DNA from: a virus
IMG/VR virus record: IMGVR_UViG_3300020468_000003
Coordinates: 41,045-105,044 of that record
Direction: 5' to 3' (one strand)
Length of the DNA stretch: 64,000 nucleotides
A program made the position numbers and the translations under genes. The notes beneath the pieces are model-generated. The model was given only the letters and a program-made list of their open reading frames with translations. It made no database searches and was not told the DNA's origin. Shown here piece after piece: positions 1 to 64,000 of the stretch (positions within the stretch are counted from its first letter, which is position 1; each line of letters starts with the position of its first letter).

Positions 1-3000
1 CGGTTATCTTATTGTTGCTCCATTGTAAAGTACAATTTGTAAATTCTGAAACAGAAGATGCTATAGAAGTTACTGTTGCACCTTCTACTTTAGAAATGAT
101 TGCACTTGCACCACCACCATTAGTCCCTTCATTATCAAAATTAATTACATCGTCTACTTTATAGTTAATTCCAGCATTTCTAATATCCACACCTGTAATA
201 GATCCTTTAGTAGTAGATTCGATTTCTGATTCTTGACTAAAGAAACTTTGAGATTCAATAATAAAATCATTTCTAGATCCAGTTATACCTAACTGATGTG
301 GGAAAGTATTTCTAACTAACTCTGATGAATTTAAATCAAAACTTTGATCTTTATCATCTAATTGATTTAATGATCTAAATCTCTTACCTACAAAGTAAGG
401 GAATTTTGGAGTAAATAAACCATCAGTTGATATACCTGCAAAATATGCATAAGTTCCATTTGGATATTCTGGAGTTTTACAGAATCTTGTATTATGAATA
501 TCTAAATCTCCAGTAGCATCATATCTGTAATCTTCAATGAAGAATCCATTTGCAAATCCGCTTGGACGATCTACAATAATAGATGGATCTAATTTATAAC
601 CTACTTGTAATGGTCTTACACCCGATGTAGGATCAAGAGGATCGCTATAACCAAAAGGGCCGTAGATTGGATGTCCATCATAAGCATATCCAATGATTGG
701 AGAGTGTGTTGTTCCTGTATCATTAAATTCTCCAGATGCTATTTCATTTGAATAAGATAGATTAACATATTCCAATCCTTTCTTAAGAGTAGGATACAAA
801 TATTCAGATCCATGTCTTTGAGCATCATTTATAATTAGAGATCTAACACTACTGGATAATATTGCATTTTTACCTGCTGATGTAACACTAATACTAGTTT
901 TTGCTTGTGTATAATTTGTTCCTTCAGATATAACAACTACTTCTATAAGTTGACCATCTCTTATAATAGGACGAACTACTGCACCACTACCATCTCCAAC
1001 TACTATTGCTTCAGGAACAGAGAAATATTCAGATCCTCTAGATCTAACATCAACTCTAATAAGTTTACCACCAACTACAACAGGATATAATGATGCACCT
1101 TTACCATTTTTAATACTAACACTAGGAGATCTCTCAAAGTTTAATGTTGTGCTTCCATATCCAGTTCCAGTTTCATAAAGATAAGCATCTATAATATTAC
1201 CTCTAACATAAGGTGTTGCTGTGATAACCCCTGTACCTGCTGCACCGAACGAAACGTTAATGTTTAACTTTATGTCTGGATACTTGAATTGGTGGAACCC
1301 AGACCCAACAGAGTCTAATTTAATGTATAACTTACTATCATAATTATCTCTAATAGTTCCAGCAACACCTGCATCAGCAACTCTAAACTGATCTTTACTT
1401 TTCTCAAAGATATAATATTGATTAGTAGTAACTAATCCAGATATAACAGTTCCTGAATTTTGATATTCTACTAAATCACCTTCTTGGAATCCATGATTTT
1501 TAAAATTAACAAGATGATCTATAGTAGATATGCCAACTGGTTTAACACTTAGCTCTCTATTTTGATAATTAGAACCTCCTTCTATAACTCTAATTGATTT
1601 TAAAGTCTTCTTACCATTAAAAGTCCTAAATCTATGAATACCAGAATTAGAAGTAGTAGTAAACCCAACAGTATTAATACCAGTTTTGAAATCAGTTTCG
1701 GAGAAATATAATCTAATTGTTTTTGAGTTTACAAATTCTGCGATATATTTTGTATTCTCTATTAAAAATCTATTCTGATCTGCATTAGAAGCAGCAAATG
1801 TTCCTATCCCTAATGCAGGATTACCATTTGTTCGGTATACAACTTCTTCTCCATCTGCAAAATTATGTTCTCCTAAAAATGTAATAGTTTCTGCAGTCTC
1901 TCCTATACCACCACCAAATGTTAATAATCTAGCATCAAAACTAGCACTTAAGAATGATTGCTCAACAACTGGTTCTAAAGCAACACCATTACCAGGACCT
2001 CCACCAGTTATACTAACAGAAATAACTTTATCTAATTCTTTTGTTTGAGGATCTACTAAAATTTTATCAACAGATCCACTAAGAACTGGTCTTACAAGTG
2101 CTGTTGTTCCTGATCCAGTATTTGCAACCTCCATAGTTGGTGGATTTATAACATCATAACCAGTTCCTGAGTTTACTACGTTTACAGATGTTAAAGGACC
2201 TGAATATATTTTATCTTGAGATTTGTAATTCTTAATCTCAACACCATTTATCATCATACCCACAGTTTCTGTGGTAGTATCTAATCCATCATTCTCTCTA
2301 GGTATTAACGGAAACTTTCTAAGAAGTTTTTGTGGTTCAATTTGTTTTTGATGAACAGATCTTAAAGTAAAAGTATGTTTTCCTCCAACTCCTACAATTA
2401 AAGGATCAAATTCAAGATTTAAATCTCCTTGGATAAAAGAGTTTGATGAATAAAGTTTAATTTTATTTTTATCGTTTAATACTCTAACGTAATATGATTT
2501 ACCTGTATCTAATCCTGTGATTGCTACATTTTCTGGTTCATAAACAACTTCATCGCCAGTTAAAAATGGAACGTCAGTAGGGAAATTGATAATAGAATAT
2601 GCCAATTCTCCTGTATCTGCTTGTAGAGCATTAGTTTCCGTGTTTCCTGCACCAATAAAGGTTATAGCAGTTCCAACCACTATAGATGGTGTTGAAGGTA
2701 CAGTGTCTTGTCTAAATGTATAAGATGGAAGAGAGTTAGATGCAACATACAAAAACTCTTCACCATAAAATCCAAAATCAAGATCTTCGCTATAAACGTT
2801 CTGTACGTCCGCAAATAAGTCTGAATATTGTAGAGGTACAAATTTACTTGTAGTCTTCTTTGGTACTCTTCTAATCGAATGTGGGATGCTTGCATCAGTG
2901 CTAAATCCAGTATAATCTAGTGTTACTTGCTTATCATTAAAATCAATAGCAGTAACTTTAGCATTTGTTAATTTTACCTCTTTAGTGCTATCGTTTATAA

Positions 3001-4447
3001 TATCAACGCGATCATTTATTTTTAAACTTGCTTTATCAATTGTAGACTTTAAAGTAAACTGTTTTGTACCTGTATCAATATTAGAACATTCATAACTGGA
3101 ACTAGTATTGTATATGAAAGAATTAGCAAATCTTTCCTTATCAGTTCTATCTGCTGCTGATACTGGATTATTAATTACATCTCCTAATTCTTTAACTGTT
3201 ATTTTTTCATTAACTAATGCAAGACCTGCATCTTTTGCAAGATTTATATTTGATACTATTGCTGCTACTCTTAAGTTAACTGGTTTAGTGAAATCTCCAT
3301 TTTCGTAACCAAATATAATTTTGTCAGATCTAATATCAGCAGCTGCTGTAATATCATTATCAATACCAGAACAATTTAAAAATTGGTTTATTGTTTTATC
3401 AGTATATGTTATAGTGTTAATACCACTAAGAACAGTTCCAGTTGCATCAAACCCAACAGTAGAATCAACTGTAATTACTGAAGATCCAGCTGAAACATTA
3501 GTTATAGATTTTGTATTAGGAGTTACTTCAAAATCCCCTTCAATGAGATCTTTATTACTATATCCAATAAACAGTGCTAACTTATAATATGTCTTATTAT
3601 TTCTAGTTAATATTTCAATTTCAGATACTGCTGCTTTTGTTCTAGGATTACTTTTACTATAAATTGTTTGTCCTACTAATTTATTAACATCTCCTGATAG
3701 TTTTTCTACTAAAACTATTTCTCTTCTAATATATTCTGCATCAGAGGGTTTTAATAGAAACTGTTCTAAGTCAATAACAGAAGGTGAAACACCAAATAAA
3801 ACTTTGTAGAGTATTCTAAATGATTCTTCTGTACCTTTTGATTGATAAAAAGTTCTTGCTTCTTTAATAAAATTACCAGCATCCAATTCAGGTACGAAAC
3901 CTACATCTTCTAAACCAGGTGTATATGAATATTTTATCTTTTTATAAAATTCTTTTAAAAATAAAGAACTTAAATTCTGTACTGGAGATTCATTAGTATG
4001 ATCTGCACTAACCGATGTATCAAATACAAGTTCTTCTGAATCACTAAGACTATGGTAGGATGTTATTCCACTAAAACCACGTACACAACCTGTAAAAGTA
4101 TTTGTAGTTAAACCAGTATATGTAATTATTTCATCATCAATCTTAAGAAGACCATATTCATTAGGAAATCCTCTTGTACTTTCAACAGTAATAGTACTAT
4201 CTGTTGAAACAGAATCTGAAGTAAGAGAAGTAACACCTACAATAACTTGTGGTGTTAATTGGTCAAGACTTAAATACTGGTCAAGATTATCAACCAGGTC
4301 AATAGGACCTCCTTGATACTCCTGTGAACGGTAGTATTGCTGAAAGAATTCTACTGTCTTAGGACTTTGATCTAAAATATATTCAGGTAATTGTCCTTCT
4401 ATCAGTTGGTGAACCTTTACTCTCGATTCGATACCAGTTTGTATCAT
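1..4447 (-). CDS. Very large virion structural protein next to gp6 (N-terminal part, runs off window)
   Basis: This frame starts with ATG at 4447 and stays open to the window edge, about 1482 codons, so the C-terminus is missing. The N-terminus begins MIQTGIESRVKVHQLIEG and continues through a helical region of about 70 residues. After that come Gly/Val/Thr-rich segments typical of phage beta-structured tail proteins. It begins 3 bases after the gp6 stop and lies downstream in the gp25-gp6 unit, so it is almost certainly a baseplate or tail component. In T4-like cyanophages a giant structural gene commonly follows gp6. I do not recognise a T4 gp7/gp8/gp10 signature, so the exact role is open. 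Confidence 0.8.
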   Translation of the reverse strand, partial: MIQTGIESRVKVHQLIEGQLPEYILDQSPKTVEFFQQYYRSQEYQGGPIDLVDNLDQYLSLDQLTPQVIVGVTSLTSDSVSTDSTITVESTRGFPNEYGLLKIDDEIITYTGLTTNTFTGCVRGFSGITSYHSLSDSEELVFDTSVSADHTNESPVQNLSSLFLKEFYKKIKYSYTPGLEDVGFVPELDAGNFIKEARTFYQSKGTEESFRILYKVLFGVSPSVIDLEQFLLKPSDAEYIRREIVLVEKLSGDVNKLVGQTIYSKSNPRTKAAVSEIEILTRNNKTYYKLALFIGYSNKDLIEGDFEVTPNTKSITNVSAGSSVITVDSTVGFDATGTVLSGINTITYTDKTINQFLNCSGIDNDITAAADIRSDKIIFGYENGDFTKPVNLRVAAIVSNINLAKDAGLALVNEKITVKELGDVINNPVSAADRTDKERFANSFIYNTSSSYECSNIDTGTKQFTLKSTIDKASLKINDRVDIINDSTKEVKLTNAKVTAIDFNDKQVTLDYTGFSTDASIPHSIRRVPKKTTSKFVPLQYSDLFADVQNVYSEDLDFGFYGEEFLYVASNSLPSYTFRQDTVPSTPSIVVGTAITFIGAGNTETNALQADTGELAYSIINFPTDVPFLTGDEVVYEPENVAITGLDTGKSYYVRVLNDKNKIKLYSSNSFIQGDLNLEFDPLIVGVGGKHTFTLRSVHQKQIEPQKLLRKFPLIPRENDGLDTTTETVGMMINGVEIKNYKSQDKIYSGPLTSVNVVNSGTGYDVINPPTMEVANTGSGTTALVRPVLSGSVDKILVDPQTKELDKVISVSITGGGPGNGVALEPVVEQSFLSASFDARLLTFGGGIGETAETITFLGEHNFADGEEVVYRTNGNPALGIGTFAASNADQNRFLIENTKYIAEFVNSKTIRLYFSETDFKTGINTVGFTTTSNSGIHRFRTFNGKKTLKSIRVIEGGSNYQNRELSVKPVGISTIDHLVNFKNHGFQEGDLVEYQNSGTVISGLVTTNQYYIFEKSKDQFRVADAGVAGTIRDNYDSKLYIKLDSVGSGFHQFKYPDIKLNINVSFGAAGTGVITATPYVRGNIIDAYLYETGTGYGSTTLNFERSPSVSIKNGKGASLYPVVVGGKLIRVDVRSRGSEYFSVPEAIVVGDGSGAVVRPIIRDGQLIEVVVISEGTNYTQAKTSISVTSAGKNAILSSSVRSLIINDAQRHGSEYLYPTLKKGLEYVNLSYSNEIASGEFNDTGTTHSPIIGYAYDGHPIYGPFGYSDPLDPTSGVRPLQVGYKLDPSIIVDRPSGFANGFFIEDYRYDATGDLDIHNTRFCKTPEYPNGTYAYFAGISTDGLFTPKFPYFVGKRFRSLNQLDDKDQSFDLNSSELVRNTFPHQLGITGSRNDFIIESQSFFSQESEIESTTKGSITGVDIRNAGINYKVDDVINFDNEGTNGGGASAIISKVEGATVTSIASSVSEFTNCTLQWSNNKIT

Positions 4448-4450
4448 ATT

Positions 4451-6349
4451 TTATCCTCTTTTTAGCTCTCCGTTGCTATAACTAGATGTTACCTTAAATC
4501 CTACACCTGAAATCTTCTCTCCTGAAGATATAGTGTCCTTAATCATATTTATCGTACTTTTTGAAACATCAAACTCAAGGTATAAATCCTTCAATCCAAC
4601 TACATCATTAGATTCTGGGAATGCTTGAACTTCAATTATATCATCTGCTAAAACAGTACTGGTTATTAAAGTTGTAGTTAGAATTACTTCTCCTTTTATA
4701 TAATCTACAATACCTGCAGATTTAATAACAACTCTATTTTCTCCAGTTTCTTCAATTGGTTTAACTATTGAAAGAACACCAGTTCTTCCATCTGTATTAG
4801 GAATATCTGTTAAGTAAACTATATCAGGTTCATTGATAATTCTAAATCCAGTACTTTTTATATTGAAACCACCACTATTTACATGGAATCTGTTTCCGAA
4901 GCATAATTCATACTGTGCTTCTTGATTTACAAGTGCTCTTAGATTTCTTCTAATCCTTACTCTTGTAATATTAGAAGTTATAGAACGATCTACATCATCA
5001 ATTACATTTAAAATCTTACTATATTTAAATCTTCCACCAAATTTACTTAAATCCACAGAATTTGAGTATGATTGAAGAGAATTTGAAACGTTTGTCTTCA
5101 AATTATCAACGTTTGTAATCTGAGATGAGTTGAAATAGACTGAAGAATCAACTTCAACATAAAGAATTTTAATATCAACAAGTTTTTGGTTAATTCCTGT
5201 TAATGCATAACTCTTTAATTTACTCAAAATAAAGTCTTTATCAAAATCTGACACAAAATCGCCATTTTTTGGTTTAATACTAATCCTAACAGTACCAAAT
5301 TCAGGTGGTTCTAACTCTTCCCCACCAACAACTGATATAGATTCAGTGTTTGGGTAGATATTTTGTATGATTGCCTCATAATCTCTTGCTGTAACTGCTC
5401 TAAATTGAGCAGCATATAATCTTGGAGCAAAATATTTAACTGATTCTATGGGTTCTATGTCTGTTCCACTAGTACTTTTAGTAACTGTAGTTAATTGTGC
5501 TGATGTTACTGTAACAGGATTGTTCAAACTGTTTATAAATGTACCTGCAAATGAGAAATTAGCAGCTCCATTACCCAATTCTCCATCTGTAACGATGTAG
5601 GTTACTGTAATTTCTGTCCCATTTTCTAATTTTTTACCAAAAATACCATCTCCAAAGAGTAATTCGTACTTCTCATCCTGTACTTCTTGTATTAAATATA
5701 TTTCCGAATCAGATCCAACACCAATAATATTATCAACAAGTGAATATTCTCTTCCAGTACCTGATTCTCCTACACCTTTTACCTTAACAACAATGGTTTG
5801 TATGTCTATAAATGGGTTATCAAGTAAAAAACGTTGATCTAAACTACCATCAACTGTAAATTTCTTCTTTAAAAGTGCTCCTTGATATATTAAAACTGGA
5901 TCTTCGAGTGTACCAAAACTTGCTTTACCATCTACTACTGCTGTGGTAATAGGTTCTGGTATAGAAAATATGTAAGAACTATCATCTGTAGCACCCACAC
6001 ATACTGGTCCTCTTGCTTCAAGGGTAAGTGTTGCTAAACTTGCTGAACATTCTACATCCAATCTTATACTTGCTCTTGAACAAGTTCTAGAACGAGGTAC
6101 ATATCCTATTCCTCTTGCCAAAGATACGACATTTTCCCTCAAAGTTGCAGAATCTAAGAAAGATTCATTAACAACCATGTTTGCATTGAAGGAGTTAATG
6201 TAAGTATTGTATGCTAAAGTATTTAAAAGAACCGAAAAGTTAGATCCCTCAAAATCAAAATCAGTAAAAGTAGAATTTGCTCTCAAATAATCTTTTAACT
6301 GTGTCTTGATTTGATCAAAATCTAAGTTTGTAAATTTAGTAAAAGGCAT
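4451..6349 (-). CDS. gp6: Baseplate wedge protein gp6-like
   Basis: At 632 residues it is close to T4 gp6 and the cyanophage homologues. The N-terminus (MPFTKFTNLDFDQIK) with the following LLNTLAYNTYINSFNANMV stretch and the LRENVVSLARGIGYVPRSR segment are the typical start of the gp6/J-type baseplate wedge family. An ARDYEAIIQNIYP motif near residue 325 is the conserved core of baseplate J-like proteins. gp6 forms the inner baseplate ring and pairs with gp25, which lies directly upstream with a one-base gap. The gene sits between gp25 and the giant structural gene, as in T4-like cyanophages. Confidence 0.93.
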   Translation of the reverse strand: MPFTKFTNLDFDQIKTQLKDYLRANSTFTDFDFEGSNFSVLLNTLAYNTYINSFNANMVVNESFLDSATLRENVVSLARGIGYVPRSRTCSRASIRLDVECSASLATLTLEARGPVCVGATDDSSYIFSIPEPITTAVVDGKASFGTLEDPVLIYQGALLKKKFTVDGSLDQRFLLDNPFIDIQTIVVKVKGVGESGTGREYSLVDNIIGVGSDSEIYLIQEVQDEKYELLFGDGIFGKKLENGTEITVTYIVTDGELGNGAANFSFAGTFINSLNNPVTVTSAQLTTVTKSTSGTDIEPIESVKYFAPRLYAAQFRAVTARDYEAIIQNIYPNTESISVVGGEELEPPEFGTVRISIKPKNGDFVSDFDKDFILSKLKSYALTGINQKLVDIKILYVEVDSSVYFNSSQITNVDNLKTNVSNSLQSYSNSVDLSKFGGRFKYSKILNVIDDVDRSITSNITRVRIRRNLRALVNQEAQYELCFGNRFHVNSGGFNIKSTGFRIINEPDIVYLTDIPNTDGRTGVLSIVKPIEETGENRVVIKSAGIVDYIKGEVILTTTLITSTVLADDIIEVQAFPESNDVVGLKDLYLEFDVSKSTINMIKDTISSGEKISGVGFKVTSSYSNGELKRG

Positions 6350-6350
6350 A

Positions 6351-6752
6351 TTATCTTGTTGCTTCTAATAGGAACGTATAATCTTGTGTTGGTGCAGATT
6401 CTCCAATCAAACTGAAGTTTACATTTACTTCAAATTGATTATCATCTGGATTCGCATCCACTTTAACTACTAAGTTAGAGACTCTTGGTTCAAAGTTTAG
6501 TATTGCTTCTGTAATTTCACGTTCAATTACTGATGCTGTAGCAAAATCAACAAAGTCGAACAATGATCTACGGACATTTGATCCGAAGAGACTATCAAAA
6601 AATCTTTCTCCACGAATAGTTTGAACGATATTGCTTACAGACTTACGAATACACGCAGTATCTCTCAATACAGGTATATCTTTTGTAACAGGATGTGGTT
6701 CAAAAGATAGACTTATATCTCTAAATTCTCGTGATCTTAATTGGGATGCCAT
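6351..6752 (-). CDS. gp25: Baseplate wedge protein gp25-like
   Basis: This 133-residue protein has the gp25/lysozyme-like (GPW_gp25) layout. A basic N-terminus leads to IRKSVSNIVQTIRGERFFDSLFG, then FDFVDFATASVIEREITEAI and a C-terminal beta region. The family is a small wedge protein holding gp6 and the sheath contact, and is shared with type VI secretion baseplates (TssE). The gene is followed one base later by gp6. The start is followed by MASQLRSREFRDI; a TATAAATG string overlaps the start codon but is too close to serve as a late promoter. Confidence 0.95.
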   Translation of the reverse strand: MASQLRSREFRDISLSFEPHPVTKDIPVLRDTACIRKSVSNIVQTIRGERFFDSLFGSNVRRSLFDFVDFATASVIEREITEAILNFEPRVSNLVVKVDANPDDNQFEVNVNFSLIGESAPTQDYTFLLEATR

Positions 6753-6788
6753 TTATACAATACTTCTTCATTGTATTTAGCATGTTTT

Positions 6789-7304
6789 TTACAATAAGTT
6801 ACAAGGATAGTGTTTATTGGGTTGTTCCCACCAAAAATGGAGGTCAAATTGGTCGCTATCGTACTGTAAAGACGTTAAATTGCACTTAAAACGACTATGT
6901 TGGCTCTCACAAAGTGCTACAGCATACAAATCAGCACCTGATGCCCTTGTCATTACGTTACATAACTCCATCAAATTATTTCCTTGCACTACACCAGACT
7001 GAACTAATACAAACTTATCCCATCTTCTCTGCCACTTCATAAAATTCTGTGTAAATTCAGTTAAATACTCAGTTTTGTCTTCATCTGGGTATGGAACGTT
7101 AACTGATTCAATATTAAATATCTCTTCATCCACTGTTAGACTATGAGAAATTATTTGTGTCGCAATTCCTGAGTAATCAGGAGCAACACACAGGAAACAA
7201 GTGTTTTTTGGATGAATTGGCATCTTTGCCATCTTCATTTTATACACTAATTCCTGTATTAATGCCCTTTCTTTATCTTCTGATATAAAAAGTAGTTTTT
7301 TCAC
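6789..7304 (-). CDS. Phosphoribosyltransferase-like protein with altered PRPP loop
   Basis: This is a 171-residue protein. The segment FVLVQSGVVQGNNLMEL followed by ASGADLYAVALCES around residues 101-135 matches the beta-strand/PRPP-loop/helix/strand pattern of type I phosphoribosyltransferases (hydrophobic strand, two acids, x, TTG). The two acids are replaced by Gln-Ser and the TTG by VQG, so catalysis is doubtful. A second strand-loop (FLCVAPDYSGIATQI) fits the same fold. It overlaps the upstream 267-residue gene by 4 bases (ATGA) and lies just upstream of gp25. The fold call is inference; the true role is unknown. Confidence 0.55.
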   Translation of the reverse strand: MKKLLFISEDKERALIQELVYKMKMAKMPIHPKNTCFLCVAPDYSGIATQIISHSLTVDEEIFNIESVNVPYPDEDKTEYLTEFTQNFMKWQRRWDKFVLVQSGVVQGNNLMELCNVMTRASGADLYAVALCESQHSRFKCNLTSLQYDSDQFDLHFWWEQPNKHYPCNLL

Positions 7305-8104
7305 CCTAATTCTGGATAATCTGTGTAATTTATACCATCAATTTGGGGACCTCCGTAGTTTATGCCATCAATTGATGGATCTGCAGTCACATAAAACTCA
7401 GATGCAGTGTTTCCGACACCTACTTCACCTACTAGATCCCAACCTGATGGATCATTATTCCTTTCTTTTGCTGTTTTCCAGTAATAATTGTCCTCAGAAC
7501 CCAATCCATCTCTATCATGACCATTTTCAACCTGATAATACACCGTTGAGACCTTAAAATCGGGCACTTTTGGTGTTTCTGGGGTTAAACTGTTATCATA
7601 TATCCTCATTCTGTTGTTAGGATAGAGTGCAAACTGCCCATTATCCAGTTCTAAGAGGTTAAAAGACTTATGTTCAGCAGGTTGTTCGCTAGTTGAGTAA
7701 TCAATTGCGTCTACATCCTGATGATAGTTGTCTAAAGTACAAATATATGTACCACTTTGCGTTCCGAAGTCTCTTGTATAGATTTCATAGTGCATTGAAC
7801 CCACAAATTGCTTCTGAGTTGCCACTACACCATAGTCCATACAGTTCCAAAACTGTAAATTATGCAATGTCATGTCTGGAGTTGGTGTTTCTGGGTCTGA
7901 AACAAACGCAGAAATCGGCAACTTATCAAACATCGCAGCATATTCGGGTAAATACGTCTCAAAATAAAAGGCACGACCAGGAATACTCTTAGCCGATACC
8001 CATACTCCTTTAACAAACTCACCATGACCACTCTTATGGTCGGTTAAGTATTCCTTTCTTACCCACACTTCATAAGAAGGTAAATTACAAATAAGTGCTG
8101 GCAT
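7301..8104 (-). CDS. Conserved cyanophage protein of unknown function, 267 aa
   Basis: This is a soluble 267-residue protein without signal peptide or membrane segments. It is rich in aromatic residues (e.g. YYQVENGHDRDGLGSEDNYYW). A C-terminal duplication reads SIDGINYGGP then QIDGINYTDYP, suggesting a short repeated strand. It overlaps the next gene by 4 bases, so the two are probably translationally coupled. It sits in the conserved block between the glycosyltransferase-like gene and gp25. I recognise no catalytic motif and assign no function. Confidence 0.75.
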   Translation of the reverse strand: MPALICNLPSYEVWVRKEYLTDHKSGHGEFVKGVWVSAKSIPGRAFYFETYLPEYAAMFDKLPISAFVSDPETPTPDMTLHNLQFWNCMDYGVVATQKQFVGSMHYEIYTRDFGTQSGTYICTLDNYHQDVDAIDYSTSEQPAEHKSFNLLELDNGQFALYPNNRMRIYDNSLTPETPKVPDFKVSTVYYQVENGHDRDGLGSEDNYYWKTAKERNNDPSGWDLVGEVGVGNTASEFYVTADPSIDGINYGGPQIDGINYTDYPELG

Positions 8105-8109
8105 CTAAG

Positions 8110-8232
8110 TTATCTCCCCTGTCCTCTGTATCTCTTACGAGCCGAGTTACGCGATGTGGGGGCATATTTTGAATGCTTACCTCTTCCTTGTCGAGACTTT
8201 TTAGGTTTTCTGTCTCCTTCTTTCATTGCCAT
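8110..8232 (-). CDS. Small highly basic protein, 40 aa
   Basis: An ATG-initiated reading frame of 40 codons begins MAMKEGDRKPKKSRQG and ends RKRYRGQGR. About a third of the residues are Lys or Arg, suggesting nucleic-acid binding. It lies 3 bases after the stop of the 52-aa gene and 5 bases before the 267-aa gene, with the same strand and tight spacing, as expected of an operon member. Small basic proteins like this are conserved in cyanomyoviruses; the function is unknown. Confidence 0.75.
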   Translation of the reverse strand: MAMKEGDRKPKKSRQGRGKHSKYAPTSRNSARKRYRGQGR

Positions 8233-8235
8233 AGT

Positions 8236-8394
8236 TTATTTTCGTATTGTTTCGAGTGATTCAGGTCGAGGGGTTCCCTCGCTGTAAAATTTCTGAGAAA
8301 GATCCATCATAGTATCGAAGTATTCTTCCTCAGTTAAGTTTTGGTAGACGAGTTCCCCGTCCACCTTAATATCAAATAACTCTAGTCTTTTCAT
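8236..8394 (-). CDS. Small acidic conserved cyanophage protein, 52 aa
   Basis: The frame starts with ATG at 8394 and encodes a protein opening MKRLELFDIKVDGELVYQNL. A helix (LTEEEYFDTMMDLSQKFY) and a short polar tail follow. Its first 23 bases overlap the end of the upstream glycosyltransferase-like gene. The compact strand-strand-helix shape resembles other small T4-like cyanophage proteins; no function is assigned. Confidence 0.75.
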   Translation of the reverse strand: MKRLELFDIKVDGELVYQNLTEEEYFDTMMDLSQKFYSEGTPRPESLETIRK

Positions 8395-9271
8395 GTCCTA
8401 CACGGATACGAGGGTCGCACCAGATTTCAAAACCTGCTTCCTTTGCATCAAGACAGAAAGATACGTCCTCTCCGCACATATCCTGCACTTCTCCAGATTC
8501 AAAGACCTGCATCTTAGGTGCGAACCATGGATAAGGCATTTCTGGATGCTCAAATACTCCATGTTTAATCAGCAACCATCCGAAACCTGTATAGTCTACT
8601 GTAAAAGGTTTGCGTCTTTTCTGTATTGTTTCAAGAGTTTCATGATTCATAACTCCACCATTAGATCGGAAATCATCCTCCTCTAACCAGTGTGCAACTG
8701 AAGTAGTTTGACCATCTTCAGTACAATACCAACCACCAACAATTGATCTTTCCTTACTCGGATCAACCTTAAGGTTCTGTCCAATAACCTGACTTGCTGC
8801 TTTACCATCAGCATCTAATACAGCATTACCATCTTTATCAAGTATATCCTGTACTACATCTTCCTTGGTAATTGCTTCTTCTGGTGTTGCCATCAGAACA
8901 AGTTGATAAAACTTCTCTGAGTTGAATACTATATCACTATCAATCCATAACTGATAATCATACTTTAACTTACCATCCCAAGGTATCTGATCAGGACCAC
9001 GAAGAACGTTTGCTCCTAAACATTTACATCTTGCAAAGTTCACCATTGAACTATAGTCTTGAGAAATCTGAATACTTGCTCCTGCTTGTACTAGATCAAA
9101 ACATAGTTGAACGAATGACTTTAAAAAGATATAACTTACACCTCTACCAGGTAAACAGAATACTACTGTTTTTCCTTTTATTAATTGTCTTGCTAAAGCA
9201 TAATCCCATTCTTCCTTTTTTGGTTTGGACTTGACGGGGGTTTTTGCTTTAACTGTAAATCCTTTAGCCAT
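8372..9271 (-). CDS. GT-A fold glycosyltransferase-like protein
   Basis: This protein has 299 residues. After a Lys-rich N-terminus, the segment KTVVFCLPGRGVSYIFLKSFVQLCFDLVQAG gives a first strand and helix. YDYQLWIDSDIVF carries a DxD-type metal/sugar-nucleotide motif. Near the C-terminus, GEDVSFCLDAKEAGFEIWCDPRIRVGH matches the acidic-catalytic and histidine elements of GT2-type enzymes. The insertion LDKDGNAVLDADGKAASQ is unlike most GT2 proteins. It is the first gene of the unit read from the promoter at 9294-9322. Substrate is unknown; a sugar on a virion protein or nucleic acid is possible. Confidence 0.7.
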   Translation of the reverse strand: MAKGFTVKAKTPVKSKPKKEEWDYALARQLIKGKTVVFCLPGRGVSYIFLKSFVQLCFDLVQAGASIQISQDYSSMVNFARCKCLGANVLRGPDQIPWDGKLKYDYQLWIDSDIVFNSEKFYQLVLMATPEEAITKEDVVQDILDKDGNAVLDADGKAASQVIGQNLKVDPSKERSIVGGWYCTEDGQTTSVAHWLEEDDFRSNGGVMNHETLETIQKRRKPFTVDYTGFGWLLIKHGVFEHPEMPYPWFAPKMQVFESGEVQDMCGEDVSFCLDAKEAGFEIWCDPRIRVGHEKTRVI

Positions 9272-9293
9272 AATGTGTTGTAATTACATTCAT

Positions 9294-9322
9294 ATCATAC
9301 ACTATTATATAGTGGTTGTCAA
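9294..9322 (-). promoter_or_regulatory. Sigma70-type promoter for the glycosyltransferase-like operon
   Basis: On the minus strand TTGACA (9322-9317) is followed after exactly 17 bases by TATGAT (9299-9294). The start codon of the downstream gene is 23 bases further on. This is the best -35/-10 match in this part of the window, and lies in a 51-base gap between genes. Confidence 0.75.
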
Positions 9323-9541
9323 TTAGTATGAATGATCATCAAGAGAGGGGTTTTCCACCTCTATTTTTTGTGCAGGTAACTTAGTATATGATAGGTCTTC
9401 TTCTTTATATGATGTATGCATTAGACCAACCATTGCTTTAAGTGTAGTCCAAGTAACTTTGAAATCTTCTTCTTTTACCGAATGTAATATACAATCCTTA
9501 CCTGCGTAAAAATGATATATGGTATCAGTTTCTTTAATCAT
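9323..9541 (-). CDS. Conserved small protein, partner of AbrB-like gene, 72 aa
   Basis: The 72-residue product (MIKETDTIYHFYAGKDCILHSVKEEDF...) looks like a small alpha/beta protein, with a central KVTWTTLKAMVGLMHTSYKEEDL segment. Its start overlaps the stop of the upstream AbrB-like gene by 8 bases (ATGATTAA), so the two are coupled. No family was recognised; the pairing recalls two-gene toxin-antitoxin modules, but nothing here shows toxicity. Confidence 0.65.
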   Translation of the reverse strand: MIKETDTIYHFYAGKDCILHSVKEEDFKVTWTTLKAMVGLMHTSYKEEDLSYTKLPAQKIEVENPSLDDHSY

Positions 9542-9770
9542 CTTCTTTTTCTTTTAAGATTAATTCGTTATCTGAGGATATGTCTAATTGTAGCATAGTT
9601 CCCTCATACCATCCCATATCGTTAACCATCCACTCAGGCAGATCAATCATGAAGTTCCCAGTTATGGGATCGACCTCTACAGGCGAAAAATTTTCTGCGG
9701 GATTTTTTTGCATATCATGAAAAATCGTATTGGATTTCGTATGGGTTTTGACTTTATGTATAACGTTCAA
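9534..9770 (-). CDS. AbrB/MazE-like swapped-hairpin protein
   Basis: The 78-residue product ends in FMIDLPEWMVNDMGWYEGTMLQLDISSDNELILKEKE. This fits the AbrB/SpoVT fold used by MazE-type antitoxins and transition regulators: strand, a helix after the Pro, Gly-Trp-x-x-Gly, then two strands. The start taken is TTG at 9770, preceded by AGAGG at a good distance. The first ATG in frame is at 9713 and would remove 19 residues while keeping the domain. It probably binds DNA and might regulate its own operon; both are inference. Confidence 0.6.
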   Translation of the reverse strand: MNVIHKVKTHTKSNTIFHDMQKNPAENFSPVEVDPITGNFMIDLPEWMVNDMGWYEGTMLQLDISSDNELILKEKEDD

Positions 9771-9848
9771 TATTTACCTCTCGAATCGGGTCGTTTATAG
9801 CTTATCGGTACCTACCCGTTTTATATACGGGGTCGGCATACTGCAACT

Positions 9849-9872
9849 GCACTAACTAATAATAATTAGTGC
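9849..9872 (-). terminator. Hairpin at the end of the 65-aa gene
   Basis: Perfect 7-base arms GCACTAA (9849-9855) and TTAGTGC (9866-9872) overlap the stop codon of the gene ending at 9856. There is no clear T run on the minus side, so this may be a transcript-end hairpin rather than an efficient intrinsic terminator. Confidence 0.35.
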
Positions 9873-10053
9873 TCTGCGGTTGTCCTGATACTGGGCATGG
9901 GGGTAATGGTTCGCCTGTGTAATATGGGTTCCAATAGTTTGCCAGTTCAGCAGTGGGGAGGTGTGGTTGGATGCTTACATATGTCCCAGTGTTGGAATAT
10001 GTAACCCACCTGCGATCTCTGGATTTGAGATCGCTTGCCATAATTAATCTCAT
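9856..10053 (-). CDS. Small protein of unknown function, 65 aa
   Basis: The start chosen is ATG at 10053, which overlaps the upstream TGA in an ATGA junction. A longer in-frame extension to 10098 would lie inside the upstream gene. The product (MRLIMASDLKSRDRRWVTYSN...) is soluble, with a Pro-rich C-terminal half ending CPVSGQPQSTNYY. No family recognised. Confidence 0.6.
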   Translation of the reverse strand: MRLIMASDLKSRDRRWVTYSNTGTYVSIQPHLPTAELANYWNPYYTGEPLPPCPVSGQPQSTNYY

Positions 10054-10472
10054 ACTGCGAACCTCTTCTTTCCATGGTAGAAGTTGTATTCTCTGCACAT
10101 GGTTCTAACCTGTAGATCTGTATCCCATTCTGTATCCTCTGGAAATAGGTTGTCTAACGTTCTGATTCTGCTGATCTTCTGCCAGACTGAAGAGGTGCTA
10201 TGCTTAGTGTTTGGAAACTCAGAAAAGAATACTGCTCTTGCTGATTCCATGTCCGCATGGTTCAGTAGGTACGCATTTAATAGGCACTCTGTCTCAGCAT
10301 CTGTATAAGGTGTCTTTTTCTTAGATGCTGTTCTTTTAGCGTCCTCTAAAAGTTTTCTTCCGTGCTTGAATAGCAGTCTGTCTGCTCTCTCAAAGTTGTG
10401 TAGTCCTAAGTACTTAACCTGTTCCTTAAGTTCGTTGAATGTGTCGATTGCTAACTGGTCTGTTGAGTTCAT
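10050..10472 (-). CDS. Possible Myb/SANT-like small DNA-binding protein, 140 aa
   Basis: The middle of the 140-residue protein has a TPYTDAETECLLNAYLLN helix, a second helix around SARAVFFSEFP, and SSVWQKISRIRTL. That spacing resembles a three-helix Myb/SANT-like unit with a recognition helix. A basic segment (AKRTASKKK) precedes it. It is the first gene after a promoter cassette at 10496-10530 and overlaps the following gene by 4 bases. DNA binding is inference; the fold match is by eye only. Confidence 0.6.
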   Translation of the reverse strand: MNSTDQLAIDTFNELKEQVKYLGLHNFERADRLLFKHGRKLLEDAKRTASKKKTPYTDAETECLLNAYLLNHADMESARAVFFSEFPNTKHSTSSVWQKISRIRTLDNLFPEDTEWDTDLQVRTMCREYNFYHGKKRFAV

Positions 10473-10495
10473 AATGTTTGTTTGTGTATACTACA

Positions 10496-10530
10496 ATTAT
10501 AAAGGATAAAGGGGGTACTTGTAAACCCCC
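10496..10530 (-). promoter_or_regulatory. Hairpin plus -10 promoter cassette (copy A)
   Basis: Reading the minus strand, a GGGGG/CCCCC hairpin (10530-10511) is followed by TATAAT (10501-10496) and ATACACAAA, 24 bases before the start codon at 10472. The hairpin probably ends upstream transcription while the -10 box restarts it. This copy lacks the inverted repeat seen in later copies. Confidence 0.65.
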
Positions 10531-10542
10531 GAAAGGAAAATA

Positions 10543-10719
10543 TTAATCTTTGTCTGTATATTCTCCTTCTACAACTCTATTACCGTTAAGAGCATACCAG
10601 ACTAACTGAGCATGTCCGAACTGTTGTGCCATGTCGTAACATAGGTCGAATCCGAAGTCATTTGTAACTTCTTCTTTAATATCTGTATTTGGAACTTCGA
10701 TGAATTTTTGAATGAACAT
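10543..10719 (-). CDS. Small protein of unknown function, 58 aa
   Basis: ATG at 10719 opens a 58-codon frame beginning MFIQKFIEVPNTDIKEEV and ending VVEGEYTDKD. It is flanked by promoter cassettes on both sides, so it appears to be a single-gene transcription unit. The GHAQLVWYALNGN segment gives a compact alpha/beta protein. No family recognised. Confidence 0.65.
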   Translation of the reverse strand: MFIQKFIEVPNTDIKEEVTNDFGFDLCYDMAQQFGHAQLVWYALNGNRVVEGEYTDKD

Positions 10720-10756
10720 AATTTTTAAATTTGTTTTGAACTTTGTTTATACTTCT

Positions 10757-10816
10757 ATTATAAACAATTTTTTGTCTCTTTTGGGAAAATAGTGGACAGT
10801 TTGTTCGACTGTCCAC
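10757..10816 (-). promoter_or_regulatory. Inverted repeat plus -10 cassette (copy B)
   Basis: The perfect 9-base arms GTGGACAGT (10792-10800) and ACTGTCCAC (10808-10816) lie just after the stop of the 96-aa gene. Minus-strand TATAAT (10762-10757) follows, then GTATAAAC. The start codon of the next gene is 38 bases beyond the -10. This copy has the best inverted repeat in the set. Confidence 0.65.
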
Positions 10817-10823
10817 TACTGGT

Positions 10824-11114
10824 CTATCTTAGGTGTGCGTAGTTTCCTGCGGGATGTGGATTTGATTTAGTGTAACCAAATGAACTGAAAAACTGATCAA
10901 GTAGTTTGTAATCTAATTCCTGATTGAGTTCCCATTCCATTCTGCCATTCTTCTCAATCCTTTTACCAGAGTAAAGTTCAACTTTGGCGATTGCTTGTAC
11001 TCCCCATTCTTGAATCTCATCAACGAAAGTTGAGAAGTCTTCGCATAATTCTGCTACGTCGTTAAAGTTGTCTACTTCTCTGATTCTGTTGATTAGTCTT
11101 TCTGTTTGATTCAT
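10824..11114 (-). CDS. Small acidic protein of unknown function, 96 aa
   Basis: MNQTERLINRIREVDNFNDV opens a mainly helical 96-residue protein. A C-terminal QELDYKLLDQFFSSFGYTKS segment follows a charged stretch. An AAGGAGA ribosome site precedes the ATG and a -10 box (11148-11143) lies 29 bases upstream. It ends directly at the copy-B inverted repeat. Unknown function; probably an early protein. Confidence 0.7.
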   Translation of the reverse strand: MNQTERLINRIREVDNFNDVAELCEDFSTFVDEIQEWGVQAIAKVELYSGKRIEKNGRMEWELNQELDYKLLDQFFSSFGYTKSNPHPAGNYAHLR

Positions 11115-11142
11115 GGATGGATCTCCTTTTGTTTATACTACT

Positions 11143-11198
11143 ATTATAAACACTATTCCCCCAGAAAAGGGGGTTTAGTGTGCACTTTGTTAACTGTC
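11143..11198 (-). promoter_or_regulatory. Stop-codon repeat, terminator hairpin and promoter (copy C)
   Basis: The minus strand carries GTAGACAGTTAACAAAGTGCAC across the stop of the 60-aa gene. A CCCCC/GGGGG hairpin (11173-11158) follows, then TATAAT (11148-11143) and GTATAAACAAAAGGAG before the next gene. The order repeat-hairpin-(-10)-ribosome site matches the other copies. Confidence 0.7.
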
Positions 11199-11372
11199 TA
11201 CTTGAGAGCATGCATAATCCCAAGGTGCGGGTTCGCATATTTTTTCAATCAGTGTGTCAAAGTCATTTTCTGATTCTGCGTCAACCCATCCATTCTCTAT
11301 AAAAAATTGTCCCATTTTTACGAGGACTGATTCCTCTGCTTCAGTCATTGTCAATTCACGTTCCCATTTCAT
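11190..11372 (-). CDS. Small acidic protein, 60 aa
   Basis: The frame begins MKWERELTMTEAEESVLVKMG and ends SQVDS, the last residues being encoded by the stop-codon repeat cassette itself. It overlaps the upstream 54-aa gene by 3 bases (ATGA). Mostly helical and acidic; no family recognised. Confidence 0.7.
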   Translation of the reverse strand: MKWERELTMTEAEESVLVKMGQFFIENGWVDAESENDFDTLIEKICEPAPWDYACSQVDS

Positions 11373-11533
11373 GATTCAATCTCCAAAGAATTAATAAAGT
11401 TTGTACAATAACGATTAAATCGTGTAAGAGATTCAAACGGTATTTGGTCGTCTTCTTCACCGACGTAGTAAAAAAGTTTGTTAATGTCGCTCTGAAAAGT
11501 CTCCAGAGCGATTTCGTTTTTAGTGTAACTCAT
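11369..11533 (-). CDS. Small protein of unknown function, 54 aa
   Basis: ATG at 11533 overlaps the upstream TGA, and its own TGA overlaps the next ATG, so it is the middle gene of three coupled genes. The product starts MSYTKNEIALETFQSD and is predicted helical, with FESLTRFNRYCTNFINSL near the end. No family recognised. Confidence 0.65.
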   Translation of the reverse strand: MSYTKNEIALETFQSDINKLFYYVGEEDDQIPFESLTRFNRYCTNFINSLEIES

Positions 11534-11748
11534 ACCAGTGAATCCAGTCTGGACTGTGGAATTTCTTTTCCATCTCTAGCACCCCACTTGTTGATATGGC
11601 GTGAAGTTGTTACTGACCAAAACTGCTCTGTTTTTACGAATCCTTCACCGAAGATGTAAGCAGCAACAGGTGTGCGGTATGAAAACAAAATTCTTGCTTC
11701 TTTTGTTTCAACCTCGGTCATGTTTGATGCGATTGGTGTGAGTTGCAT
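11530..11748 (-). CDS. Small protein of unknown function, 72 aa
   Basis: First of three ATGA-coupled genes. A strong AAAAGGAG site precedes the ATG, and the -10 box of cassette D lies 27 bases upstream. The sequence MQLTPIASNMTEVETKEARILFSYRTPVAAYI suggests a beta-rich fold. The segment HINKWGARDGKEIPQSRLDSL recalls short conserved phage proteins of unknown function; no function assigned. Confidence 0.7.
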   Translation of the reverse strand: MQLTPIASNMTEVETKEARILFSYRTPVAAYIFGEGFVKTEQFWSVTTSRHINKWGARDGKEIPQSRLDSLV

Positions 11749-11774
11749 TGATGCTCCTTTTTGTGTATATGTTT

Positions 11775-11832
11775 ATTATAATAGAAAACCCCCAGTGAAT
11801 GGGGGTTGAGTGGACACTTATTTAACTGTCTA
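11775..11832 (-). promoter_or_regulatory. Stop-codon repeat, terminator hairpin and promoter (copy D)
   Basis: Minus-strand GACAGTTAAATAAGTGTCCACT (11829-11809) is followed by a CCCCC/GGGGG hairpin (11805-11789), TTTTC, TATAAT (11780-11775) and ATACACAAAAAGGAG. This is the clearest example of the complete cassette. Confidence 0.75.
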
Positions 11833-11988
11833 CTTGAGACCTGCTAATAATTCATCATTCTTTCTTCTGAGTTCTTTTAACTCCGCACGATTAAAACGAC
11901 GATAATCAATTTCGGTTGCAATTGCCATGCCTACCGTATATAATGCATAGCAGCCGCCAACTAATATTAAAAGTTCAATTCCTGTCAT
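11830..11988 (-). CDS. Single-pass membrane peptide, 52 aa
   Basis: The start at 11988 was chosen because AAGGAGG lies at the right distance; the longer in-frame extension to 12060 overlaps two other genes. The product begins MTGIELLILVGGCYALYTVG, an N-terminal hydrophobic segment of about 20 residues. A positively charged tail (EIDYRRFNRAELKELRRK) follows, probably cytoplasmic and helical. Role unknown; it could act at the host membrane. Confidence 0.7.
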   Translation of the reverse strand: MTGIELLILVGGCYALYTVGMAIATEIDYRRFNRAELKELRRKNDELLAGLK

Positions 11989-12070
11989 TTTTGGGTTCCT
12001 CCTTGGGAAGTTGTTGTTGTTTGTAATTTTTAAGAAGTTCTGCGTAAACTTCTGGATCAAGCGGTTGCAT
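11975..12070 (-). CDS. Very small bridging protein, 31 aa
   Basis: ATG at 12070 overlaps the end of the upstream gene by 14 bases, and the frame ends 14 bases inside the next gene, so it links the two. The product is MQPLDPEVYAELLKNYKQQQ plus a short charged tail. Length and overlap make it plausible but not certain; it may serve mainly for translational coupling. Confidence 0.5.
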   Translation of the reverse strand: MQPLDPEVYAELLKNYKQQQLPKEEPKNDRN

Positions 12071-12341
12071 AAGACCTCCCGAATCTTTCGGCATAATATC
12101 CGATATTTACATAGTCCCTTTTAAGGGTGCATATCTGGGTAATGTCTGCCAGTGCTAAAAGATGGTCGGGTGTGTAAACTGATGGATCGTCCCATTCAGA
12201 AACCGCAACTGCATTTTCAACGTCCATAGTTGTACGTCCGAGTTCGTCCGTAACTGCGGGACAACTCATAAGAAGTCCATCTTCAGCAATCCAGAATCCC
12301 ATTCCGAAAGAGTGTGAGTAATGAATTTCAGGTTTTGGCAT
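12057..12341 (-). CDS. Small protein of unknown function, 94 aa
   Basis: The start at 12341 (MPKPEIHYSHSFGMGFWIAEDG) has GGAGG just upstream and lies 23 bases after the -10 of cassette E. The longer frame to 12383 would begin upstream of that -10 and so is rejected. The N-terminal part looks beta-stranded (FGMGFWIAEDGLLMSCPAV) with an acidic helix later. No family recognised. Confidence 0.65.
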   Translation of the reverse strand: MPKPEIHYSHSFGMGFWIAEDGLLMSCPAVTDELGRTTMDVENAVAVSEWDDPSVYTPDHLLALADITQICTLKRDYVNIGYYAERFGRSYATA

Positions 12342-12363
12342 TTGCCTCCGTGTGTATGTCTTA

Positions 12364-12425
12364 ATTATAGTACCCATTAACAACGAATGGGAAAGTAGTG
12401 GACACTTTAACCAACTGGCACAAAG
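12364..12425 (-). promoter_or_regulatory. Stop-codon repeat, hairpin and promoter (copy E)
   Basis: The minus strand carries GTGCCAGTTGGTTAAAGTGTCC over the stop of the 308-aa gene. A CCCATT/AATGGG hairpin (12391-12373) follows, then TATAAT (12369-12364) and ACATACACACGGAGG. The repeat is diverged (GCCAG for GACAG) but in the same position. Confidence 0.65.
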
Positions 12426-13333
12426 CGACCACTATTAAAATTTGCGTATGAGAAAATATGTCTATAAACTAATTTGTGCATACCGAACTTATTCGTCATT
12501 ACGAATCCTTCGCCTATGTGCTTGTCATAACCTAAGTATGCTTGAACTGGATCGCTGTGAGTCAATCTGCTCATAACGTCCGCTTTAGTTTCTTGAACTA
12601 ACTTCCAGTAGTTTATCAACCTTCCATGAATCCCGTAGTTAACGGGATCCACTTCTTTCCCTTCCCTATAGTCTTTATTTATTTGTTTCTTTAACTCTTT
12701 AGCGGTTTTATTATCTACGAACTGGATCCCCTTCGCCATATGTCTAATGAAATCAATAGACGGTTTTAAGTTAGATATTGGATCGTTTTCTCTCTCCTTG
12801 ACTTCTGCTCTGATGAATAAACAGTCGTCCATCTTTTCCCAGTTGTAATAATATGGAAAAGATTTCATAGGGTGTGCTTCAGCATTTGCAAGATTGTCTG
12901 TGCACTGTGTGGTGATGTATTGCGTGTGAGGTGCAATAATGATCTTTTGATCTACCACGTCAGGGAATTTATATGTTAAGGTATTAGGTTTGTATTCATC
13001 AGAACCACCAAAACCAATAAAGTCCCCCTGAAAAACCATATAACCTAGATGGTGTGGTATGTGGTCGAAACACGCATGAAGAATTTTTGCAACTTCTCCT
13101 GTGTGATTTGCGTCAATATCCTTGTGTGAGTAATTGATCTTGATTTTGATCTTGTTAAAGACGCTTTTAGTACCCACGAAAAATCTGTGAGTCTTTGGAT
13201 GATTACCCCATACAACTGCGGGTGCACCATCATATTTTAATGAGATGTTCCCACCACCAGTAAACCAATCTAGCACGGATAAATCCCCTGTTAGGATTGT
13301 GTCTTCTGGATGTTCTAGGTGTGTGTTTTTCAT
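12407..13333 (-). CDS. Nucleotidyltransferase/polynucleotide-ligase-like protein
   Basis: In this 308-residue protein, residues 31-38 (SLKYDGAP) fit ligase/capping-enzyme motif I (K-x-D-G, with Lys33 as the potential nucleotidyl-lysine). FQGDFIGF at 101-108 resembles motif III, and EGFVMTNKFGMHKLV at 275-289 resembles motifs IV and V (E-G-hydrophobic, K-hydrophobic). It could join, cap or nucleotidylate nucleic acid, or be an inactive relative. A -10 box lies only 7 bases before the ATG, so the message may be leaderless. The family call is inference from motif order. Confidence 0.6.
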   Translation of the reverse strand: MKNTHLEHPEDTILTGDLSVLDWFTGGGNISLKYDGAPAVVWGNHPKTHRFFVGTKSVFNKIKIKINYSHKDIDANHTGEVAKILHACFDHIPHHLGYMVFQGDFIGFGGSDEYKPNTLTYKFPDVVDQKIIIAPHTQYITTQCTDNLANAEAHPMKSFPYYYNWEKMDDCLFIRAEVKERENDPISNLKPSIDFIRHMAKGIQFVDNKTAKELKKQINKDYREGKEVDPVNYGIHGRLINYWKLVQETKADVMSRLTHSDPVQAYLGYDKHIGEGFVMTNKFGMHKLVYRHIFSYANFNSGRFVPVG

Positions 13334-13339
13334 ACCTTT

Positions 13340-13397
13340 ATTATAACGAATAAAAGACCCTCTGTGTAGAGGGTGTGTGACACTTAATTAACTGTCA
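13340..13397 (-). promoter_or_regulatory. Stop-codon repeat, hairpin and promoter (copy F)
   Basis: Minus-strand GACAGTTAATTAAGTGTCAC overlaps the stop of the 60-aa gene. A CCCTCT/AGAGGG hairpin (13373-13358) and TATAAT (13345-13340) follow. The start codon is only 7 bases beyond the -10, much closer than in other copies. Confidence 0.65.
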
Positions 13398-13570
13398 TAA
13401 TCCGAGCCATCATATTCGCCTTCATAGTTATCATCGTAAATACGAACGGCTAACTCCGCATCTTGGCTTAATTTAATCCCTGCTCTATCAAGTGCTTCCC
13501 AAATCTTGTTAGAAATGTGGCTGTGTTCGTCTTCGGGGATATGTTGAAAAAGGTTTAAGTAGTTTTCCAT
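13388..13570 (-). CDS. Small acidic protein, 60 aa
   Basis: Last gene of a five-gene coupled run; its ATG overlaps the upstream stop in a TAATG junction. MENYLNLFQHIPEDEHSHI is followed by helices and an Asp/Glu/Tyr-rich tail (YDDNYEGEYDGSDYDS). The tail is partly encoded by the cassette repeat. No family recognised. Confidence 0.65.
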   Translation of the reverse strand: MENYLNLFQHIPEDEHSHISNKIWEALDRAGIKLSQDAELAVRIYDDNYEGEYDGSDYDS

Positions 13571-13845
13571 TAGAATTGCTCCCTCCTATCGTGGATAAAT
13601 TCTTGCAATTCTTCATACGCACCTTCTTGATCTAATACCATAGGTGCAAGAAATTCATACAAGTTTTCATCATAATCATCAATCTCATCTCTGATTTCAT
13701 CCTCCGTGCATCTGTTCAATTCGGCAAGATAAGTTGTACGAATCCAGTCTGCCATTTGTTCGGTGTTCATATCGTTGATATAAAATTCAACGAATTCTTC
13801 CCTTAAGTCTTGGATTTGCTCTGCTGAAAATAATGATGTAATCAT
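13570..13845 (-). CDS. Small acidic paralogue-family protein, 91 aa
   Basis: This protein shares with its neighbours the pattern F-x-x-x-[YF]-[IV]-x-D-M-x-x-x-Q-[ML]-x-x-[WY]-[IV], here FVEFYINDMNTEQMADWIR. Highly acidic and predicted helical. It overlaps the upstream gene by 4 bases and the downstream gene by 1-3. Local duplication of a small early gene is likely; function unknown. Confidence 0.7.
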   Translation of the reverse strand: MITSLFSAEQIQDLREEFVEFYINDMNTEQMADWIRTTYLAELNRCTEDEIRDEIDDYDENLYEFLAPMVLDQEGAYEELQEFIHDRREQF

Positions 13846-14087
13846 AGTTCTAAAAGTTTTAAATTGAATGGTTTTAATTTATCATCGAAGAAATCTTCTC
13901 CTCCGAAATCTATCATTTCCCCGAATGCACCCTCTTGCCCATCAACAATTTTAATATTTTCAAGGTTGTGGTGTAGATTGTCTCTTACATATTCTCTGAG
14001 TTGATTAACTTCCATATCTTCTACGAAGTCGTTAACCCAACTACGAACCAACTCATCATATTTGGACTGTACCAGTTCTAACTTCAT
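13842..14087 (-). CDS. Small acidic paralogue-family protein, 81 aa
   Basis: WVNDFVEDMEVNQLREYVRDNLHHNL matches the shared motif of the 91-aa and 80-aa neighbours. The C-terminal half (GEMIDFGGEDFFDDKLKPF) differs. It overlaps both neighbours by 4 bases. Function unknown. Confidence 0.7.
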   Translation of the reverse strand: MKLELVQSKYDELVRSWVNDFVEDMEVNQLREYVRDNLHHNLENIKIVDGQEGAFGEMIDFGGEDFFDDKLKPFNLKLLEL

Positions 14088-14302
14088 GCTACCAACCCCT
14101 CTAGAACTAATTGTTGCTGTGGAATTTCTTCTTCTTTGATTTCTACAGTTTCATAATCGAATTCTTCCCAATCAAAATCATAGTAATCCCAACCATTTTC
14201 TGCTTCCTCTTTGGCTTCTTCAAGACTACTTGCCTTAACTGTAAAGTACTCCATCTTAGTACATTTACGAGTTACATAAAACTCATGTTCATAAGGTTTC
14301 AT
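14084..14302 (-). CDS. Small acidic protein, 72 aa
   Basis: MKPYEHEFYVTRKCTKMEYFTVKASSLEEAKEEAENG shows a strand-strand-helix arrangement common in small phage proteins (a 'VKASSLEEAKEEA' half-motif often follows two strands). An acidic Tyr/Trp-rich stretch follows. It overlaps the next gene by 4 bases. No specific family assigned. Confidence 0.7.
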   Translation of the reverse strand: MKPYEHEFYVTRKCTKMEYFTVKASSLEEAKEEAENGWDYYDFDWEEFDYETVEIKEEEIPQQQLVLEGLVA

Positions 14303-14445
14303 TAGAACTGCCTCCAGTGGTAAGAATTTTCTCCGTTAATCTGTTTGATTAACGCATCTGCCTTTGCCTGATCTTCTTTTAGGAAGTCGTCTGCAAATTT
14401 GATCAAGTCTAATAGTCCTTGAACATCTTTGTTTTTGTTGTCCAT
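14302..14445 (-). CDS. Small helical protein, 47 aa
   Basis: First gene of the five-gene unit: ATG at 14445, with AAGGGG upstream and the -10 of cassette G 25 bases away. MDNKNKDVQGLLDLIKFADDF is amphipathic helical. The stop overlaps the next start as TAATG. No family recognised. Confidence 0.65.
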   Translation of the reverse strand: MDNKNKDVQGLLDLIKFADDFLKEDQAKADALIKQINGENSYHWRQF

Positions 14446-14469
14446 GTAGAACCCCTTGTGTATGTCTTA

Positions 14470-14525
14470 ATTATAGTACCCATTAAATACGAATGGGAAA
14501 AAAGTGGACAGTTGTTAAACTGTCC
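14470..14525 (-). promoter_or_regulatory. Stop-codon repeat, hairpin and promoter (copy G)
   Basis: Near-perfect arms GGACAGTT (14506-14513) and AACTGTCC (14518-14525) straddle the stop of the 146-aa gene. A CCCATT/AATGGG hairpin (14497-14479), TATAAT (14475-14470) and ACATACACAAGGGG follow. Hairpin and -10 region are nearly identical to copy E, suggesting recent duplication. Confidence 0.7.
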
Positions 14526-14955
14526 TAGTTGTCTTTGGGATTTCTACGGGTTTCGTGTAGAATCCTGTAATCTTCCATGTCTCGTCGTCATGTGTGATGT
14601 CTGTTTCATACGCATGCCATTTACCTTTCAAGAAGATGTAAAGGAATTCGGAACCGCAGTCAATTTGTGCCAGTTCATCAAGATTTTTTGATAGGACTGG
14701 TCCCTCATCTTTCCCACCATAATATTCAACGTGACCTTCGCAATCCTCGAACTCTTCGGTTTCCTTGTTATACTTGCTTGTAGAAAAGCACGAAGACATA
14801 TTGCCACCGTCGATGAGTTCGCGAACTGTCTCATCTGTGTTGTAGTGCTCTTCAAGAGTTACACCCAACCATTCAGGATATCCATCCCAGTGATGATAAA
14901 CAGAAAGAATGGAATCATCTTGTAATACATAACCAATTCGTGAACGTGTTGACAT
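14515..14955 (-). CDS. Conserved 'MSTRSRIGY...HHWDGYP' phage protein
   Basis: The N-terminus MSTRSRIGYVLQDDSILSVY followed by HHWDGYPEWLGVTLEEHYN is a pattern I associate with small T4-like phage and bacterial proteins of unknown role. It continues with an acidic middle and a C-terminal beta region (FLYIFLKGKWHAYETDITHDD). Length is 146 residues. It is preceded by an unusual leader of about 145 bases after its -10 box. No enzymatic motif is visible. Confidence 0.75.
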   Translation of the reverse strand: MSTRSRIGYVLQDDSILSVYHHWDGYPEWLGVTLEEHYNTDETVRELIDGGNMSSCFSTSKYNKETEEFEDCEGHVEYYGGKDEGPVLSKNLDELAQIDCGSEFLYIFLKGKWHAYETDITHDDETWKITGFYTKPVEIPKTTRTV

Positions 14956-15100
14956 AATGTTTTTAAAAAATGGATTGTAGAGGTACTTGCACCAGAGTAA
15001 TTAACTACTGGGGTCGATCTCGACATTTCAAGAGTGGGACTAAGATGCATCTGCCCTGTTAAGGTGTCTCCCGCTTCACTATCTCTGCCCTCTACTCTTA
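14956..15100 (-). promoter_or_regulatory. Long untranslated leader before the 146-aa gene
   Basis: About 145 bases separate the -10 region of cassette H from the start codon at 14955, whereas other cassettes use 19-38. It contains a GTCGA/TCGAC inverted repeat (15012-15023). I see no open frame with a ribosome site and no tRNA arms. It could fold as a regulatory RNA leader; this is inference. Confidence 0.35.
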
Positions 15101-15101
15101 T

Positions 15102-15159
15102 ATAATAAACGATTTTGAGTCGTTTTCAATAAAAAGTGGACACTTATTTAACTGTCCAC
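15102..15159 (-). promoter_or_regulatory. Stop-codon repeat, hairpin and promoter (copy H)
   Basis: Arms GTGGACA (15136-15142) and TGTCCAC (15153-15159) straddle the stop of the 80-aa gene. An AAACGA/TCGTTT hairpin (15125-15107) and a TATTAT -10-like box (15107-15102) follow. The -10 overlaps the hairpin arm. Confidence 0.6.
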
Positions 15160-15390
15160 TCTTGATTTTTTGAAGTCGCATTTCATGTAGTCTTGGACTT
15201 CATCAATAACTTCACCGAAGTAATCACCCCAATAATCCTTCGCATCATTTAGAAATTCATCGTCAGTTTGACCATCAACATATTTGTCCATGTCGTTGTG
15301 AACATACTCAACTAAATCTTTAGTGTCCATGTTATCAACATATCTCTCAACAAAGAAAGATTTGAGCTCATTAATTAAGGCTTTGTCCAT
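15148..15390 (-). CDS. Small acidic paralogue-family protein, 80 aa
   Basis: The start at 15390 (MDKALINELKSFF) overlaps the upstream stop as TAATG; a longer extension runs through the upstream gene and is rejected. FFVERYVDNMDTKDLVEYVHNDM matches the motif of the proteins at 13570 and 13842. The C-terminus KKSRVDS includes residues encoded by the cassette repeat. Function unknown. Confidence 0.7.
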   Translation of the reverse strand: MDKALINELKSFFVERYVDNMDTKDLVEYVHNDMDKYVDGQTDDEFLNDAKDYWGDYFGEVIDEVQDYMKCDFKKSRVDS

Positions 15391-15539
15391 TATCCCATTT
15401 CCTCCAATATTTGCTGTGCACGAACTCCTGCAACATACTGAGCATCTTCGCAATGTGGATCTAATCCTGCTTCTTCAATCTGTAATAGTAGATCTTCAAA
15501 GATTCCTTCTAGTAGTTCTTCGTTTGCTAGGCAACTCAT
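15390..15539 (-). CDS. Small acidic helical protein, 49 aa
   Basis: The start at 15539 (MSCLANEELLEGIFEDLL) has AAAGGAGA upstream and lies 28 bases after a -10 box. A longer frame to 15608 would pass through the promoter and hairpin. Helical throughout, ending VAGVRAQQILEEMG. No family recognised. Confidence 0.7.
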   Translation of the reverse strand: MSCLANEELLEGIFEDLLLQIEEAGLDPHCEDAQYVAGVRAQQILEEMG

Positions 15540-15566
15540 TTTGATCTCCTTTGTTTGTATATTATT

Positions 15567-15622
15567 ATTATAAGTCCCCACTCTTACGAATGGGGATTTA
15601 GTGGACACTTTTTAAACTGTCC
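15567..15622 (-). promoter_or_regulatory. Stop-codon repeat, hairpin and promoter (copy I)
   Basis: Minus-strand GGACAGTTTAAAAAGTGTCCAC (15622-15601) is followed by a TCCCCA/TGGGGA hairpin (15596-15575), TATAAT (15572-15567) and ATACAAACAAAGGAG. Confidence 0.7.
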
Positions 15623-16086
15623 TATAAGTACCCTGCAGATTCACATCCTGGTTCATCATAGAACCACTGGATCGAAACTTTTTTATATTGTCGTTTCAGT
15701 TCAGAGGCAACGTCTTCGGGTGGAGCCCATGCTGTGTCGAAATGGATCTGGAAATAATCCTCTTCGTCGTCTCCCCATTCGACTGCATCCTTACGAATGT
15801 CCCATTTAGTTCCCCAGTTATGAACATTCCAGTCGTACCATCTGTCATCATTTTTTCCATCTGGGAAGTAATAGGATTCATAGATGAGTTTGCCATCCTT
15901 ATTAAATTCCTGCCTTAGAGATGGTAATTCACCTTTATCATTCGGCATTTTTTTCCAGTCTGGTGGTGGAATGATCTTGGCGAATGGATTGTCTTGAGAG
16001 AAAATTTCTCTGATCTCATTGATCTCTTGAACACTTTCTTCATCCCATCCAGATACTGTTACTCGGTTACTGCACCAATTTGGCAT
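15622..16086 (-). CDS. Api92/YubB-like (DUF1281-type) ferredoxin-fold protein
   Basis: MPNWCSNRVTVSG at the N-terminus, FAKIIPPP, WYDWNVHNWGTKWDIR, FDTAWAPPEDV and WFYDEPGCESAGY at the C-terminus are the ordered hallmarks of the Api92/DUF1281 family carried by plasmids, prophages and large phages. At 154 residues the length fits. The domain has a ferredoxin-like fold of unknown function. The start overlaps the upstream gene at 16086 (TAATG). Confidence 0.8.
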   Translation of the reverse strand: MPNWCSNRVTVSGWDEESVQEINEIREIFSQDNPFAKIIPPPDWKKMPNDKGELPSLRQEFNKDGKLIYESYYFPDGKNDDRWYDWNVHNWGTKWDIRKDAVEWGDDEEDYFQIHFDTAWAPPEDVASELKRQYKKVSIQWFYDEPGCESAGYL

Positions 16087-16316
16087 TAGTTTAACCTCCA
16101 GTCAATCTTAAGGTATTCTGGATCAGCATAGTTCATCAACTGTTCTGGTTCCATGTCGAATATGAATTCTTCCATGAAATATTGAACTGAGAAGTTCCCT
16201 AATTCTTCAGCACAACGAAAGACCATTCCGATCTGTTCATTGTTTAGACCTAGAACATCAATACAGTAAGAGATGTCCTTTTCAAGATCTGAAATTCTTT
16301 TGGAAGATTTTTTCAT
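16086..16316 (-). CDS. Small acidic protein with diverged paralogue motif, 76 aa
   Basis: A basic N-terminus (MKKSSKRISDLEKD) precedes helices. FMEEFIFDMEPEQLMNYADPEYL carries a version of the F-x-D-M-x-x-x-Q-L motif seen in the 80-91-aa neighbours. The -10 of cassette J is 26 bases upstream. Function unknown. Confidence 0.65.
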   Translation of the reverse strand: MKKSSKRISDLEKDISYCIDVLGLNNEQIGMVFRCAEELGNFSVQYFMEEFIFDMEPEQLMNYADPEYLKIDWRLN

Positions 16317-16341
16317 AAAAACCCTGTTTGTGTATGTTCTT

Positions 16342-16398
16342 ATTATAAAGGCAAAAGGGGGTCATGTAACCCCCTAGTGGACACTTTTTTAACTGTCT
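16342..16398 (-). promoter_or_regulatory. Stop-codon repeat, terminator hairpin and promoter (copy J)
   Basis: Minus-strand GTAGACAGTTAAAAAAGTGTCC is followed by an AGGGGGT/ACCCCCT hairpin (16375-16356), TTTTGCC, TATAAT (16347-16342) and ACATACACAAACAGGG. Confidence 0.7.
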
Positions 16399-16903
16399 AC
16401 CTTAAGTAAAGATATCCTCCTGCCCAATCTACGAAGTTTGGATCTAATAATTTTTGTAGATCCTTTGGTTCGCAAAATGAGAATCTAACGTGCTTTGTAT
16501 GCGGTGCCTTCCATGATGCGGGTTTGTATACGTTACCTAGGATCGATGGATCCTTTCCTACGAATGCATGAACGCTACCGTCGCGATATTCATTCCTATC
16601 TTGAAAAGTGTCGAACTCTTCTTGAATGATTTTGTAATACTTCCTGCCTACCTCATAACGAAATCTCATTAGATTCGCAGTCCCGTCTTTCATCGCGTCT
16701 AACTGTTGTTTCGCATAACTTGAAAGATCTTCGCGCTCTAACTCTAGATTTCTTGTTAAGGACCTCTTGTGGTAGATGCGATAATTCTCAGTAATTGCTC
16801 TACAATAATCTTTTATGTAAGATAAAAGAAACGTTTGATCCGTTTGCTTTACTGATTTTCCAATGATAAAATCATTTTTGGATCCAATTACTTGTTGCAT
16901 AAG
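16397..16903 (-). CDS. Conserved cyanophage protein of unknown function, 168 aa
   Basis: The start at 16903 (MQQVIGSKNDFIIGKSVKQTDQ) was chosen because a promoter cassette with TATACT lies at 16927-16922; an extension to 16984 would cross it. The protein is alpha/beta with a basic middle (RIYHKRSLTRNLELERED). A C-terminal KHVRFSFCEPKDLQKLLDP region follows. No catalytic motif recognised. Confidence 0.65.
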   Translation of the reverse strand, partial: LMQQVIGSKNDFIIGKSVKQTDQTFLLSYIKDYCRAITENYRIYHKRSLTRNLELEREDLSSYAKQQLDAMKDGTANLMRFRYEVGRKYYKIIQEEFDTFQDRNEYRDGSVHAFVGKDPSILGNVYKPASWKAPHTKHVRFSFCEPKDLQKLLDPNFVDWAGGYLYLR

Positions 16904-16921
16904 ATTTGTGTATGTAATACT

Positions 16922-16980
16922 AGTATAAAGTCCCCGCGCATGTAATGCTACGAAGGTTGTGCCACTATTTAAAGTGTCTA
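16922..16980 (-). promoter_or_regulatory. Diverged repeat/promoter cassette (copy K)
   Basis: The minus strand reads GTAGACACTTTAAATAGTGGCAC next to the stop of the 74-aa gene, then a GC-rich segment, TATACT (16927-16922) and ACATACACAAATC, 19 bases before the start at 16903. No strong hairpin is visible in this copy. Confidence 0.55.
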
Positions 16981-17202
16981 CCACATGTCATCTGGTGTGT
17001 CATATGATGTAAAATCAGTCAGCCGTTTTTCTTCTCCTGCTTCTAGAGGTACCGAGAAGTTAATTTCAAACTCGTCGCTGTAATCTTTATAGTTGGTGAT
17101 TTCCACGGGACATTCATTCAACCATTCTTGAAACATCTCATATTTTGTTTTACGTGGTTTCTTACGCATTTCGTCGTACATTGCCTGTTGATAAGTTTTC
17201 AT
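16978..17202 (-). CDS. Small protein of unknown function, 74 aa
   Basis: MKTYQQAMYDEMRKKPRKTKYEMFQEW forms a basic amphipathic helix. An acidic beta-like half follows (SDEFEINFSVPLEAGEEKRLTDF). It overlaps the upstream gene by 4 bases. No family recognised. Confidence 0.65.
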   Translation of the reverse strand: MKTYQQAMYDEMRKKPRKTKYEMFQEWLNECPVEITNYKDYSDEFEINFSVPLEAGEEKRLTDFTSYDTPDDMW

Positions 17203-17405
17203 TTAAGTTGTACCTCGTAGTCAATAAATTTGATGCACCATCCTGCTGATGCTGTGATCTCTTCAATAAGATCGTCTTCATCATCCGCGTCCCAAACACC
17301 GAGTGCGAGATCCCGCAATTCGATTTCCTCATCGAATGTGAGTTTGAATCCGTTGGCATAATCGTCATCGTAATCAAACTCAATTTCTGTTACGTTAAAT
17401 TTCAT
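17199..17405 (-). CDS. Small very acidic protein, 68 aa
   Basis: MKFNVTEIEFDYDDDYANGFKLTFDEE shows alternating strand residues and strong Asp/Glu content, with a WDADDEDDLIEEI helix. It overlaps both neighbours by 4 bases. The negative surface recalls DNA-mimic proteins, but this is only a charge argument. Confidence 0.65.
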   Translation of the reverse strand: MKFNVTEIEFDYDDDYANGFKLTFDEEIELRDLALGVWDADDEDDLIEEITASAGWCIKFIDYEVQLK

Positions 17406-17539
17406 CTCGTAATGATTTCCTGTAACGATGCAAGATCATCCCAAGTTTCATCATCTTCTTGAATGAATGGACAGTCCATTGCTCTGTCGAGTGCAGTACT
17501 GAAGCGATCTAGTTGCTCATCAGTAAGTTTGAAGTTCAT
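17402..17539 (-). CDS. Small acidic helical protein, 45 aa
   Basis: The first gene of this unit starts with ATG at 17539, with CGGAGA upstream and the -10 of cassette L 23 bases away. The product is MNFKLTDEQLDRFSTALDRAM plus a helical tail, and the frame ends in an ATGA junction. No family recognised. Confidence 0.65.
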   Translation of the reverse strand: MNFKLTDEQLDRFSTALDRAMDCPFIQEDDETWDDLASLQEIITR

Positions 17540-17561
17540 AGAAATCTCCGTGTATAAACTC

Positions 17562-17612
17562 ATTATAGACAAAAAAATCCCCCTTGCGGGGGACTAGTGG
17601 ACAGTTTCTAGA
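17562..17612 (-). promoter_or_regulatory. Stop-codon repeat, terminator hairpin and promoter (copy L)
   Basis: The stop of the 81-aa gene is followed on the minus strand by AAACTGTCCACT, a CCCCC/GGGGG hairpin (17592-17579) with TTTTTTTG, then TATAAT (17567-17562) and TATACACGGAGA. The T run makes this a convincing terminator-promoter pair. Confidence 0.7.
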
Positions 17613-17853
17613 CTGGCATAGGCAATCCATAACTGATATGATACATATCCATCATATAATCTCTTACTCTCTCCCGATCAAGGGAATCTCCATCTCCCCA
17701 CGTAACCTTAAATTCAGCAAGCGGGTCGCTGCAGTCATCAAGATATTTGAGCGTTGCATATGCGATTTGCTCTTTAGAGACGTTGAGGGGATACAACCCA
17801 CCTTGCCCGTAGAATGAAAACACATAATCGATGAACTCCTGAAAATTGTGCAT
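17608..17853 (-). CDS. Small protein of unknown function, 81 aa
   Basis: MHNFQEFIDYVFSFYGQGGLYPL opens an 81-residue protein with the helical segment VSKEQIAYATLKYLDDCSDP and a charged C-terminus. A -10-like TAAGAT (17882-17877) followed by ATACATACAAAAA lies 24 bases upstream. It is the first gene of the early-type block on this side of the repeat region. No family recognised. Confidence 0.65.
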   Translation of the reverse strand: MHNFQEFIDYVFSFYGQGGLYPLNVSKEQIAYATLKYLDDCSDPLAEFKVTWGDGDSLDRERVRDYMMDMYHISYGLPMPV

Positions 17854-17876
17854 GAGATGTTTTTGTATGTATCTTT

Positions 17877-17882
17877 ATCTTA
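17877..17882 (-). promoter_or_regulatory. -10-like box before the 81-aa gene
   Basis: TAAGAT on the minus strand is followed by AAAGATACATACAAAAAC and the start codon at 17853. The spacing and the ATACA box match the other cassettes. A repeat remnant (GTGACAC...GGCACAC, 17914-17934) lies upstream without any gene attached. Confidence 0.45.
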
Positions 17883-17926
17883 TCAGTTCCTGTAGCAATT
17901 GGTCATACTATGTGACACTAATATTT

Positions 17927-18094
17927 CTGGCACACTGGCTGATGCATTCGAGCTCGATTTCTCTTATAATAAATTTATAAACAAAAAAAGAGCGGAAGTA
18001 CGCTCTCTAAAATCTTCGCCACTCCCCCTGCCTTATAATATCTCTGTGTTCCTTTCCTGATATCCAATTCTCGTACTGGCACACTCGCTGTTGC
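17927..18094. repeat. Imperfect 19-bp direct repeat in the gene-poor region
   Basis: CTGGCACACTGGCTGATGC (17927-17945) and CTGGCACACTCGCTGTTGC (18076-18094) match at 17 of 19 positions. The rest of 17883-18263 holds no supportable gene. It contains a terminator and two -10-like TATAAT strings. Confidence 0.6.
17981..18006 (-). terminator. Intrinsic terminator facing minus-strand transcription
   Basis: AGAGCG (17989-17994) and CGCTCT (18001-18006) form a perfect 6-bp stem with a 6-base loop. Read on the minus strand it is followed by seven T residues (17988-17982). It would stop transcription arriving from the 20-kb side before the early-type block. Confidence 0.7.
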
Positions 18095-18263
18095 CTTCCC
18101 TTTAAAATATGTTACACTTCCTCGAACAAACCATACAAAGGTATGTATATAAAACCAAAATTTAAACTGTCACATTGTGCCAATCTAGATGCGTCACATG
18201 TCGTATAATGTATTACATGCATGAATCTCGATGTGTATCATATGTTACTAGTACATGCGTATC

Positions 18264-18611
18264 CTCGTCGAGATGTGTGCCCCTGCTCATATGTGTGTAT
18301 GATATGTGCAGGCTCGTCGAGATACATGTGCGCAAGCTCGTCTAGATGCATGCGTTCATGTGTGCGAGCTCGTCGAGATTATGCATAATGATAGATGGAT
18401 AGCTCGTAGAAATCCTGATTGTTGTCTCGTCGAGAGTTATATTCCTCGTCGAGATCTAAGTCTTGTGTATAAGACTGTGTACTCTCGTCGAGATCGTCAC
18501 CTGTTTCATAGTCGAGATCGTACCAGTCTGCGCAGTCTTCGTACATAGTCGAGATGAATAGAATACTTATAGTATAACACATATCTCGACTAGAGGCAAG
18601 CTCGTCGAGAT
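18264..18611. repeat. Cluster of about 12 CTCGTCGAGAT palindromic repeats
   Basis: Exact copies of CTCGTCGAGAT start at 18264, 18313, 18369, 18445, 18484 and 18601. Near copies start at 18337, 18403, 18426, 18508 and 18545, and one is inverted at 18583-18593. The core CTCG-N-CGAG is a perfect palindrome around one base. Spacing is irregular (18-49 bases start to start), so this is neither a tandem array nor a CRISPR. Short open frames here are by-products of the repeat. Sites for a DNA-binding protein or an origin-like element are possible. Confidence 0.85.
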
Positions 18612-18839
18612 TCACAGTAGTATATATGTACGCAAAAGGATCTATTGTTACAATATAGTAACATTGTACTTATAAGACTACAAGTACTTCGCGACCCTGT
18701 GTGTTAGGAAATCGCGATCCGTGGGTTGACAAACTCCGCGTCTCATGCTACGCTCGCTAAGTCAACATAAGATCTGAGCATTAAATCATAATACTTTCTC
18801 TCTTCTTTATACACATATTATAACACACTTAACATCCTT
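18612..18839. other. Non-coding stretch with inverted repeats
   Basis: I find no supportable gene here. GTTGAC (18725-18730) and GTCAAC (18761-18766) are perfect inverted arms enclosing a GC-richer loop. TCGCGA occurs twice (near 18689 and 18711). The segment could form a structured RNA or a terminator for either strand. Confidence 0.45.
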
Positions 18840-18868
18840 TTGCAATGTACTTGTACTTATGGTATAAT
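18840..18868 (+). promoter_or_regulatory. Plus-strand sigma70 promoter for the HNH cassette
   Basis: TTGCAA (18840-18845), a 17-base spacer, and TATAAT (18863-18868) form a good promoter pointing to the only plus-strand genes. The first copy of the 18-bp repeat lies in the spacer, so a protein bound there would block it. The start codon is about 157 bases downstream. Confidence 0.65.
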
Positions 18869-18960
18869 TAAAAGAACCAGTTATTTAGACAGTTTACCAA
18901 AACCTATTCTCAATGTACTTGTACTTATAAATTAGTAATAAGTACATCCTATAAGTACAT
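18843..18960. repeat. 18-bp direct repeat and ATAAGTACAT half-sites
   Basis: CAATGTACTTGTACTTAT occurs exactly at 18843-18860 and 18911-18928. The related inverted half-site ATAAGTACAT occurs at 18938-18947 and 18951-18960. A further TTGTACTTATAAG lies near 18664. Placement over and just after the promoter suggests operators. Confidence 0.7.
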
Positions 18961-19025
18961 TATATGAAAATTGATAGGTTCATCGGTAGAATCCCTTGGT
19001 ATGACTGGAGTTTCGCCCTTAGTAT

Positions 19026-19562
19026 GTGTCATGGTTTCTTGAAGTGAGAAAGCATAAAGTTTTGAATGAAATAGAAGACTTAGAGGATTTCAGTGGTTAC
19101 TCGATTGATACTGATGGAAACCTTTGGTCTCTGAAGTATAAAGTACCGAAGCTAAGAAAACCTGTATGGTCTGGTAAAGATGAATGTGCATATCTTACCT
19201 GTAGATTGAGAGATGATAATGGTAAAGCAAAGACTCTCTACATTCATAAGTTGGTAGCATTAGCATTTCTTCCGTGTGATGATCCTACCCGAAGGGTTGT
19301 GCATAAGAACAAAGATCGAAGTAACAACCAACTTGAAAACTTAGAGTGGATTGCTAACGTAAAGGAGAAGAAGAAAGCATTAGACTTCGTATTACAGGAA
19401 GAACTGGTAAATAAGATACAGCGTATTCATGTAGTTGCTCAAAAGAAAGGAATTCGGGATGTGTCGTCTGATTCTTATTCATTTACCACGAAGATGATCG
19501 AAGATGCCATTGAAGCATACATTAAAGAGTATGGACTACGTAAAATTGATAGAGACTTATGA
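19026..19562 (+). CDS. HNH homing-type endonuclease with NUMOD4-like N-terminus
   Basis: This 178-residue protein carries GYSIDTDGNLWSLKY near residue 25 (NUMOD4-like, 'Y.IS..G.V.SL'). IHKLVALAFLPCDDPTRRVVHKNKDRSNNQLENLEW at about 78-115 is the HNH_3 core (H-L-V..AF.P, V-H-x-x-x-D..NN..ENLEW). The last third is helical and may bind DNA. Such free-standing endonucleases spread themselves or exclude rival phages. The start used is GTG at 19026; a short alternative ATG is out of frame. It is on the opposite strand from all neighbours, as expected for an inserted element. Confidence 0.8.
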   Translation: MSWFLEVRKHKVLNEIEDLEDFSGYSIDTDGNLWSLKYKVPKLRKPVWSGKDECAYLTCRLRDDNGKAKTLYIHKLVALAFLPCDDPTRRVVHKNKDRSNNQLENLEWIANVKEKKKALDFVLQEELVNKIQRIHVVAQKKGIRDVSSDSYSFTTKMIEDAIEAYIKEYGLRKIDRDL

Positions 19563-19684
19563 AAAATCCATTTAGAAAGAATAAAGAGACTAACTTGAAG
19601 AATCTCTTACAAAAATTGTTCCCAAATCATAAAATTACTGTGGTAAATCATAAAGATGGTTCTCAGACCATTTCTCTCTTATAA
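19559..19684 (+). CDS. Small basic protein coupled to the HNH gene, 41 aa
   Basis: Its ATG overlaps the HNH stop in an ATGA junction. The product MKNPFRKNKETNLKNLLQKL followed by FPNHKITVVNHKDGSQTISLL is basic with a beta-like tail. It is probably part of the inserted cassette; function unknown. Confidence 0.55.
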   Translation: MKNPFRKNKETNLKNLLQKLFPNHKITVVNHKDGSQTISLL

Positions 19685-19894
19685 GGGGGGTTACTACCAT
19701 AAGGAGAAGTTTTTACAGGGGTGTTACAGGCGATCCTGGCGTTAGTAGTTTGGTATCAGTACTATACAAAACGGTGTATTTCGTTAAATGTGGAGCAGTG
19801 AGTAGAAAAACGCAAAAAAAATTTCCTCCGCGCCTCTCGACGGGAGAGAATGGTAGAGGAAAGGGGGAGAAAGGAAGATATAGAAATTATAGAG
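19685..19894. other. Convergent intergenic region
   Basis: Plus- and minus-strand genes converge here. CTCTC (19834-19838) and GAGAG (19844-19848) can pair. An A8 run (19814-19821) would be a T run on the minus strand, though it lies 12 bases beyond the stem, so this is a weak terminator candidate. No gene is supported. Confidence 0.4.
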
Positions 19895-20227
19895 TTACTG
19901 GATAGTATATGAATATCCCTCGAAGTGTTCCATAACGTTGAGCATCGTTTCCTTACCGTAGCATATAATTGTATGTGTCTGATATGGGGGATGTTTGCTT
20001 GCTTTGTGATCTTCGTATGTAAAAGTAAACTTTGGTTTATCATCTGGGTATTCGCCTGGTGTCCAGATTGATCCGTCTGTGTTGTAGGTATCAAACTCTA
20101 ATGGATTGATTTCTTTTTTTGATTCTTTCATTTGTTCTACTAGGTGATCGACGCAAGATGCATAGTAACTTGCATTAAGTGTTTCTTCTGATTCATAGAA
20201 GTTGATGTAGTTAAAAGGTTTACTCAT
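19895..20227 (-). CDS. Protein of unknown function, 110 aa
   Basis: The start at 20227 (MSKPFNYINFYESEETLNASYYA) overlaps the upstream oxygenase gene by 8 bases; the longer extension lies inside that gene. The protein is alpha/beta with a polar middle (TYNTDGSIWTPGEYPDDKPK) and a C-terminal HTIICYGKETMLNVMEHFEGY segment. It is the last gene of the oxygenase-rich unit. No family recognised. Confidence 0.65.
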   Translation of the reverse strand: MSKPFNYINFYESEETLNASYYASCVDHLVEQMKESKKEINPLEFDTYNTDGSIWTPGEYPDDKPKFTFTYEDHKASKHPPYQTHTIICYGKETMLNVMEHFEGYSYTIQ

Positions 20228-20717
20228 ATTTAAGTGCGACTGTAAATCTGTGTTTGGTGCGGAAAGAGGTGGCTCTGTGTAAAATTGATGCATCGAAGAA
20301 ACATAAGCGATTTGGTTCGGGTGCAACTGAGTAGGACTTGTCGTTTACATAGAACTCTGTTTGTCCTAAAAAGTTGGGTGTCCACATTTCTTTGTGTGGA
20401 TAGTATAGGAATGTCACTCCCTCATCTGCATCTGTATGAAAGTATGGTATTTCATTTGGTGCGAACAAATTGATATACATTCTTAACAGACATCGGTTTG
20501 GTACAAGTGGTTGAGTCTTCTCATAGAAAAAGCGATAGATGAACTCTCCCTTCTTGATTTCTGCACTCATTCCAGTTGGAGCTACCTCTGCTTCATCCTT
20601 TTCGCCAAAAGTGTAGTTCGCATTCTGGCAGTACATAAGCACATTAGCCTGTTCTTGTGGATTTAACCAGTCGTCCCGTATATGAACTGGCACATCCTTT
20701 CCGTAAACAAAATCCAT
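20220..20717 (-). CDS. 2-oxoglutarate/Fe(II) oxygenase-like protein
   Basis: Residues 93-96 (FHTD) give the HxD half of the iron site. His147 in DASILHRATSF is the distal histidine, followed ten residues later by Arg157 in HRFTVAL, which would bind 2-oxoglutarate. This is the complete facial triad in a double-stranded beta-helix of about 165 residues. Substrate is unknown; relatives hydroxylate small molecules or protein side chains. It overlaps the upstream oxygenase gene by one base. Confidence 0.8.
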   Translation of the reverse strand: MDFVYGKDVPVHIRDDWLNPQEQANVLMYCQNANYTFGEKDEAEVAPTGMSAEIKKGEFIYRFFYEKTQPLVPNRCLLRMYINLFAPNEIPYFHTDADEGVTFLYYPHKEMWTPNFLGQTEFYVNDKSYSVAPEPNRLCFFDASILHRATSFRTKHRFTVALKYE

Positions 20718-21358
20718 TATTTGCTAGAATTGTAAGAAGTTACTGCAAAGTTGAATGCAATTGAGATACGTGGGTTACCAGGTGTTGGTTTGTTTGCTTT
20801 AACCTCATGCATTAGATATGATGGAAACATGATCAAATCTCCTTCATTGATGTCAGGAGAGAACAGTTCATCATAATTGTGTGAATCGAACTCTAATGAA
20901 TGAGATCGAATGATGCCCATTGGATCAGTAAAGGTCAATGGACTATGCACCTTCTTATCATAACATAGAAAATGTACACATGCAAAATGATTTGGGTCTA
21001 ACGGATCTCCAATATGATTGTGTGATTCTTGCCACTCCTCGTCCTCATAGCAATTATACCAACATTCGTCTACCTCCACCTCAAACTTGTTATCGAAAAA
21101 GGTTTTAATTAAATTATGATACTGTCTCTGTAATTCTCCTTGCGACATGAAAAAGCGATTGATGTCATCTCTTTCATGACTTGTCTTGATCTTTGTCGTT
21201 AACCATCCTTCTGGTGGTGTTAATGTTTTTTGAGTCGATTCAATAAATGGTAGCAGATCTTGCTTCAACCTTTCATTGTTCTCTACCTGTCCCTGATAGT
21301 AAGAGATCGGGAAAATGGTTCTACGTTGCGTTTCCATGGAATTCATCAAATTCTGCAT
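20717..21358 (-). CDS. 2OG-Fe(II) oxygenase-family protein (TIGR02466-like)
   Basis: EEWQESHNHIGDPLDPNHFACVHFLCYD followed by LTFTDPMG, EGDLIMFPSYLMHEV and PRISIAFNF is the motif order of the TIGR02466/2OG-FeII_Oxy_5 group: metal His near the first motif, His in the FPS-x-L-x-H motif, Arg before the last strand. It has 213 residues. The start (21358, 21346 or 21337) is uncertain because it overlaps the upstream gene by up to 38 bases. Substrate unknown. Confidence 0.75.
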   Translation of the reverse strand: MQNLMNSMETQRRTIFPISYYQGQVENNERLKQDLLPFIESTQKTLTPPEGWLTTKIKTSHERDDINRFFMSQGELQRQYHNLIKTFFDNKFEVEVDECWYNCYEDEEWQESHNHIGDPLDPNHFACVHFLCYDKKVHSPLTFTDPMGIIRSHSLEFDSHNYDELFSPDINEGDLIMFPSYLMHEVKANKPTPGNPRISIAFNFAVTSYNSSK

Positions 21359-21668
21359 AATGATCGGGACTTTTCTTATTTCTTTTCTTCACAAACTCCA
21401 ACTGATGCCAACTATGTTCATAACACAATAAAAGAACATGTATGTACCTGTGTGGATTATTCTTATCGTACTTACAATTTGGTTTCTCTTTAACAGCAAT
21501 TTCAATTGTAATGTAATTTAAGACTGGTCTCCATCCACCCTTAACTCTTGCTTGATTGTCTTCAGATTTTGGTTTACAATAAACCCATCCTTCATGCTTC
21601 ATTCCCAGATCCGTAGTCCAGATTACATAATCATCGACTTCTGGGATGTATTGTGTTTCTGTACTCAT
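21321..21668 (-). CDS. Conserved protein of unknown function, 115 aa
   Basis: This is a mostly beta protein. VDDYVIWTTDLGMKHEGWVYCK resembles a small SH3-like barrel start, and GGWRPVLNYITIEIAVKEKPNC and YIHVLLLCYEHSWHQLEFV give further strands. It starts with ATG overlapping the upstream stop (TAATG). It sits among the oxygenase genes; function unknown. Confidence 0.65.
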   Translation of the reverse strand: MSTETQYIPEVDDYVIWTTDLGMKHEGWVYCKPKSEDNQARVKGGWRPVLNYITIEIAVKEKPNCKYDKNNPHRYIHVLLLCYEHSWHQLEFVKKRNKKSPDHYAEFDEFHGNAT

Positions 21669-21835
21669 TAATCGGGAACTGCTTTAAGGTCTTTTGGACT
21701 GATGCCTTCATTGATCAGTTGATCTAATCTAACCTTACATTGTTCTTTTGTGAGTCCTGATGTATTTGCTTCAGGTGATTTAAACCATCCCATTGTTGTT
21801 TGTTGGACGATTTGCCATTTTTTCTCTTGAGTCAT
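21668..21835 (-). CDS. Small conserved protein, 55 aa
   Basis: ATG at 21835 opens MTQEKKWQIVQQTTMGWFKS, then a helix LTKEQCKVRLDQLINEGISP. This strand-helix layout is common in small T4-like cyanophage proteins. It begins right at the stop of the upstream oxygenase gene and ends in a TAATG junction. No function assigned. Confidence 0.65.
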   Translation of the reverse strand: MTQEKKWQIVQQTTMGWFKSPEANTSGLTKEQCKVRLDQLINEGISPKDLKAVPD

Positions 21836-22651
21836 TTAATTAAACCTAATTGGTGCGGTGCGGGTTGTGATATCCCCTGTCATCATTGCATTGAATGAAA
21901 TGGTAATACGAGGAATGCCATTATAATCTTGATAGGATTGCTGTACTCCGTGTGGCAACCACGATGGAAACATAAGCAAACTACCATTATTTACGATTGG
22001 TGAAACTGTACCTGAGTTATGAGCAGCATGATCTTTATTTACACTTGGTTCAATAACTCTTGCAGCAGGTCTTGGATCACTAAAAGTTGTAGTTTGAGCA
22101 AATTGTGTTCCCAGATTTGGGGTACTTACATGCCATACTCCACTAAAGATAGAATTTGGGTGTGTATGATTCATGTGACAATATAATGGTCTAAAACCAA
22201 CATTTGCCCACATTGAAGTCAAATAGACTTGTTCTACCTTATAATCATAATATGCAAATACAGCAGCAGCTTCTTTAAGTAAGAAACTATGTACTTGTTC
22301 AAAACCTTCTCTCTGGTGAAGATCATCGAAACTGTACCAACCTACAGGATCTTTTGGATCTCCTGCAATTGTTCCTGCATTCTCATCTTTTGTTGCTGCT
22401 AAGACTTTTTCCTTAACATCTTTAAGGAAATCTTCATCATCAACTCTTGATTTAAAAAGTAAAGAGGGAAAAAGAACACCAATGTCCCTATCGGTAACTT
22501 TGATTTCTTTTTCAACCTCCCTTGTTGGAGATACAGGTTCATTACTTAGTTGATTTACTTCAACTCCAGTATTAATAGTAAATCCACCTTCTGGTTTACC
22601 AGATGGTATTTTTACATCACGATTCCATCCCGAATTATGTTCAGTTGTCAA
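21836..22651 (-). CDS. 2OG-Fe(II) oxygenase-family protein (TIGR02466-like), 271 aa
   Basis: MWANVGFRPLYCHMNHTHPNSIFSGVWHV, TTFSDPRP, NGSLLMFPSWLPHGVQQ and RITISFNAM match the TIGR02466/2OG-FeII_Oxy_5 motif order. The N-terminal 60 residues are polar and not part of the fold. The start codon is TTG with GGAGA upstream and a -10 box (22679-22674) 23 bases before; no ATG is available nearby. It begins the oxygenase-rich unit. Substrate unknown. Confidence 0.8.
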   Translation of the reverse strand: MTTEHNSGWNRDVKIPSGKPEGGFTINTGVEVNQLSNEPVSPTREVEKEIKVTDRDIGVLFPSLLFKSRVDDEDFLKDVKEKVLAATKDENAGTIAGDPKDPVGWYSFDDLHQREGFEQVHSFLLKEAAAVFAYYDYKVEQVYLTSMWANVGFRPLYCHMNHTHPNSIFSGVWHVSTPNLGTQFAQTTTFSDPRPAARVIEPSVNKDHAAHNSGTVSPIVNNGSLLMFPSWLPHGVQQSYQDYNGIPRITISFNAMMTGDITTRTAPIRFN

Positions 22652-22673
22652 TTAAGTATCTCCGAATATGGTT

Positions 22674-22679
22674 ATTATA
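22674..22679 (-). promoter_or_regulatory. -10 promoter box before the 271-aa oxygenase
   Basis: Minus-strand TATAAT lies 23 bases before the TTG start, with GGAGA between. It falls in the short gap after the 64-aa gene. No clear -35 is visible, as in the other cassettes. Confidence 0.5.
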
Positions 22680-22694
22680 GCATAATAAATTGAT

Positions 22695-22889
22695 TTAGAC
22701 AAGGAACTCATCCATATAGTAATCAACTGTTACTTGCATTTTGGCAGCTTCCTTTTCTAAGTAGTCTCCATGTTGAGCAAGACCTTTATAGTATTCTTGT
22801 CTCTGTTTCCACTTGATGATTTCGATTTCAGATGTAATCATGTATTTTTTTAATAATTCCATAAATTCTTCTATCTCTTCATCATTCAT
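22695..22889 (-). CDS. Small acidic helical protein, 64 aa
   Basis: The start at 22889 (MNDEEIEEFMELLKKYMITSE) overlaps the halogenase stop by 8 bases. It is almost entirely helical and could form a coiled coil (EIIKWKQRQEYYKGLAQHGDYLEKEAAK). It is coupled to the halogenase gene. No family recognised. Confidence 0.65.
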   Translation of the reverse strand: MNDEEIEEFMELLKKYMITSEIEIIKWKQRQEYYKGLAQHGDYLEKEAAKMQVTVDYYMDEFLV

Positions 22890-24654
22890 AAGTAACAAAT
22901 CCCTTGGGTCTTTGTGTCCATTTCGGATTCTTATCTCTGTAACTTGGTTCTATAGTTTTCCTTTCTTGCTTTTTAACTTTCATTTTAACACGATCAGGCA
23001 TTGAATCATATATGTGTTGTGGCACATCATCTTCTGTCCCAACGAAAGTCATATCCCCACTTGAGTCGTGTATAGTCTTACATAAGTATTCATACAATGA
23101 AGGAAGTGTCTCTGCATAATTTATATATTTCTGTTGGGTCTCTCTGTATAGTTCTTGTAACCTATCACAATGCATTTCTGGATCAAATCCTTTCAATTTT
23201 CCTAGAGATCTATGCATTTGTGCATCAATTGGAGAATAGTTCATTCCTGCAGCAACACACTGGAATCCCGCAGTACCCTCCCTAAATTGATGATATTTGT
23301 ATGCGGACGTAGCATAGTAAAGTAATTCAAGATTCTCTCCCATTTCAGTTTCATAATTCAATGAATTATTGATTGTTGGGTCAATTCTAACTCTCTCTGT
23401 TACATCTTGCCAGTATGGTGTATCATCTCTTGAACTCAATGCATAATGCATACCAACAAAGTTTGCATGACCATAGAAAATATTTCTAAGTGCATAATTA
23501 AATGCATCCCTATCCCACTGATTAACAAAATCTTTGCGTAGTGTATAGATTAATGATAATAACCACTCATATGTTGTCATTAATCCTGTACTCTCTAATG
23601 GTTCAACAAAACCACTTGATAAACCAATCGCAACTACATTCTTCTCCCATGTCTTTTCATGTATTCCATTTCTCATTGTAATGGGTTTAAATTCAAGATC
23701 CTCAATAGGAACATTATCATAACGTGTGCGGATGTAATCCTTGAACTCCTCAAGAGCTTCATCATCACTGATATACTTATCACTATAAACATACCCTGCA
23801 CCAATACGTGACCATAAAGGTATGTTCCATGTCCATCCATTACTGAGAGCAGTGCAATTTGTAAATGGTTCTAGTTGTTTATTCTTATCTGTATATGGTA
23901 TATGTGTTGCCCATGCTTTATTATTTGGAATTATGTTCTCAATACTATTAAATTTAACTCCTAATGCACCCTCTAATAATAAACTTTTGAAACCAGTGCA
24001 ATCAATGTATAAATCAGCAGTTACTTTCTCTTTATTTTGTAAAATTAAAGACTCTATACCATCATCATTTGTATTAATCTTTTCAACTGTTGAATTAATT
24101 AACTTTACACCCTTTGGAAGACATATCTTTTTCTTAAGATATTGTCCTAATGCGGTAGCGTCAAAATGAAATGCAACATCTTGAACAAATGAGAAACCAG
24201 GTGTCTTTCCACTACTATCATCAGACATCTTATTATTCTCTGAAATTGCAGCAATTGGATAGTGGCAACGTGCAAATGAATTTTGATCAAGACCACCCCT
24301 ATTTCCTTTTAAGAACCACCAGTCATTTTGTGCTACTTGTTCTATTGGTCTTTGTGCCTCTCCAAAAGGATAATGGAATCCTCCTGTATCTTTTCCTAAC
24401 CAATCTGTAAATTTAATACTTAACTTATAACTACCATCTGTTTCTGTTAAAAGATCTTTATCCTCAAGACCTATCAATGATGACCAGTGCTTTATACCAC
24501 CAAGAGTACTTTCTCCAACTCCCAATATAGGAAAGTCTGGACTCTCAATGATAGTAACATCAATGTTCGGAAGTTGTGTTGCAAATGTGGCAGCAGACAT
24601 CCAACCTGATGAACCACCACCCACAATGCATATGCTTTTAATCTTTTTGCTCAT
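22882..24654 (-). CDS. Flavin-dependent tryptophan-halogenase-like enzyme
   Basis: Starting at the ATG at 24654 the protein has 590 residues. IVGGGSSGW near residue 10 binds FAD. GVGESTL and SYKLSIKFTDW contain Lys77, at the position of the catalytic Lys79 of PrnA/RebH. A W-x-W-x-I-P element (WTWNIPL, about residue 270) blocks oxygenase chemistry in this family. VEPLESTG (about 350) carries the conserved Glu. It would need reduced FAD from a host reductase. An upstream TTG start is rejected because it lies inside the 48-aa gene. Substrate unknown. Confidence 0.88.
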   Translation of the reverse strand: MSKKIKSICIVGGGSSGWMSAATFATQLPNIDVTIIESPDFPILGVGESTLGGIKHWSSLIGLEDKDLLTETDGSYKLSIKFTDWLGKDTGGFHYPFGEAQRPIEQVAQNDWWFLKGNRGGLDQNSFARCHYPIAAISENNKMSDDSSGKTPGFSFVQDVAFHFDATALGQYLKKKICLPKGVKLINSTVEKINTNDDGIESLILQNKEKVTADLYIDCTGFKSLLLEGALGVKFNSIENIIPNNKAWATHIPYTDKNKQLEPFTNCTALSNGWTWNIPLWSRIGAGYVYSDKYISDDEALEEFKDYIRTRYDNVPIEDLEFKPITMRNGIHEKTWEKNVVAIGLSSGFVEPLESTGLMTTYEWLLSLIYTLRKDFVNQWDRDAFNYALRNIFYGHANFVGMHYALSSRDDTPYWQDVTERVRIDPTINNSLNYETEMGENLELLYYATSAYKYHQFREGTAGFQCVAAGMNYSPIDAQMHRSLGKLKGFDPEMHCDRLQELYRETQQKYINYAETLPSLYEYLCKTIHDSSGDMTFVGTEDDVPQHIYDSMPDRVKMKVKKQERKTIEPSYRDKNPKWTQRPKGFVTYE

Positions 24655-24784
24655 TCTTTTTGTTTCTACGTTCTTCAACTAATTTTAGGAACTCCTCATC
24701 TGGAGTAAAGATTACAGGACCTTCGGCAATCCTCTCCTCCAGTTCATCCAATAATGGATCCTTTTCATTGTTTTTTTCAGTCAT
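24638..24784 (-). CDS. Small acidic/basic helical protein, 48 aa
   Basis: ATG at 24784 opens MTEKNNEKDPLLDELEERIA, then GPVIFTPDEEFLKLVEERRN. It overlaps the halogenase start by 17 bases, so the two are coupled. No family recognised. Confidence 0.6.
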   Translation of the reverse strand: MTEKNNEKDPLLDELEERIAEGPVIFTPDEEFLKLVEERRNKKNEQKD

Positions 24785-24788
24785 TTTT

Positions 24789-25034
24789 TTACAAGAGATC
24801 TAAGTCTTTTCCGTGTTTGAGTTTATCCACTTCAACAGGTGGCACAAAGGCATTGAAATTATTTTTAATTTGCTCTAGTCTATCTGCTTGAGCACCTAGT
24901 TTTTTTAAAACAGTGCGACTATTAACATCAAACTTTTTAGCAGATGTATCAATCCCCTTTCCTAAAAGGACATCAATTAAAAAATCACACTCAGATTCAT
25001 CTAAGTCTGATTGTAATCTATGTATGGTTCCCAT
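24789..25034 (-). CDS. Small protein of unknown function, 81 aa
   Basis: The start at 25034 (MGTIHRLQSDLDESECDFLIDVLL) follows the upstream stop by 10 bases; the longer frame starts with TTG inside the previous gene. It has a helix-rich C-terminus VLKKLGAQADRLEQIKNNF. It lies between an oxygenase and the halogenase unit. No family recognised. Confidence 0.65.
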   Translation of the reverse strand: MGTIHRLQSDLDESECDFLIDVLLGKGIDTSAKKFDVNSRTVLKKLGAQADRLEQIKNNFNAFVPPVEVDKLKHGKDLDLL

Positions 25035-25044
25035 AATACTCAAT

Positions 25045-25935
25045 TTAAACACCCTTGTCTTGTGTACTTTCGTCAACGATTGTATCTAATTCAGATAACT
25101 TTGGATACATTCCCTTAAATGTATCTGCGTTTTGTTTCTGTTTTTTCATATCATCATCCATCTCTATTCTACCTGTGTTTTCATTAAATTGCAATAGCAT
25201 TTTTCTACCTGCCTTTCTAGCAGTTTCTCTAAAGTTTGGCGATATACCAGTTGTATCATTTGAAAATGTGGTTACATGATCACTTAACCATCCAGTACAA
25301 ACATACTTACTACCTTTAGTGACAGTTTCTCCTCTATGATAGAAATACCATGAAGCAGGGAAACAAATCAACTTTCCAGTTTTTGGTGCTACATTGAGTA
25401 TATCATTACTATTTCCACCAACTCTAAATTGTGTATGCCCACCATCAAAATCATCATTGAGATACCACATATATGTGAATAATCTTCTTGCTTGCAAAAC
25501 AGTTCCAGAATCTCTATATCCTCTTAATGGAAATACTATCGTATCTAAAATTGGAGAGACATCATCATCAGCATGCCAATCATAACTTTCTCCAACATTA
25601 GTTCTTTGTACTTGATATCCAGAATCAACCATGTCCCCTTTTGATTGAACAACATCACCTAATTTTTCTTTTATGTAAGTTAAATATTTTTTTACATGTG
25701 GGGAAAGTACTTCAAAAAAGTATGCATCATATTCTTCCCATTCTGGCCATTGAGATATCCACAGATCAGTTGATTTTTTGATACTTGTTCCATCAGCGTG
25801 TCCCTCAGTATCAGATGCTGTGATTCCCGCACTTTTACGATGATCATATTCAAATTTTTCAATGATCTCTTTGCATTTATCAGCAGGTATGACATCATCA
25901 TACTGCACTATCATATCGGCAAAATTAGTTATCAT
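25045..25935 (-). CDS. Prolyl-4-hydroxylase-like 2OG-Fe(II) oxygenase
   Basis: In this 296-residue protein YDWHADDD supplies the HxD (His121, Asp123). FPASWYFYHRGETVTKGSKYVCTGWL supplies the distal His200 and Lys210, the residue that binds 2-oxoglutarate in P4H-type enzymes. FTYMWYLNDDFDGGHTQF between them is the typical P4H strand. The C-terminus is polar. It overlaps the upstream oxygenase-like gene by 11 bases. Substrate unknown; proline hydroxylation is possible but not shown. Confidence 0.85.
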   Translation of the reverse strand: MITNFADMIVQYDDVIPADKCKEIIEKFEYDHRKSAGITASDTEGHADGTSIKKSTDLWISQWPEWEEYDAYFFEVLSPHVKKYLTYIKEKLGDVVQSKGDMVDSGYQVQRTNVGESYDWHADDDVSPILDTIVFPLRGYRDSGTVLQARRLFTYMWYLNDDFDGGHTQFRVGGNSNDILNVAPKTGKLICFPASWYFYHRGETVTKGSKYVCTGWLSDHVTTFSNDTTGISPNFRETARKAGRKMLLQFNENTGRIEMDDDMKKQKQNADTFKGMYPKLSELDTIVDESTQDKGV

Positions 25936-26434
25936 GTTGTTTTAAATTAAATGCTAAAATAATTCTTTTATCCATAACAGGTGGACTAAAATGATATATC
26001 TCTGGGTCCCAGATTAATAAATCTCCAACCTTAACTTTAGATGTTGTTGTGTTACATTGATGCAACGGATCTTGAAAATAAGTAGATTGTCCCTCGGTTA
26101 AAAATAAACAACCAGAACCACTTATTTTTGTTCCTGTATGATTATGTATAGGATGAAATCCACCAGGTTCATACACTTGAACCCAAGAATTGTCAAATGC
26201 TTCTGCAGGAGCTATAGGTTCTAAAACTTTGTAAATCCACGGAACTATATGTGCTTCATTCTTTGTACCATAAGTTGTCCAAAGTCTTCCATGATCAACA
26301 TATTTTCCATACTTCTTACACCATTCTTCAACCTTATCAAGAAATCCCTCTGGTATGGGAATATTATCTTTAATAACAATTGAAGGTGGAAAAAGTTGTT
26401 GATGCTCTGGTCCTTTTTTCTTTTCTTCACTCAT
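25925..26434 (-). CDS. 2OG-Fe(II) oxygenase/cupin-like protein
   Basis: PGGFHPIHNHTGTKISGSGCLFL, TYFQDPLH, VGDLLIWDPEIYHFSPPV and KRIILAFNL in a 169-residue protein fit the compact 2OG-FeII_Oxy_5-type beta-helix: metal His pair, distal His, then Arg. It overlaps the upstream methylase fragment by 8 bases and the next oxygenase by 11. Whether it is active is uncertain. Confidence 0.7.
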   Translation of the reverse strand: MSEEKKKGPEHQQLFPPSIVIKDNIPIPEGFLDKVEEWCKKYGKYVDHGRLWTTYGTKNEAHIVPWIYKVLEPIAPAEAFDNSWVQVYEPGGFHPIHNHTGTKISGSGCLFLTEGQSTYFQDPLHQCNTTTSKVKVGDLLIWDPEIYHFSPPVMDKRIILAFNLKQHDN

Positions 26435-26831
26435 AAAATGCCTCTAATCCAACTGGTTCTCCAAAACTATAATCATAAGTTAATGCATCATGACAAACAT
26501 AATGCGGATGATCAGGTTTTACACCTAATCTTTTACACAATTCAAGATGATTATCCTCCATGAGTTCTACTGCATACAACATATTGTTTAGTATGTGTTC
26601 CTCATCATGATACTGCAGCAATTTAGTTTTAAGAGTAACTAAAAAGTTACCACTACCTGCTGAATTATCTAGGAAAGTAGAATTAGGGTTCTTTTTTACA
26701 TCATCTGGTATATCATTTATCATTCTAGCACAAACATCCATAGGTGTAAACACTTCGCTAGTAGCATTTATCCTATCATCTGATCTTTCAATTACAGATC
26801 CTACACTCTTATTGTGGTCGTTTCTTTTCAT
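26427..26831 (-). CDS. SAM-binding half of a DNA adenine methylase (motifs X and I)
   Basis: SEVFTPMDVCARMI (residues 25-38) is motif X, and STFLDNSAGSGNFLVTL (51-67) is motif I of N6-adenine methylases. LYAVELMEDNHLELC resembles motif II. The catalytic NPPY motif is absent from its 134 residues but present in the adjacent upstream 1039-aa protein, whose gene it overlaps by 4 bases. The two probably assemble into one split methylase, with the order of halves reversed from the usual X-I-IV. Confidence 0.8.
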   Translation of the reverse strand: MKRNDHNKSVGSVIERSDDRINATSEVFTPMDVCARMINDIPDDVKKNPNSTFLDNSAGSGNFLVTLKTKLLQYHDEEHILNNMLYAVELMEDNHLELCKRLGVKPDHPHYVCHDALTYDYSFGEPVGLEAFYE

Positions 26832-29800
26832 AAAATATCAGGAATAGTTCTGAATAATTCTTTTGAATTAGTATTAACTATCCTATTCTTTAGAACCATT
26901 TGATGTACTTCATCAGATCTTAAATAATCTGCAAGTTTATTACTCTCCTCCTCAGAAGATGTTTTTATGATAACTGTAGATCCACTAATAGAATGATCGT
27001 AAGGTTTGATACGGATCTGTCCAAAACCTTGTCCACCGTATTTACTATTCATTACAACTCCATGTTGATTAATACAACAAGTATGCTGAGACTTATCAAC
27101 ATTAGTAACTTGCATCTCTCCATTTTTACCACCCATTGTAGTTATCATAGGATACTCTCCCTCAATCAATTGATTTAAGTTCAAATCTCCACGTTGATAG
27201 CGATGTCCCATATTGTTAGAAACATCTGAAACAAAATCTGGATTAGTAAATCTAATACAAGTATCATCAGTAAGTTGAATATTCTTTACTGTACCATCAA
27301 GATAAGTTAATTTTGTTAGTCCAGTGTATCCACGTTTCCATGTACAAATACATGTCTCTGTCATTGATATAGATGGAAATGTATCAGGAGATAATGCTTC
27401 AATAGAAACAATACCTGGTGTTGAAAACAAAGTTCTTCTAAACTTTGATGTGGATTTAGCAAAGTGTTTTGATCGAATTACTTCTGATACATAATCAGAT
27501 CTTTTCATTGCACTTAGATAAAAATGTGTATCTAAAGTTTTTGCACATCCACCTGTGGTTGCACCTGTTACTGTAGATGTATCTGTATATGGTGGATTAC
27601 CAACTGTAGCACTAAACTGCATTTTGTAATTACTAAGGTTGTCGGTTACATTAATTTTAGCATTAATCTGCTTTATTGCATAGCGATGAGTAGGATCGTT
27701 TTCCCACACCACTATGTCATCGGGTTCCCAAGATTTATTCTCTATTGCATATAAAGAATGAAGTCCAGAGGGATCTCCATGTATATACAACTTTTCAGTT
27801 GTATCCTTTTTTAAAGGAATCATCCTATCAAGAATATCTAATGAAAGTGTCTTTTGATTCTTTCTTGTTGTTGCAAGTTTCTGTAAGGTTCCACATTCAT
27901 CTTTAGACATAGAATGTTCAATATCTATGATTCCTTGATTAATTCTATTGATCCAAGATTTAGGTATAATCTTTTGTTCTAAACAAGCTTTGATAATACC
28001 AGTAGTGTCTCCTGTGTCATGTTCATAATATTTTGAACTAAGAATACTATCTACACTTTTAGGTGTGGATTTATTCTTTATCATATGGAAGATAACTAAT
28101 CCTATTCTCTCCATGTATGCTTGAATAGTTTCTGTTTTCTGTGCTATCTCAGACTTATCAAAATGTGTAGAAAATTTAGATGAACTGGTAAGTTTCTTAT
28201 TACTGTTTGCGTTAGCATTGTTTTCATTTACTGTAAAAGAACTCCATGAAGATAACTTTGCACTCTTCTGAAAATTATCAAATTCAATGTCTCCTAACTT
28301 AAGAAAATCTAATTGAGATACAATACCTGATATCAAAGATACTGCACTGTCTACATCATTAGATAGAATTTCGTTTAGACGTTCTGGTGTTACTTCTTCA
28401 AAATCAGAGAAGTATTCAAAGATAGGAACTAAATCAAGAAGTTCATATTCAGATTCTGTTAACTCATGATTCAAATCACATGCAGTAAAATACATGTTTC
28501 TGATTGTAGTAAAACAACGTTCTGGGCAAAAATCAATTACATCCCAAAAGTTTCTCTTTGTTGATCCACCACGGAAAGCAAACTGTGTCCATTGTTCTCT
28601 TGATGATCCTTCTGCACAATTCATAACAGTATCAATACCCTCTGCAGTTAGACCAAGAACATTTGCAGTTTTAGTTAAGATAACTGTAGATGTGTTAGTA
28701 TCAATATGTGATCTGATTGTCTCAGAATTTTCTCTAGTATCTGAAGTTACAACTAATGGTTTAAATCTTGTTGATTTAAAATAATCTACAAGTGCATGAC
28801 ATGATGCCATAGAAGGCAAAGTTATCATTACATGTCTACAGTTCTTTAGTATTCTTTTGTTATACTTTATTCCATCTTGAGTAAACACTTTACTCATAAA
28901 TTCATCAACTAATATTGGTTCAGCAAAATCATCCTCATCTTTGTTTACTCTAAAAATATTACCCATTGCATCAGGATCATCGCCATATAAGTCTTGATAT
29001 TTACTGGACTCATACTTTGCAAGAATCAATCTCATCTGTGGAGAATTTACATACTCCTTTATACCTTGCAATTTATACAATTGCTCCTCAAAATATGAAT
29101 ATACAAATCTAAATTTAGGAAAATCTTCTAAGATTTTATGTGCAGTTCCTGAGACATACAATACTTTTGTATCGAAGTGATCTCTAAGACTTATCCATTG
29201 ATCTCCCTCATATCCAAGATGTGCTTCATCGAATACTATTAGATCAATATTACAAGGTAGATTCTTATATCTGTTAGGAGCTTGAATAGTAGAATATAGA
29301 ACTATTTGTTTTTCAGTTCCCATCCAATACTCTATCTCATTCTTAAACTGATCTACTTCACCATCACGAATATCAATGAATATAATATTATCAAAGTTTT
29401 TAAACTGTTGGGAATCATCTCTCCATGATTGTTTAGGAGAATTTCTATATGAAACAACTAAGGATACCTTAACATTACTCTCTACAATAGAGGAAAGAAC
29501 CATTGTAGATTTACCTGCACGACACTTAGCAAATAACAAATACTCTTTCCATTCATCCCATGTTGAAGTTATCTCAGATACAAATTCTTTTTGGTGTTTG
29601 CGAAGTTTACGATATTCTTTTTCCTCTACATTATTTGTAAAAAACTCTTCTTCAATAAGATCCTTTACAACATCAATACTTAAACCATGACCATCTTCAA
29701 TTTTATAAGTCTCTCTACCAGTTTGTGTAATACCACGTTGTTTTTTTAACCAACTATGTATCTCATGATCTCTACCATCAAAATCTGTCCACCATCCTCT

Positions 29801-29947
29801 CTTTATTCTTGCACTACCAACTGCTGCTAAATCTTGTTTTGACTTACCATAGTCTCCACCTTTATGTCTATCTTCATATGTGTGTATGGTTTCTCCTAAA
29901 CCGAAGGCAGACGGATTACCTTTAAACCCGTCAAGGTAAATGTTCAT
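26828..29947 (-). CDS. Helicase-methylase fusion with NPPY motif, 1039 aa
   Basis: Residues about 140-148 (AKCRAGKST) are Walker A. VFDEAH (240-243 DEAH) is motif II and VSGTAH near 270 is motif III. ILTKTANVLGLTAEGIDTVMNC and QWTQFAFRGGS resemble motifs V and VI of SF2 helicases. NPPY at 784-787 is the N6-adenine methylase catalytic motif. The C-terminal 250 residues look like a target-recognition part. The N-terminal 110 residues (DHEIHSWLKKQRG...GRETYKI) faintly resemble a T5orf172/GIY-YIG tail. Architecture recalls type ISP restriction enzymes but lacks motifs X/I, which are in the next gene. Confidence 0.8.
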   Translation of the reverse strand: MNIYLDGFKGNPSAFGLGETIHTYEDRHKGGDYGKSKQDLAAVGSARIKRGWWTDFDGRDHEIHSWLKKQRGITQTGRETYKIEDGHGLSIDVVKDLIEEEFFTNNVEEKEYRKLRKHQKEFVSEITSTWDEWKEYLLFAKCRAGKSTMVLSSIVESNVKVSLVVSYRNSPKQSWRDDSQQFKNFDNIIFIDIRDGEVDQFKNEIEYWMGTEKQIVLYSTIQAPNRYKNLPCNIDLIVFDEAHLGYEGDQWISLRDHFDTKVLYVSGTAHKILEDFPKFRFVYSYFEEQLYKLQGIKEYVNSPQMRLILAKYESSKYQDLYGDDPDAMGNIFRVNKDEDDFAEPILVDEFMSKVFTQDGIKYNKRILKNCRHVMITLPSMASCHALVDYFKSTRFKPLVVTSDTRENSETIRSHIDTNTSTVILTKTANVLGLTAEGIDTVMNCAEGSSREQWTQFAFRGGSTKRNFWDVIDFCPERCFTTIRNMYFTACDLNHELTESEYELLDLVPIFEYFSDFEEVTPERLNEILSNDVDSAVSLISGIVSQLDFLKLGDIEFDNFQKSAKLSSWSSFTVNENNANANSNKKLTSSSKFSTHFDKSEIAQKTETIQAYMERIGLVIFHMIKNKSTPKSVDSILSSKYYEHDTGDTTGIIKACLEQKIIPKSWINRINQGIIDIEHSMSKDECGTLQKLATTRKNQKTLSLDILDRMIPLKKDTTEKLYIHGDPSGLHSLYAIENKSWEPDDIVVWENDPTHRYAIKQINAKINVTDNLSNYKMQFSATVGNPPYTDTSTVTGATTGGCAKTLDTHFYLSAMKRSDYVSEVIRSKHFAKSTSKFRRTLFSTPGIVSIEALSPDTFPSISMTETCICTWKRGYTGLTKLTYLDGTVKNIQLTDDTCIRFTNPDFVSDVSNNMGHRYQRGDLNLNQLIEGEYPMITTMGGKNGEMQVTNVDKSQHTCCINQHGVVMNSKYGGQGFGQIRIKPYDHSISGSTVIIKTSSEEESNKLADYLRSDEVHQMVLKNRIVNTNSKELFRTIPDIL

Positions 29948-30058
29948 TTTCTCCGAATAAATTGGGTGCGAGAAACAAAAACTCGGACTTACAGGACGTA
30001 ATTTCTCTGCTGAACAAAGACAACCATAGATCCTTGCCTGTTTTGTTTCCCTGTATTA
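29948..30058 (-). promoter_or_regulatory. Leader before the helicase-methylase gene, with possible short leader peptide
   Basis: The -10 at 30064-30059 lies 112 bases before the start codon at 29947, far more than usual for the cassette. In the leader, ATG at 30027 opens a 12-codon frame (MVVFVQQRNYVL, stop 29989) after AAGGA. It may be a translated leader or chance; no repeats or strong hairpin are obvious. Confidence 0.35.
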
Positions 30059-30112
30059 ATTATAGCATGAAAAAACCCCCTGTAAAGGGGGTTGTGACAG
30101 TTTCTAAACTGT
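30059..30112 (-). promoter_or_regulatory. Stop-codon repeat, terminator hairpin and promoter (copy M)
   Basis: ACAGTTT (30097-30103) and AAACTGT (30106-30112) are perfect arms at the stop of the 89-aa gene. An AACCCCC/GGGGGTT hairpin (30093-30074) with TTTTTTC follows, then TATAAT (30064-30059). The cassette recurs here 12 kb away from the main block. Confidence 0.7.
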
Positions 30113-30373
30113 TTTTCTTTTTCTCATCCTAGTGGTCATTTCAGTGTATTCTACAGGTGCCCACTCAACTTCCTTGGGTTTTGTTTTTCTTAGATTAGCA
30201 GTCTCTTTTTTAACAAAGGTAGAAGATTCTTCTTTAGTATTCTTTGCAAGAGATTGTCCAGAATTTAATTCCTTTGCAACTTCTGGTTCATCAAATTGTT
30301 TCAAATAACTTTTTCTGCTAAAAAGTTTTTTGGATTCTACAGCATCTTCAGAAGTTATTGGTTCATCAGTCAT
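30104..30373 (-). CDS. Small basic protein, 89 aa
   Basis: The start at 30373 (MTDEPITSEDAVESKKLFSRKS) overlaps the upstream stop by 8 bases; the longer extension lies in the upstream gene. The rest is polar and Lys-rich, ending RMRKRKTV, the last residues encoded by the cassette repeat. It is probably disordered. Function unknown. Confidence 0.65.
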   Translation of the reverse strand: MTDEPITSEDAVESKKLFSRKSYLKQFDEPEVAKELNSGQSLAKNTKEESSTFVKKETANLRKTKPKEVEWAPVEYTEMTTRMRKRKTV

Positions 30374-30632
30374 CGTATACTCGACATTCAAATGCGTCTG
30401 GATGATTATCACAATAGATTTCTAAATGCTTATCTTCATGTCTAGTGTGCCAATCATTTATTTTACCCTCATTAGGGTCTACTACATCATCTTTATGTGA
30501 ATCTTCATAATTAGCATGAACTTCTTCAAGTTCAGACTTTTTATACTCTAATATACCATGATTAGTATGTTCTTTACCATCTTTAGGATCAAGATAAACT
30601 TCATGATTTAAATCGTGTTTAATAGTAGTCAT
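30366..30632 (-). CDS. His/Asp-rich small protein, 88 aa
   Basis: This is an acidic protein with many His, Asp and Glu residues (MTTIKHDLNHEVYLDPKDGKEHTNHG...NDWHTRHEDKHLEIYCDNHPDAFEC). A metal-binding or structural role would fit. It is preceded by a late promoter TATAAATA 28 bases upstream. Function unknown. Confidence 0.65.
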   Translation of the reverse strand: MTTIKHDLNHEVYLDPKDGKEHTNHGILEYKKSELEEVHANYEDSHKDDVVDPNEGKINDWHTRHEDKHLEIYCDNHPDAFECRVYDD

Positions 30633-30659
30633 AGTTAATTGATTAAACTCCTACATTAC

Positions 30660-30667
30660 TATTTATA
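30660..30667 (-). promoter_or_regulatory. T4-like late promoter TATAAATA
   Basis: Minus-strand TATAAATA, the consensus late promoter of T4-like phages, lies 28 bases before the start of the 88-aa gene. Confidence 0.65.
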
Positions 30668-30675
30668 ATTTAGCA

Positions 30676-30894
30676 CTATCTTTCCATCTCTGCAAGTTCT
30701 AATGTTTCTTTACCAACAAACATACCTTTTAAATCATAATACAACTTATGGTTCTCTGTGTTAACATAGTGTCCTGTTATATTGGCACCATCACATGAGT
30801 ACCCATATCCTATAACTTTTTCTGGGACACCATTAATACGAAATTTTTTTTCTGAATGCAGGTAAGTTCCATAGACTTGATCTAAATTAAACAT
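30676..30894 (-). CDS. Small protein of unknown function, 72 aa
   Basis: MFNLDQVYGTYLHSEKKFRINGV starts a beta-rich 72-residue protein with GYGYSCDGANITGHYVN and a C-terminal helix VGKETLELAEMER. No family recognised. Confidence 0.65.
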   Translation of the reverse strand: MFNLDQVYGTYLHSEKKFRINGVPEKVIGYGYSCDGANITGHYVNTENHKLYYDLKGMFVGKETLELAEMER

Positions 30895-30969
30895 TGGTAT
30901 CTTTTGAATGTTAGGATATTATAACATAGTATCTATGACATTCAATATTTCTTTACATTTACTACAGAT

Positions 30970-31203
30970 TTATATGTTGTCTTTGTTAAAAAATGTTCCA
31001 AACATACCACTGTCTCCATCCTCTCTATTTTCTATCTTATCAATAACTTCACTGGCATCTATGATATTTTCAATATTCGCCATCATATCTGCAATATGTT
31101 TGCTAACAAATGGTTTCTCTTGTCTTGCTGAAAATGCAAGTGCATTTCTTAAATTCTCTTGTGCGTCTCTCAACGATGTTTTAACTGTGTCTGATAATGC
31201 CAA
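30970..31203 (-). CDS. Small helical protein with TTG start, 77 aa
   Basis: TTG at 31203 is preceded by AGGAGG at a normal distance, and no ATG is available. MALSDTVKTSLRDAQENLRNALAF is a long amphipathic helix, and HIADMMANIENIIDASEVIDKIE a second one. It sits in the ho1 operon. Conserved-looking, function unknown. Confidence 0.7.
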   Translation of the reverse strand: MALSDTVKTSLRDAQENLRNALAFSARQEKPFVSKHIADMMANIENIIDASEVIDKIENREDGDSGMFGTFFNKDNI

Positions 31204-31215
31204 TGTTAATACCTC

Positions 31216-31374
31216 CTAGGGTGTGTATTCGTAACCATACTTTTGAAGATATTCTTCAAATAATTCGTCTGGGACTCTACCTTCCCAATAATCTTTTTCT
31301 GTATAAGTTTTTTTTAACTTATGTTCAGTTTTAGGTTCATTGCTGATCCATTCTGACTGCTTGCTCAAAAACAT
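31216..31374 (-). CDS. Small protein of unknown function, 52 aa
   Basis: ATG at 31374 opens MFLSKQSEWISNEPKTEHKL, ending FEEYLQKYGYEYTP, which looks like a short helical tail. It overlaps the upstream 50-aa frame by 38 bases. Coding potential comes from the ordered C-terminus; moderate confidence. Confidence 0.5.
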   Translation of the reverse strand: MFLSKQSEWISNEPKTEHKLKKTYTEKDYWEGRVPDELFEEYLQKYGYEYTP

Positions 31375-31489
31375 TCTGTAATTCTTTTGATGTTAAATTA
31401 TTTAACCAACTCCAATCTGGGTCTTTTTTGTCCCATTCTGCAGTAAAAGAACCATCATCATTTCTGTTAATTTTTAGAGAGTTGTTCAT
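31337..31489 (-). CDS. Small acidic protein after ho1, 50 aa
   Basis: ATG at 31489 (MNNSLKINRNDDGSFTAEWD) overlaps the ho1 stop in an ATGA-type junction. A Trp-rich turn (DPDWSWLNNLT) leads into a helix KELQNVFEQAVRM. No family recognised. Confidence 0.6.
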   Translation of the reverse strand: MNNSLKINRNDDGSFTAEWDKKDPDWSWLNNLTSKELQNVFEQAVRMDQQ

Positions 31490-32169
31490 CTTGGCATACG
31501 ATCAAATATTGATGCCAAAATAATTTGGAAAAATGATTTTGCTGCGTTGCCTTTTAACTCATCAAACATATACATGTTCAATCTGAATGCGTAATTTGCT
31601 TCTGTAATTATAGCATTCTTTTCTGATACTGTCAGTGGTAATTCATCTAATGCACTACGATATTTTTCTTTATATGCTTTAGCATCATCAATATTTTCAA
31701 ACTCATAAAAGTCTAAACCAGCTTTCTCTAAGTTCATTGCTTTCTTTGCAATGTTTTTTAATATTTGTCCTCCTGACAAATCTCCCAAGTATCGTGTATA
31801 ATGATGACCAACTAATAATTCTGGTTCATCTTCAGCAACTTCACGAATACGATTAACATATTGTTTACATGCTTGACTTGGTTCTATTTTAGTTCTCCAA
31901 TCAAGACCATAGTAATATAGTAAATCTTTTTCTAATGCTATCAATCTTTCTAATTCTGGAAAATATAAACTACCAACTATAGGGTGTGTTCTTAACCCAT
32001 ATACTTCCTCCTCTAATGCCTTATAAACGAAGTAGAGATCCGATACTAAGCATTTGTAATTGTCTGGACTTACAACTCCACGTAAAAATGATTTGACAAA
32101 AGCAGTGTTCTCTGCTGCTGTATGTGATTTCTTTGTTCCTACTTTTAATTCCTTTGCAAAATTAGTCAT
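31486..32169 (-). CDS. ho1: Heme oxygenase (biliverdin-forming), cyanophage ho1
   Basis: This 227-residue protein has the heme-oxygenase start MTNFAKELKVGTKKSHTAAENTAFVKSFLRG, with the proximal heme-binding His16. GHHYTRYLGDLSGGQILKNIA at about 122-142 is the distal-helix signature with the flexible GxxxG-type glycines. It opens heme to biliverdin, feeding phycobilin pigments, as in host HO1. Cyanophage versions are host-derived auxiliary genes. The start overlaps the 42-aa gene by 8 bases, and the unit is read from a late promoter at 32327-32320. Confidence 0.96.
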   Translation of the reverse strand: MTNFAKELKVGTKKSHTAAENTAFVKSFLRGVVSPDNYKCLVSDLYFVYKALEEEVYGLRTHPIVGSLYFPELERLIALEKDLLYYYGLDWRTKIEPSQACKQYVNRIREVAEDEPELLVGHHYTRYLGDLSGGQILKNIAKKAMNLEKAGLDFYEFENIDDAKAYKEKYRSALDELPLTVSEKNAIITEANYAFRLNMYMFDELKGNAAKSFFQIILASIFDRMPR

Positions 32170-32290
32170 TTGATTCTTTTTTAAGTTCTTTTCGGATCAT
32201 TTTTGCGTACAAAACATCTTCTTTTGAATACAATTTACGATTCCTTTTTGCGATCTTAATGATCCTTTTAGCTGCTTTTTTATTCTCCAT
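32162..32290 (-). CDS. Small basic protein before ho1, 42 aa
   Basis: ATG at 32290 opens MENKKAAKRIIKIAKRNRKL with TCAAA.. ending in an 8-base overlap with ho1. Very basic, amphipathic helix; possibly nucleic-acid or membrane binding. It is the first gene after the TATAAATA promoter. Confidence 0.65.
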   Translation of the reverse strand: MENKKAAKRIIKIAKRNRKLYSKEDVLYAKMIRKELKKESND

Positions 32291-32314
32291 ATTGGTATAT
32301 AATGTGTGTGTTAA

Positions 32315-32650
32315 TTAAGTATTTATACCATTTTGCCTTATTGATCCCGAAACTGAGAAACTTTCAGATGCCCTTTTTACCCTAAATTTAGGATTTAACT
32401 TAATTAATTCTTCATGTTCCACTATCTTACCTTTAACCCATATCATATCATCTTGTATCTTATCTACCTTCTGATTTATGGACTGAATTAACTCCTCTAC
32501 CATATACATTTCTTCTGTCATCGGATCTTTAATCCTTACTTCAAACCTTTCTTCTGGTGTCAATCTGTTTCTATATGGATACAACAAATCAGCAATCTCA
32601 TCTGCTATCGACCATACGAATTCTCTAATTTTAAATAGGAGTTTATTCAT
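32315..32650 (-). CDS. Small helical protein, 111 aa
   Basis: The start at 32650 (MNKLLFKIREFVWSIADEIA) overlaps the upstream stop by 8 bases; the longer frame begins with TTG. It has an N-terminal amphipathic helix followed by a coiled-coil-like stretch VEELIQSINQKVDKIQDDMIWVKGKIVEHEEL. Late promoter TATAAATA lies within its C-terminal codons. No family recognised. Confidence 0.65.
   Translation of the reverse strand: MNKLLFKIREFVWSIADEIADLLYPYRNRLTPEERFEVRIKDPMTEEMYMVEELIQSINQKVDKIQDDMIWVKGKIVEHEELIKLNPKFRVKRASESFSVSGSIRQNGINT
32320..32327 (-). promoter_or_regulatory. T4-like late promoter TATAAATA before ho1
   Basis: Minus-strand TATAAATA lies 30 bases before the 42-aa gene that precedes ho1, embedded at the 3' end of the previous gene. 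Confidence 0.7.
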
Positions 32651-32840
32651 AATCTCCTGCAAATCCTACTGAGAAACTACTCTTACTACTCTTCTGAGAA
32701 TCAACCTCATTACAAATAGTATTAACAACTCTTATGATATCTTCAGTATCTCCTTCCATATTCTGTTTGACATAGTCATACTTTAAAAAGAAATCATCAG
32801 CAACACTTTTAAACTCTTCTTGAGTTATGTTGTTCTTCAT
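32643..32840 (-). CDS. Small acidic protein, 65 aa
   Basis: The start at 32840 (MKNNITQEEFKSVADDFFLKY) overlaps the upstream dehydratase stop in ATGA. Helical and acidic, ending SFSVGFAGDYE. It is coupled on both sides. No family recognised. Confidence 0.65.
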   Translation of the reverse strand: MKNNITQEEFKSVADDFFLKYDYVKQNMEGDTEDIIRVVNTICNEVDSQKSSKSSFSVGFAGDYE

Positions 32841-33859
32841 AGTTTGATCCACCGTTTGTTGTTAAGTGTCCAGTTAGTAACCTCTGCTATGCGTTCACGA
32901 ACAGACTTAGCAGGTGTCCAACCGAGTTCTCTCATCTTACCACCATCTAATGCATATCGCAAGTCATGTCCTGGTCTGGAAGAATGGAAATCAACTAACT
33001 CATACTTTAATTCTTTACCTTGAGCATCAGCAATAATCTGTGCCAATTCAAGATTATTGAGTTCTTCTGATCCCACAATATTAAACTTAGGGCATTTTGC
33101 ATTTCCCCATGTAGGTTCAAATGCTCCCTTATATTGTAATAAGAAGTAAACTGCTGATGAAACATCTTCAGCATGTATATAATGTCTTGAGCCAGGAATT
33201 GTTCTGGTATGATCGCTATGAATTGTAACTACCTCCCCATCTCTTGCTTTCTTTATACACATGGGTATAAACTTCTCTGGGTGCTGTCTCTCTCCAAACA
33301 CATTCATAGTATGTGTAATGTATATTGGAAGTTTATATGTATTCTCATATGCTACTGCTAACTCTTCTGCACCTGCCTTAGTCGCACTGTATGGATTAGT
33401 AGAGTTATATCTATCATTCTCCTTATACTTGATACCATCAGGTGCAGGACCAAACACTTCATCTGTGCTAAAATAAACAAATCTTTCAAGATTGTCTTGC
33501 TTTCTTGCAAACTCTAAGATATTAGCAGTTCCCACAACATTATCCATGATAAACTCCATAGGATAATCTATACTACGATCTACATGAGATCCTGCTGCTA
33601 AATGTAGAATATAATCTACCTGTCCTACTTCGCTACAAACTAAAGGATTAAGTTCTGCCTTTAGATCATGATGTACGATCTTTACACGTTTTCTAACTTC
33701 TGGATCAAAAGATAACATAATGTCATGCAGACGATTAAGATTACCACTATAATCTAATCTATCAAGGGTAATGATCTCCCAATCAGTATGTTTTAGTAAA
33801 TAACTGATTGTGTGGTGTGCAATAAAACCTGCTCCACCTGTAATAAGTGCTTTTGTCAT
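32837..33859 (-). CDS. NAD-dependent nucleotide-sugar dehydratase/epimerase (RmlB-like)
   Basis: Residues 1-20 contain ITGGAGFIAHHTISYLL, the GxxGxxG NAD-binding motif. Later STDEVFGPAPDG and YSATKAGAEELAVAYENTY provide the Ser/Thr and YxxxK catalytic residues of short-chain dehydratases. THTMNVFGERQHPEKFIP and TRTIPGSRHYIHAEDVS fit dTDP-glucose 4,6-dehydratase. At 340 residues it has the usual length. Cyanophages carry such sugar genes, probably for glycosylating surface or virion structures. Confidence 0.9.
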   Translation of the reverse strand: MTKALITGGAGFIAHHTISYLLKHTDWEIITLDRLDYSGNLNRLHDIMLSFDPEVRKRVKIVHHDLKAELNPLVCSEVGQVDYILHLAAGSHVDRSIDYPMEFIMDNVVGTANILEFARKQDNLERFVYFSTDEVFGPAPDGIKYKENDRYNSTNPYSATKAGAEELAVAYENTYKLPIYITHTMNVFGERQHPEKFIPMCIKKARDGEVVTIHSDHTRTIPGSRHYIHAEDVSSAVYFLLQYKGAFEPTWGNAKCPKFNIVGSEELNNLELAQIIADAQGKELKYELVDFHSSRPGHDLRYALDGGKMRELGWTPAKSVRERIAEVTNWTLNNKRWIKL

Positions 33860-33861
33860 AA

Positions 33862-34518
33862 TTAAATAAAACCTTTGGCCAATGCTTTTTCGTGTATAAA
33901 GAATACTATAGTTAGTCTATCAGTTTTTGGACTATTTCCAAAACATCCAGTTAGAGCATGGATGTTATATCCATCGTAAGCTATCAATCTATTATACACG
34001 TTTTCTACGTTTGTGAACAGAGTGTTACGACTATCCAGAATTGATGTTCCTGTATTAGGTGGGGGATCTGGATTTAAAAATATTACCCCTGCACATGATA
34101 AAGAATCTCTATGAAATCTATCTGTATGAAAATCATTTAACATATCAACTGTATTAGCAGGACTCCTATGAAAATAAGTTGTGATCATGGGATCTACCAT
34201 AGGTTTATTTGCTACAAGTATCTCCTCCCCATAGAATTCAGAAAGATCTTTTCCCATGTACTCATCCTCATAATGTGGATATTTCCAATCTTTAAGATTT
34301 CTCTCTTCCCATACAAAATTAAATATATCTTTCTCTATCTGTAATAATTCTTCGTTACTTCCATAACCTATTTTCTTAAACTTCTCAGATCTTATTCCTC
34401 TCCATCCTGGTCCTGAATCAGGTCTATCAGAAATTCTCCATGACCTATTTCTAAAACCAAGTTCTCTTACGTGTTCAACGTCTGAAAAATAATTATCTTT
34501 TATTGTGATGTCAAGCAT
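33862..34518 (-). CDS. 2OG-Fe(II)-oxygenase-like protein (DUF6445-type)
   Basis: DFHTDRFHRDSLSCAGVIFLNP gives HxD (His131, Asp133). YDGYNIHALTGCFG has the distal His187, and DRLTIVFFI the ketoglutarate Arg (about 201). A GWRGIRS start and the 218-residue length fit the DUF6445-like group as I remember it. It overlaps cpeT by 8 bases. Substrate unknown. Confidence 0.75.
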   Translation of the reverse strand: MLDITIKDNYFSDVEHVRELGFRNRSWRISDRPDSGPGWRGIRSEKFKKIGYGSNEELLQIEKDIFNFVWEERNLKDWKYPHYEDEYMGKDLSEFYGEEILVANKPMVDPMITTYFHRSPANTVDMLNDFHTDRFHRDSLSCAGVIFLNPDPPPNTGTSILDSRNTLFTNVENVYNRLIAYDGYNIHALTGCFGNSPKTDRLTIVFFIHEKALAKGFI

Positions 34519-35026
34519 TTAATCTATCAAATTCAAAAGGTCCATAATCAGATCCCCAAACTTTCTCATTTGTAGTTTTGGAGTATCCAATATCAATTGT
34601 AGTGTATGTAGTGGTTGTGATTTGAACTCTACTCTGAACGTAAGAATCCCTTACTATGCAATCACATCCATACAAACCACCAGAATATGTATTATAATCT
34701 ATTTGGGAGAATAATAAATCACAACCATTGTTATGATGTAAATCATTTGTAGTAATCGTATCCAGATTTTTAAATCCAGTAAATCTGTTTTTTTCTTTGA
34801 TATCATAGTTTTTTACTTTCATTAGTTCCCCATCCATCACAGGTTCAATGATAAATTGTCGGTATGGTCTATCCTCATCATATGTATATGCTTGTTCTCC
34901 ATATATCAAATTGTTACCAATATCTTTATGTATCAATCTGATATGAGCATAGAATGTAGGATTTTGATATGCCTGTCTTCTATTATCAAATGTACCTATC
35001 AGTAACTCTTTGAGTCTTTCGATCAT
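34511..35026 (-). CDS. cpeT: CpeT/CpcT-type phycobiliprotein lyase
   Basis: TFDNRRQAYQNPTFYAHIRLIHK, YGEQAYTYDEDRPYRQFIIEP, GCDLLFSQIDYNTYSGGLYGCDC and GYSKTTNEKVWGSDYGPFEFDR match the CpcT/CpeT family in order. Host members attach phycobilins to phycobiliprotein cysteines. At 171 residues it is the size typical of cyanophage copies. It is coupled to a 52-aa gene upstream (ATGA) and to the oxygenase-like gene downstream. Confidence 0.9.
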   Translation of the reverse strand: MIERLKELLIGTFDNRRQAYQNPTFYAHIRLIHKDIGNNLIYGEQAYTYDEDRPYRQFIIEPVMDGELMKVKNYDIKEKNRFTGFKNLDTITTNDLHHNNGCDLLFSQIDYNTYSGGLYGCDCIVRDSYVQSRVQITTTTYTTIDIGYSKTTNEKVWGSDYGPFEFDRLNA

Positions 35027-35181
35027 ACTGAGTACTTTTCTCTCATTGCTAATAATGTTTCATAGGGAATCCATGCAGGATTCTCTTCTGCGAATTGAAC
35101 TTCAACCTCAGTAAATATTTTTTGATAGTATCTACTGTAAGTTTCTCTAGTGTTTAAAACATTACAGAAAGGACTCATCAT
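35023..35181 (-). CDS. Small protein upstream of cpeT, 52 aa
   Basis: The start at 35181 (MMSPFCNVLNTRETYSRYYQK) gives a helical protein ending AWIPYETLLAMREKYSV. It overlaps cpeT by 4 bases. The -10 at 35210-35205 lies 24 bases upstream. No family recognised. Confidence 0.6.
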   Translation of the reverse strand: MMSPFCNVLNTRETYSRYYQKIFTEVEVQFAEENPAWIPYETLLAMREKYSV

Positions 35182-35204
35182 TTTGCACCATGCATACTGT
35201 TGAC

Positions 35205-35239
35205 ATTATAAAACCCTTAACTAAAAAAGTCAAGGGTTT
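35205..35239 (-). promoter_or_regulatory. Terminator hairpin plus -10 promoter before the cpeT unit
   Basis: Perfect 8-bp arms AAACCCTT (35211-35218) and AAGGGTTT (35232-35239) abut minus-strand TATAAT (35210-35205), with a short T run inside. This is the cassette without the stop-codon repeat. Confidence 0.65.
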
Positions 35240-35319
35240 ATACTTTAATTGCAATTTTTATTTAAGGTGGATGCTGATATTTTATCATTTGACTGCTTTA
35301 GATAAATGTTTACGTTGAG

Positions 35320-35463
35320 TTAGAAAACCTCCCTACATACACGTTTACAAACATGGTCTTTGTCATCGCAGTCAATTAAGCATTCGTAGTATTCTGTGAT
35401 TAAATCCTCATGGGGGTCTTGATGTTCTCCCGCCAATTGATTAAAAGGAATTAAGTTATGCAT
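35320..35463 (-). CDS. Small conserved Cys-containing protein, 47 aa
   Basis: ATG at 35463 opens MHNLIPFNQLAGEHQDPHED and continues through YYECLIDCDDKDHVCKRVCREV with four cysteines, a possible small metal or disulfide unit. I associate this N-terminus with small T4-like cyanophage proteins. The 125 bases upstream hold no gene. Function unknown. Confidence 0.7.
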   Translation of the reverse strand: MHNLIPFNQLAGEHQDPHEDLITEYYECLIDCDDKDHVCKRVCREVF

Positions 35464-35588
35464 TAATTGTCTCCAAATATAGTGTGATAATAAAAAAAAG
35501 ATTTCAGATCATCTGTTTCAACCCTAATTCTACTACTATTTAGTTAGGAGATCAACACAAAATCATTTTTGTTAACAAAAAGAAATGC

Positions 35589-35936
35589 CTACGTGATTGT
35601 ACCTACTCGCCCATAATCATCCATTAATCTTACAATATCATCCTCTCTACACTCTCCAGTTTGAGTCTCAACTATAGTCATTCCATCATCCCCTGCCTTC
35701 GCTCTATGTGGAGATGTTTCACAAATTACATATATGTCTTCTGGTTTAGCATTGTATTCGCTACCATCTGCAATAACTATTCCACTCCCCTCTGTAACAA
35801 CCCAGAACTCTTTTCTGTGGTTATGATATTGATAGGAAAAAGAACAGTTAGGATTAAGATGTAATCTTTTTACTTTATAATTTGGTTCATCCAATAAAAC
35901 TTCATAATGTCCCCATGGTTTAGTCACTCTCTCCAT
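35589..35936 (-). CDS. Mannose-6-phosphate isomerase-type cupin
   Basis: PWGHYEVLLDEPNYKVKRLHLNPN, SYQYHNHRKEFWVVTEGSGIV and DIYVICETSPHRAKA are the strands and metal-binding histidines of the type II phosphomannose isomerase/ManC C-terminal cupin. At 115 residues only the isomerase-like domain is present. Together with the dehydratase gene it suggests sugar-nucleotide metabolism. Activity is not certain. Confidence 0.85.
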   Translation of the reverse strand: MERVTKPWGHYEVLLDEPNYKVKRLHLNPNCSFSYQYHNHRKEFWVVTEGSGIVIADGSEYNAKPEDIYVICETSPHRAKAGDDGMTIVETQTGECREDDIVRLMDDYGRVGTIT

Positions 35937-35939
35937 AAA

Positions 35940-36218
35940 TTATCTCCACTTTGATAGTGATTTAGTTTCTACTAATTTTTCAGTTTCAATTATATCACTT
36001 TCATCTGCATTTGTGTGATGTGTTACTTCTTTTAAAGTTTTAACATAATCTATAACATGTTGTCTGATCTCCATAAGTTCATCATAACAACCTTGATTAT
36101 GTGCACAACCACGCAAATTATGATCTGGTTTCCAAAGAGATTCGGTAAAGAGATCTAATGCTCTTTGATATTTTACAGCAGGTGTTTCACCCTTATCTAT
36201 TGAGTTTTGGTCGTGCAT
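35940..36218 (-). CDS. Small protein of unknown function, 92 aa
   Basis: MHDQNSIDKGETPAVKYQRALDL begins a helical protein. NLRGCAHNQGCYDELMEIRQHVIDYVKTL contains two Cys and a His-rich loop. It overlaps the upstream 79-aa gene by 22 bases. No family recognised. Confidence 0.6.
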   Translation of the reverse strand: MHDQNSIDKGETPAVKYQRALDLFTESLWKPDHNLRGCAHNQGCYDELMEIRQHVIDYVKTLKEVTHHTNADESDIIETEKLVETKSLSKWR

Positions 36219-36436
36219 TTTCTTTTCTTATTTTGTTTTTTGTACTGAGCGATAAAAGTTCTTGCAGAATCTTCATTCCTACATTTCCTTAATCTTTCTC
36301 CATTATGTATCACGATGACAGCTTTTCCACCGCATGGGATAGCATAAAAACCATCATTTGTTGCAAATCCCATTTTAGCATCTTTATAGAATCTGGCAAT
36401 AGCCCTTAATTCTTTTTCTTCGGCAGTCATTGCCAT
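36197..36436 (-). CDS. Small basic protein, 79 aa
   Basis: The N-terminus MAMTAEEKELRAIARFYKDAK is helical. GFYAIPCGGKAVIVIHNGERL follows, then a very basic tail (KKQNKKRKCTTKTQ), which hints at nucleic-acid binding. No family recognised. Confidence 0.6.
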   Translation of the reverse strand: MAMTAEEKELRAIARFYKDAKMGFATNDGFYAIPCGGKAVIVIHNGERLRKCRNEDSARTFIAQYKKQNKKRKCTTKTQ

Positions 36437-36438
36437 GA

Positions 36439-36579
36439 TTACATTACTGCTGTTGTAGAAACAATAGTTGCATTTGGATTTCTTGCAAGAGCAACCTGCT
36501 GTGCTTCATGATAGTTTGCAGCATTAACTACTTCATTGAATAGTTTTCCTGCTACCATTAATTGTACTTTAACTTTCAT
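36439..36579 (-). CDS. Small conserved protein, 46 aa
   Basis: ATG at 36579 is preceded by AGGAGA. MKVKVQLMVAGKLFNEVVNA and EAQQVALARNPNATIVSTTAVM give a strand-helix-strand unit of the kind found in small cyanophage proteins. It is coupled to the methylase region. Function unknown. Confidence 0.65.
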   Translation of the reverse strand: MKVKVQLMVAGKLFNEVVNAANYHEAQQVALARNPNATIVSTTAVM

Positions 36580-36600
36580 AGGAGTCTCCTTTTAATTATA

Positions 36601-36657
36601 TATCCATTATAATGGATATTTTAATCTATTATGTCCATAATGGACACTTTGTAATCT
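36601..36657 (-). promoter_or_regulatory. Diverged cassette with palindromic -10 (copy N)
   Basis: TATCCATTATAATGGATA (36601-36618) is a perfect palindrome containing TATAAT, 27 bases before the 46-aa start. The methylase C-terminal codons carry the diverged repeat GTGACAGATTACAAAGTGTCC. Confidence 0.6.
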
Positions 36658-37709
36658 GTCACTCTTTTCTGTATTAGTTTACCATACTCTTCATTAAGTT
36701 CGCAACCTATGTAATCTCTACCTAATTGTTTTGCTACCATTCCAGTAGTACCTGATCCCATGAAAGGATCTAAAATTATATCTCCCTTTTCGCTCCCTGC
36801 TTTAATACATGGTTCAATTAATGCAGGTGGAAATACAGCAAAGTGTGCACCTTTATATGGTTTATTTGTTACTGACCAGACAGATCGTTTATTTTTTGTT
36901 GGATATGATTTTGTAAGTCCGCTATGTGGTTGGAGTCCTGTTCCTGTGTTATGGTATTTTCCGTTTGTTCTGTCTCTTGTTCCCCAATCTTTTGCGGGTT
37001 CTTTGATTGCTTCATTATCGTAGTGGTATTTTCTATTTTTACTAAACAAAAATATATATTCGTGTGCTTTAGTACACCTATCCCTTACACTTTCTGGCAT
37101 AGGATTAGGTTTATGCCAAATGATATCTTGTCTTAGATACCATCCATCTGCTCTCATTGCGAAGGCAAAGAGCCATGGGATTCCGATGAGGTCTTTTTCT
37201 TTAAGTCCATCGATTCTATTTCCTCTACGAGGACACACATCTGGTAAGTCTTGTTTTGAATTTGCAACAGTTTGTTTTGGAAGTCCTTGTCCTTTTCCAG
37301 GTCTGTAGTTATAGTAACTATCCCCAAGATTAACCCAACAAGTTCCATCATCTGTAAGCACATTGCGAACCTCCTTAAATACGTTTACTAATTGATCAAC
37401 ATATTCTTCTGGAGTCTCCTCCAATCCGATTTGATCATCTTGTCTTACTGCACCACATTTTGGACACACACTTTTGTATATGTAATCTCCAACACCACCC
37501 ATGATGTCAGCATTTTTATGACCAGTAATACAATTTGAACCTTGCTTACCTTTTTTTCTATGATCACAATTAGGATCTCCTCCTATCCAAGTAGCAGTTC
37601 CATAATCCCTGAGACCATAGTATGGTGGAGATGTTACACACATCCTTGCCTGTTCGTCAAATTGTTTGAGTGTCTCCCGACAATCTCCAAATAAAATTGT
37701 GTCTCTCAT
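36621..37709 (-). CDS. N4-cytosine/N6-adenine DNA methylase (SPPY class)
   Basis: TSPPYYGLRDYG at 26-37 holds the SPPY catalytic motif of beta-class methylases, which more often modify N4-cytosine. ILDPFMGSGTTGMVA near residue 320 is the SAM-binding motif I, in the reversed order typical of this class. The Cys/His run CDHRKKG...CPKCG is an unusual insertion, perhaps a zinc site. It has 362 residues. The start overlaps the stop of the upstream helicase gene by 4 bases. No partner restriction nuclease is visible beyond the helicase. Confidence 0.88.
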   Translation of the reverse strand: MRDTILFGDCRETLKQFDEQARMCVTSPPYYGLRDYGTATWIGGDPNCDHRKKGKQGSNCITGHKNADIMGGVGDYIYKSVCPKCGAVRQDDQIGLEETPEEYVDQLVNVFKEVRNVLTDDGTCWVNLGDSYYNYRPGKGQGLPKQTVANSKQDLPDVCPRRGNRIDGLKEKDLIGIPWLFAFAMRADGWYLRQDIIWHKPNPMPESVRDRCTKAHEYIFLFSKNRKYHYDNEAIKEPAKDWGTRDRTNGKYHNTGTGLQPHSGLTKSYPTKNKRSVWSVTNKPYKGAHFAVFPPALIEPCIKAGSEKGDIILDPFMGSGTTGMVAKQLGRDYIGCELNEEYGKLIQKRVTDYKVSIMDIID

Positions 37710-38890
37710 GATCTGATAACTGATGTTGCTGCTTGTCCTTTGTTGAATACAGTATCAATAACTGCTTCAACCTTTCTTGCGGTTGAAATACCAACCTTAG
37801 AGTAAACTGGAACACATACAAGTCCATAAACTTTGTCTTCCGCACCCTTACGGATTACTCTACCAATAGTCTGACTAATACCAATGTAATCCATAGATCT
37901 CATAAACAATACTGCCTCAAGACCTTTTACATTGATACCCTCTGAGAGGATGCTGTGATGGAGTACAACAAACTTTGTACCATCTACACCCCACTCGTTA
38001 AGTGTATTGAAGAACTCTTCTCTACTAACCTTCTTACCATTAACAAAAGCACCTGTCTTAGAAGTAATAAACATCCAGTTGTATCCACGCACTTGTAAAT
38101 CCATAACAAAAGGAGTTTGAGATATCAAGTTAGTAATCTGCTTTGTAGACTTAGCACATATCAATACTTTGTTCTTCTGAATATTATCAAGAGCATTGAT
38201 CATTTGATCGCAATCAGCATCTACAACCAACTCATCCTTCTCTAGTATTCTTGTCTTGTATACTGCAACCTTTGGTGGTAAGATATGTCCTTCCTCCACT
38301 AACTTAGGTGCAGGTACTTGGCAAATAACATTACCAAAGATATCAGCATCATTCATACCAACCTTAAGAGGTGTAAGAGAATGCTTTGGTGTAGCAGTAA
38401 AGAAGTATGCTCTTGCAGAATACATTGAAAAGTATTCAACTGCTTCAACAAAGTTCTTCTGAACTCCATTGTGTGCTTCATCAAAATAGATTGTATCTAC
38501 ATTAATACCACTCTCTACAATCTTATGTAATGAATGATATGTAGTAAACATAAGAGTATTCTTTCCCTTATTTGCATAGTGAAATAATTTAACATCGTTT
38601 ACTTGAGTACTGCAGAAATATAGACTCTTACCAGTTAGATCGCCACTGTGAACATGCATTACATCATCAGGATGAATGTCAATCATTTCGCGAAACTCTG
38701 AGCATAACTGCTTTGCAAGTAATATACGAGGTGCAACTACTACAATAGTCTTAGGAGCACTCTTGAACTGATATATCGCATCTTCTATCATGCACATTGT
38801 TTTACCACCACCAGTCGGAACAATAACTTGTCCCTTAGTGTTAGACTGCATAGCAACTAAAGAATCAATTTGATGTGGACGTAATTGCAT
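37706..38890 (-). CDS. SF2 DNA helicase, restriction-subunit-like
   Basis: The start is placed at 38890 (MQLRPHQIDSLVAMQ), 22 bases after the -10 of cassette O, because the longer frame crosses the cassette. VPTGGGKTMCM is Walker A (Lys30), FDEAH at about 136-140 motif II, FFTATP motif III, and QTIGRVIRKG motif VI. At 394 residues it is short but complete. The following methylase overlaps it by 4 bases. Could be repair/recombination (UvsW-like) or restriction-related. Confidence 0.85.
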   Translation of the reverse strand: MQLRPHQIDSLVAMQSNTKGQVIVPTGGGKTMCMIEDAIYQFKSAPKTIVVVAPRILLAKQLCSEFREMIDIHPDDVMHVHSGDLTGKSLYFCSTQVNDVKLFHYANKGKNTLMFTTYHSLHKIVESGINVDTIYFDEAHNGVQKNFVEAVEYFSMYSARAYFFTATPKHSLTPLKVGMNDADIFGNVICQVPAPKLVEEGHILPPKVAVYKTRILEKDELVVDADCDQMINALDNIQKNKVLICAKSTKQITNLISQTPFVMDLQVRGYNWMFITSKTGAFVNGKKVSREEFFNTLNEWGVDGTKFVVLHHSILSEGINVKGLEAVLFMRSMDYIGISQTIGRVIRKGAEDKVYGLVCVPVYSKVGISTARKVEAVIDTVFNKGQAATSVIRS

Positions 38891-38911
38891 TAACTTTGTT
38901 TCGTTATACTT

Positions 38912-38968
38912 ATTATAGCAAACACAATGCCATTTTGCAAATCCATGTGCCAGTATCTTAACTGTCTT
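38912..38968 (-). promoter_or_regulatory. Stop-codon repeat and promoter (copy O)
   Basis: Minus-strand GACAGTTAAGATACTGGCAC overlaps the stop of the 106-aa gene. A weak GCAAA/TTTGC hairpin and TATAAT (38917-38912) follow, then GTATAACGAAACAAAG before the helicase start. Confidence 0.6.
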
Positions 38969-39278
38969 TGTCCATTTTATCAGAAATTTTTTTGAGTGCT
39001 TCTTCCCATCCATCTTTATCTTGAGACCATTTATTTAATGGGCAAGACTCTAATATAACTCTAGCTTTGGCAGGTATGAAACATCCACATTCTGCACACA
39101 TATCCTTTTTCTTTATCCACATCTCACATGATTTACAAATCTCATGTCTAACCTTATAGGTTTCATCAGATACAACTAAAGACTCAGGTCCATTCTTTTT
39201 AATATAGGTAATAATATCCCATGAAAAATTAGCAAAATTTTTCGTCTTCTCAATAAAAGATGGTTCGTCTTTTTCCAT
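38958..39278 (-). CDS. Small zinc-ribbon-like protein, 106 aa
   Basis: EICKSCEMWIKKKDMCAECGCFIPAKARV (about 47-75) has CxxC and CxxCGCF, a zinc-ribbon pattern. It sits within a charged protein that ends in MDKDS, part of the cassette repeat. Probably DNA- or RNA-binding. Unknown role. Confidence 0.75.
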   Translation of the reverse strand: MEKDEPSFIEKTKNFANFSWDIITYIKKNGPESLVVSDETYKVRHEICKSCEMWIKKKDMCAECGCFIPAKARVILESCPLNKWSQDKDGWEEALKKISDKMDKDS

Positions 39279-39309
39279 ACATCTTAGTGTATCATATAAT
39301 TATGTATTG

Positions 39310-40464
39310 TCAAGGTGTGGCAGGATAATCTCCCTTAATTGTAGTAGAACTAATAGATCCAGTTACACTGTAACTTGTTCCTGCAATTGCTCTTCCTGCT
39401 AATCCACCATCTCCAGTATTATTACTATCTCCACCTGCTAATGCCCATTCTCCACCTGCACCACCACCTTCACCTGGTTGTCCTTGAGAAGAGTTACAAC
39501 CATTGTCGGGATCAGGTGCACTACCATTATCTCCCTGTAATCCAGCAGATTCATTTCCATGTCCTCTTCCAGTACCACCATCACCACCTTCTCCACCAAG
39601 TCCACCTGCTACAGTGTATTCATTAAGGCAGTCGTCATATCTGTACCAAGCAGTTGTTTCAAACCAACAACTTCCCCACCAGTTACAAGGTCTTCGTCTT
39701 GCACATCCAGCTCCTGAATAGCATCCACTTGTTGATGTCCATCCTTCTGGGCAATCAGGACAACTACCACAATTCACAACAGTTTCAAAATCTTGGCATA
39801 ATCCACTAGCACCTTGATCTCCTGTCTTTCCTTTTTCTCCTCCACCACCTCCACCATAAATTCTTGCAGAGGAGTTTACATTTACAACTAAATTTTCTCC
39901 ACCAGTAGAAATGATAGACAGTGCAGTTCCACCCTGCTGTCCACTGATTGAAACATTACCAGGTTTTCCACCACCTAATCCAGGTCCACCCTTAATTGTG
40001 CCAGTGATATCAAATAAAACGTTATATGCAGGAGACTGTTCAAATGAAGCTGCAGCAGAAAGTGCATTGTCAGATCCTATATTACCATCTACAAACATAG
40101 TTTTGTTTATAGTTTTTGCTAAATTAGTATTCCAACTTAAAGCATCAATATCAAAATAGATATCAGATCCAGTCTGTGTAATATAATAAAATTTTATACT
40201 ATTTCTAAATTGCCCCAAAGCAACATCACTAACAGAACCTATTGCAGAATTTTCTGTAGCATCTGGAACTATCGGATTTGCACTTGTAGGACTTGTATCT
40301 CTCTTCAACTCTGACATACTAATTGGAGCAAGATCAGAAGCGAATGTTTCAGATCCACCAGAAGTAGTTTTACGAGACTGTGCTCTAAAAGTTCTCCTTA
40401 ACTCACTAAAAGTTATGGGTCCTGAAGCGAAAAATGGTCCTGCTTTTGATACTGATACAGACAT
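39310..40464 (-). CDS. Glycine-rich adhesin-like virion protein with Cys/Trp cluster
   Basis: The N-terminus (SGPITFSELRRTF) is a fibre-base motif common in T4-like cyanophage tail proteins. A Gly-rich part follows (GGPGLGGGKPG, IYGGGGGG, GGEGGDGGTGRGHG), like the polyglycine adhesins of gp38-type fibres. Residues 223-279 contain nine Cys and five Trp, a compact domain of possibly disulfide- or metal-stabilised kind. It has its own late promoter 20 bases upstream. Likely distal receptor-binding protein; the halogenase gene directly upstream is notable. Confidence 0.75.
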   Translation of the reverse strand: MSVSVSKAGPFFASGPITFSELRRTFRAQSRKTTSGGSETFASDLAPISMSELKRDTSPTSANPIVPDATENSAIGSVSDVALGQFRNSIKFYYITQTGSDIYFDIDALSWNTNLAKTINKTMFVDGNIGSDNALSAAASFEQSPAYNVLFDITGTIKGGPGLGGGKPGNVSISGQQGGTALSIISTGGENLVVNVNSSARIYGGGGGGEKGKTGDQGASGLCQDFETVVNCGSCPDCPEGWTSTSGCYSGAGCARRRPCNWWGSCWFETTAWYRYDDCLNEYTVAGGLGGEGGDGGTGRGHGNESAGLQGDNGSAPDPDNGCNSSQGQPGEGGGAGGEWALAGGDSNNTGDGGLAGRAIAGTSYSVTGSISSTTIKGDYPATP

Positions 40465-40484
40465 TTATATACTATCTTTTTTAT

Positions 40485-40492
40485 TATTTATA
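40485..40492 (-). promoter_or_regulatory. T4-like late promoter TATAAATA before adhesin gene
   Basis: Minus-strand TATAAATA lies about 20 bases before the start at 40464, in a 29-base AT-rich gap after the halogenase gene. Confidence 0.65.
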
Positions 40493-40493
40493 T

Positions 40494-41960
40494 TTATTTT
40501 TTAATTATGACTGAACCATTTAAAACAGATCTATGGGGAACAGATCTACTTCTACTCTTTGTACTTTCTTGTAACTCATGATTTTCCTTACATTGTTCTA
40601 ATATTTTTTTTGATTTGGGTAAATTTTTTATAAATTCATTAACTGAATCTGCATTTATCATTTCTAAACCATTACTAACTTGTATGTAACTATCAATGTG
40701 CCATTGAGAATCCTCACTCATAAATCCAGCTGGTATAAATTCAATGGAACATTTTTCTTCATATGCCTTCATCCAATCTGTTTTATTAGCAGTCATATAT
40801 TTCCAGAAAGGAGAGTCTATTCTATTTGTAGCATAATGTAGACAAATAAAATTAAATATATCCAGATAACTTTTCTCATTAAAATTATTATAATTAATCC
40901 TATCAAAATCTAAAAACTTAAGAGTGGTATTATTCTGCACAAAAAATTGTAATTGATTATAAACTATATGAAGTCCTGTAGATTCTAATGGTTCAATAAA
41001 TCCACTTGCAAGACCAACAGATAAACAATTTCCTATCCAATTTTTCTTATAATATCCTGGTTTGTAATGAATCACTCTAGGATTATCATTTAATTCAACA
41101 CCATGATTCTTTTTCAACCATTCATTATAATTTTTCTTTGCCTCTTCATCAGTAGTGAACTTAGATGAATATACATATCCAGTTCCATATCTTTTCTTCA
41201 ATGGAATTTGCCATATCCAACCATCTTTTGTTGCTTCTGCTTGTGTATATGATGGTATTTCTACAAGATTATGAGGTATCTGTTGTGGAATTGCTCTATC
41301 TAATGGAAGATAACCTGTAATATCAACCCACTCAGGGTTTAAATGTTTAAATAAGACACTATTAAATCCAGAAGCATCGACATAAAAATCAGCAGTTACT
41401 TCTCCTCTATTTTTAAACACAATACTTTGTATACTTTTTCCATCTGAATTTACTCTCTCTACTACATCATCAATACGATCTATTTCATCTTCAATATCAT
41501 TTAAAATATATTGTGAGACAATTTGTGTATCTATGTGGAAGGCATGATCATAATAAAAATCATGACTGGGAACTGTTGTTGTTGCATTATTATGTAATAT
41601 CCCTCCATTGTAAGTTCCATTTGGAATTGAGTATAAAGATTCTGGATAATCTTGTCCTGAAGGATCTATATTACACTTATTAAATCCATGAAAATATTCT
41701 CTATTTCTTGTCCAATTTTTAAAATTTATTCCCAACTTTACAGTGCTTTCAGTGTCTTTAATAAAATCTGAAATTTGAACATATAGATATCTTTTAAGAA
41801 AATCTACAAATGCAGGTGTTGTACTCTCTCCAACACCTATATTTTTTTTCTTACTATCGTAATATATCTCTACTTTAACTCTACCTACATAAAATCTTTT
41901 GAGCATAGCAGCAGCAATCAGTCCAGATGAACCAGACCCAATAATAATAATTTTTTTCAT
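40494..41960 (-). CDS. Flavin-dependent tryptophan-halogenase-like enzyme, 488 aa
   Basis: IIGSGSSGLIAA at the N-terminus is the FAD motif. GVGESTTPA and STVKLGINFKNW contain Lys75, aligned with PrnA Lys79. WIWQIPL (about 244-250) is the W-x-W-x-I-P motif, and IEPLESTG (around 330) holds the conserved Glu. Compared with the 590-aa copy at 22.9 kb it is shorter and diverged. It lies between a large fibre gene (9 bases downstream of it) and the Trp-rich adhesin gene. Substrate unknown. Confidence 0.88.
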   Translation of the reverse strand: MKKIIIIGSGSSGLIAAAMLKRFYVGRVKVEIYYDSKKKNIGVGESTTPAFVDFLKRYLYVQISDFIKDTESTVKLGINFKNWTRNREYFHGFNKCNIDPSGQDYPESLYSIPNGTYNGGILHNNATTTVPSHDFYYDHAFHIDTQIVSQYILNDIEDEIDRIDDVVERVNSDGKSIQSIVFKNRGEVTADFYVDASGFNSVLFKHLNPEWVDITGYLPLDRAIPQQIPHNLVEIPSYTQAEATKDGWIWQIPLKKRYGTGYVYSSKFTTDEEAKKNYNEWLKKNHGVELNDNPRVIHYKPGYYKKNWIGNCLSVGLASGFIEPLESTGLHIVYNQLQFFVQNNTTLKFLDFDRINYNNFNEKSYLDIFNFICLHYATNRIDSPFWKYMTANKTDWMKAYEEKCSIEFIPAGFMSEDSQWHIDSYIQVSNGLEMINADSVNEFIKNLPKSKKILEQCKENHELQESTKSRSRSVPHRSVLNGSVIIKK

Positions 41961-41968
41961 AAATTAGA

Positions 41969-44143
41969 TCAGGATAAAGTCAAACTTGTACTTCCAATAC
42001 CTGCAACTGTAAATGTTAATGTAGATCCTACTACACTTATTTGAACTGGAGTACCAGTTCCACTTGTAAATCCGTTTGCTGCTGTTACAATTCCTGTTTG
42101 ATTAGCAAATCCTACCCATTCATCATCACAATATGCTTGATGTTCTCCTGCATCTGTGTTATAAATTATGGATCCAGTTTGCGTAGTAACACCAGCTCTC
42201 TGAGCAGTTGTTGCTTGAGGAGTTCTCATTGCTCTAGCAGAACTAAGACCTGGACCAGGACCACTTCCTGCTTTGGAGAAATCAACTGCAGCAAGAGGAA
42301 CGTGCGTACCTACACCTAATAAACTATTTTCATCGCATATTACACCAGAATTATAAACTCTAACCTGTGTATTAAAGAATCCTGCAGCTTCATAGCATGC
42401 AAAAGTTTCATTAGTATTCTGTTCATATAAGTATGCTATCGAAGTTGTTCCTACACCAACTGCACCAAAGTTTGCTTGTCCACCAACGACTAAAGCACCA
42501 CTAACAGCATTGCTAGTGTACTCATTACTTGTATTAATTCCAAGTCTTCCAATTAATCCTGTTTTAGCTTGTGCATCAAGATCAACTATTGGGTCATCAG
42601 TTCCTATACCAACACTAGTTCCTGCACCAATACTGGAGTTTACATATATTTTTCCGAAAGTATTAATTCCTGCGTTGTTGATCTTAGAAGCAATAACATT
42701 TGGTAAATTAAATGTCCCTGCATCAATTGATCCTCCAATACTAAAGTTACCACCAACAAATGCATTACCTGTAACAGTCGATGAACCAACCACATGTAAC
42801 TTATGATTTGGATTTACAACTCCTAAACCTAAGTCACCTTGATATGTCAGGGTCATCATATCGCCATTTGATTGACCATTAACAAAGTTAAAGTTACCTG
42901 TTGATAATCCTGCAGGACCTCCATGAAGAACTAAGTTAAAGTCTCCTGTATCGTTATTAACAATATCAAGTGTTTTATCAGCAACACCAAACTTCATTGC
43001 TGCAGAACTAGCACCAACACCTACTGATTGTCCAATAGAAAGTACAGAACTATCTCCTTCAGAAACTATTTCTATCTTTGCAACACCACTTGGTTTGCGA
43101 ATCTGAAGATCAGAAGTAGGAATAACAGTTCCTATACCAATGAATTTTCCATTATTTGCAAGAATAGTTCCACCAGTACCAACATGTAATACATCAGTTA
43201 CTGTGCTTACTCCTATTGTTGAGAAACCTGATTTTATTTCAGATGCATTTAAAATAACTACATTACCAGATCCAAGATTAAATCCTTCTGTTCCCGTTCC
43301 AATTCTTGCATCTGCTTCTTTATTAACTAATTCAAACCAATTTCCTGCGTGTGCATATAATGCTTTCCCACTCTCATGAACATGAGCAAATGCACCATGG
43401 TATGTTACAGGTGAAGGTAAATCTCCATAAGTTGCATATAAAAATGGAATTACATTACTTACTGCTGCTCCAACGATTCTACCATTGGCATCAATACTTC
43501 CATCAACTTTTAGTGCATCAACTCCAGATTGAAGTTGAGTTACTGTTAATAATGGTAATGCTGTACTATCAATAATTGATGTAACACCTGTTATTCTTGC
43601 TTCAGGACCTTCAAATGAAAGTTGTCTTGTTGTTATTATACCTGTTGCTTTAATATCTCCTGTTGAATTTATCCCAACACCTGGTGAATACTCATCATCT
43701 GCTGTGCCACCAATTTGAAGAGCATTGTATGGAAGTTCAGTTGCTATTCCAACATATCCTGCAGAGTATATACTTGAAAAACCTAATCCAGGATTTACAT
43801 CAATCCATTGAGATGTTGGTAAGTTAAGTAGATTAGCACCATCTCCAAAGTAAGTAATAACTCCTGATGTGGAAGTTGCAGTGACAATACCTGATGGGAG
43901 TATAGATGTTATACCAACTTCTATCTGTCCTATAGTTGCTACTCCTGAAACTATAGCACCTTCTTCTATAAACGTATTTTTTATCGTTGCTATCCCTACA
44001 ACTTTCGCTGTACCCCTGACATCCAAAAACTCTGTCGGAACGGATGTACCGATTCCAACCAGACCATTAGGATTTACGATGAAATTGTCGTCATCAACTT
44101 GGACACCATTACGAAAATTAAACGACTTCTTATAATTAGGCAT
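41969..44143 (-). CDS. Tail fibre-like structural protein, 724 aa
   Basis: This protein shows repeated beta-strand sequences of the form GTSVP-x-x-x-LDVRG and GIGTSN, typical of fibre shafts with 'VGIGT...' repeats (e.g. NGLVGIGTSVPTEFLDV, IGTVIPTSDLQI, LGVGTHVPLAAV). The N-terminus MPNYKKSFNFRNGVQVDD recalls a fibre-base signal. It follows the larger 1759-aa fibre gene by 13 bases. No catalytic or attachment motif visible. Confidence 0.8.
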   Translation of the reverse strand: MPNYKKSFNFRNGVQVDDDNFIVNPNGLVGIGTSVPTEFLDVRGTAKVVGIATIKNTFIEEGAIVSGVATIGQIEVGITSILPSGIVTATSTSGVITYFGDGANLLNLPTSQWIDVNPGLGFSSIYSAGYVGIATELPYNALQIGGTADDEYSPGVGINSTGDIKATGIITTRQLSFEGPEARITGVTSIIDSTALPLLTVTQLQSGVDALKVDGSIDANGRIVGAAVSNVIPFLYATYGDLPSPVTYHGAFAHVHESGKALYAHAGNWFELVNKEADARIGTGTEGFNLGSGNVVILNASEIKSGFSTIGVSTVTDVLHVGTGGTILANNGKFIGIGTVIPTSDLQIRKPSGVAKIEIVSEGDSSVLSIGQSVGVGASSAAMKFGVADKTLDIVNNDTGDFNLVLHGGPAGLSTGNFNFVNGQSNGDMMTLTYQGDLGLGVVNPNHKLHVVGSSTVTGNAFVGGNFSIGGSIDAGTFNLPNVIASKINNAGINTFGKIYVNSSIGAGTSVGIGTDDPIVDLDAQAKTGLIGRLGINTSNEYTSNAVSGALVVGGQANFGAVGVGTTSIAYLYEQNTNETFACYEAAGFFNTQVRVYNSGVICDENSLLGVGTHVPLAAVDFSKAGSGPGPGLSSARAMRTPQATTAQRAGVTTQTGSIIYNTDAGEHQAYCDDEWVGFANQTGIVTAANGFTSGTGTPVQISVVGSTLTFTVAGIGSTSLTLS

Positions 44144-44156
44144 CTACTTACACTTT

Positions 44157-47100
44157 TTAGTTATTTAGTCTTTGTTCTAATGAATCAACTTTTGCGTTGA
44201 GTTCTTTAATTGCTTCCACAAGTAGTGGAACAACTCTATCATAATCAACAGCAAGATATCCATTCTTACGTGTTGTAACTGCTTCTGGTAAAACTTCTTC
44301 AAGTTCCTGTGCAATCACACCAACATCTTTACCAGTCTTTCCAGACTTTTCATTCCAATCATATGTGTTACCACTGATTGATATAACTTTAGCAAGAGGA
44401 TCATCAATAGGAGTAATGTTATCTTTCAGTCTAGCATCAGATGTGTAGAAAGCAGTAATGTCTCCTTCCACATTCAAGTCTGATGTCATAGTGGTAACAG
44501 TGCTTATAGAAACACTACTTCCAATTGCAGCACTTATAACAAGATCTCCACCTCTAGTGTCAATGGTTGTAGTACCACCAACACCAAGTCTAATTCCATC
44601 AATGTATGCTGATTCAAATGCTTGATCTTCCTTACCAACGTATGCTCCTTTATCAACATCAGGAATAATTCCTGTCTCAACAATAATTTCATCGCCAAAT
44701 GTTGCTTTACCAGAAATACCAACTCCACCTGCAACAACTAGAGCACCAGTTGTTTTACTTGTTGATGGTGTAGTATCATCTAATTTAAGAACTCCAGTGA
44801 TTGTTCCTGTATTTCTAAGTCTAACTTCTTTATTGAATGTTACAGGACCATCAAACTGAGATAGTACCGTTCCAGACTTACCACCCTCAACTCTTAATCT
44901 TTCTTTGATTAATACTTCATCAAATACAACACTTAATCTACCAACTTCTTGTCCTGTTACAGTAGGAGATGGAACATCAAATGTTCTTTCTTGTCCAGTT
45001 GCAGAACTGGATTTCTTATTACCTATGAAGAAATCTCCTTCGCTGTTCATACCAGTATAAACAACAACACCTGCAGATTTCTTCTGAGATTGTGCTAAGA
45101 AGGACTCTACCTCTGTTAGAGTTCTTACTTGTACTTGAGGTAAACCTGTGGAATAGTTACCTGGACCAAAACCAAGATATTCAAATGTATGTGCAGAAGC
45201 ACGAATAATAGAAGGTCTTCTAAGTTCAATTGCTTTTGGTTTTATTTTCTTAGCAATTGATCCTGAAGCATGATTTTCTTTTGGAGTTCCAAATACACCA
45301 CGAATAACATTTAATTCATTAGTATTAGTTCCACTAAATGAGGAATTAGAAATCCTCATTATTTCATTATCAATCTGAATATATGAACCAACAGGGAATT
45401 GATTTAGAGTTGCAATACCACAAAGAGTTGAATCAGAAACAGCAACAGTATCTCCGTCTGAAATTGGTACATGAAGGAAGAACTTATCTAAGTCGTATGT
45501 TGGTATGCCTCTGGTTCCTAAATTCTCTGTTGTACTATCAGAAGCAGCATTATTTGCATCAAAACCATGAGGTAACAAGTATGAGGTAGATGATAAAGTA
45601 TCTGATGTTTTAACTGTGAATGTAGTAACACCAACTTTTTCATTAACAACAAAGACTCCTAATTTATTATTACTTGAATCTTTAAATTCAACTTTAGATC
45701 CTGCAGTTAAAGCATGTGCAAAATCAGTAGTAAAGGTTGTAATACCTAAAACTGGTCCTGCAACTGTGTTTACATGAACAGAAGGTCCTAAGTTTAGTAA
45801 ATACTGTCCTGAATGAATTTCTATATCACCTGCAGTTAGAGCAATTGAAACTTGATTCTTAGCAGGTATTGAAGCAATCTTATAATATCCTTCTCCAGTT
45901 GTTCCAATTCCTGTTATTTGAACAGTATCTCCTATGTTTGTAGAGATACCAGAAGAAGATATTGTAACTCCTGCACCTGTACCAGAACCTAAAACTGATG
46001 TATCAAAGTCTAATTCTTCAGCATCAGTATATCCAGATCCTCTAGAGATGAAATCTACATCTGTTATAGTACCACCTGTACCGACTGTAACTTTTGCAGT
46101 CGCACCATCCCAAGTTGTGGTTCCATTATTAAGTAACTTAACATTATAATGTACACCCTCGTTATAACCACTACCACCTGCAAATGAACTATAAGTAGTT
46201 ACACCTGAGAATCCATGTTCTCTATCAAGAGTAACAGTTGCAACTCCCGCATTTACACTAGTGAAGACTGTTGTTACACCAGTTATTTTTTTACCAATAC
46301 CAAAATCTTCTACAAATGAATCTAAGGTTTCTCTTGTTATACTCTTAGTAAGATCGTTAGATACAACTTCTCCAATTGGAGCTCTTTTTGCAAAGGACTT
46401 CATTGGACCAGGATTATCATTTACATTATCCTTATCTAATTCTGGATAAAGATTAGTAACATTTTGACTGTATTTGAAATCTGTAAATTCTTCAGTTAAT
46501 GCATTATCAGAATTTAAAACATAACCATGATAAACACCATCTTGAACGTCCTTAATATAATCTGCAATTACCTCTGAACGATAAACATAATAATTTCTCT
46601 TAGTATCGTTCTTTTGGAATCTTGGTAAGTTTAAGTTTCTTGATGAAGTATCGCTGTTAAACACTCCTGGTGTATGAACAATACTATCAACATCGGTACT
46701 TGAATATGTAAATTCATGATCATTTACAATACCAGTTACAGTAAATCTTCCGTTATATCCTAAATTATTTGCACCACCAGTATTAGTTGTACTTCTTACA
46801 TTTACAATATTAACTAAGTTACCTGTATTCAACTGGTGTGGAATTTCTGAAGTTACGGTTACAACACCTGCACTTCCTGAAATACATGTACTGATGAATC
46901 TTGTATTTCTATCAAAGTCATAATCTGTAGAACCAATACTTACTCTTGATGAATCAGCATCATTTCTATATCCAGTAGAGCTAGACTCTTGGATAATAAA
47001 GGTTTCAGATGGTTGTTTAGCATTCTCAGCATCTTTTGGAACAACAATTCTAACTTTATATAATTTTTCATCTAAACTTCTTGAATCATCTGTTCTTACA

Positions 47101-49436
47101 ACAAAACTGTTATCAGTTGTTTGTGAAAGGGTAGAAACTCCATTTGTATTTAATGCACTGTAAATACTATTACCATGTGTACTATGGATATACCAGTTAC
47201 TAACATTAGAGTCAAACTGAACTGGATGTCCAACATCTCCTGCACTCTTATCAGAAACTCTACTGGTTATTGTTAAATTACTTCCACCATATACTGTAAC
47301 TGCTGAATTACTATCTGCAGCTGCTTTAGATGATGCTAATTTAATTGTAGTAGAACTTTCTTTAATTGCGTAATAAAGTCTATTAGGGACTAAGTTTTCT
47401 GGTAGATCACCATTGCTACTCTTAATAACAACACTTTCTCCAGTTAAAAGATTATGGGTTCCAATAGTGAATATATTACTAACAGGTCCAGAGATTACAG
47501 GAAACTCTTTAAATGCTATACTAATACCAAGGGAAGTTGTTCCTCCACTAACAGTATTATCTAACATACAAATGTCAGAAGTAAATGTACCAATACCAGC
47601 ACCTAGGTTAACAGAAAGAGAATCATTTACTTTTGCACCAACTCTATAACCCTGTGTTAATACTGGAGGAGCATCATCAAAGTTATTAAAACCAAAGAGA
47701 TATAATTGACTTGAAATACCAACTGCTGTGGTAAGACCAACATCTAAAGACTGCCAATCTACATTTGTTTCAGATTCGCTTATTGACCTTGGTGTTATAA
47801 TAGATGTTATGTAAGATTTGTTATCTTTGTCAAACGCAGCTTTCCTAAATCCATCTGAAGCAAGTGAGAACTGTCCAAAGTTGGAGTTAGAGTTAGTAAC
47901 GGAAGCATCACCACCACTCGAAGTTTCAAAATGCTTATTGAATCCAATCGCAAACACAGAAACAATCTGCATGACAGCATCATTGGATATTTTAATATGA
48001 GTGGTATCAAATCCTTTTCTATAGACTGCATCAGAATCTAAATGATATACCTTTGCTTTATCTAATGAAGATGCACCAGATGATAGTTCTGCACCTGTTT
48101 TCTTACTTATAGATCTTCCTTCGTAACTTCTTGTTGCTTCATTATATTTTACAAATGCACGATCATCCTTTTGTAGTGATATGCCAGTAAACTGGGCAAC
48201 AACCATTGAACGGAAACCAGATGCTTTTGATCCGTCTGCATGCATACCTTGCATACCAAATACAGATCTCAATGAAATATTAAAGATATAAGGAGAAGCA
48301 CCAGAAACTGTATCAGTTTCAATTGTTACTACTGCACCACTAACATCGGGTATAGTTAAGAGGTTAGGTTGAACGTATGGTAAAAGATATGTAAAAGTTT
48401 TACTGTTAACTATACTTTGAACTTTAGTTGATATATTATAATCGTTTACGTTATCTGGAACTCCAACTCCATCAATCTTAACGGGAGTACCTTCATTAAA
48501 TCCATGATCCAATACAGTAGTAACTGTTATAACAGGTCCTGCTGTTCCACCACTACCAGATTCAATTCTAGCAATTGATAGAGGATCTGCAGCAAATGCA
48601 CCTACAATTTCCCATTCTGGTCTTTGTTTCGCAAATGCATCTGGATCATCAGGATACTTCTCTGGAATATTTCTTATAGAACTGAATGCGTTTGACAGTT
48701 TACTATAATACATGTCAAGGTCAGTTATATCATAACCAGAAACCTTATTAACACCATCAGCATATTCAAAACAAGTTAGTTTATGGTGAGAGAAACTTGG
48801 TTTTGAACGGTTAGTTGTTGAAAAATCAATTGGATCGGTATATACAGTTCCTAATTCATTACCATCAAATATTGAGAACTGCCAGAAATAAGATGTACCA
48901 GTTATTCTAAAAATAGCAGATGCAGCAACATTTGTATCTGTTGGGTTTGGAATATACTTCGGTCTTATCTTTGTTTTTCTTAAATCTAATCCAACAAGTG
49001 ATGTACCACGAGGAACAATTACACCACCATTTACACTATTAAACTTATATAATTGGTTTTCTACCTGATTTAAATCGAAGTTTGAATCTAAATTTAAAGC
49101 AATTTCTTCAGAAGGTGGAGAGTTTGTACCAGATGGAGAAGTAACTCTTACACCCAAACTTGCATCGTTAAAGATTGCAAAACCAGGTCTATTATCTATA
49201 ACATGCTCTCCTGGAAAAAGCAATATTGTAGTTTGTTCTATTTTATCGTTATTATTTCCTTTAAGATATGAAAATCTAGCAGACTCTATTAATGCCCTTT
49301 GTATAGTTTTAAAAGGTTTAGCAAGAGAATTTCCTTGGTTTTCAATACTATCGGTGGCTTCAAGATCATTTGGATTGACATAAAGTGTCCTTCCATCGGT
49401 GTTCTTGATAAAATTATCTAATTTATTAAGTGGCAT
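44157..49436 (-). CDS. Large tail fibre/spike with S74-type C-terminal chaperone
   Basis: The N-terminus YVNPNDLEATDSIENQGNSLAKPFKTIQRALIESARF fits a right-handed beta-helix repeat of the pectate-lyase-like type. Around residue 500 it has TNSNSNFGQFSLASDG, shared with the 1402-aa fibre. The C-terminus DARLKDNITPIDDPLAKVISISGNTYDWNE...DVGVIAQELEEVLPEAV matches the S74 intramolecular chaperone, which cleaves itself off after trimer assembly. Late promoter CATAAATA lies 32 bases upstream. Likely a long tail fibre. Confidence 0.88.
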   Translation of the reverse strand: MPLNKLDNFIKNTDGRTLYVNPNDLEATDSIENQGNSLAKPFKTIQRALIESARFSYLKGNNNDKIEQTTILLFPGEHVIDNRPGFAIFNDASLGVRVTSPSGTNSPPSEEIALNLDSNFDLNQVENQLYKFNSVNGGVIVPRGTSLVGLDLRKTKIRPKYIPNPTDTNVAASAIFRITGTSYFWQFSIFDGNELGTVYTDPIDFSTTNRSKPSFSHHKLTCFEYADGVNKVSGYDITDLDMYYSKLSNAFSSIRNIPEKYPDDPDAFAKQRPEWEIVGAFAADPLSIARIESGSGGTAGPVITVTTVLDHGFNEGTPVKIDGVGVPDNVNDYNISTKVQSIVNSKTFTYLLPYVQPNLLTIPDVSGAVVTIETDTVSGASPYIFNISLRSVFGMQGMHADGSKASGFRSMVVAQFTGISLQKDDRAFVKYNEATRSYEGRSISKKTGAELSSGASSLDKAKVYHLDSDAVYRKGFDTTHIKISNDAVMQIVSVFAIGFNKHFETSSGGDASVTNSNSNFGQFSLASDGFRKAAFDKDNKSYITSIITPRSISESETNVDWQSLDVGLTTAVGISSQLYLFGFNNFDDAPPVLTQGYRVGAKVNDSLSVNLGAGIGTFTSDICMLDNTVSGGTTSLGISIAFKEFPVISGPVSNIFTIGTHNLLTGESVVIKSSNGDLPENLVPNRLYYAIKESSTTIKLASSKAAADSNSAVTVYGGSNLTITSRVSDKSAGDVGHPVQFDSNVSNWYIHSTHGNSIYSALNTNGVSTLSQTTDNSFVVRTDDSRSLDEKLYKVRIVVPKDAENAKQPSETFIIQESSSTGYRNDADSSRVSIGSTDYDFDRNTRFISTCISGSAGVVTVTSEIPHQLNTGNLVNIVNVRSTTNTGGANNLGYNGRFTVTGIVNDHEFTYSSTDVDSIVHTPGVFNSDTSSRNLNLPRFQKNDTKRNYYVYRSEVIADYIKDVQDGVYHGYVLNSDNALTEEFTDFKYSQNVTNLYPELDKDNVNDNPGPMKSFAKRAPIGEVVSNDLTKSITRETLDSFVEDFGIGKKITGVTTVFTSVNAGVATVTLDREHGFSGVTTYSSFAGGSGYNEGVHYNVKLLNNGTTTWDGATAKVTVGTGGTITDVDFISRGSGYTDAEELDFDTSVLGSGTGAGVTISSSGISTNIGDTVQITGIGTTGEGYYKIASIPAKNQVSIALTAGDIEIHSGQYLLNLGPSVHVNTVAGPVLGITTFTTDFAHALTAGSKVEFKDSSNNKLGVFVVNEKVGVTTFTVKTSDTLSSTSYLLPHGFDANNAASDSTTENLGTRGIPTYDLDKFFLHVPISDGDTVAVSDSTLCGIATLNQFPVGSYIQIDNEIMRISNSSFSGTNTNELNVIRGVFGTPKENHASGSIAKKIKPKAIELRRPSIIRASAHTFEYLGFGPGNYSTGLPQVQVRTLTEVESFLAQSQKKSAGVVVYTGMNSEGDFFIGNKKSSSATGQERTFDVPSPTVTGQEVGRLSVVFDEVLIKERLRVEGGKSGTVLSQFDGPVTFNKEVRLRNTGTITGVLKLDDTTPSTSKTTGALVVAGGVGISGKATFGDEIIVETGIIPDVDKGAYVGKEDQAFESAYIDGIRLGVGGTTTIDTRGGDLVISAAIGSSVSISTVTTMTSDLNVEGDITAFYTSDARLKDNITPIDDPLAKVISISGNTYDWNEKSGKTGKDVGVIAQELEEVLPEAVTTRKNGYLAVDYDRVVPLLVEAIKELNAKVDSLEQRLNN

Positions 49437-49467
49437 TGTCGTTCACGACCATGAGATTTCTATATTT

Positions 49468-49475
49468 TATTTATG
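49468..49475 (-). promoter_or_regulatory. T4-like late promoter CATAAATA before the 1759-aa fibre gene
   Basis: Minus-strand CATAAATA, a permitted cyanophage late variant (NATAAATA), lies 32 bases before the start codon at 49436. Confidence 0.6.
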
Positions 49476-49520
49476 GTAGTAGAAGTTACCCTACTTTCAT
49501 AATATACTATAAAACCAGTA

Positions 49521-49694
49521 TCAAAGGTCTGAATGGGTTTGCATTTCAAACCACTCTTCTTCGGTTTCGGCTTGTTTCACTAATACTGATGCTTTACCAG
49601 CACTATCTAAAATTCCAATAAGTTCACCATCTTTAGCTCTGGCGATCATTTCATCTTGGTTTTCTTCAAATTCTTGAGTTGTTAGGATTTCCAT
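49521..49694 (-). CDS. Phd/YefM-like antitoxin fold protein, 57 aa
   Basis: MEILTTQEFEENQDEMIARA, KDGELIGILDSAGKASVLV and a C-terminal acidic helix closely follow the Phd/YefM pattern (strand, helix, 'G-x-x-I-x-x-x-G-K-A-x-x-L-V'). No toxin gene is adjacent; the neighbouring 66-aa protein shows no toxin motif. It may regulate DNA or be an anti-addiction factor. Inference from short motifs. Confidence 0.65.
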   Translation of the reverse strand: MEILTTQEFEENQDEMIARAKDGELIGILDSAGKASVLVKQAETEEEWFEMQTHSDL

Positions 49695-49695
49695 T

Positions 49696-49896
49696 TTACT
49701 GATTACTCAACGATAGGTCTGCATATTCAATTTGATCTGTGGGTAAGTATTCTTTACAGACTTTCAATACCCCCAAAAATTCATCCGTATTGTCGCATTG
49801 TATTAATTTTTCATCAGACTCGCTACCAAGTAACAAAAATGTCTTAGCGCAAAGGTCTATGATCACACGATCAACGAATTCATTAGGATCTTTCAT
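49696..49896 (-). CDS. Small protein of unknown function, 66 aa
   Basis: MKDPNEFVDRVIIDLCAKTFLLL starts a helical, acidic protein. It ends one base before the Phd-like gene. No family recognised; the pairing is the only clue. Confidence 0.6.
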   Translation of the reverse strand: MKDPNEFVDRVIIDLCAKTFLLLGSESDEKLIQCDNTDEFLGVLKVCKEYLPTDQIEYADLSLSNQ

Positions 49897-49953
49897 CCAT
49901 GTTTTCTAAAGTACTACCAGTATATAGCACTAGGAGTATTATGTCAACAGTAA

Positions 49954-50496
49954 TTATAACCCTAAAAGAGTTCTTAATTCTGCAGTTGTAAGTCCAACAT
50001 TTTCAAGTTTTTGTGCTGCGGTTAGAGTAGATGCAGTAGAAACAATACTCCATGCATTGGTAAGTCCTATTCCCGCATCAGCACCTCCAGTTGCTGTGTC
50101 CCATGATAATGCAGTTTGACGCAGTATTACAGGTGGAGTAAATGTGGTTACTCCTGCAGGAACAGGTCCCCATGGACTTGTAACAACTACAACTGATCCT
50201 ATTGTTGCAGCATCAACAGAATAATAATTTCCACTGAGATCATCAATTTGACTCCAAGTTTGAGCACCTTCATCAAATACTCTAATTTTATTAAGTTCTG
50301 CTTCAGGTGGTGTTACTGGAGTAGTAAATGCAGGTGCATTATAATATGTGGGATTATCTGGTGCAGATGCTTTTTCTAATACACCAATAAGCTCCTTGTT
50401 AGTCTCACCGTAACTATACAGTGGGCAAGTGTTTTCAGCATCTACGGTAATAGTGCGTTCTACACCATCATAAGTTTTACAGGTTACGGTTGCCAT
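49954..50496 (-). CDS. Small structural protein between fibre genes, 180 aa
   Basis: MATVTCKTYDGVERTITVDAENTC begins a beta-rich protein with a Pro/Thr-rich stretch (APAFTTPVTPPEAEL) and a helical C-terminus TAAQKLENVGLTTAELRTLLG. It has its own late promoter 39 bases upstream. It lies between the collagen-like fibre gene and small genes; structural role inferred. Confidence 0.65.
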   Translation of the reverse strand: MATVTCKTYDGVERTITVDAENTCPLYSYGETNKELIGVLEKASAPDNPTYYNAPAFTTPVTPPEAELNKIRVFDEGAQTWSQIDDLSGNYYSVDAATIGSVVVVTSPWGPVPAGVTTFTPPVILRQTALSWDTATGGADAGIGLTNAWSIVSTASTLTAAQKLENVGLTTAELRTLLGL

Positions 50497-50534
50497 ATCC
50501 TTTTATAACAATTATCTAGAAGTTTGATTACACC

Positions 50535-50542
50535 TATTTATG
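50535..50542 (-). promoter_or_regulatory. T4-like late promoter CATAAATA
   Basis: Minus-strand CATAAATA overlaps the last codons of the collagen-like gene and lies 39 bases before the start of the 180-aa gene at 50496. Confidence 0.55.
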
Positions 50543-53177
50543 TTTTTATAATAGGCAAGAAATTAATATTTCGTGGTCTGGTCTCTGAACCATTGTTTCC
50601 ACCATTTGTAGCGTTAGGTGTACCACCTTCAACATTTCTGATGAAACTAGAATCATCTGCAGCTGGTCTATCATTAACACCACCACTCCAATCACTATTT
50701 CCAAGAGCATGAATTGGTATATCATGAGTATGAGTTTGGAATTGATGTTGCTGACTTGATGCAAAAGCTCTACCACTATCTACACCTTTACTATCATCAT
50801 ATCCTCTAATAAATTCTCCACGAAGATCGGGAACATTAAAGTTCTGTCCACTTCCACCATATTGAAATCCAATAACATTATATAAGTCTTGATATTGTCC
50901 AGATGCAGGGAAATTACTTACATTACCATATGAAGAACCATCACAATATAAGAATCCAGAAGGAGGAGTTGGATAATTTCCACCACCTTTATCCGCAGCA
51001 TACCATACAATACTACCTGTGACAACACCACCAACTGCACCAGTACCCTGAATACCTTGTACTCCCTGAATACCTTGAATACCCTGTCCACCAACAACAC
51101 CACTAATACCCTGATTACCCTGTAATCCTTGAATACCTTGAGATCCTGTAATTCCTTGGATACCTTGATTACCTGCACCAGTATCTCCTTGAACACCTTG
51201 ACGACCCTGTATACCCTGAAGACCCTGAATACCTTGAACACCTTGAGTTCCATCTGGTCCTTGAATACCTAAAAGACCTTGTATACCTTGTATACCTTGA
51301 GAACCTACACCATTATCTCCCTGTATTCCCTGTCCACCCTGTATACCCTGTATACCCTGAATACCTTGAGCACCATCAGCACCATTGTTACCTTGAATAC
51401 CTTGAATACCTTGGATACCCTGCTCTCCTTGAATACCTTGAATACCTTGAATACCCTGATAACCTTGAATACCTTGTCTACCTTGAACACCTTGTTGTCC
51501 TTGAGGACCTTCTCCACCCTGAACACCCTGAACACCTTGAGCACCAACACCCTGAATTCCTTGAATACCTTGAATACCTTGGTCACCTTGTGCACCAGTT
51601 GTTCCTTGCAGACCCTGAAGACCTTGATTACCTTGAATACCCTGAACACCCTGAATACCTTGATAACCCTGTCTACCTTGTAAACCTTGTGTACCTTGTC
51701 TACCCTGAATACCTTGGATACCCTGAATACCTTGAGATGCTTGGTTTCCCTGTGCACCAGAAATACCTTGGATACCTTGGTTTCCTGTAGTTCCTTGAGT
51801 ACCTTGTCTACCCTGTCTACCTTGATTACCTTGCCTACCTTGTGTTCCTTGAACACCTTGAATACCCTGAATACCTTGTTGTCCCTGAACACCCTGAACA
51901 CCTGCAGCACCTATACCTTGTAATCCCTGTATTCCTTGTGCACCTCTTATACCTTGTTGACCAGTTGTTCCCTGTGCAGCTTGAGTTCCTTGTAAACCTT
52001 GAGTTCCTTGTTGTCCCTGAATACCCTGAAGACCTTGGAAAGTAGCATCTTCAATAGATATCTTTCTAACATTATCATTACCTGCATCATATAATAATAG
52101 TAAATCATTTTGACCATCTGCACTTGTAGTTAATACTTGTTCTGTTATTGCCTTCTTACTTACTTTACCATCAAAGATAGATGCAGTAGACATTCCTGAA
52201 ACAAATGATCCACCATCTACAGTTAAATCCGAAGTAGAGACTGCAGCACCAATTACAATTTGATCACTAAAAGTTGATACTCCTACAAAACTTGAAACAC
52301 CTGTTACTACTAAATTTTTTGTTTCAGTAGTTTCAGAGAACTTTGAACTACCAACGACTTCAAATATAACTTCTGGAAACTGAGTTCCTATTCCTATTCT
52401 ATCGTTTGTATAATCATACCAAAAAACATCAGCACCACCAACAGTTCCTGATGCACTATGATATTGAATTTGAGATATTGTTCCACCTGCACCAGAGGTA
52501 ACTGCGTTTGCAGTCTGCCATTGCATTCCACCTGCAGCAGTTTTGACTAGAAGTTCTCCCGTACTTCCTGTCCCGTCTGCAGCATCAACGATAGTTCCAC
52601 TAATTTTTACATTTCCTACAATATCTAAATCATACTTTGGTATAGCACTTCCGATACCAATATTACCATTAGTCTTAGAAGATAATATTGTTCCACCAAC
52701 ACCAATTTGAAAAACATCTGTTGCAGTTACTATTCCTGAGTTATTAACTAAAAGATATGGAGATCCTGCAAAACTACCATCATCATTAAATATAATTTGA
52801 CTCGCACTACCTGGTGGAGATATAGTAATTGTAGATATTGATCCAAAATTATTTGCAGTTACATTTACAATATTACCAACAAAATCAAGTTTACTAATAC
52901 TATTACCAGTACCAACTATTCCACCTTCATCAAAAATAGTTAGACCAGTAGTTAATATACCTGAAGGAGCAACCTGCCAATAACGATCATATTGCCCACC
53001 ATTTTCAACAGTAACTAACTGATAATATTCATCTCTTATAGGAAGTGTTTTTTCTCCAACAAAACCTAAATTAGGTTCTGTTTCTTCAGGAGACAAATAA
53101 ACATGACGATCTGTACCTAAACCAGTTAATGGTGTAAGTTTCCTTCTGCCACTTAAAAACCTCTCCTTATTCGCCAT
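50538..53177 (-). CDS. Collagen-like tail fibre with phage collar domain
   Basis: In this 879-residue protein residues 1-380 form a fibre-base and beta region. About residues 381-711 are Gly-X-Y triplets with the core unit G-I-Q/G-V-Q and Gln at most Y positions; Pro is nearly absent. The C-terminal region ([46 protein letters not shown]) matches the phage tail-collar domain. It is probably a long, flexible fibre. It lies 2 bases from the upstream structural gene. Confidence 0.9.
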
Positions 53178-53178
53178 A

Positions 53179-55089
53179 TTATGTTGTACTGTTCTCTAGT
53201 ATACTTGCAAGAAATTCCATTTGTAATGGTGCAACTAATCCACCAGCCTGAGCACCAATTTGAAGTGTTACTGTATTTAAAGTCGTAGCACCTACAGCAA
53301 CTGAAGTATTATATGCAGGATCTTTATTTTCTCTTGGATAGAATTTAGTTACTGTATTGTCATCTTTATCGCAAGTAAATCCAATAGATCCAGTTGCTAT
53401 CTTAACATTTTTTCCAACCATTAATTTATGAGATCCAATAGTTACCACTAAATCTCCATTTGCAGGATTATATGTTGCATCTGTTGGTGTGTGATATACA
53501 AGACTTGAGATACCAACATTAACTGTTATACTATCCGATGTTGTTGATACAATAGGAATAGAAGTATTATAATATGGATCTGTTGTTCTTGGATAAGAGT
53601 GCTCTGAAGCATGATTATCCATGTCACAAGTAAATGTTAGAGAATTTGTAGCAATTTTAATTGATTCTCCACCTTTCTTCATATCTCCTACAGCATTAAC
53701 AAAAGTATGAATACCAGTACTTGTAGAAGGATATCCATTAGGTCCTAATACTTGAACTTCAAAAGTGTTAGTAGTTACATTTGATATAGGCAACCATTTA
53801 TTGTTAGCATAATCATTTACTCTTGGATATGCTTTGATATCAGGACCAGTAGTACAACTGAACCTTAAAGACTCTGTATTAAATTTTATTCTCTCTCCCG
53901 CAGAATACTCATGATTAGCAATAGTAACTGTCATGATTCCTGTAATAGGACTATATTCCGCACCTTGTACCGTAGTAGTTACTCCACTCTTCAAACTATG
54001 ATTTCCAATATTAAGAGTTAATTGTCCTGTTGTTGGTGCATAAGATGCATTTGAAACATTATAATTGACAATACTTGATATTCCTACGTTTACAGTGAAT
54101 GTATTAGTTGTAAATGTTGTAATTCCTAAATTAAAAGCATTATAATTCGGATCACTTCTTCTTGGATATGCATGATCTGTTGCATTTCCATCCATTGTAC
54201 ATTTAAAAGTAATACCATCAGTAATAATTCCGACTGTATTTGTATCAGTCAATCCATGAGAGTTTGCTGTAATTACTAATAATCCAGTTGCTCCATCATA
54301 AGTAGCACCTGTAGGAGTAACGTTGCCAGCACCAGTAACTTTTACTGCTCCTGTTTTTGCACTAACAAATGTATGTGAATAGTCGCCACCCTGTATGACT
54401 GCACCAGCTGTTGCACGTACAAACTTATGATTATATGCACCACCAGCTATTATTGAGCTGGTTGCTGCACTAACAAATGTATGAACAGAATTACCAACGT
54501 AAGTATGTGGATATCCAATAGCACCACCAATATTAGCAGAGAATGTTTTTGATATACCTACCTCATTAACAATCGTATCAACAACATATGATTGTTGTGG
54601 ATCTGGGAAGAAGTTAGTGGTAATACCTGTACCACTAGGACATTTAAATTCTAATCCAGCTAAAGTTATTTCTTGTCCGACACCAAAATTATGTGGTGTT
54701 AAAGTTGTAACTGTTACGATACCACTTGGTTCATCATATACCGCACCTGTAACTGATACTATACCACTTTGTTTTGCATCAACATATATTTCATCTACTT
54801 TTATTGCATCCTTCTCCAATACCAAACGACCATCAATAAGAACAACTGCATCATTTGGTGGAACTTGTATATCTCTTATAACACGAGTATCTCTAAAATT
54901 ACCTGTACTTCTTGAAGTTCTTCTATGCCAGAATGTTACTGCAGGATAAGATGCTCCAATACCAACATTTGATACTTGAGCAAACAGAAGAATTGAGGAT
55001 ACTCCCGTAGGAACCTCATAGAGTTTCTGCGGACCTGGTGCTACAGGAACTGCAACTGTTAAAAACTTATTGACTGGTGCGACTGCCAT
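53179..55089 (-). CDS. Beta-repeat tail protein, 636 aa
   Basis: Five copies of a 90-100-residue module share V-T-x-x-x-L-x-F-x-C followed by YPR-x-x-DP-x-YN (e.g. [60 protein letters not shown]). Between the Cys and the YPR an acidic loop varies. The N-terminus [20 protein letters not shown] is fibre-base-like. It is almost certainly a structural tail protein. Confidence 0.75.
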
Positions 55090-55093
55090 ATTA

Positions 55094-58000
55094 TTATCTG
55101 AGTGCTAAAATGAGGGGAGTAACTTCTGCTTGGATTGCCCGACTGAAATCTCTACCTCTAATCGTTGAAGTTGTTTGATCAATTGTGATACCTTCACCTA
55201 TTTTGAAGTTACCAGCTTGGTCGGTACTTGTAAATGGTATTTGAGCACCATTAGTAGCAACGACCTCGTTTTCAGGAATAGGAACTCCACCCTGAAAGGG
55301 GTTCGCTCTATTTATGTTTACACCTGTACCGACATATTCAAAGGAGTGTGAGCTGGTTAATATTCTACTAATTCTAAACATTTCAGCAGTTACACCAACT
55401 CCAATACTATAAGGTATAAACTGATCAAGAGTTACTGTCGTAATACCAACAGTTGGTGTAGGTTCAGTTGCTTCGCTAACAGTAAAGTATATTGGTTCAG
55501 TTACAGCAGTTGCTATTCCTCCTCCACCACCACCGATTGAAATTACTAATTCTTCATTAGGTAAGTAGTTTCTGCCTTCGTTAGTAACATCAATTGAAGT
55601 AATAGTTCCAGCAGTACTAACATTTACACTAGCTTCAGCAGAAATTCCTTCAGGACCACCTGGTGATGAAATTGTAACTGCAGGAGGTGCTGCTTGACTG
55701 TATCCACTACCACCATTCAGTATATCAATTTTTCTTAAAGAACGCAACGGTGCAGTTATAATTCCTGTAGCAGTTGTATCATCATAATCATCAAGATTAA
55801 TCTTAAAGTATAATGCTTGTCCGTTATAAGGTCTTCTATAATTACCTATAGTATCTGCAACTCCTGTTAAAGTTGTTACATCAGAATCACCACCAACTGT
55901 TGCTACTGTTGTTATACCTGTAAAGTCAATTCTACCGACACCATCAGCAACTAATCCAAAGTTACCAAAGGAGGAGTTTGAGTTTGTTAGATCACATGAT
56001 CCACCAGTATTACAGAATATAGCAATATCACTATTAATAGTGAATATGGAAACTAACTGTGCATAAGCATTATTGGTAATAGAAACTCCAATACCATTTT
56101 CATTATATTGTGTAAATGAATCGCAAACCATAGATTTTAAATCTTGTCCTGGATTTACTGCCCCAGTAAATGCTGAACCTACATGATTTCCATCAATCTT
56201 CATACCAATACTATCAGTAATAAAGTTTGTACAGTTTCTAATGTAAGGAGATCTCCATCTACCACTAGGACCTTCATTAGCAGGACCAATATCTAAACAT
56301 CCTGATCTTGCACTACCAACTCCTGCAGGAGGAGGGAATGCTACACAACCACCTCTGATTGTTATTGGTGCTAAGTTATCTAATGGATCTTGACTGTAAG
56401 CAAAGTTTAAGTTTTCAACAAGACATCCTCTTCTAACATAGAAAATATCATCATCATTCTGTGGATATATTGTAACTAAACGAAGATCCTGTCCAGTTAT
56501 ACTAACATCTGTTCTCAAACCGACTGGGTTATTTTCTGAATATACACCAGATCTTACATATATTGTGTCGCCTGGTTGTGCAACAGCAGCTGCACCACCG
56601 ATAGTTAACTTTGCATCTCCTTCTGTTCTACCACTGTTAGCATCATTTCCAAACTTGGAGACATAAATTATATTTTTAGAATCTCCACCTCTTGGTGCCC
56701 AAACTACTTTACTATCTGGATAAGTTATTGTTGGTGCACCCGTAGTACCTAATCCAACAATTGTACTGGTAATACCAACAAGAGTATTAATTGCAGAATA
56801 TACATTTGCACATCCTTCTGGATCATGATTACTATTTCTGGCAGAGTCTGGTAGTACTGCTTGATCAATTACTTGTGCAGAGAATAATGAATATGAATCT
56901 GTTCTAGTGTCTGGTAATCTTGTAAGACCAACTCCAACAGTTACGATTCCAACTAACGATGTTACTGAAGCAACTTGAGCTACACGGGATGCAGCAGATC
57001 CTATAGTTATTTGAGTAAATGTATTTAATGTACTGGATACTTTTGCTACTGTATTATTTCTTATAACATCATTTACAATCGCAAGCATTTGAGTATAACC
57101 ATATAATACTTCTGCTTCTTCTCCCGCTACAAATCTTCCATCAACATAATATTTGGTAGCATCATAAACTCTATCATTACCACTAAATGATAGATTATAC
57201 ATTACAGAATCTAATACCTGTTTAACATCATCAACACAAGCTTGAGATCCACCAGTAATATTATGGGATGGGTATGTTGCTAATATTCTATCTACTGTCT
57301 CTGTAGCAATAAAATCTTTATTAACTTCAATCAATCTTGAAGATGCAGCATAATCACTATCAATTGCATCTATCTGATATGATCTTGGATATGGAGAATT
57401 GTTGATAACATATTTTGCAACCTTAGAAGCATAATCAACTGCTGTTACGGTTGCATCTTTAATAGAATAACCACTGTCATCTGTACCAGTAATATGTAAT
57501 AAAGTATTTCCATTATAATATGATAATCCAGCACCAACACTTTGTGAGTTTCCTCCTCTTGTTATATCATTTGCAACAGAATATAAAATTGATTTGATAT
57601 CATCTCTACAATTTCTATAGTTAGATGTTGTTAAAGAGAAACTAGGATTTAGATAATCAGTGCTTGTAATAAATCCGACTGATTCTGCAGCAATGAAATC
57701 AGCATTTTGTCTGAGTAATGCAGCAGCATCAAAAAATCTAGGTGCTATTAATCCAGTTGTACCAACACCTACTGAAGCAAAAACTGATTTAGGAACTCTT
57801 ACATCTTCAGAGGTTGTAGTCGAATTAAATCCTACATTATTATCAGAATCATATACTGCACCTTGATTAAAGAAAACATCTTTATTGTTTATTTCAATAT
57901 CTCTTGATGGTTGATTAGTTCCAAAACCAACCGATCCTATACCAGTTGTTGTAATTACTGTTCCGTTAGGACCTACTTTTAATGTTCCTTCAAGAGTTGA

Positions 58001-59302
58001 ATCTCCATCTACATTTAATGCAGAATCAAAATCAACATCATTAATAACATTCAATTGGTTTTGAAGAGTTGTATTGTTCGCAACTGTTAAAGTATTTGAA
58101 AGAGTAGTTGCACCTGCAACATCAAGTAATTTTTCAAACTTTACGTCATCTTCTACTGTCAACTTATCTTTGAAAGTTCCAGCAGCACCAACTTCAAATG
58201 TTCCAAATATAGTTGCTGAAGTTCCAACTTGTATATTTTCGGTAATTGATGCACCTTTACCAACAACAATATTTTGTTCAAATGTAGATATACCTGAAAC
58301 TATTACATTTCCAATAAAAGTAGATGCAGCTCCTACAAATAAAGTATCATCAAGTTGAGTAGCACGTTCAACTGTTAATGAATTTTCAAATAATCCTTGA
58401 CCATTTCCCCCAACTGTAAAATCATCAAGTATTGAAGTTATTCCAGTTACTTTTAATGGAGCATCTATTGTAGAACCCGCACCTGTTGCATTAAATCCTT
58501 GAGTAAATTCCGACCTCTGGAAGAAACTGGAAATACCTAATACAATTATATCTCCTTGGAATCTTGAAGTACCTTTAACATGAAGATGATTTTGTGGAAG
58601 TGTAAGACCAATGCCAATATATGAGTTAGTTACAAGTCCCGCAGGTCTCTTTTCCCAAAAAGTTCTAATCGCAATATCTGCGATATTTACATTATTTGGG
58701 TTTACAGAACCTTCTACTAATTCTTTTAGAGATCCACCACCACTGGTAATCAAGTTTATACCACGGAATGATGAAGTACCTACAAGAGTTTCTTCATTAT
58801 AAACAAAGATACCTTCACTGAATGAAGGTTCAAATTCTACCCATTTTATACCTTGAGAATCTTTTGTTAAAAATGCTCCTAAAACACCAGGATTATTAGT
58901 TGAGTCATATAAGTTGGCACTCAATCTCATGTCGCCAACAACATCCAATCTTCTTGTTGGATCTAAAGTTCCTAAGCCTAATCTACCATCACTCTCTTTT
59001 ATTATTAAACTCGCACCTTCTGGATTTCCATCTGCACCACCAACTCTAAAAGTATCAGTAACAGTTAATATTCCTACTTGTAATTCTTTTAATTCGTTAT
59101 CAAAATTTACTGCACCTTTAAACGTACTAATGCCATTGAAGATAGCATTGCCTAATACATTAAGATCCCCAAATTGATTATCGTCCCCATCAAAATCATA
59201 ATATAATTTACCAAAAACATAAACGTCTTTGTAAAACTTTGCATCCTCATTCTGGACGGTTGGTTTTCCAATAATAGTTAGATCCTTACCTTCCTCTTCC
59301 AC
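55094..59302 (-). CDS. Large tail fibre-like protein with beta-helix module, 1402 aa
   Basis: GTG start at 59302 after AGGAGG, directly at the upstream stop codon. The first 400 residues are 'IGGNG/GVGIST/LTV-x-x-x-x' fibre repeats. A right-handed beta-helix signature follows (TIYVRSGVYSENNPVGLRTDVSITG), then the TNSNSSFGNFGLVADG motif shared with the 1759-aa fibre. The C-terminus includes ITSIDVTNEGRNYLPNEELVISIGG. Role: major fibre or baseplate-attached fibre. Confidence 0.8.
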   Translation of the reverse strand: MEEEGKDLTIIGKPTVQNEDAKFYKDVYVFGKLYYDFDGDDNQFGDLNVLGNAIFNGISTFKGAVNFDNELKELQVGILTVTDTFRVGGADGNPEGASLIIKESDGRLGLGTLDPTRRLDVVGDMRLSANLYDSTNNPGVLGAFLTKDSQGIKWVEFEPSFSEGIFVYNEETLVGTSSFRGINLITSGGGSLKELVEGSVNPNNVNIADIAIRTFWEKRPAGLVTNSYIGIGLTLPQNHLHVKGTSRFQGDIIVLGISSFFQRSEFTQGFNATGAGSTIDAPLKVTGITSILDDFTVGGNGQGLFENSLTVERATQLDDTLFVGAASTFIGNVIVSGISTFEQNIVVGKGASITENIQVGTSATIFGTFEVGAAGTFKDKLTVEDDVKFEKLLDVAGATTLSNTLTVANNTTLQNQLNVINDVDFDSALNVDGDSTLEGTLKVGPNGTVITTTGIGSVGFGTNQPSRDIEINNKDVFFNQGAVYDSDNNVGFNSTTTSEDVRVPKSVFASVGVGTTGLIAPRFFDAAALLRQNADFIAAESVGFITSTDYLNPSFSLTTSNYRNCRDDIKSILYSVANDITRGGNSQSVGAGLSYYNGNTLLHITGTDDSGYSIKDATVTAVDYASKVAKYVINNSPYPRSYQIDAIDSDYAASSRLIEVNKDFIATETVDRILATYPSHNITGGSQACVDDVKQVLDSVMYNLSFSGNDRVYDATKYYVDGRFVAGEEAEVLYGYTQMLAIVNDVIRNNTVAKVSSTLNTFTQITIGSAASRVAQVASVTSLVGIVTVGVGLTRLPDTRTDSYSLFSAQVIDQAVLPDSARNSNHDPEGCANVYSAINTLVGITSTIVGLGTTGAPTITYPDSKVVWAPRGGDSKNIIYVSKFGNDANSGRTEGDAKLTIGGAAAVAQPGDTIYVRSGVYSENNPVGLRTDVSITGQDLRLVTIYPQNDDDIFYVRRGCLVENLNFAYSQDPLDNLAPITIRGGCVAFPPPAGVGSARSGCLDIGPANEGPSGRWRSPYIRNCTNFITDSIGMKIDGNHVGSAFTGAVNPGQDLKSMVCDSFTQYNENGIGVSITNNAYAQLVSIFTINSDIAIFCNTGGSCDLTNSNSSFGNFGLVADGVGRIDFTGITTVATVGGDSDVTTLTGVADTIGNYRRPYNGQALYFKINLDDYDDTTATGIITAPLRSLRKIDILNGGSGYSQAAPPAVTISSPGGPEGISAEASVNVSTAGTITSIDVTNEGRNYLPNEELVISIGGGGGGIATAVTEPIYFTVSEATEPTPTVGITTVTLDQFIPYSIGVGVTAEMFRISRILTSSHSFEYVGTGVNINRANPFQGGVPIPENEVVATNGAQIPFTSTDQAGNFKIGEGITIDQTTSTIRGRDFSRAIQAEVTPLILALR

Positions 59303-60022
59303 TTATCCAAAACCTCCTAATAGATTCTTTATCTGACTAGAATCAAGTTGACCCTTAAGTTGATCTTGAAGAGCACCTGTATCAATCTTATCTAAGTTAC
59401 CTGCTATATCAAGATCTGCTACTTGAGATTGAAGTTTACCAGCAAAGGTATTTCCTACATTAGCAAGTTCTGGTAATGCTCCACCTAACTTATCTGCTAA
59501 GAAGTCACCACCAACAAAACTACCTTCAAAGGCATTTTTAGCAAAGTCTATACCCATTGTTCGAGGAAGATTACCTAACTTAGCAGATACAGTAGCCTTC
59601 AATCCACCTATATCTACCTTTCCACCTCTTGCCTCTAAGTTTATATTTTTTCCTTTAATATCAACATCGTTATCTGCATCTATAAGAATATTAGGTGCTT
59701 TAATTTTAACCTGTCCATTACCGTTTGCTATGATAGTAATTCCACCTTTTAATGAAGTTATAGTTATGTCTTGATCTTTTTCATTTGAATTATTAGCACC
59801 AGCAGCAATTTCTATTTTTCTATCGCTATGAATACTTAGTGTTCCATCATTACATTGGAACATACTTGACTTGTCTCCATCATCATTTGCACCGTACATC
59901 AACCACGATAAGTTTCCATTATTTCCCATCTTAGGATTATTAGCATCTATCCTAAAATCTGGACCTAAAGATATAAACCTTCGTCTATCCCAATTTTGCG
60001 ACTCAACTGGTCTTTCAGACAT
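59303..60022 (-). CDS. Baseplate spike-like beta-helical protein
   Basis: The segment SIHSDRKIEIAAGANNSNEKDQDITITSLKGGITIIANGNGQVKIKAPNILIDADNDVDIKG shows the regular I-x-I/V-x-I spacing of VgrG/gp5 C-terminal needle repeats. MSERPVESQNWDRRRFISLG at the N-terminus is like the gp5 second domain. Of 239 residues, the last 90 are helical. It directly follows the OB-fold gp5-like protein, one base overlapping. Confidence 0.75.
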   Translation of the reverse strand: MSERPVESQNWDRRRFISLGPDFRIDANNPKMGNNGNLSWLMYGANDDGDKSSMFQCNDGTLSIHSDRKIEIAAGANNSNEKDQDITITSLKGGITIIANGNGQVKIKAPNILIDADNDVDIKGKNINLEARGGKVDIGGLKATVSAKLGNLPRTMGIDFAKNAFEGSFVGGDFLADKLGGALPELANVGNTFAGKLQSQVADLDIAGNLDKIDTGALQDQLKGQLDSSQIKNLLGGFG

Positions 60023-62397
60023 TAGTATCCTCCTCCATATCCACTCCCACCTGATCCCGAAGACCCGCTACCACCAGAATCGTTATTATTAGAAGGAGGG
60101 TCACTCTGTCCAGTCGTTTGCTGACTTGTGTTGTTAGTTGTGTTAGTTTGAGTAGTGCTACTTGTAGTAGTCTCGGTTGTGGTGTTGGAAACATTTGTCT
60201 GTGGGGATGGAGATACTGTCATTGTAGACGCAACACTAACTGCTGTTCCAAAACTTTGTTCTGGAGTATCATATATTATTTGATGAGGTGAAGTTGTGTG
60301 TGCGATACCAACCATCTTTACACCCCTTGTTGGATGAATATGATAAGCACCGTAATATGGTTGTCCTTTTACATAACCAACCAAATTATTCTCTTCAGGA
60401 TCAATACAATCAATAACTTGTTTTATTTCTGCTGATGGTTCAGGAGGTCCTAAAACTGGTCTGATTAAAGCACCTCTTCCAGTATCACTTTGAATTGTAA
60501 TTTGCGGTAGAAGAGTAGTTATATTGATATTTAGTGGTTTAACAGAAACAATACTTCCCTTATCAACAACAAGTTGATATTGGTTTCCAAACTGATCAAT
60601 TGCTGTGTCATTTTCTGAATATCCTAGACCTGAATTATCCACTACTGTATCAACAACACCAAAGTCTTCCAATTCTCCTGGTGGATATCCTTCTCCCTCA
60701 GACACAACATAAAGACCTACAACTTCACCATTTTTGATTAATGCTCTACCAATTGCACCATATCCATCATCACAATCGTCTACAATTTCAACAAAAGGAG
60801 GAAACTCATATTTAACGCCAGGACTAGTAACTCTTAGACCAATAAGACTAGCAGTAGTGTCTGGAAGACCTAATTCTCCACTTAAGTTTCCCATTATAGC
60901 TTCTCCTGCAGCTCCAAATCCATTACCACCAAATATTCTAACCTTTGGTTTACCACAACCTGTTCTCTTTCCTCCAAAACATTCTCCAAGAGGATCACTA
61001 AAAGACTTATTGAAATTTGGAATATCTAAACCCAAATCTAATGAACTTTCAAGTCCCTCTGCTGTTTGTACAAAACTGTTTGCAGCACCTAATACATCAT
61101 CTAAACCACTTAATGCAGAATTAGCAATACCTCCACCTATCTTAAATGCTCCACTTATACCAGTACACTTATCAATACTTGCACCACAATCAAACAATGA
61201 ACCTACACCACTAATCATATCTACTTTACTTCTAATCTGTGAAGAAATATCAAATCCACTAGACAATACTTTACTTATACTTCCAAGAGGACCTGCTAAA
61301 GTGTCGCCAATACTATCAACTATATTATTTAAAAGTGCTCCTGTGAATTGATCTGCCATACATTGTGGAACCCCAAGAACATCATCAAATGAATCCATCA
61401 TGGATCTTAACATCTTTTCAGTTGTTGCTGCTAAACCACCTGCAACATTACCTACCATACATTCAAGATCTTTTTGAATAGCACCAACAGGACCTACCAT
61501 AGCTTTCTGTGCTGCTACACCTGCTAAATGTGCTGCTACAGGATTTTGAGTCAATGCTAATACATTATTAAAAACACCTTTATATAATACTTGTAAACCT
61601 TGCTGTACCTGTCCTGTTAACTCTCCAACAACATTCTGACTAATATCTCCAACTAAACCATTAACTCCCGTTGTTATGTTTTTACTTGTATCTTTTATTA
61701 ATTGATCTATCTTTCCAATTTGTCCCTCACCCATACTTGAAAGACGTTTAAAATCACTTACAAAATTATTAACAGTTGCTGTTACTTTAGTTGTACTTGA
61801 ATCTTTACAGGCACTAGGAACAGTAACCTCTTTACCAATATTATTACTTACGGTTACAGTGTCTCTTTTTTCTGCATTCTCAGCATTTGTATTAACTGGA
61901 CTTACTTGACTATCAATTGTTTCTTGATGCGATTCATCTACTTTAATAGCTTTATTTTGTTCATATTTCTCTTTTGGTATCTCACTAGTATATCCTGTAA
62001 ATGGTTTGAATGCACCACTATAAGCTGCAAATGCATCACTGGATGCTTTTGTTCTACCAAAACTTGCAATAATTGCTGGAACTTGAGCATCATCTCCATC
62101 TAAGAAAAATCCTAATACAATTTCTCCAGGTTCAATGTAAATTGACTGTGCTTGATTCTTTGCTCCAGTTCCTGCAGTTGGGGGTAGTAATACAATTGCT
62201 AAAGGTAAATCTTTATCGGGTAACTTTTTCTCATCAGGATGATAACCCATGATCCTGACTCTTCTTTTAAGACCCCAGTTTTTATTTACATTCCAATTTA
62301 CTTTATGGTTAGGAGCTGGAGGAACTTGTCCTATCCACCATCTAAAACCATCTTTTCCAAGAAAATTAGTTTTTATATTACTTGTATCATCCATCAT
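60022..62397 (-). CDS. gp5: Baseplate hub gp5-like protein with OB-fold
   Basis: The N-terminal 150 residues (FRWWIGQVPPAPNHKVNWNVNKNW, RVRIMGYHPDEKKLPDKDLPLAIVLLPPTAGTGAKNQAQ, YIEPGEIVLGFFLDGDDAQVPAIIASFGR) are the OB domain of gp5/VgrG hub proteins. A central Cys-containing region and a long Ser/Gly-Thr-rich C-terminal tail follow. No lysozyme domain is visible. The stop overlaps the spike-like gene; the start overlaps the gp27-like gene (TAATG). Confidence 0.85.
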   Translation of the reverse strand: MMDDTSNIKTNFLGKDGFRWWIGQVPPAPNHKVNWNVNKNWGLKRRVRIMGYHPDEKKLPDKDLPLAIVLLPPTAGTGAKNQAQSIYIEPGEIVLGFFLDGDDAQVPAIIASFGRTKASSDAFAAYSGAFKPFTGYTSEIPKEKYEQNKAIKVDESHQETIDSQVSPVNTNAENAEKRDTVTVSNNIGKEVTVPSACKDSSTTKVTATVNNFVSDFKRLSSMGEGQIGKIDQLIKDTSKNITTGVNGLVGDISQNVVGELTGQVQQGLQVLYKGVFNNVLALTQNPVAAHLAGVAAQKAMVGPVGAIQKDLECMVGNVAGGLAATTEKMLRSMMDSFDDVLGVPQCMADQFTGALLNNIVDSIGDTLAGPLGSISKVLSSGFDISSQIRSKVDMISGVGSLFDCGASIDKCTGISGAFKIGGGIANSALSGLDDVLGAANSFVQTAEGLESSLDLGLDIPNFNKSFSDPLGECFGGKRTGCGKPKVRIFGGNGFGAAGEAIMGNLSGELGLPDTTASLIGLRVTSPGVKYEFPPFVEIVDDCDDGYGAIGRALIKNGEVVGLYVVSEGEGYPPGELEDFGVVDTVVDNSGLGYSENDTAIDQFGNQYQLVVDKGSIVSVKPLNINITTLLPQITIQSDTGRGALIRPVLGPPEPSAEIKQVIDCIDPEENNLVGYVKGQPYYGAYHIHPTRGVKMVGIAHTTSPHQIIYDTPEQSFGTAVSVASTMTVSPSPQTNVSNTTTETTTSSTTQTNTTNNTSQQTTGQSDPPSNNNDSGGSGSSGSGGSGYGGGY

Positions 62398-63848
62398 TAT
62401 TCTACATCCTCCTGCTGCTCTTCTTTTCTATCAGGATTATCTCCAGCAAAATCTTTCAGAACTTTCATAGATGTGTATGATTTTTCTATATCGTAATGAT
62501 GACATAATTCTTTGATTATGTATACACCAGATTGTTTACTATCTATAGCATCCCCTGTAGTTGCTGATGTAGACATTGGAGGAAATTCACATTCAATACA
62601 CATACCTGCTTCTAAATTTGAATTAAGAGGTATTGTCATATCCAAAACATTTGTGAATAATGTATTATATCTTGTGACAGACTGCATTTGGTATTTTAAA
62701 GGATCAGATTTCTTAAGATGATTTGTATCTCCTCTTGCTAATACACCTATATCAAGAATCCCAGTAAGTGATCTAGAAGCAGTATCTTCAAGAGTATCTC
62801 CAGAACCTGTTTTATTATCAGGATCAAGTTTTAATGGATACTTTGTAGGATCTTCAGAACCCATTAAAGACATATTATCTTTTGTTATCTCATCTTTTCT
62901 TTTATACTGTAGTGCTTCAAATTCAAAGTTATATGGATTAAAATACATACCACTACTTGAATAAGTTCCTAATTTTAAATTTTTAACAATATCATTATTT
63001 TGTTGTATCGAAAATTTTAATATTTTGAAATCAGTATTTGCAGGTCTATCTTCAGAATCAAATCCTTGTGTTGCTTCCCCATAATAAAATGGTGGTGCTT
63101 TTAGTTTTTCATCAGCATCATTGGTAATTTTATAAGTTTCTTGTCTCATTAAAGTATCAACAGATCTAAACTTATATCCAGACTTAGTTTGATAAAATAA
63201 AAATCCCGCACTTTTAGCACCTTTAGTTTTAGTAACAGATTTCTTTGCTAACCATACTAATGTAGGGAATGGTTTTTTTAAATTTCCAATAAATCCATAT
63301 GCATTTGATGTTAATTCAACTTTAAAACGATCTTTTTCTATACCAAGAGTATCGGTTAAAATATTTTCAACAGTAGCACCGATGTTCTGATCTGGAGAAT
63401 ATTTTTTATAACATCTTACTGTTTCATTAACTATTGCTTCTCTAGAAGTTAAATTTATGGTAAACATTTCTCTCTTAGCATCTCTAACAACATTAGTAAT
63501 ACCAGTTACATAGAGATAATCTTGTGTTTTTTCTGAAAAATCTAATGGGATATTAGTCTCAACATTCGCTCCTATCTTAATTCTGCATATCTCTCCACCT
63601 CTAAGAGGTAAACCTTGATAGAGTGCTTTTAGTTTATCATCTGTACTTTCTGTATCTTCTTCGTCCTCTGTAACAACTTGTGCTTCGTTAACTACCAATA
63701 CTTTTAAAGTTATGCATGGAGAGAATATATCTTCAAAATAATCAACAGAAGCAATATACGGAGTCAAATCAAAAGGTTTTTCGCCCTCCTTTCGTCTGTC
63801 CGAATGTATTAAAAACTCTTCTATTACACATTGATTAGTTGCTGACAT
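62397..63848 (-). CDS. gp27: Baseplate hub gp27-like protein
   Basis: This 483-residue protein has an N-terminal ordered domain (FDLTPYIASVDYFEDIFSPCITLKVLVVNEAQVV), then TINLTSREAIVNETVRCYKKYSPDQNIGATVENILTDTLGI, and a C-terminal ESYTSM-like strand, fitting gp27-type hub subunits (two barrel-like domains around helices). It is directly upstream of the gp5-like gene, as in the T4 hub. T4 gp27 is 391 residues; the cyanophage versions are longer. Confidence 0.8.
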   Translation of the reverse strand: MSATNQCVIEEFLIHSDRRKEGEKPFDLTPYIASVDYFEDIFSPCITLKVLVVNEAQVVTEDEEDTESTDDKLKALYQGLPLRGGEICRIKIGANVETNIPLDFSEKTQDYLYVTGITNVVRDAKREMFTINLTSREAIVNETVRCYKKYSPDQNIGATVENILTDTLGIEKDRFKVELTSNAYGFIGNLKKPFPTLVWLAKKSVTKTKGAKSAGFLFYQTKSGYKFRSVDTLMRQETYKITNDADEKLKAPPFYYGEATQGFDSEDRPANTDFKILKFSIQQNNDIVKNLKLGTYSSSGMYFNPYNFEFEALQYKRKDEITKDNMSLMGSEDPTKYPLKLDPDNKTGSGDTLEDTASRSLTGILDIGVLARGDTNHLKKSDPLKYQMQSVTRYNTLFTNVLDMTIPLNSNLEAGMCIECEFPPMSTSATTGDAIDSKQSGVYIIKELCHHYDIEKSYTSMKVLKDFAGDNPDRKEEQQEDVE

Positions 63849-63853
63849 TGTAC

Positions 63854-64000
63854 TTAACCTATAGCCTCCAATGCTCGTTTGCTTTCAAGTCTATTTAAGT
63901 CATCACCACCACTGATATTAATCGTGGTAAAACCACTATCTCTACCAGAGTTACCGTTTCCTTGGTTTTGATTTGGTGCAACAACAGTAATTATTTCTGG
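63854..64000 (-). CDS. C-terminus of a structural protein (runs off window)
   Basis: The open frame ends in TAA at 63856-63854 after DLNRLESKRALEAIG; only 48 residues are visible. It begins beyond 64000, immediately upstream of the gp27-like gene. The Gly/Asn-rich stretch (NQNQGNGNSGRDSG) looks like a linker. It could be the tape-measure or another tail protein; not identifiable from here. Confidence 0.5.
   Translation of the reverse strand, partial: PEIITVVAPNQNQGNGNSGRDSGFTTINISGGDDLNRLESKRALEAIG

Follow-up and report, generated by a model that had tools for sequence, protein, structure and literature searches.

In the viral DNA stretch analysed here (the window, 64,000 nucleotides), we find a recurring minus-strand unit, each copy of which very probably represents a complete early-gene promoter whose dyad operator is phased to the -10 box (probability about 0.85, judging from sequence). 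The unit occurs 14 times in the window, and more than 100 related contigs carry the repeat.

A composite unit recurs through the small-gene block

The elements of the unit follow one order: an inverted repeat with a stop codon, often a GC hairpin, TATAAT, a ribosome site and ATG (Table 1). The original prediction had described this order at no fewer than 14 places on the minus strand, including 30.1, 36.6 and 38.9 kb. The 14 copies and their recurrence through the small-gene block were recovered, and the order was retained, but the hairpin is not constant, being clear in the spacer at 9 of 14 sites (about 5 with a T-run).

To score the dyads, a weight matrix was built from other contigs, excluding the close relative of the window. 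The 14 dyads score 25.9–41.6, whereas Markov shuffles of the 105-kb contig gave 0.1 sites scoring above 16 with the same matrix. The bare 9-mer (34 versus 24.4 ± 4.9) and the bare 11-mer (31 versus 21.1 ± 4.9) are marginally enriched when taken alone, and the significance therefore belongs to the composite unit. A TATAAT-type -10 box lies 27–29 nt from the dyad at all 14 sites. At 12 of them, the upstream ORF terminates in a stop codon that begins 1–14 nt inside the dyad; these stops fall in different frames, as expected for a DNA element rather than a coding motif.

Table 1. Predicted elements of the dyad promoters, in window coordinates.
Feature	Position	Strand	Remark
Dyad operator (5-nt centre), AGTGGACAGTC-GAACA-AACTGTCCACT	10791..10817	-	score 36.4; upstream stop TAG 9 nt before
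-10 box TATAAT	10757..10762	-	28 nt after dyad 10791..10817
Dyad operator	11177..11202	-	contains stop TAA of ORF 11190-11372
GC hairpin in spacer, no T-run	11158..11173	-	-11.0 kcal/mol
-10 box TATAAT	11143..11148	-	for ORF 10824-11114
Dyad operator	11809..11834	-	contains stop TAG at 11830
Intrinsic terminator in spacer	11787..11807	-	-13.1 kcal/mol
-10 box TATAAT	11775..11780	-	for ORF 11530-11748
Dyad operator (5-nt centre)	12397..12423	-	contains stop TAA of ORF 12407-13333
Hairpin in spacer, no T-run	12373..12391	-	-5.4 kcal/mol
-10 box TATAAT	12364..12369	-	cassette 90% identical over 60 nt to 14.5-kb cassette
Dyad operator	13375..13400	-	contains stop TAA of ORF 13388-13570
Intrinsic terminator in spacer	13357..13374	-	-9.7 kcal/mol
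-10 box TATAAT	13340..13345	-	for ORF 12407-13333
Dyad operator	14503..14528	-	contains stop TAA of ORF 14515-14955
Hairpin in spacer, no T-run	14479..14497	-	-5.4 kcal/mol
-10 box TATAAT	14470..14475	-	
Dyad operator	15135..15160	-	contains stop TAA of ORF ending 15148; without GC hairpin
-10 box TATTAT	15102..15107	-	
Dyad operator	15600..15625	-	score 41.6; contains stop TAG of ORF 15622-16086
GC hairpin in spacer, no T-run	15575..15596	-	-15.6 kcal/mol
-10 box TATAAT	15567..15572	-	
Dyad operator	16376..16401	-	score 40.9; contains stop TAG of ORF 16397-16984
Intrinsic terminator in spacer	16356..16375	-	-13.1 kcal/mol
-10 box TATAAT	16342..16347	-	for ORF 16086-16316
Dyad operator	16957..16982	-	score 28.0; contains stop TAG of ORF 16978-17202; without clear terminator
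-10 box TATACT	16922..16927	-	predicted true start ATG 16900
Dyad operator	17596..17621	-	score 37.0; contains stop TAG of ORF 17608-17853
Intrinsic terminator in spacer	17576..17595	-	-13.9 kcal/mol
-10 box TATAAT	17562..17567	-	
Tentative dyad promoter	17910..17935; -10 at 17965-17970	+	score 25.9; retained in relative contig
Dyad operator	30092..30117	-	score 32.3; precedes 1039-aa methyltransferase-containing ORF 26828-29947
Intrinsic terminator in spacer	30076..30091	-	-10.4 kcal/mol
-10 box TATAAT	30059..30064	-	
Dyad operator	36639..36664	-	score 32.5; at 3' end of methyltransferase ORF 36621-37709
-10 box TATAAT	36606..36611	-	
Dyad operator	38945..38970	-	score 33.1; precedes helicase, true start probably ATG 38890
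-10 box TATAAT	38912..38917	-	

Architecture of the dyad and its phasing to the -10 box

The 24–26 letters of the repeat form an imperfect palindrome, approximately TGTGNCAGTT-N4-AAGTGNCACA/CACT, and the flavour in the window ends in CCACT. One arm of the dyad carries AAC and the other AAG, which is referred to as the half-site rule. With the -10 offset left free over 8–55 nt, the best -10 fell 27–29 nt past the dyad end in 349 of the approximately 378 cases that could be placed. An exact dyad with TATAAT at the right spacing occurs in more than 120 stretches, compared with 15 when the spacing is lengthened by 6 nt; the comparison at shorter spacing (58 stretches) is an unclean control, most of its matches being a second promoter class that precedes one conserved 71-aa gene. 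In a second arrangement the dyad stands 4–6 nt closer and is accompanied by a good TTGACT -35. An AT is conserved 7–8 nt past the -10 box.

Comparing the two arms revealed that letters mispairing as RNA (G..G and C..C) dominate at the variable position, with 295 mispaired versus 192 pairing cases (Fisher P 2e-9), and 135 versus 29 in a second set. RNA-stem-type covariation between the arm letters was looked for in the dyad copies and was not found. Its absence, together with the fixed distance to the -10 box, therefore argues for a DNA operator phased to the promoter.

The original prediction had treated the element primarily as a repeat of stop codons and terminators. If so, an RNA hairpin or stop element would end the genes and the nearby promoter would be incidental. 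The stop codons inside the dyad, the weak folding of the dyad and the GC hairpin found in 211 of 787 spacers (27%, versus 26 ± 4, or 3%, in shuffles) fit such a function. However, a GC hairpin is missing from 73% of the sites, the arms fail to pair as RNA more often than chance would give, and termination has no need of a fixed distance between dyad and -10. We consider this explanation very improbable: what stays invariant is the distance from palindrome to -10, and the hairpin is optional. On account of the mispairing arms, the dyad itself was rejected as an RNA hairpin or terminator, and within the window the dyad is not a GC stem with a T-run at all copies. No Rfam match above the gathering score was obtained at 9–40 kb of the window, and a candidate riboswitch in the leader at 15.1–14.95 kb was rejected, its fold being no better than those of shuffles.

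On the basis of these features, we propose how the early promoter may work. A dimeric DNA-binding protein would read the pseudo-palindrome TGTGNCAGTT-N4-AAGTGNCACA, centred near -53. Fixed just upstream of the -35 region, the bound factor would recruit or orient RNA polymerase, acting in activation rather than repression. The polymerase would thus be placed at a TATAAT box whose -35 is weak or missing, and would start transcribing near the conserved AT. A stop codon overlaps the dyad in 54 of 69 cases because the genes are packed tightly, and the stop of the previous gene would in this way land within the operator. The GC hairpin is a predicted optional terminator within the spacer; roughly one spacer in four appears to have an intrinsic terminator fitted into its 27–29 nt, and the previous transcript would then end just before the next begins. 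The claim that every copy closes one unit and opens another thus holds where the spacer hairpin is present, but does not extend to all copies, the hairpin being optional.

Distribution among phages

Among T4-like cyanophages, Syn9 has about 13 dyad sites (versus 0.05–0.25 in shuffles), the majority of them at 43–53 kb, S-TIM4 has about 14 within 16 kb, and P-HM2 carries dyad promoters as well. The dyad is also enriched in S-PM2, P-SSM2, P-SSM4, S-CRM01, S-SSM7 and S-RSM4. In this group the dyads cluster in the block of small genes that precedes gp25, and this block is variable among phages. In Syn9 and S-TIM4, too, a dyad precedes an annotated helicase gene. Scanning T4, KVP40, P-SSP7 and Ma-LMM01 gave little or none, and the T4-like pelagiphage HTVC008M (SAR11 host) gave 5 matches versus 4 in the control. 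No clear enrichment was seen in Leptolyngbya, Anabaena and Nostoc phages, Me-ZS1, P-SS2, P-SSP7 and Ma-LMM01.

The variability of the block would suit a mobile cassette, with the dyad serving for site-specific recombination or shuffling, like PeSL or pdif modules, and small genes moved between phages in this way. The cassettes at 12.4 and 14.5 kb, 90% identical over 60 nt, represent one clear duplication of an almost whole cassette within the genome, and the sites at 11.2 and 11.8 kb have a pre-dyad stretch in common. This much agrees with the predicted spread of the cassette. However, the contig of a close relative is collinear with the window through every cassette and shows no shuffling where the dyads lie. 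Moreover, a recombination site does not need a fixed -10 distance, and an unrelated siphophage has the dyad at the same spacing. We regard a role in recombination as improbable.

The siphophage is Mic1, which infects the bloom-forming cyanobacterium Microcystis. All 44 of its dyads lie at 56.8–72.1 kb, and this region corresponds to the early-gene block gp49–gp73 published from RNA-seq (PMC11237433). The -10 of Mic1 is located 31–33 nt (n=14) or 42 nt (n=6) after the dyad core, compared with 31–33 nt in the marine phages, so that most Mic1 dyads with a readable -10 keep the marine-phage distance. In relatives of Mic1, we notice spacings of 26 and 37 nt.

Activation or repression

A -35-like hexamer is present in 186 of 549 spacers versus 57 in shuffled ones, which weakens the reading that the promoters have no -35 whatever. 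As roughly every third spacer holds such a hexamer, the operator may at some sites have been added to an ordinary promoter. Good -35 boxes are found in class B and Mic1-type promoters. These observations would fit an operator at which a phage or host repressor shuts ordinary early promoters later in infection, as would the sharp fall of Mic1 early genes past their peak (PMC11237433). On the other hand, most class A promoters are without a recognisable -35, and the dyad overlaps neither the -10 nor the start site. A -10 at a fixed distance, or displaced by a further helical turn (to 42 nt in Mic1 and to 40 nt in other contigs), is typical of activators. Repression as the main function is unlikely in our judgement. 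Nevertheless, the second arrangement and the 26- and 37-nt spacings suggest that this dyad could act as a repressor site in certain contexts.

Origin of the dyad-binding factor

Within the early-promoter reading, the factor could be of host or phage origin. Confident sequence matches between Mic1 and Syn9 are confined to PhoH, NrdA and a DNA methylase, and no phage regulator common to the two was found by sequence match as a candidate reader of the dyad. The same dyad in phages that share so little points to a host factor. A phage-encoded or virion-carried factor is a variant compatible with the promoter reading, to which we assign an appreciable but minor probability. It would explain why most other tested cyanophages are without the dyad and why cyanobacterial chromosomes show no dyad regulon, but it has to contend with the few proteins shared by the two groups, with the earliest genes, which need the factor before phage protein synthesis, and with the SAR11-infecting T4-like relative, which is without the dyad.

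In 101 Prochlorococcus-related genomes, a search for a dyad regulon gave 35 matches versus about 80 in the control, with no enrichment. Across the cyanobacterial class, there were 15 matches versus 1 in the control, sparsely placed in only 12 of 194 genomes. A candidate site upstream of yiaAB in two cyanobacterial genomes was rejected, as it is not conserved. The lack of a regulon sits uneasily with a host factor that would control a large one.

Taken with some reserve, at slightly less than even chance, we suggest that one 24-bp asymmetric operator, with AAC/AAG half-sites and the same -10 distance, drives the early genes of two unrelated groups: T4-like phages infecting marine Synechococcus and Prochlorococcus, and Mic1-like siphophages of freshwater Microcystis. 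The operator would be read by a putative cyanobacterial host protein almost without chromosomal sites of its own.

Discussion

Doron et al. 2016, working on Syn9 and P-TIM40, reportedly described a novel early-gene regulatory element conserved among T4-like cyanophages, and the dyad promoter is presumably this element; Syn9 does carry the present dyad promoters, clustered at 43–53 kb. Early timing in the marine phages is deduced from gene position and from that report, and we infer the same timing for the phage studied here. Siphophages, the spacer terminator, the stop-codon overlap and the half-site rule are said to lie outside the coverage of that study. New here are the anatomy of the dyad promoter, the half-site rule and the link to Mic1.

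The middle promoters of T4 (MotA box with AsiA) are similar in that an activator site, set at a constant distance from TATAAT, stands in for the -35. The T4 MotA box is one short sequence around -30, in contrast to the 24–26-bp dyad near -53 described here. Marine cyanophages are without the T4 factors Alt, ModA, MotA and AsiA (PMC2984593).

The statement in the original prediction that no named element is like this one is probably wrong. Promoter early stem-loop (PeSL) cassettes of T4-type phages (Arbiol 2010; Comeau 2014), as outlined in PMC4503421, place a stem-loop together with an early promoter between the small genes of variable regions. They appear to differ from the present unit, in which a protein-type dyad at a fixed distance is constant, the stem-loop is optional and there is little shuffling; modular shuffling of the PeSL type was not encountered in the collinear relative contig or beyond the one intragenomic duplication. 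Viral intergenic repeats holding promoter motifs also occur in halovirus HF2, an archaeal virus with another repeat sequence, whose abstract describes no dyad operator (PMC8707807).

Cyanophages shape ocean and lake productivity, and the operator bears on how they take over host transcription in the first minutes. Common to two unrelated phage groups, it could serve as bait to fish out the protein that reads it. The dyad lets early genes without assigned function be called from metagenome sequence alone, and it may provide a tight infection-triggered promoter for cyanobacteria.

Dyad sites in the window and their distance from the -10 box

The window covers positions 41045-105044 of an IMG/VR contig of 105,044 bases, which is kin to T4-like cyanophages. 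The unit described in the original prediction, a stop-codon repeat, usually a GC hairpin, then TATAAT, is present on the minus strand at each place listed there. Short repeat words by themselves are weak evidence when counted. Alignment of the copies, which had been proposed as a check, revealed that nearly all match one longer imperfect inverted repeat, AGTRGACAGTT-N4-AASTGTCCACT (referred to as the dyad). A weight matrix, for whose training the window's close relative was excluded, returned 14 minus-strand sites and one tentative plus-strand site; the lowest score was 25.9, against 0.1 sites above 16 in shuffles of the contig. Three copies from the original prediction, those at 30.1, 36.6 and 38.9 kb, prove genuine (scores 32.3-33.1), and no site of comparable matrix score turned up in the remaining 41 kb of the contig outside the window. 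In the window, the small-gene block that carries the dyads stands before gp25 and gp6 homologues.

Features located in the window
Position	Strand	Feature	Observation
12342-12407	 	Promoter cassette	90% identical over 60 nt to the next row, flanking genes unrelated; a recent copy event
14448-14513	 	Promoter cassette	See previous row
14955-15101	minus	Leader of ~150 nt downstream of the 15160 promoter	Closed by a GUAGAGG/CCUCUAC stem; shuffles fold at least as well, no match in Rfam
17910	plus	Tentative dyad site	
30117, 36664, 38970	minus	Dyads (upper coordinates)	
50538-53177	 	879-aa ORF	Probably a fibre protein
51024-52046	 	Repeats within this ORF	9-nt periodic, coding

The core repeat matched at least 119 stretches of IMG/VR. 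Among the matches listed, nearly all, once aligned, place a TATAAT-like box at the same distance: it lies 27 or 28 nt past CCACT in 93 of 140; any other offset typically has about 2. When the matrix offset was left free over 8-55 nt, the -10 fell at 27-29 nt in 349 of about 378 placed boxes; all 14 minus-strand sites of the window have distances of 27, 28 or 29 nt. The exact dyad with TATAAT occurs at the right spacing in at least 120 IMG/VR stretches, versus 15 at a spacing 6 nt longer. About one third of spacers hold a -35-like hexamer (186 of 549, versus 57 shuffled). The unit is best read as an early-gene promoter that has an operator upstream of it.

With the spacing 6 nt shorter there were 58 stretches. 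Most of them belong to a second class of promoter, which has a TTGACT -35 and sits upstream of a single conserved 71-aa gene, phrog_552. In IMG/VR contigs, the gap from dyad to -10 box is 26-27 nt in this class, and its arms are more often perfectly symmetric.

Probable recognition of the dyad as DNA

An RNA stem would require pairing between the variable letters of the two arms; the opposite was found. At the variable arm position, G..G and C..C combinations number 295 against 192 pairing ones (P 2e-9), and 135 against 29 in a second set picked without the CACT end. This excess of mispairing letters bears out the earlier view of a DNA element. Because G..G and C..C are a single site seen from either strand, the operator favours an AAC half combined with an AAG half, which is a property of DNA recognition. 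Another arm position (A/C vs T/G) covaries in the pairing direction (odds ratio 2.9), as expected of two like half-sites.

Spacer hairpins and upstream stop codons

A GC hairpin occurs in 211 of 787 spacers, versus 26 ± 4 in shuffled spacers, and at 9 of the 14 window sites, with a T-run following at about five. Since the counts exceed shuffles yet not all sites carry one, the terminator is a genuine insert into the spacer, but an optional one. In 54 of 69 contig cases, the upstream gene has its stop codon at the dyad. In the window this codon lies up to 14 nt inside the dyad at 12 of 14 sites, in different reading frames as had been proposed, and we attribute the overlap to tight gene packing.

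Distribution in phages and hosts

Among T4-like cyanophages, Syn9 carries about 13 dyad-promoter sites, most within its 43-53 kb small-gene block, S-TIM4 about 14 within 16 kb, and P-HM2 several before gp25; the window, Syn9 and S-TIM4 each have a dyad promoter ahead of a helicase gene. The dyad is also enriched in S-PM2, P-SSM2, P-SSM4, S-CRM01, S-SSM7 and S-RSM4. Enrichment was not found in T4, KVP40, P-SSP7 or Ma-LMM01, nor in HTVC008M, a phage of SAR11 that belongs to the Kyanoviridae.

In 101 genomes of the Prochlorococcus family, 35 loose matches compare with about 80 for the reversed control. Across the cyanobacterial class, 15 matches (control, 1) are confined to 12 of 194 genomes. Exact dyads on Prochloron, Paraprochloron and Moorena chromosomes, two sharing identical 30-nt contexts and one adjoining an IS607-like gene, may be transposon ends. 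The same dyads also occur on contigs assigned to a Microbacteriaceae MAG, in several cases with a -10 at the same distance; these contigs are probably mis-binned freshwater cyanophage.

The early block of Mic1

Three contigs rich in exact dyads have a small-gene block in common, and the longest is kin of the Microcystis siphophage Mic1 (portal 67% identical). Allowing one mismatch to a somewhat relaxed core, Mic1 has 44 dyads, every one of them within 56.8-72.1 kb; a stricter core gives 32 at up to two mismatches, and the reversed pattern none. According to another group's RNA-seq (PMC11237433), its early genes are gp49-gp73, and the genes with a peak at 0.5 h include gp69-gp73; gp49-gp73 spans 52.6-71.9 kb. 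Since the marine pattern led to Mic1, the sequence match was selected for by the search; this does not apply to its cyanobacterial host, to the restriction of the dyads to the early block or to the equal spacing. The -10 lies 31-33 nt after the core (14 sites) or 42 nt (6 sites), one helical turn further. Upstream of the immediate-early genes, at 66.2-72.1 kb, many dyads are arrayed in tandem at intervals of 56-58 bp.

Because the distance from the dyad to the -10 is fixed and shifts by about one turn where it changes, the predicted operator is probably an activator site; a repressor site seems unlikely. Mic1 and Syn9 have confident matches in common for PhoH, NrdA and a DNA methylase, and their comparison gave no recognisable shared transcription factor. 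As the candidate reader of the dyad, a host protein is favoured over a phage protein, although the missing host regulon leaves real doubt.

Relation to known elements

In 2016 Doron et al. reportedly described a novel element that governs early genes of Syn9 and P-TIM40 and is conserved among T4-like cyanophages; it is likely to be the dyad promoter. The nearest named architecture is that of PeSL cassettes (PMC4503421). The asymmetric half-site rule is new here, as are the nesting of the terminator in the spacer, the overlap of the stop codon with the dyad, the absence of the dyad from the SAR11 phage and host chromosomes, and its fit to the early block in an unrelated phage.

Follow-up and report, generated by a model that had tools for sequence, protein, structure and literature searches.

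A cyanophage flavin-dependent halogenase paired with a gp38-like adhesin and its candidate tryptophan loop

What a phage would halogenate is the question raised by a 64 kb stretch of viral DNA (the window, which belongs to a 105 kb virus record) that carries genes for two flavin-dependent halogenases (FDHs), here called HalA and HalB. Matches to a ferredoxin family and to CpeT, T4-like baseplate genes and Synechococcus phage relatives all fit a cyanomyovirus, judging by sequence, and we take the gene at 31486-32169 to be a heme-oxygenase. Halogenases have been noted in cyanophages for years and one of them, VirX1, has been crystallised, with host metabolites or antibiotic protection as the published suggestions (PMC8407142, PMC10452541, PMC2984593). 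An earlier note on this DNA treated the two enzymes as one span (22882-41960) and hinted that such a pair in one phage is unusual, and neither view held up. HalA and HalB are the only two PF04820 matches in the whole record. Cyanomyovirus records commonly have two or three halogenase places (Syn9, Syn10, S-RIM44, P-TIM40, P-RSM6 and Sf-CH11), and a 2010 review marked prnA twofold in one phage (PMC2984593); the idea of the pair as a rarity was dropped. The genes also occupy two separate loci, with HalB in a tail-fibre operon and HalA approximately 16 kb from it, in the company of genes resembling 2OG-Fe(II) oxygenases, which leaves the idea of a single two-enzyme system unsupported.

By sequence, both proteins are FDHs with their catalytic motifs intact. 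The PF04820 scores were 356.8 bits for HalA (E=2e-106) and 288.8 bits for HalB (E=1e-85) against a cut-off of 21. Every one of 31 phage halogenases compared, these two among them, has GxGxxG, the catalytic Lys (K77 in the 590-aa numbering of HalA, K75 in HalB), WxWxxP and the EPL glutamate (E323 in HalB), in agreement with the FAD, Lys77/Lys75, WxWxIP and EPLEST motifs that the earlier note had read. EPLEST is present in HalA and HalB, and some members of the HalB clade have EPLEAT or EPLEAL instead. The further remark that both enzymes look active takes its support from these conserved motifs. The described divergence was also found, with HalA (590 aa) and HalB (488 aa) being 25% identical. 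The nearest annotated relative of HalB, at 57% identity, belongs to S-SRM01. An AlphaFold2 model of HalB (pLDDT 90) has the FDH fold (Z 49) and matches both MibH (Z 39.7) and VirX1 of cyanophage Syn10 (PDB 6qgm, Z 38.4), although HalB is shorter than VirX1 and approximately 27% identical to it. In the free-Trp halogenases of the PrnA, RebH and PyrH type, the C-terminal region binds the amino-acid part of free Trp. The sequence match between HalB and RebH stops near RebH residue 440, and the predicted folds align over nearly their full length in a whole-fold comparison.

The HalA locus consists of the following features.

22882..24654, minus strand: HalA, flavin-dependent halogenase of the VirX1 type, 590 aa counted from the ATG; VirX1 (6qgm) is the best match among solved relatives (3e-102)
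20220-20717, 20717-21358 and 21836-22651, minus strand: three 2OG-Fe(II) oxygenase-like ORFs beside HalA (PF13640 or PF13759)
25045-25935 and 25925-26434, minus strand: two 2OG-Fe(II) oxygenase-like ORFs beside HalA (PF13640 1e-13, PF13759 4e-7)

The HalA ORF as called (22882-24678, minus strand) gives 598 aa counted from a TTG, but that codon falls within a small upstream ORF and the ATG at 24654 is therefore the likely start. For the ORF at 20220-20717, the 2OG-Fe(II) oxygenase family score is slightly under the Pfam cut-off. HalA relatives in Syn10, S-RIM44 and Sf-CH11 lie near Gly-rich ORFs; when a Gly-rich adhesin-like gene was looked for near HalA in the window, none was found. HalA is a separate VirX1-like enzyme for which the evidence picks no target. 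Protein-bound targets and virion residues were among several options listed in the earlier note, and for HalB operon position, a Trp-specific association and co-inheritance with a loop class all favor them. The HalB cassette reads as follows.

44157..49436, minus strand: long tail fibre protein, 1759 aa (phrog_529 tail fiber protein)
41969..44143, minus strand: tail protein encoded upstream of HalB; this flank of the cassette is conserved (phrog_3269 tail protein, 1e-65)
40494..41960, minus strand: HalB, 488-aa flavin-dependent halogenase flanked by the tail protein and adhesin genes (PF04820, motifs, AlphaFold2 fold)
39310..40464, minus strand: predicted gp38-like receptor-binding adhesin, 384 aa, Gly-rich, proposed HalB substrate (AlphaFold2 model, structural matches)
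39610..39807, minus strand: Cys-rich adhesin insert spanning residues 220-285; contains nine Cys and five Trp (alignments, residue positions)
39664..39687, minus strand: candidate halogenation site, the Trp loop CNWWGSCW at residues 260-267 of the adhesin (model, aligned inserts)

The order tail fibre, tail protein, HalB, adhesin on one strand is conserved in the window, in S-SRM01 and in many IMG/VR contigs, and in S-SRM01 the final gene of the series, the adhesin homologue, carries the deposited name 'adhesin tip complex'. From IMG/VR we gathered relatives of both the tail protein and the adhesin. At 29 loci the halogenase is missing, and the adhesin begins -1 to 25 bp past the tail protein; at 22 loci a halogenase sits between them, with gaps of 3-25 bp on the tail-protein side and mostly 0-35 bp on the adhesin side. 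Approximately half of the distinct adhesins compared have a halogenase gene directly upstream. The isolate P-SSM2 has none at this site, its adhesin following the tail fibre and tail protein genes. A search of 31 whole contigs without an upstream halogenase returned no PF04820 match elsewhere, while contigs known as carriers gave matches; because contigs may be fragments, this does not prove that a phage lacks a halogenase. Adjacency tracks with relatedness: halogenases of the HalB clade above approximately 50% identity adjoin this adhesin, those at approximately 43-50% are mixed and below approximately 43% none do. A 106-aa Cys protein encoded after the adhesin was considered as a specific partner and dropped, since 28/37 loci without a halogenase carry it as well as 38/38 with one.

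The adhesin itself was modeled with AlphaFold2 on a 37-sequence alignment (pLDDT 88). In structural comparison it strongly matches only gp38 of S16 (Z 17.6 over 230 residues) and gp38 of PP01 (Z 15.3), with the next match at 5.1, and Foldseek also paired the model with gp38 (E 4e-6); a plain Pfam search did not list PF05268 (gp38) for this protein. In published gp38 structures, receptor loops protrude from polyglycine sandwiches (PMC12892980). The window adhesin is predicted to be a receptor-binding tip of this type, its receptor binding being read from the fold. Like gp38 of S16 and PP01 (PDB 6f45, 9v85), it is Gly-rich with a variable region, but unlike them it has the Cys-rich insert with the Trp loop. 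In the model the insert, whose cysteines may form disulphides, is folded into beta hairpins, and CNWWGSCW is located at a hairpin tip.

Whether the halogenase has anything to do with this loop was assessed by comparing adhesins that do and do not have a halogenase gene directly upstream. The insert holds a mean of 4.5 Trp in 33 adhesins with a halogenase and 1.0 in 34 without (p=1e-9). Tyr and insert length are equal in the two groups, and there is no Trp excess outside the insert. In the combined set of 83 adhesins, at least one insert Trp occurs in 43/43 with a halogenase versus 24/40 without, and a GW, WG or WW pair in 42/43 versus 8/40. Correcting for phylogeny by PGLS on the adhesin N-terminus tree gave a slope of +2.65 Trp (p=3e-7; 6e-5 under Brownian motion), with Tyr at p=0.10 and Phe slightly negative. 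The Trp association therefore outlasts phylogenetic correction and Tyr shows no effect. A later locus set taken alone had no Trp difference (p=0.54; 11 with a halogenase, all Trp-bearing, and four without), which is explained by the presence of only four loci without the enzyme. An independent-pair sign test on supported branches found just two pairs and so had no power, and an insert-family cluster test was uninformative (p=0.32). Some adhesins without an upstream halogenase retain Trp (four in L161), on contigs that may be fragments. In the aligned inserts, most loci that have no halogenase either lack the Trp loop or have a version of it free of Trp. Examples are CNCSGWWFWYGC (L080, with halogenase) versus CNCGKGGC (L160, without) and CCQTYCQWCGWSTC (L196, with) versus CCQSYSYCCGLFNC (L071 and L152, without). 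Loops without a halogenase have kept the Cys-rich framework and lost the Trp.

The loops fall into four classes (NWWG, GWWxW, CCQ and GPW/CSWG), set by motif after the loops had been viewed. On the HalB tree of 38 loci, these classes need three changes, which is the minimum, and the NWWG and GWWxW clades each have SH-aLRT 100. The neighboring genes behave differently. The tail protein, on the other side of HalB, needs six changes, and its tree rejects both an NWWG clade and a CCQ clade (AU 4e-9 and 2e-4). The adhesin N-terminus, which is positioned between HalB and the loop, needs seven and rejects the same two (AU 0.0014 and 0.0001). For the adhesin C-terminus, clades that match the loop classes are not rejected, and the insert and C-terminus may therefore be one exchange unit. 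Distance correlations point the same way (Hal-insert partial r 0.44 with the backbone controlled for), though the trees tell more. Matched selection of enzyme and loop explains this pattern, and passive linkage does not easily do so.

From comparative genomics, we conclude that HalB most likely halogenates the loop Trp (W262/W263/W267) of the phage's own adhesin. In the route established for the family, reduced flavin, oxygen and a halide yield a hypohalous species that reaches the substrate via the catalytic Lys. For HalB, the reduced flavin would be supplied by the host and the hypohalous species would pass via Lys75 to at least one Trp side chain of CNWWGSCW, the hairpin between cysteines in the neighboring adhesin. 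This would take place before or during virion assembly, and the halogenated loop would alter or strengthen receptor contact and may in this way affect adsorption. On a wider scale, we lean toward the view that the cassettes of cyanophages are matched pairs of enzyme and adhesin, with each halogenase lineage dedicated to one Trp-loop class and halo-tryptophan on the receptor-binding tip tuning host recognition.

An alternative would make HalB an auxiliary metabolic gene acting on a host small molecule or free Trp, with its adhesin adjacency reflecting only a host-range recombination hot spot. Host metabolites or antibiotic protection are what published accounts assume (PMC10452541, PMC2984593), VirX1 takes many small aromatics in vitro (PMC8407142), and the halogenases of S-PM2 and P-SSM2 lie far from tail genes. 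A metabolite enzyme does not, however, predict that Trp should be enriched in one loop of a neighboring protein and nowhere else in it, nor that halogenase lineage and loop class should match across unrelated flanks, and we consider this explanation unlikely. The matching could still come about if halogenase and loop were swapped as one DNA block while the enzyme targets another phage or host surface protein. Block exchange has in its favor that the two genes are adjacent and that the adhesin C-terminus is compatible with the loop classes. Other surface targets are conceivable in light of the cellular relatives of HalB. The nearest of these among the matches listed are proteobacterial FDHs (from Caulobacter, Colwellia and Thalassotalea among others, at most 35% identity), and in 6/6 loci checked the cellular gene comes directly after that of a TonB-dependent (outer-membrane) receptor. 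Unlike HalB, these enzymes are chromosomal rather than tail-linked and the receptor is only a possible substrate; the arrangement also means that the link to surface proteins may predate the phage cassette. Yet the adhesin N-terminus rejects the classes despite its position between HalB and the loop, and block exchange leaves the Trp-specific difference unexplained; we regard this account as improbable.

The remaining alternative takes halogenation away altogether and makes HalB a flavoprotein with another function, for instance in assembly or as an oxidase, which depends on the Cys-rich insert, with the Trp association being secondary. The Cys count does rise with halogenase presence (p=4e-4), and the EPLEAT and EPLEAL variants in the clade would suit a changed activity. 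Against this stand the invariant catalytic Lys, Glu and WxWxxP, together with the loops that retain their Cys-rich framework and lose Trp where the halogenase is absent, and we find it very hard to favor.

Neither the enzyme family nor phage halogenases are new; what appears to be new is the pairing of HalB with an adhesin Trp loop. Our literature search, covering open-licence articles only, did not find a halogenase paired with a receptor-binding adhesin, and its sole match for a link between halogenases and tail fibres was a general review. The closest chemical parallel is with the RiPP peptide Trp halogenases (MibH, the SrpI-type brominase and ChlH), which are FDHs acting on Trp in a ribosomal peptide encoded nearby. 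Halogenation of Trp within peptides by FDHs has precedents in the RiPP brominase and ChlH (PMC10858898, PMC12518702, PMC12615548). The substrates of those enzymes are secreted natural-product peptides, whereas the substrate proposed for HalB is a folded virion protein. Relative to VirX1, whose natural substrate is not established in the literature searched, HalB has a candidate protein substrate adjoining it. A concrete protein, loop and set of residues can now be named as the candidate target of a cyanophage halogenase. If the proposal is correct, this would be a virus that edits its own receptor-binding protein with halogen, adding a chemical layer to host-range evolution, and the cassettes would supply natural halogenases that act on Trp in proteins and differ in the loops they prefer.

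The gene for the gp38-like adhesin that follows HalB is itself directly followed by one for a 106-aa protein with six Cys residues (window 38958-39278), which was found in all 38 of the compared loci with a halogenase versus 28 of the 37 without one. In L056, a compared locus, a 2OG-Fe(II) oxygenase gene (7377-7976; PF13640, 3e-17) lies between the halogenase and adhesin genes, and its predicted product is perhaps a second tailoring enzyme.

Among remoter relatives, the phage halogenases of seven loci (L419, L421, L422, L423, L427, L430, and L432) take the form of two touching ORFs of ~490 aa that have halogenase-like starts, and linkage to this adhesin is absent for these two-ORF forms. A TonB-dependent receptor gene directly precedes the bacterial halogenase relative in L298, L299, L301, L304, L317, and L340, with a Cupin_8 gene additionally present in L298.

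Near HalA, an ORF of 1039 aa (window 26828-29947) that combines a ResIII helicase-like part with an Eco57I-like methylase part is also kept next to HalA relatives. HalA is flanked on both sides by 2OG-Fe(II) oxygenase-like ORFs, five in all (window 20220-26434), and our guess is that these could be protein hydroxylases acting on tail proteins. The Gly-rich tail protein encoded at window 50538-53177, which matches collagen-like families (phrog_1806), is a possible candidate for their substrate.

What the first reader, a model, noticed from the sequence alone, without database searches (positions are those of the whole stretch)
26427..29947. Split and reordered helicase-methylase, restriction-like but with its SAM half on a separate gene
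The 1039-aa protein has SF2 motifs (Walker A, DEAH) and the NPPY methylase motif but lacks motifs X and I. The next gene, overlapping by 4 bases, encodes motifs X and I (FTP, DNSAGSGNF) without NPPY. Together they make one adenine methylase plus helicase, in an order opposite to the usual X-I-IV. This resembles a circularly permuted, split type ISP or BREX-like module carried by a phage.
Basis: partly seen in the sequence, partly recalled or inferred. Interest (0 to 1): 0.85.

Follow-up and report, generated by a model that had tools for sequence, protein, structure and literature searches.

The report
DNA methylase split across two genes
Marine cyanophages build one DNA-marking enzyme from two separately encoded halves, a nearly constant cofactor-binding piece and an exchangeable catalytic and DNA-reading piece, which in this virus is fused to a helicase, so it looks like a mix-and-match phage modification (and perhaps restriction) system.

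Summary
On the minus strand, a 1039-aa gene (helicase, then NPPY plus target-recognition region) overlaps by ATGA a 134-aa gene that carries methylase motifs X (FTP) and I (DNSAGSGNF). The pair is not a local oddity. Of 350 relatives of the small gene found in viral contigs, the 80 best were kept. Essentially every one with intact flanks has an NPPY-type gene next to it, and 80/80 minimal NPPY genes have the small gene directly downstream. About half of the distinct partners begin just before NPPY and have no SAM half at all. In sister phages the window's own NPPY region (86% identical) is a stand-alone 273-aa gene. Aeromonas phages carry both halves fused in the same permuted order. I conclude it is a naturally split gamma-type adenine methylase with a constant SAM subunit. 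One correction: the 1039-aa protein does contain an eroded SAM-half fold (GDPSG, aa 718-773), and AlphaFold predicts this region as a TaqI-like Rossmann core, so what that half does is open. The T5orf172-like/helicase fusion resembles Type ISP in layout but fails its defining features; BREX is not supported. Restriction activity is inferred, not shown.

The parts
26828..29947 (-). Gene A (P0002, 1039 aa): T5orf172-like N-terminus, SF2 ResIII-type helicase, degenerate SAM half, motif IV-VIII plus target-recognition region
29618..29947 (-). aa 1-110, T5orf172/GIY-YIG-like N-terminal region (inferred by homology; the window copy itself has no Pfam hit)
   Evidence: 5 of 10 aligned relatives match T5orf172, best E 3e-6; invariant G18, R27, D32, D60, E79
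28358..29608 (-). aa 114-530, SF2 helicase core: CRAGKS (142), DEAH (240), SGT (266), QFAFRGG (455). The end point is approximate
   Evidence: ResIII E 3e-7 for aa 114-268; motifs
27629..27796 (-). aa 718-773, degenerate SAM half with GDPSG in place of canonical motif I; predicted Rossmann beta1-beta3
   Evidence: higher dN/dS than most of the protein
26831..27622 (-). aa 776-1039, catalytic motif IV (NPPY, codons 27598-27587), later motifs and target-recognition region; stand-alone gene in sister phages
26828..26831 (-). ATGA overlap of stop and start (likely translational coupling)
26427..26831 (-). Gene B (P0001, 134 aa, phrog_4376): constant SAM-binding subunit with motifs X (FTP, aa 28-30), I (DNSAGSGNF, aa 55-63), II and III-like

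Best explanation
The two genes encode the halves of one gamma-type (M.TaqI/HsdM-like) N6-adenine DNA methyltransferase, cut between strand beta3 and strand beta4, just before NPPY. Gene B is a constant subunit that supplies the SAM pocket (motifs X, I, II, III). Gene A supplies the catalytic NPPY half and the DNA-reading region. The two are translated together through the ATGA overlap and assemble in trans (shown: motif content, linkage, natural fusion; inferred: assembly and activity). The catalytic/TRD half is exchanged between phages as a module with a fixed border about 8 residues before NPPY, so one SAM subunit family serves many target specificities (module exchange shown; specificity inferred). 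In this phage the catalytic half is also fused to an SF2 translocase with a T5orf172-like N-terminus, probably making a Type ISP-like modification and restriction enzyme used for marking phage DNA and attacking rival DNA (inferred; less certain than the methylase part). The eroded SAM half that remains in gene A is probably a structural leftover, or a placeholder that the small subunit replaces (inference).
For: Complementary motifs. 76 of 87 small genes have an NPPY-type neighbour, usually directly upstream and overlapping. The exceptions inspected are contig edges, NFPY variants (L020, L040), long partners with NSPF/NFPF (L057, L068) or the fused protein itself. 80/80 minimal NPPY genes have the small gene directly downstream. 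Of 116 distinct partners, 65 have no upstream half, and only 1 of the remaining 51 has a canonical motif I in cis by regex, while 141/141 small proteins keep it. Sister phages L013, L015-L017 and L181 keep aa 767-1039 (86% identical) as a 273-aa gene plus the small gene and lack the helicase part at this locus. The Aeromonas phage fusion is homologous to a catalytic half at its N-terminus (E 1e-19) and to P0001 at its C-terminus (E 6e-12). Homology between different partners starts exactly at M776. 105 of 154 pairs sharing the catalytic half have unrelated upstream halves, and 40 of 120 pairs sharing the upstream half have unrelated catalytic halves. The small-gene tree follows partner class (20 changes against 50.9 shuffled). 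Profile hits fall on motif X-I of CamA, BseCI and HsdM for the small protein, and weakly on motif IV-VIII of HsdM and TaqI for the partner. Precedent: a C5 methylase split between motifs II and III complements in vivo, and overlapping fragments also work (PMC5944983).
Against: No complex structure was obtained. The model of the natural fusion is weak, and the Foldseek matches align only parts of it. P0002 aa 700-1039 alone is predicted as a whole TaqI-like fold, which leaves unclear where P0001 would dock. One partner (L008) has a near-canonical motif I (DPAMGGGQY) and NPPY in one protein and still neighbours a small gene. No activity data exist. The nuclease role of the T5orf172-like region is inferred only, and the window copy does not match Pfam itself.
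Confidence: 0.78

Rival explanations
1. The C-terminal part of P0002 is a complete methylase that binds SAM through an unusual short loop (GDPxGxHS, acidic VWENDP), and P0001 is an accessory or regulatory subunit or belongs to a heterodimer of two incomplete Rossmann folds.
For: AlphaFold of aa 700-1039 gives confident beta1-beta4 (pLDDT 86-93) and full-length Foldseek matches to M.TaqI (E 3e-8, about 380 columns). GDPxGxHS is conserved in several partner types.
Against: Sister phages and 65 of 116 partners lack this segment and still keep the small gene. Different partners carry unrelated, differently eroded versions. The segment is the least constrained part of the protein in three of four comparisons. 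The small protein's motif I is invariant.
Confidence: 0.13
2. The pair is a modification-only enzyme. The helicase and T5orf172-like parts serve recombination or replication rather than restriction. (This rival concerns the biological role only and is compatible with the split methylase.)
For: More than half of the distinct pairs have no fused helicase. T5orf172 was linked to recombination by Iyer and colleagues (PMC7824862). The closest sister phages lack the helicase part at this locus.
Against: The domain order nuclease-like, SF2, methylase, TRD matches a restriction translocase. Other cyanophages place a separate phrog_7683 gene with a weak Mrr_cat match, and helicase genes, beside the same methylase halves. 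ResIII is the family hit.
Confidence: 0.35
3. The small gene is a broken fragment or assembly artefact of a formerly single methylase gene.
For: Its length corresponds to one half of a methylase domain.
Against: Same split in dozens of independent contigs and isolates, strong purifying selection, invariant motifs.
Confidence: 0.01
4. The pair makes a catalytically dead DNA-binding complex (decoy or anti-restriction).
For: No activity data exist; nothing in the calls excludes it outright.
Against: Catalytic NPPY and SAM-binding residues are both kept, and kept together.
Confidence: 0.05

Closest known systems
Circularly permuted M.EcoKI-like adenine methylases of jumbo phages (Iyer et al. 2021, PMC7824862); Aeromonas phage Aeh1/AsFcp_4 protein, phrog_11371
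   Same: The Aeromonas protein is homologous to both halves and has the same permuted order NPPY-TRD-X-I
   Different: One chain there; two genes here. The passage read mentions permuted methylases but no split. Its exact example (APU01582.1) was not checked to be this protein
Type ISP restriction-modification enzymes (LlaGI, LlaBIII)
   Same: Domain order nuclease-like, SF2 helicase, gamma-type methylase, TRD
   Different: Type ISP is one chain with an Mrr nuclease, a coupler and an intact methylase (PMC4872093). Here the N-terminus is T5orf172-like, the chain is split and the SAM half is in trans
Naturally split C5 methylase M.AquI
   Same: One methylase from two genes
   Different: Cytosine-5 enzyme bisected between motif VIII and TRD (PMC5944983), not between SAM and catalytic halves of an adenine enzyme, and not permuted
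M.TaqI, CamA, HsdM (gamma-class N6-adenine methylases)
   Same: Fold and motif hits of both halves
   Different: Single chains in order X-I-IV-TRD
Beta-class methylases
   Same: Motif order IV-TRD-X-I (class definition from general knowledge)
   Different: Sequence similarity is to the gamma class; order only

Membership tests
gamma-type N6-adenine DNA methyltransferase (as a two-chain enzyme) | Motif IV NPPY in a Rossmann half with homology to Eco57I/TaqI/HsdM | tested here: met
   (Eco57I below Pfam cut-off; fold match E 3e-8)
gamma-type N6-adenine DNA methyltransferase (as a two-chain enzyme) | Motif X and motif I SAM-binding half | tested here: met
   In gene B: FTP and DNSAGSGNF; profile hits to CamA, BseCI, HsdM
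gamma-type N6-adenine DNA methyltransferase (as a two-chain enzyme) | Order X-I-IV-TRD in the chain(s) | tested here: not met
   Gene order is IV-TRD then X-I; hence a permuted, split variant rather than an ordinary member
gamma-type N6-adenine DNA methyltransferase (as a two-chain enzyme) | Halves assemble and methylate adenine | not testable with these tools
Type ISP restriction-modification | All functions in a single polypeptide | tested here: not met
   SAM half encoded by a second gene
Type ISP restriction-modification | N-terminal Mrr-family nuclease | tested here: not met
   No Mrr hit; T5orf172-like by homology
Type ISP restriction-modification | SF2 helicase-like ATPase upstream of methylase and TRD | tested here: met
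   ResIII at aa 114-268, NPPY at 784
Type ISP restriction-modification | Helical coupler domain | not tested
   Region aa about 530-700 was not modelled
BREX | PglX-type methylase with BREX partner genes | tested here: not met
   No BREX model hit in P0001 or P0002; none of the adjoining ORFs listed looks like a BREX gene (read by eye)
phrog_4376 | Full-length match to the family profile | tested here: met
   E 9.6e-70, 1-133 of 134

The most novel reading that the evidence does not exclude
The cis SAM-like half in gene A is a deliberate dummy. It completes the methylase fold without cofactor chemistry, holding the helicase-linked enzyme on DNA in a restriction-competent, methylation-incompetent state, and the small subunit replaces it to switch the enzyme to modification. 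A shared cofactor-half subunit exchanging with dummy halves would be a new way to control restriction against modification.
Probability: 0.12. Interest if true: 0.85.

Novelty: new variant of a known kind. Interest (0 to 1): 0.64.

Why it matters
It would be a natural, widespread example of a DNA adenine methylase cut between its cofactor and catalytic halves, with one conserved cofactor subunit serving many interchangeable catalytic/recognition subunits. That bears on how circularly permuted methylases arise (split first, re-fuse in the other order: both states are seen in phages), gives a ready-made two-part methylase for controlled DNA marking, and suggests that common ocean cyanophages carry modification or restriction systems annotated so far mostly as hypothetical proteins.

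Tried and rejected
Artefact or pseudogene: rejected (conserved family, dN/dS well below 1). BREX membership: no hits. Plain Type ISP membership: fails single chain and Mrr. Chance neighbours: rejected by 80/80 linkage. Cellular origin: the single genome-collection scan found one relative, in a Rhodobacteraceae MAG contig that is possibly phage. A first alignment for that job (A5) placed the small proteins wrongly and was dropped. The natural-fusion model was too weak to prove interlocking, and Foldseek is order-dependent, so it cannot show a permuted match. phmmer of the single proteins against PDB gave nothing useful. The profile of the minimal NPPY half found no methylase in PDB by sequence. 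Papers searched in the held library showed no description of this split; the library lacks most subscription journals.
Full report
WHAT IS THERE. Two genes lie on the minus strand and share the four bases ATGA: P0002 (26828-29947, 1039 aa) and, downstream of it, P0001 (26427-26831, 134 aa). P0002 carries SF2 motifs (CRAGKS 142, DEAH 240, SGT 266; ResIII E 3e-7) and NPPY at 784 inside an Eco57I-like match. P0001 carries FTP (28), DNSAGSGNF (55), an acidic motif II-like and a motif III-like stretch, and ends there; its family is phrog_4376 (E 1e-69). The window belongs to a 105-kb virus record whose best matches among isolates are T4-like cyanophages. The record holds a single place for each methylase half, so the only partner visible for P0001 is P0002 (the record may be a fragment).

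THE PAIR IS A FAMILY. P0001 relatives occur in 46 phage records, nearly all cyanophages, mostly at 60-71% identity, and in 350 stretches of viral contigs, of which the best 80 were kept. Beside them lies a gene with NPPY or a variant. The automatic scan found it for 76 of 87 small genes; the exceptions inspected are contig ends, partners with NFPY (L020, L040) or long partners with NSPF or NFPF (L057, L068), and the Aeromonas fusion itself. The partner is usually upstream and overlapping; in ACG-2014f isolates it is downstream. In the reciprocal search, 80 of 80 minimal NPPY genes have the small gene directly downstream.

DIVISION OF LABOUR. Of 116 distinct partners, 65 begin within about 30 residues of NPPY, typically 'MRFSLAIGNPPYGVGG', and have no SAM half. 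51 have an upstream segment (13 of them with a helicase), and only one of these (L008) shows a canonical-looking motif I by regex, whereas all 141 distinct small proteins keep FTP and D.[SCA][AS]G.GN. In sister phages with the same gene neighbourhood (L013, L015-L017, L181) the first 766 residues of P0002 are absent at this locus, and aa 767-1039 (86% identical) form a 273-aa gene followed by the small gene. By established knowledge of Rossmann methylases, a protein that starts at beta4 cannot bind SAM alone, so the small subunit must provide that half in those phages; that it does so in this phage is inferred.

MODULE BORDER AND PERMUTATION. P0002 and the S-CAM7 (0809CC03) partner are homologous only from M776 onward, 8 residues before NPPY. 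Across 39 dereplicated partners that have an upstream segment, 105 of 154 pairs sharing the catalytic half have unrelated upstream halves, and 40 of 120 pairs sharing the upstream half have unrelated catalytic halves. The split point of the genes is thus also an exchange point. Aeromonas phages (AsFcp_4, PX29, Aeh1 and others) encode one 415-aa protein with NPPY at residue 9 and X-I near residues 290-330. Its N-terminal part is homologous to a cyanophage partner (E 1e-19) and its C-terminal part to P0001 (E 6e-12). The tree of small proteins follows partner class (20 changes against 50.9 in shuffles), with some exchange; the tree rests on few columns.

P0002 does not simply lack the SAM half. 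aa 718-773 (IHGDPSGLHS ... VVWENDP ...) are predicted with high local confidence as beta1-alphaA-beta2-alphaB-beta3 running into NPPY, and aa 700-1039 alone match M.TaqI over its whole length (Foldseek E 3e-8; overall pLDDT 73, pTM 0.48). The G-loop is not canonical, no motif X was seen, several unrelated eroded versions occur at this place in other partners, and this 64-codon segment has the highest dN/dS of the protein in three of four comparisons (0.17-0.48 against 0.04-0.11 for most other regions; small counts; in the fourth, L178, the N-terminus is higher). Its role is open: relic, placeholder or an unusual SAM site (rival 1). Artificially split C5 methylases complement even when the fragments overlap (PMC5944983), so a redundant cis half need not prevent assembly in trans.

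HELICASE AND N-TERMINUS. Relatives of the N-terminal region match T5orf172 (5 of 10, best E 3e-6), a GIY-YIG/Uri-type nuclease family; the window copy does not match directly but aligns with kept G18, R27, D32, D60, E79. Other cyanophages place a separate phrog_7683 gene with a weak Mrr_cat match (13 bits, below cut-off) and helicase genes beside the same methylase halves. A restriction function is therefore plausible but unproved; Iyer and colleagues linked T5orf172 to recombination (PMC7824862).

COMPARISON WITH KNOWN SYSTEMS. Type ISP has an N-terminal Mrr nuclease, SF2 ATPase, coupler, gamma methylase and TRD in one chain (PMC4872093). The window unit shares the order but fails 'single chain' and 'Mrr', so it works like, but is not filed as, Type ISP. 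BREX is not supported. Circularly permuted adenine methylases of jumbo phages are known (PMC7824862), and split C5 methylases are known (AquI). I found no description of a split SAM/catalytic adenine methylase with a constant cofactor subunit in the papers searched, within the limits of an open-licence library.

LIMITS. All function is inferred from sequence.

Noticed in passing
window 22882-24678: 598-aa protein whose sequence suggests a flavin-dependent (tryptophan-type) halogenase (GGGSSGW, GWTWNIP), amid several proteins that look like 2OG-Fe(II) oxygenases (21836-26434); recalls the halogenated-metabolite cluster described for S-SSM6a (PMC7824862).
   Followed up: no
window 31486-32169: Protein that looks like a heme oxygenase (ho1-type) of 227 aa, kept in synteny also in sister phages L013-L017.
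   Followed up: no
L001 4042-5486 and 11387-12402: S-CAM7 carries two separate split methylase pairs, suggesting two specificities in one phage.
   Followed up: partly
L002 6485-7087; L005 5439-6002: phrog_7683 protein next to the split methylase genes; looks like a PD-(D/E)XK (Mrr-like) nuclease, but the Pfam hit is only 13 bits.
   Followed up: partly
L004 4659-6038 and similar 440-480 aa partners: N-terminal about 170 aa with a YIGQT...DHEIR pattern that looks GIY-YIG-like, fused to the NPPY half without a helicase; Pfam gave no hit for that region in related partners.
   Followed up: partly
L008 4931-5992: Only partner found with a near-canonical motif I (DPAMGGGQY) in the same protein as NPPY, yet still followed by a small SAM-half gene.
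   Followed up: partly
L182 742-1146: Single hit in the cellular genome collection: a Rhodobacteraceae MAG contig of 20 kb, possibly phage DNA.
   Followed up: no
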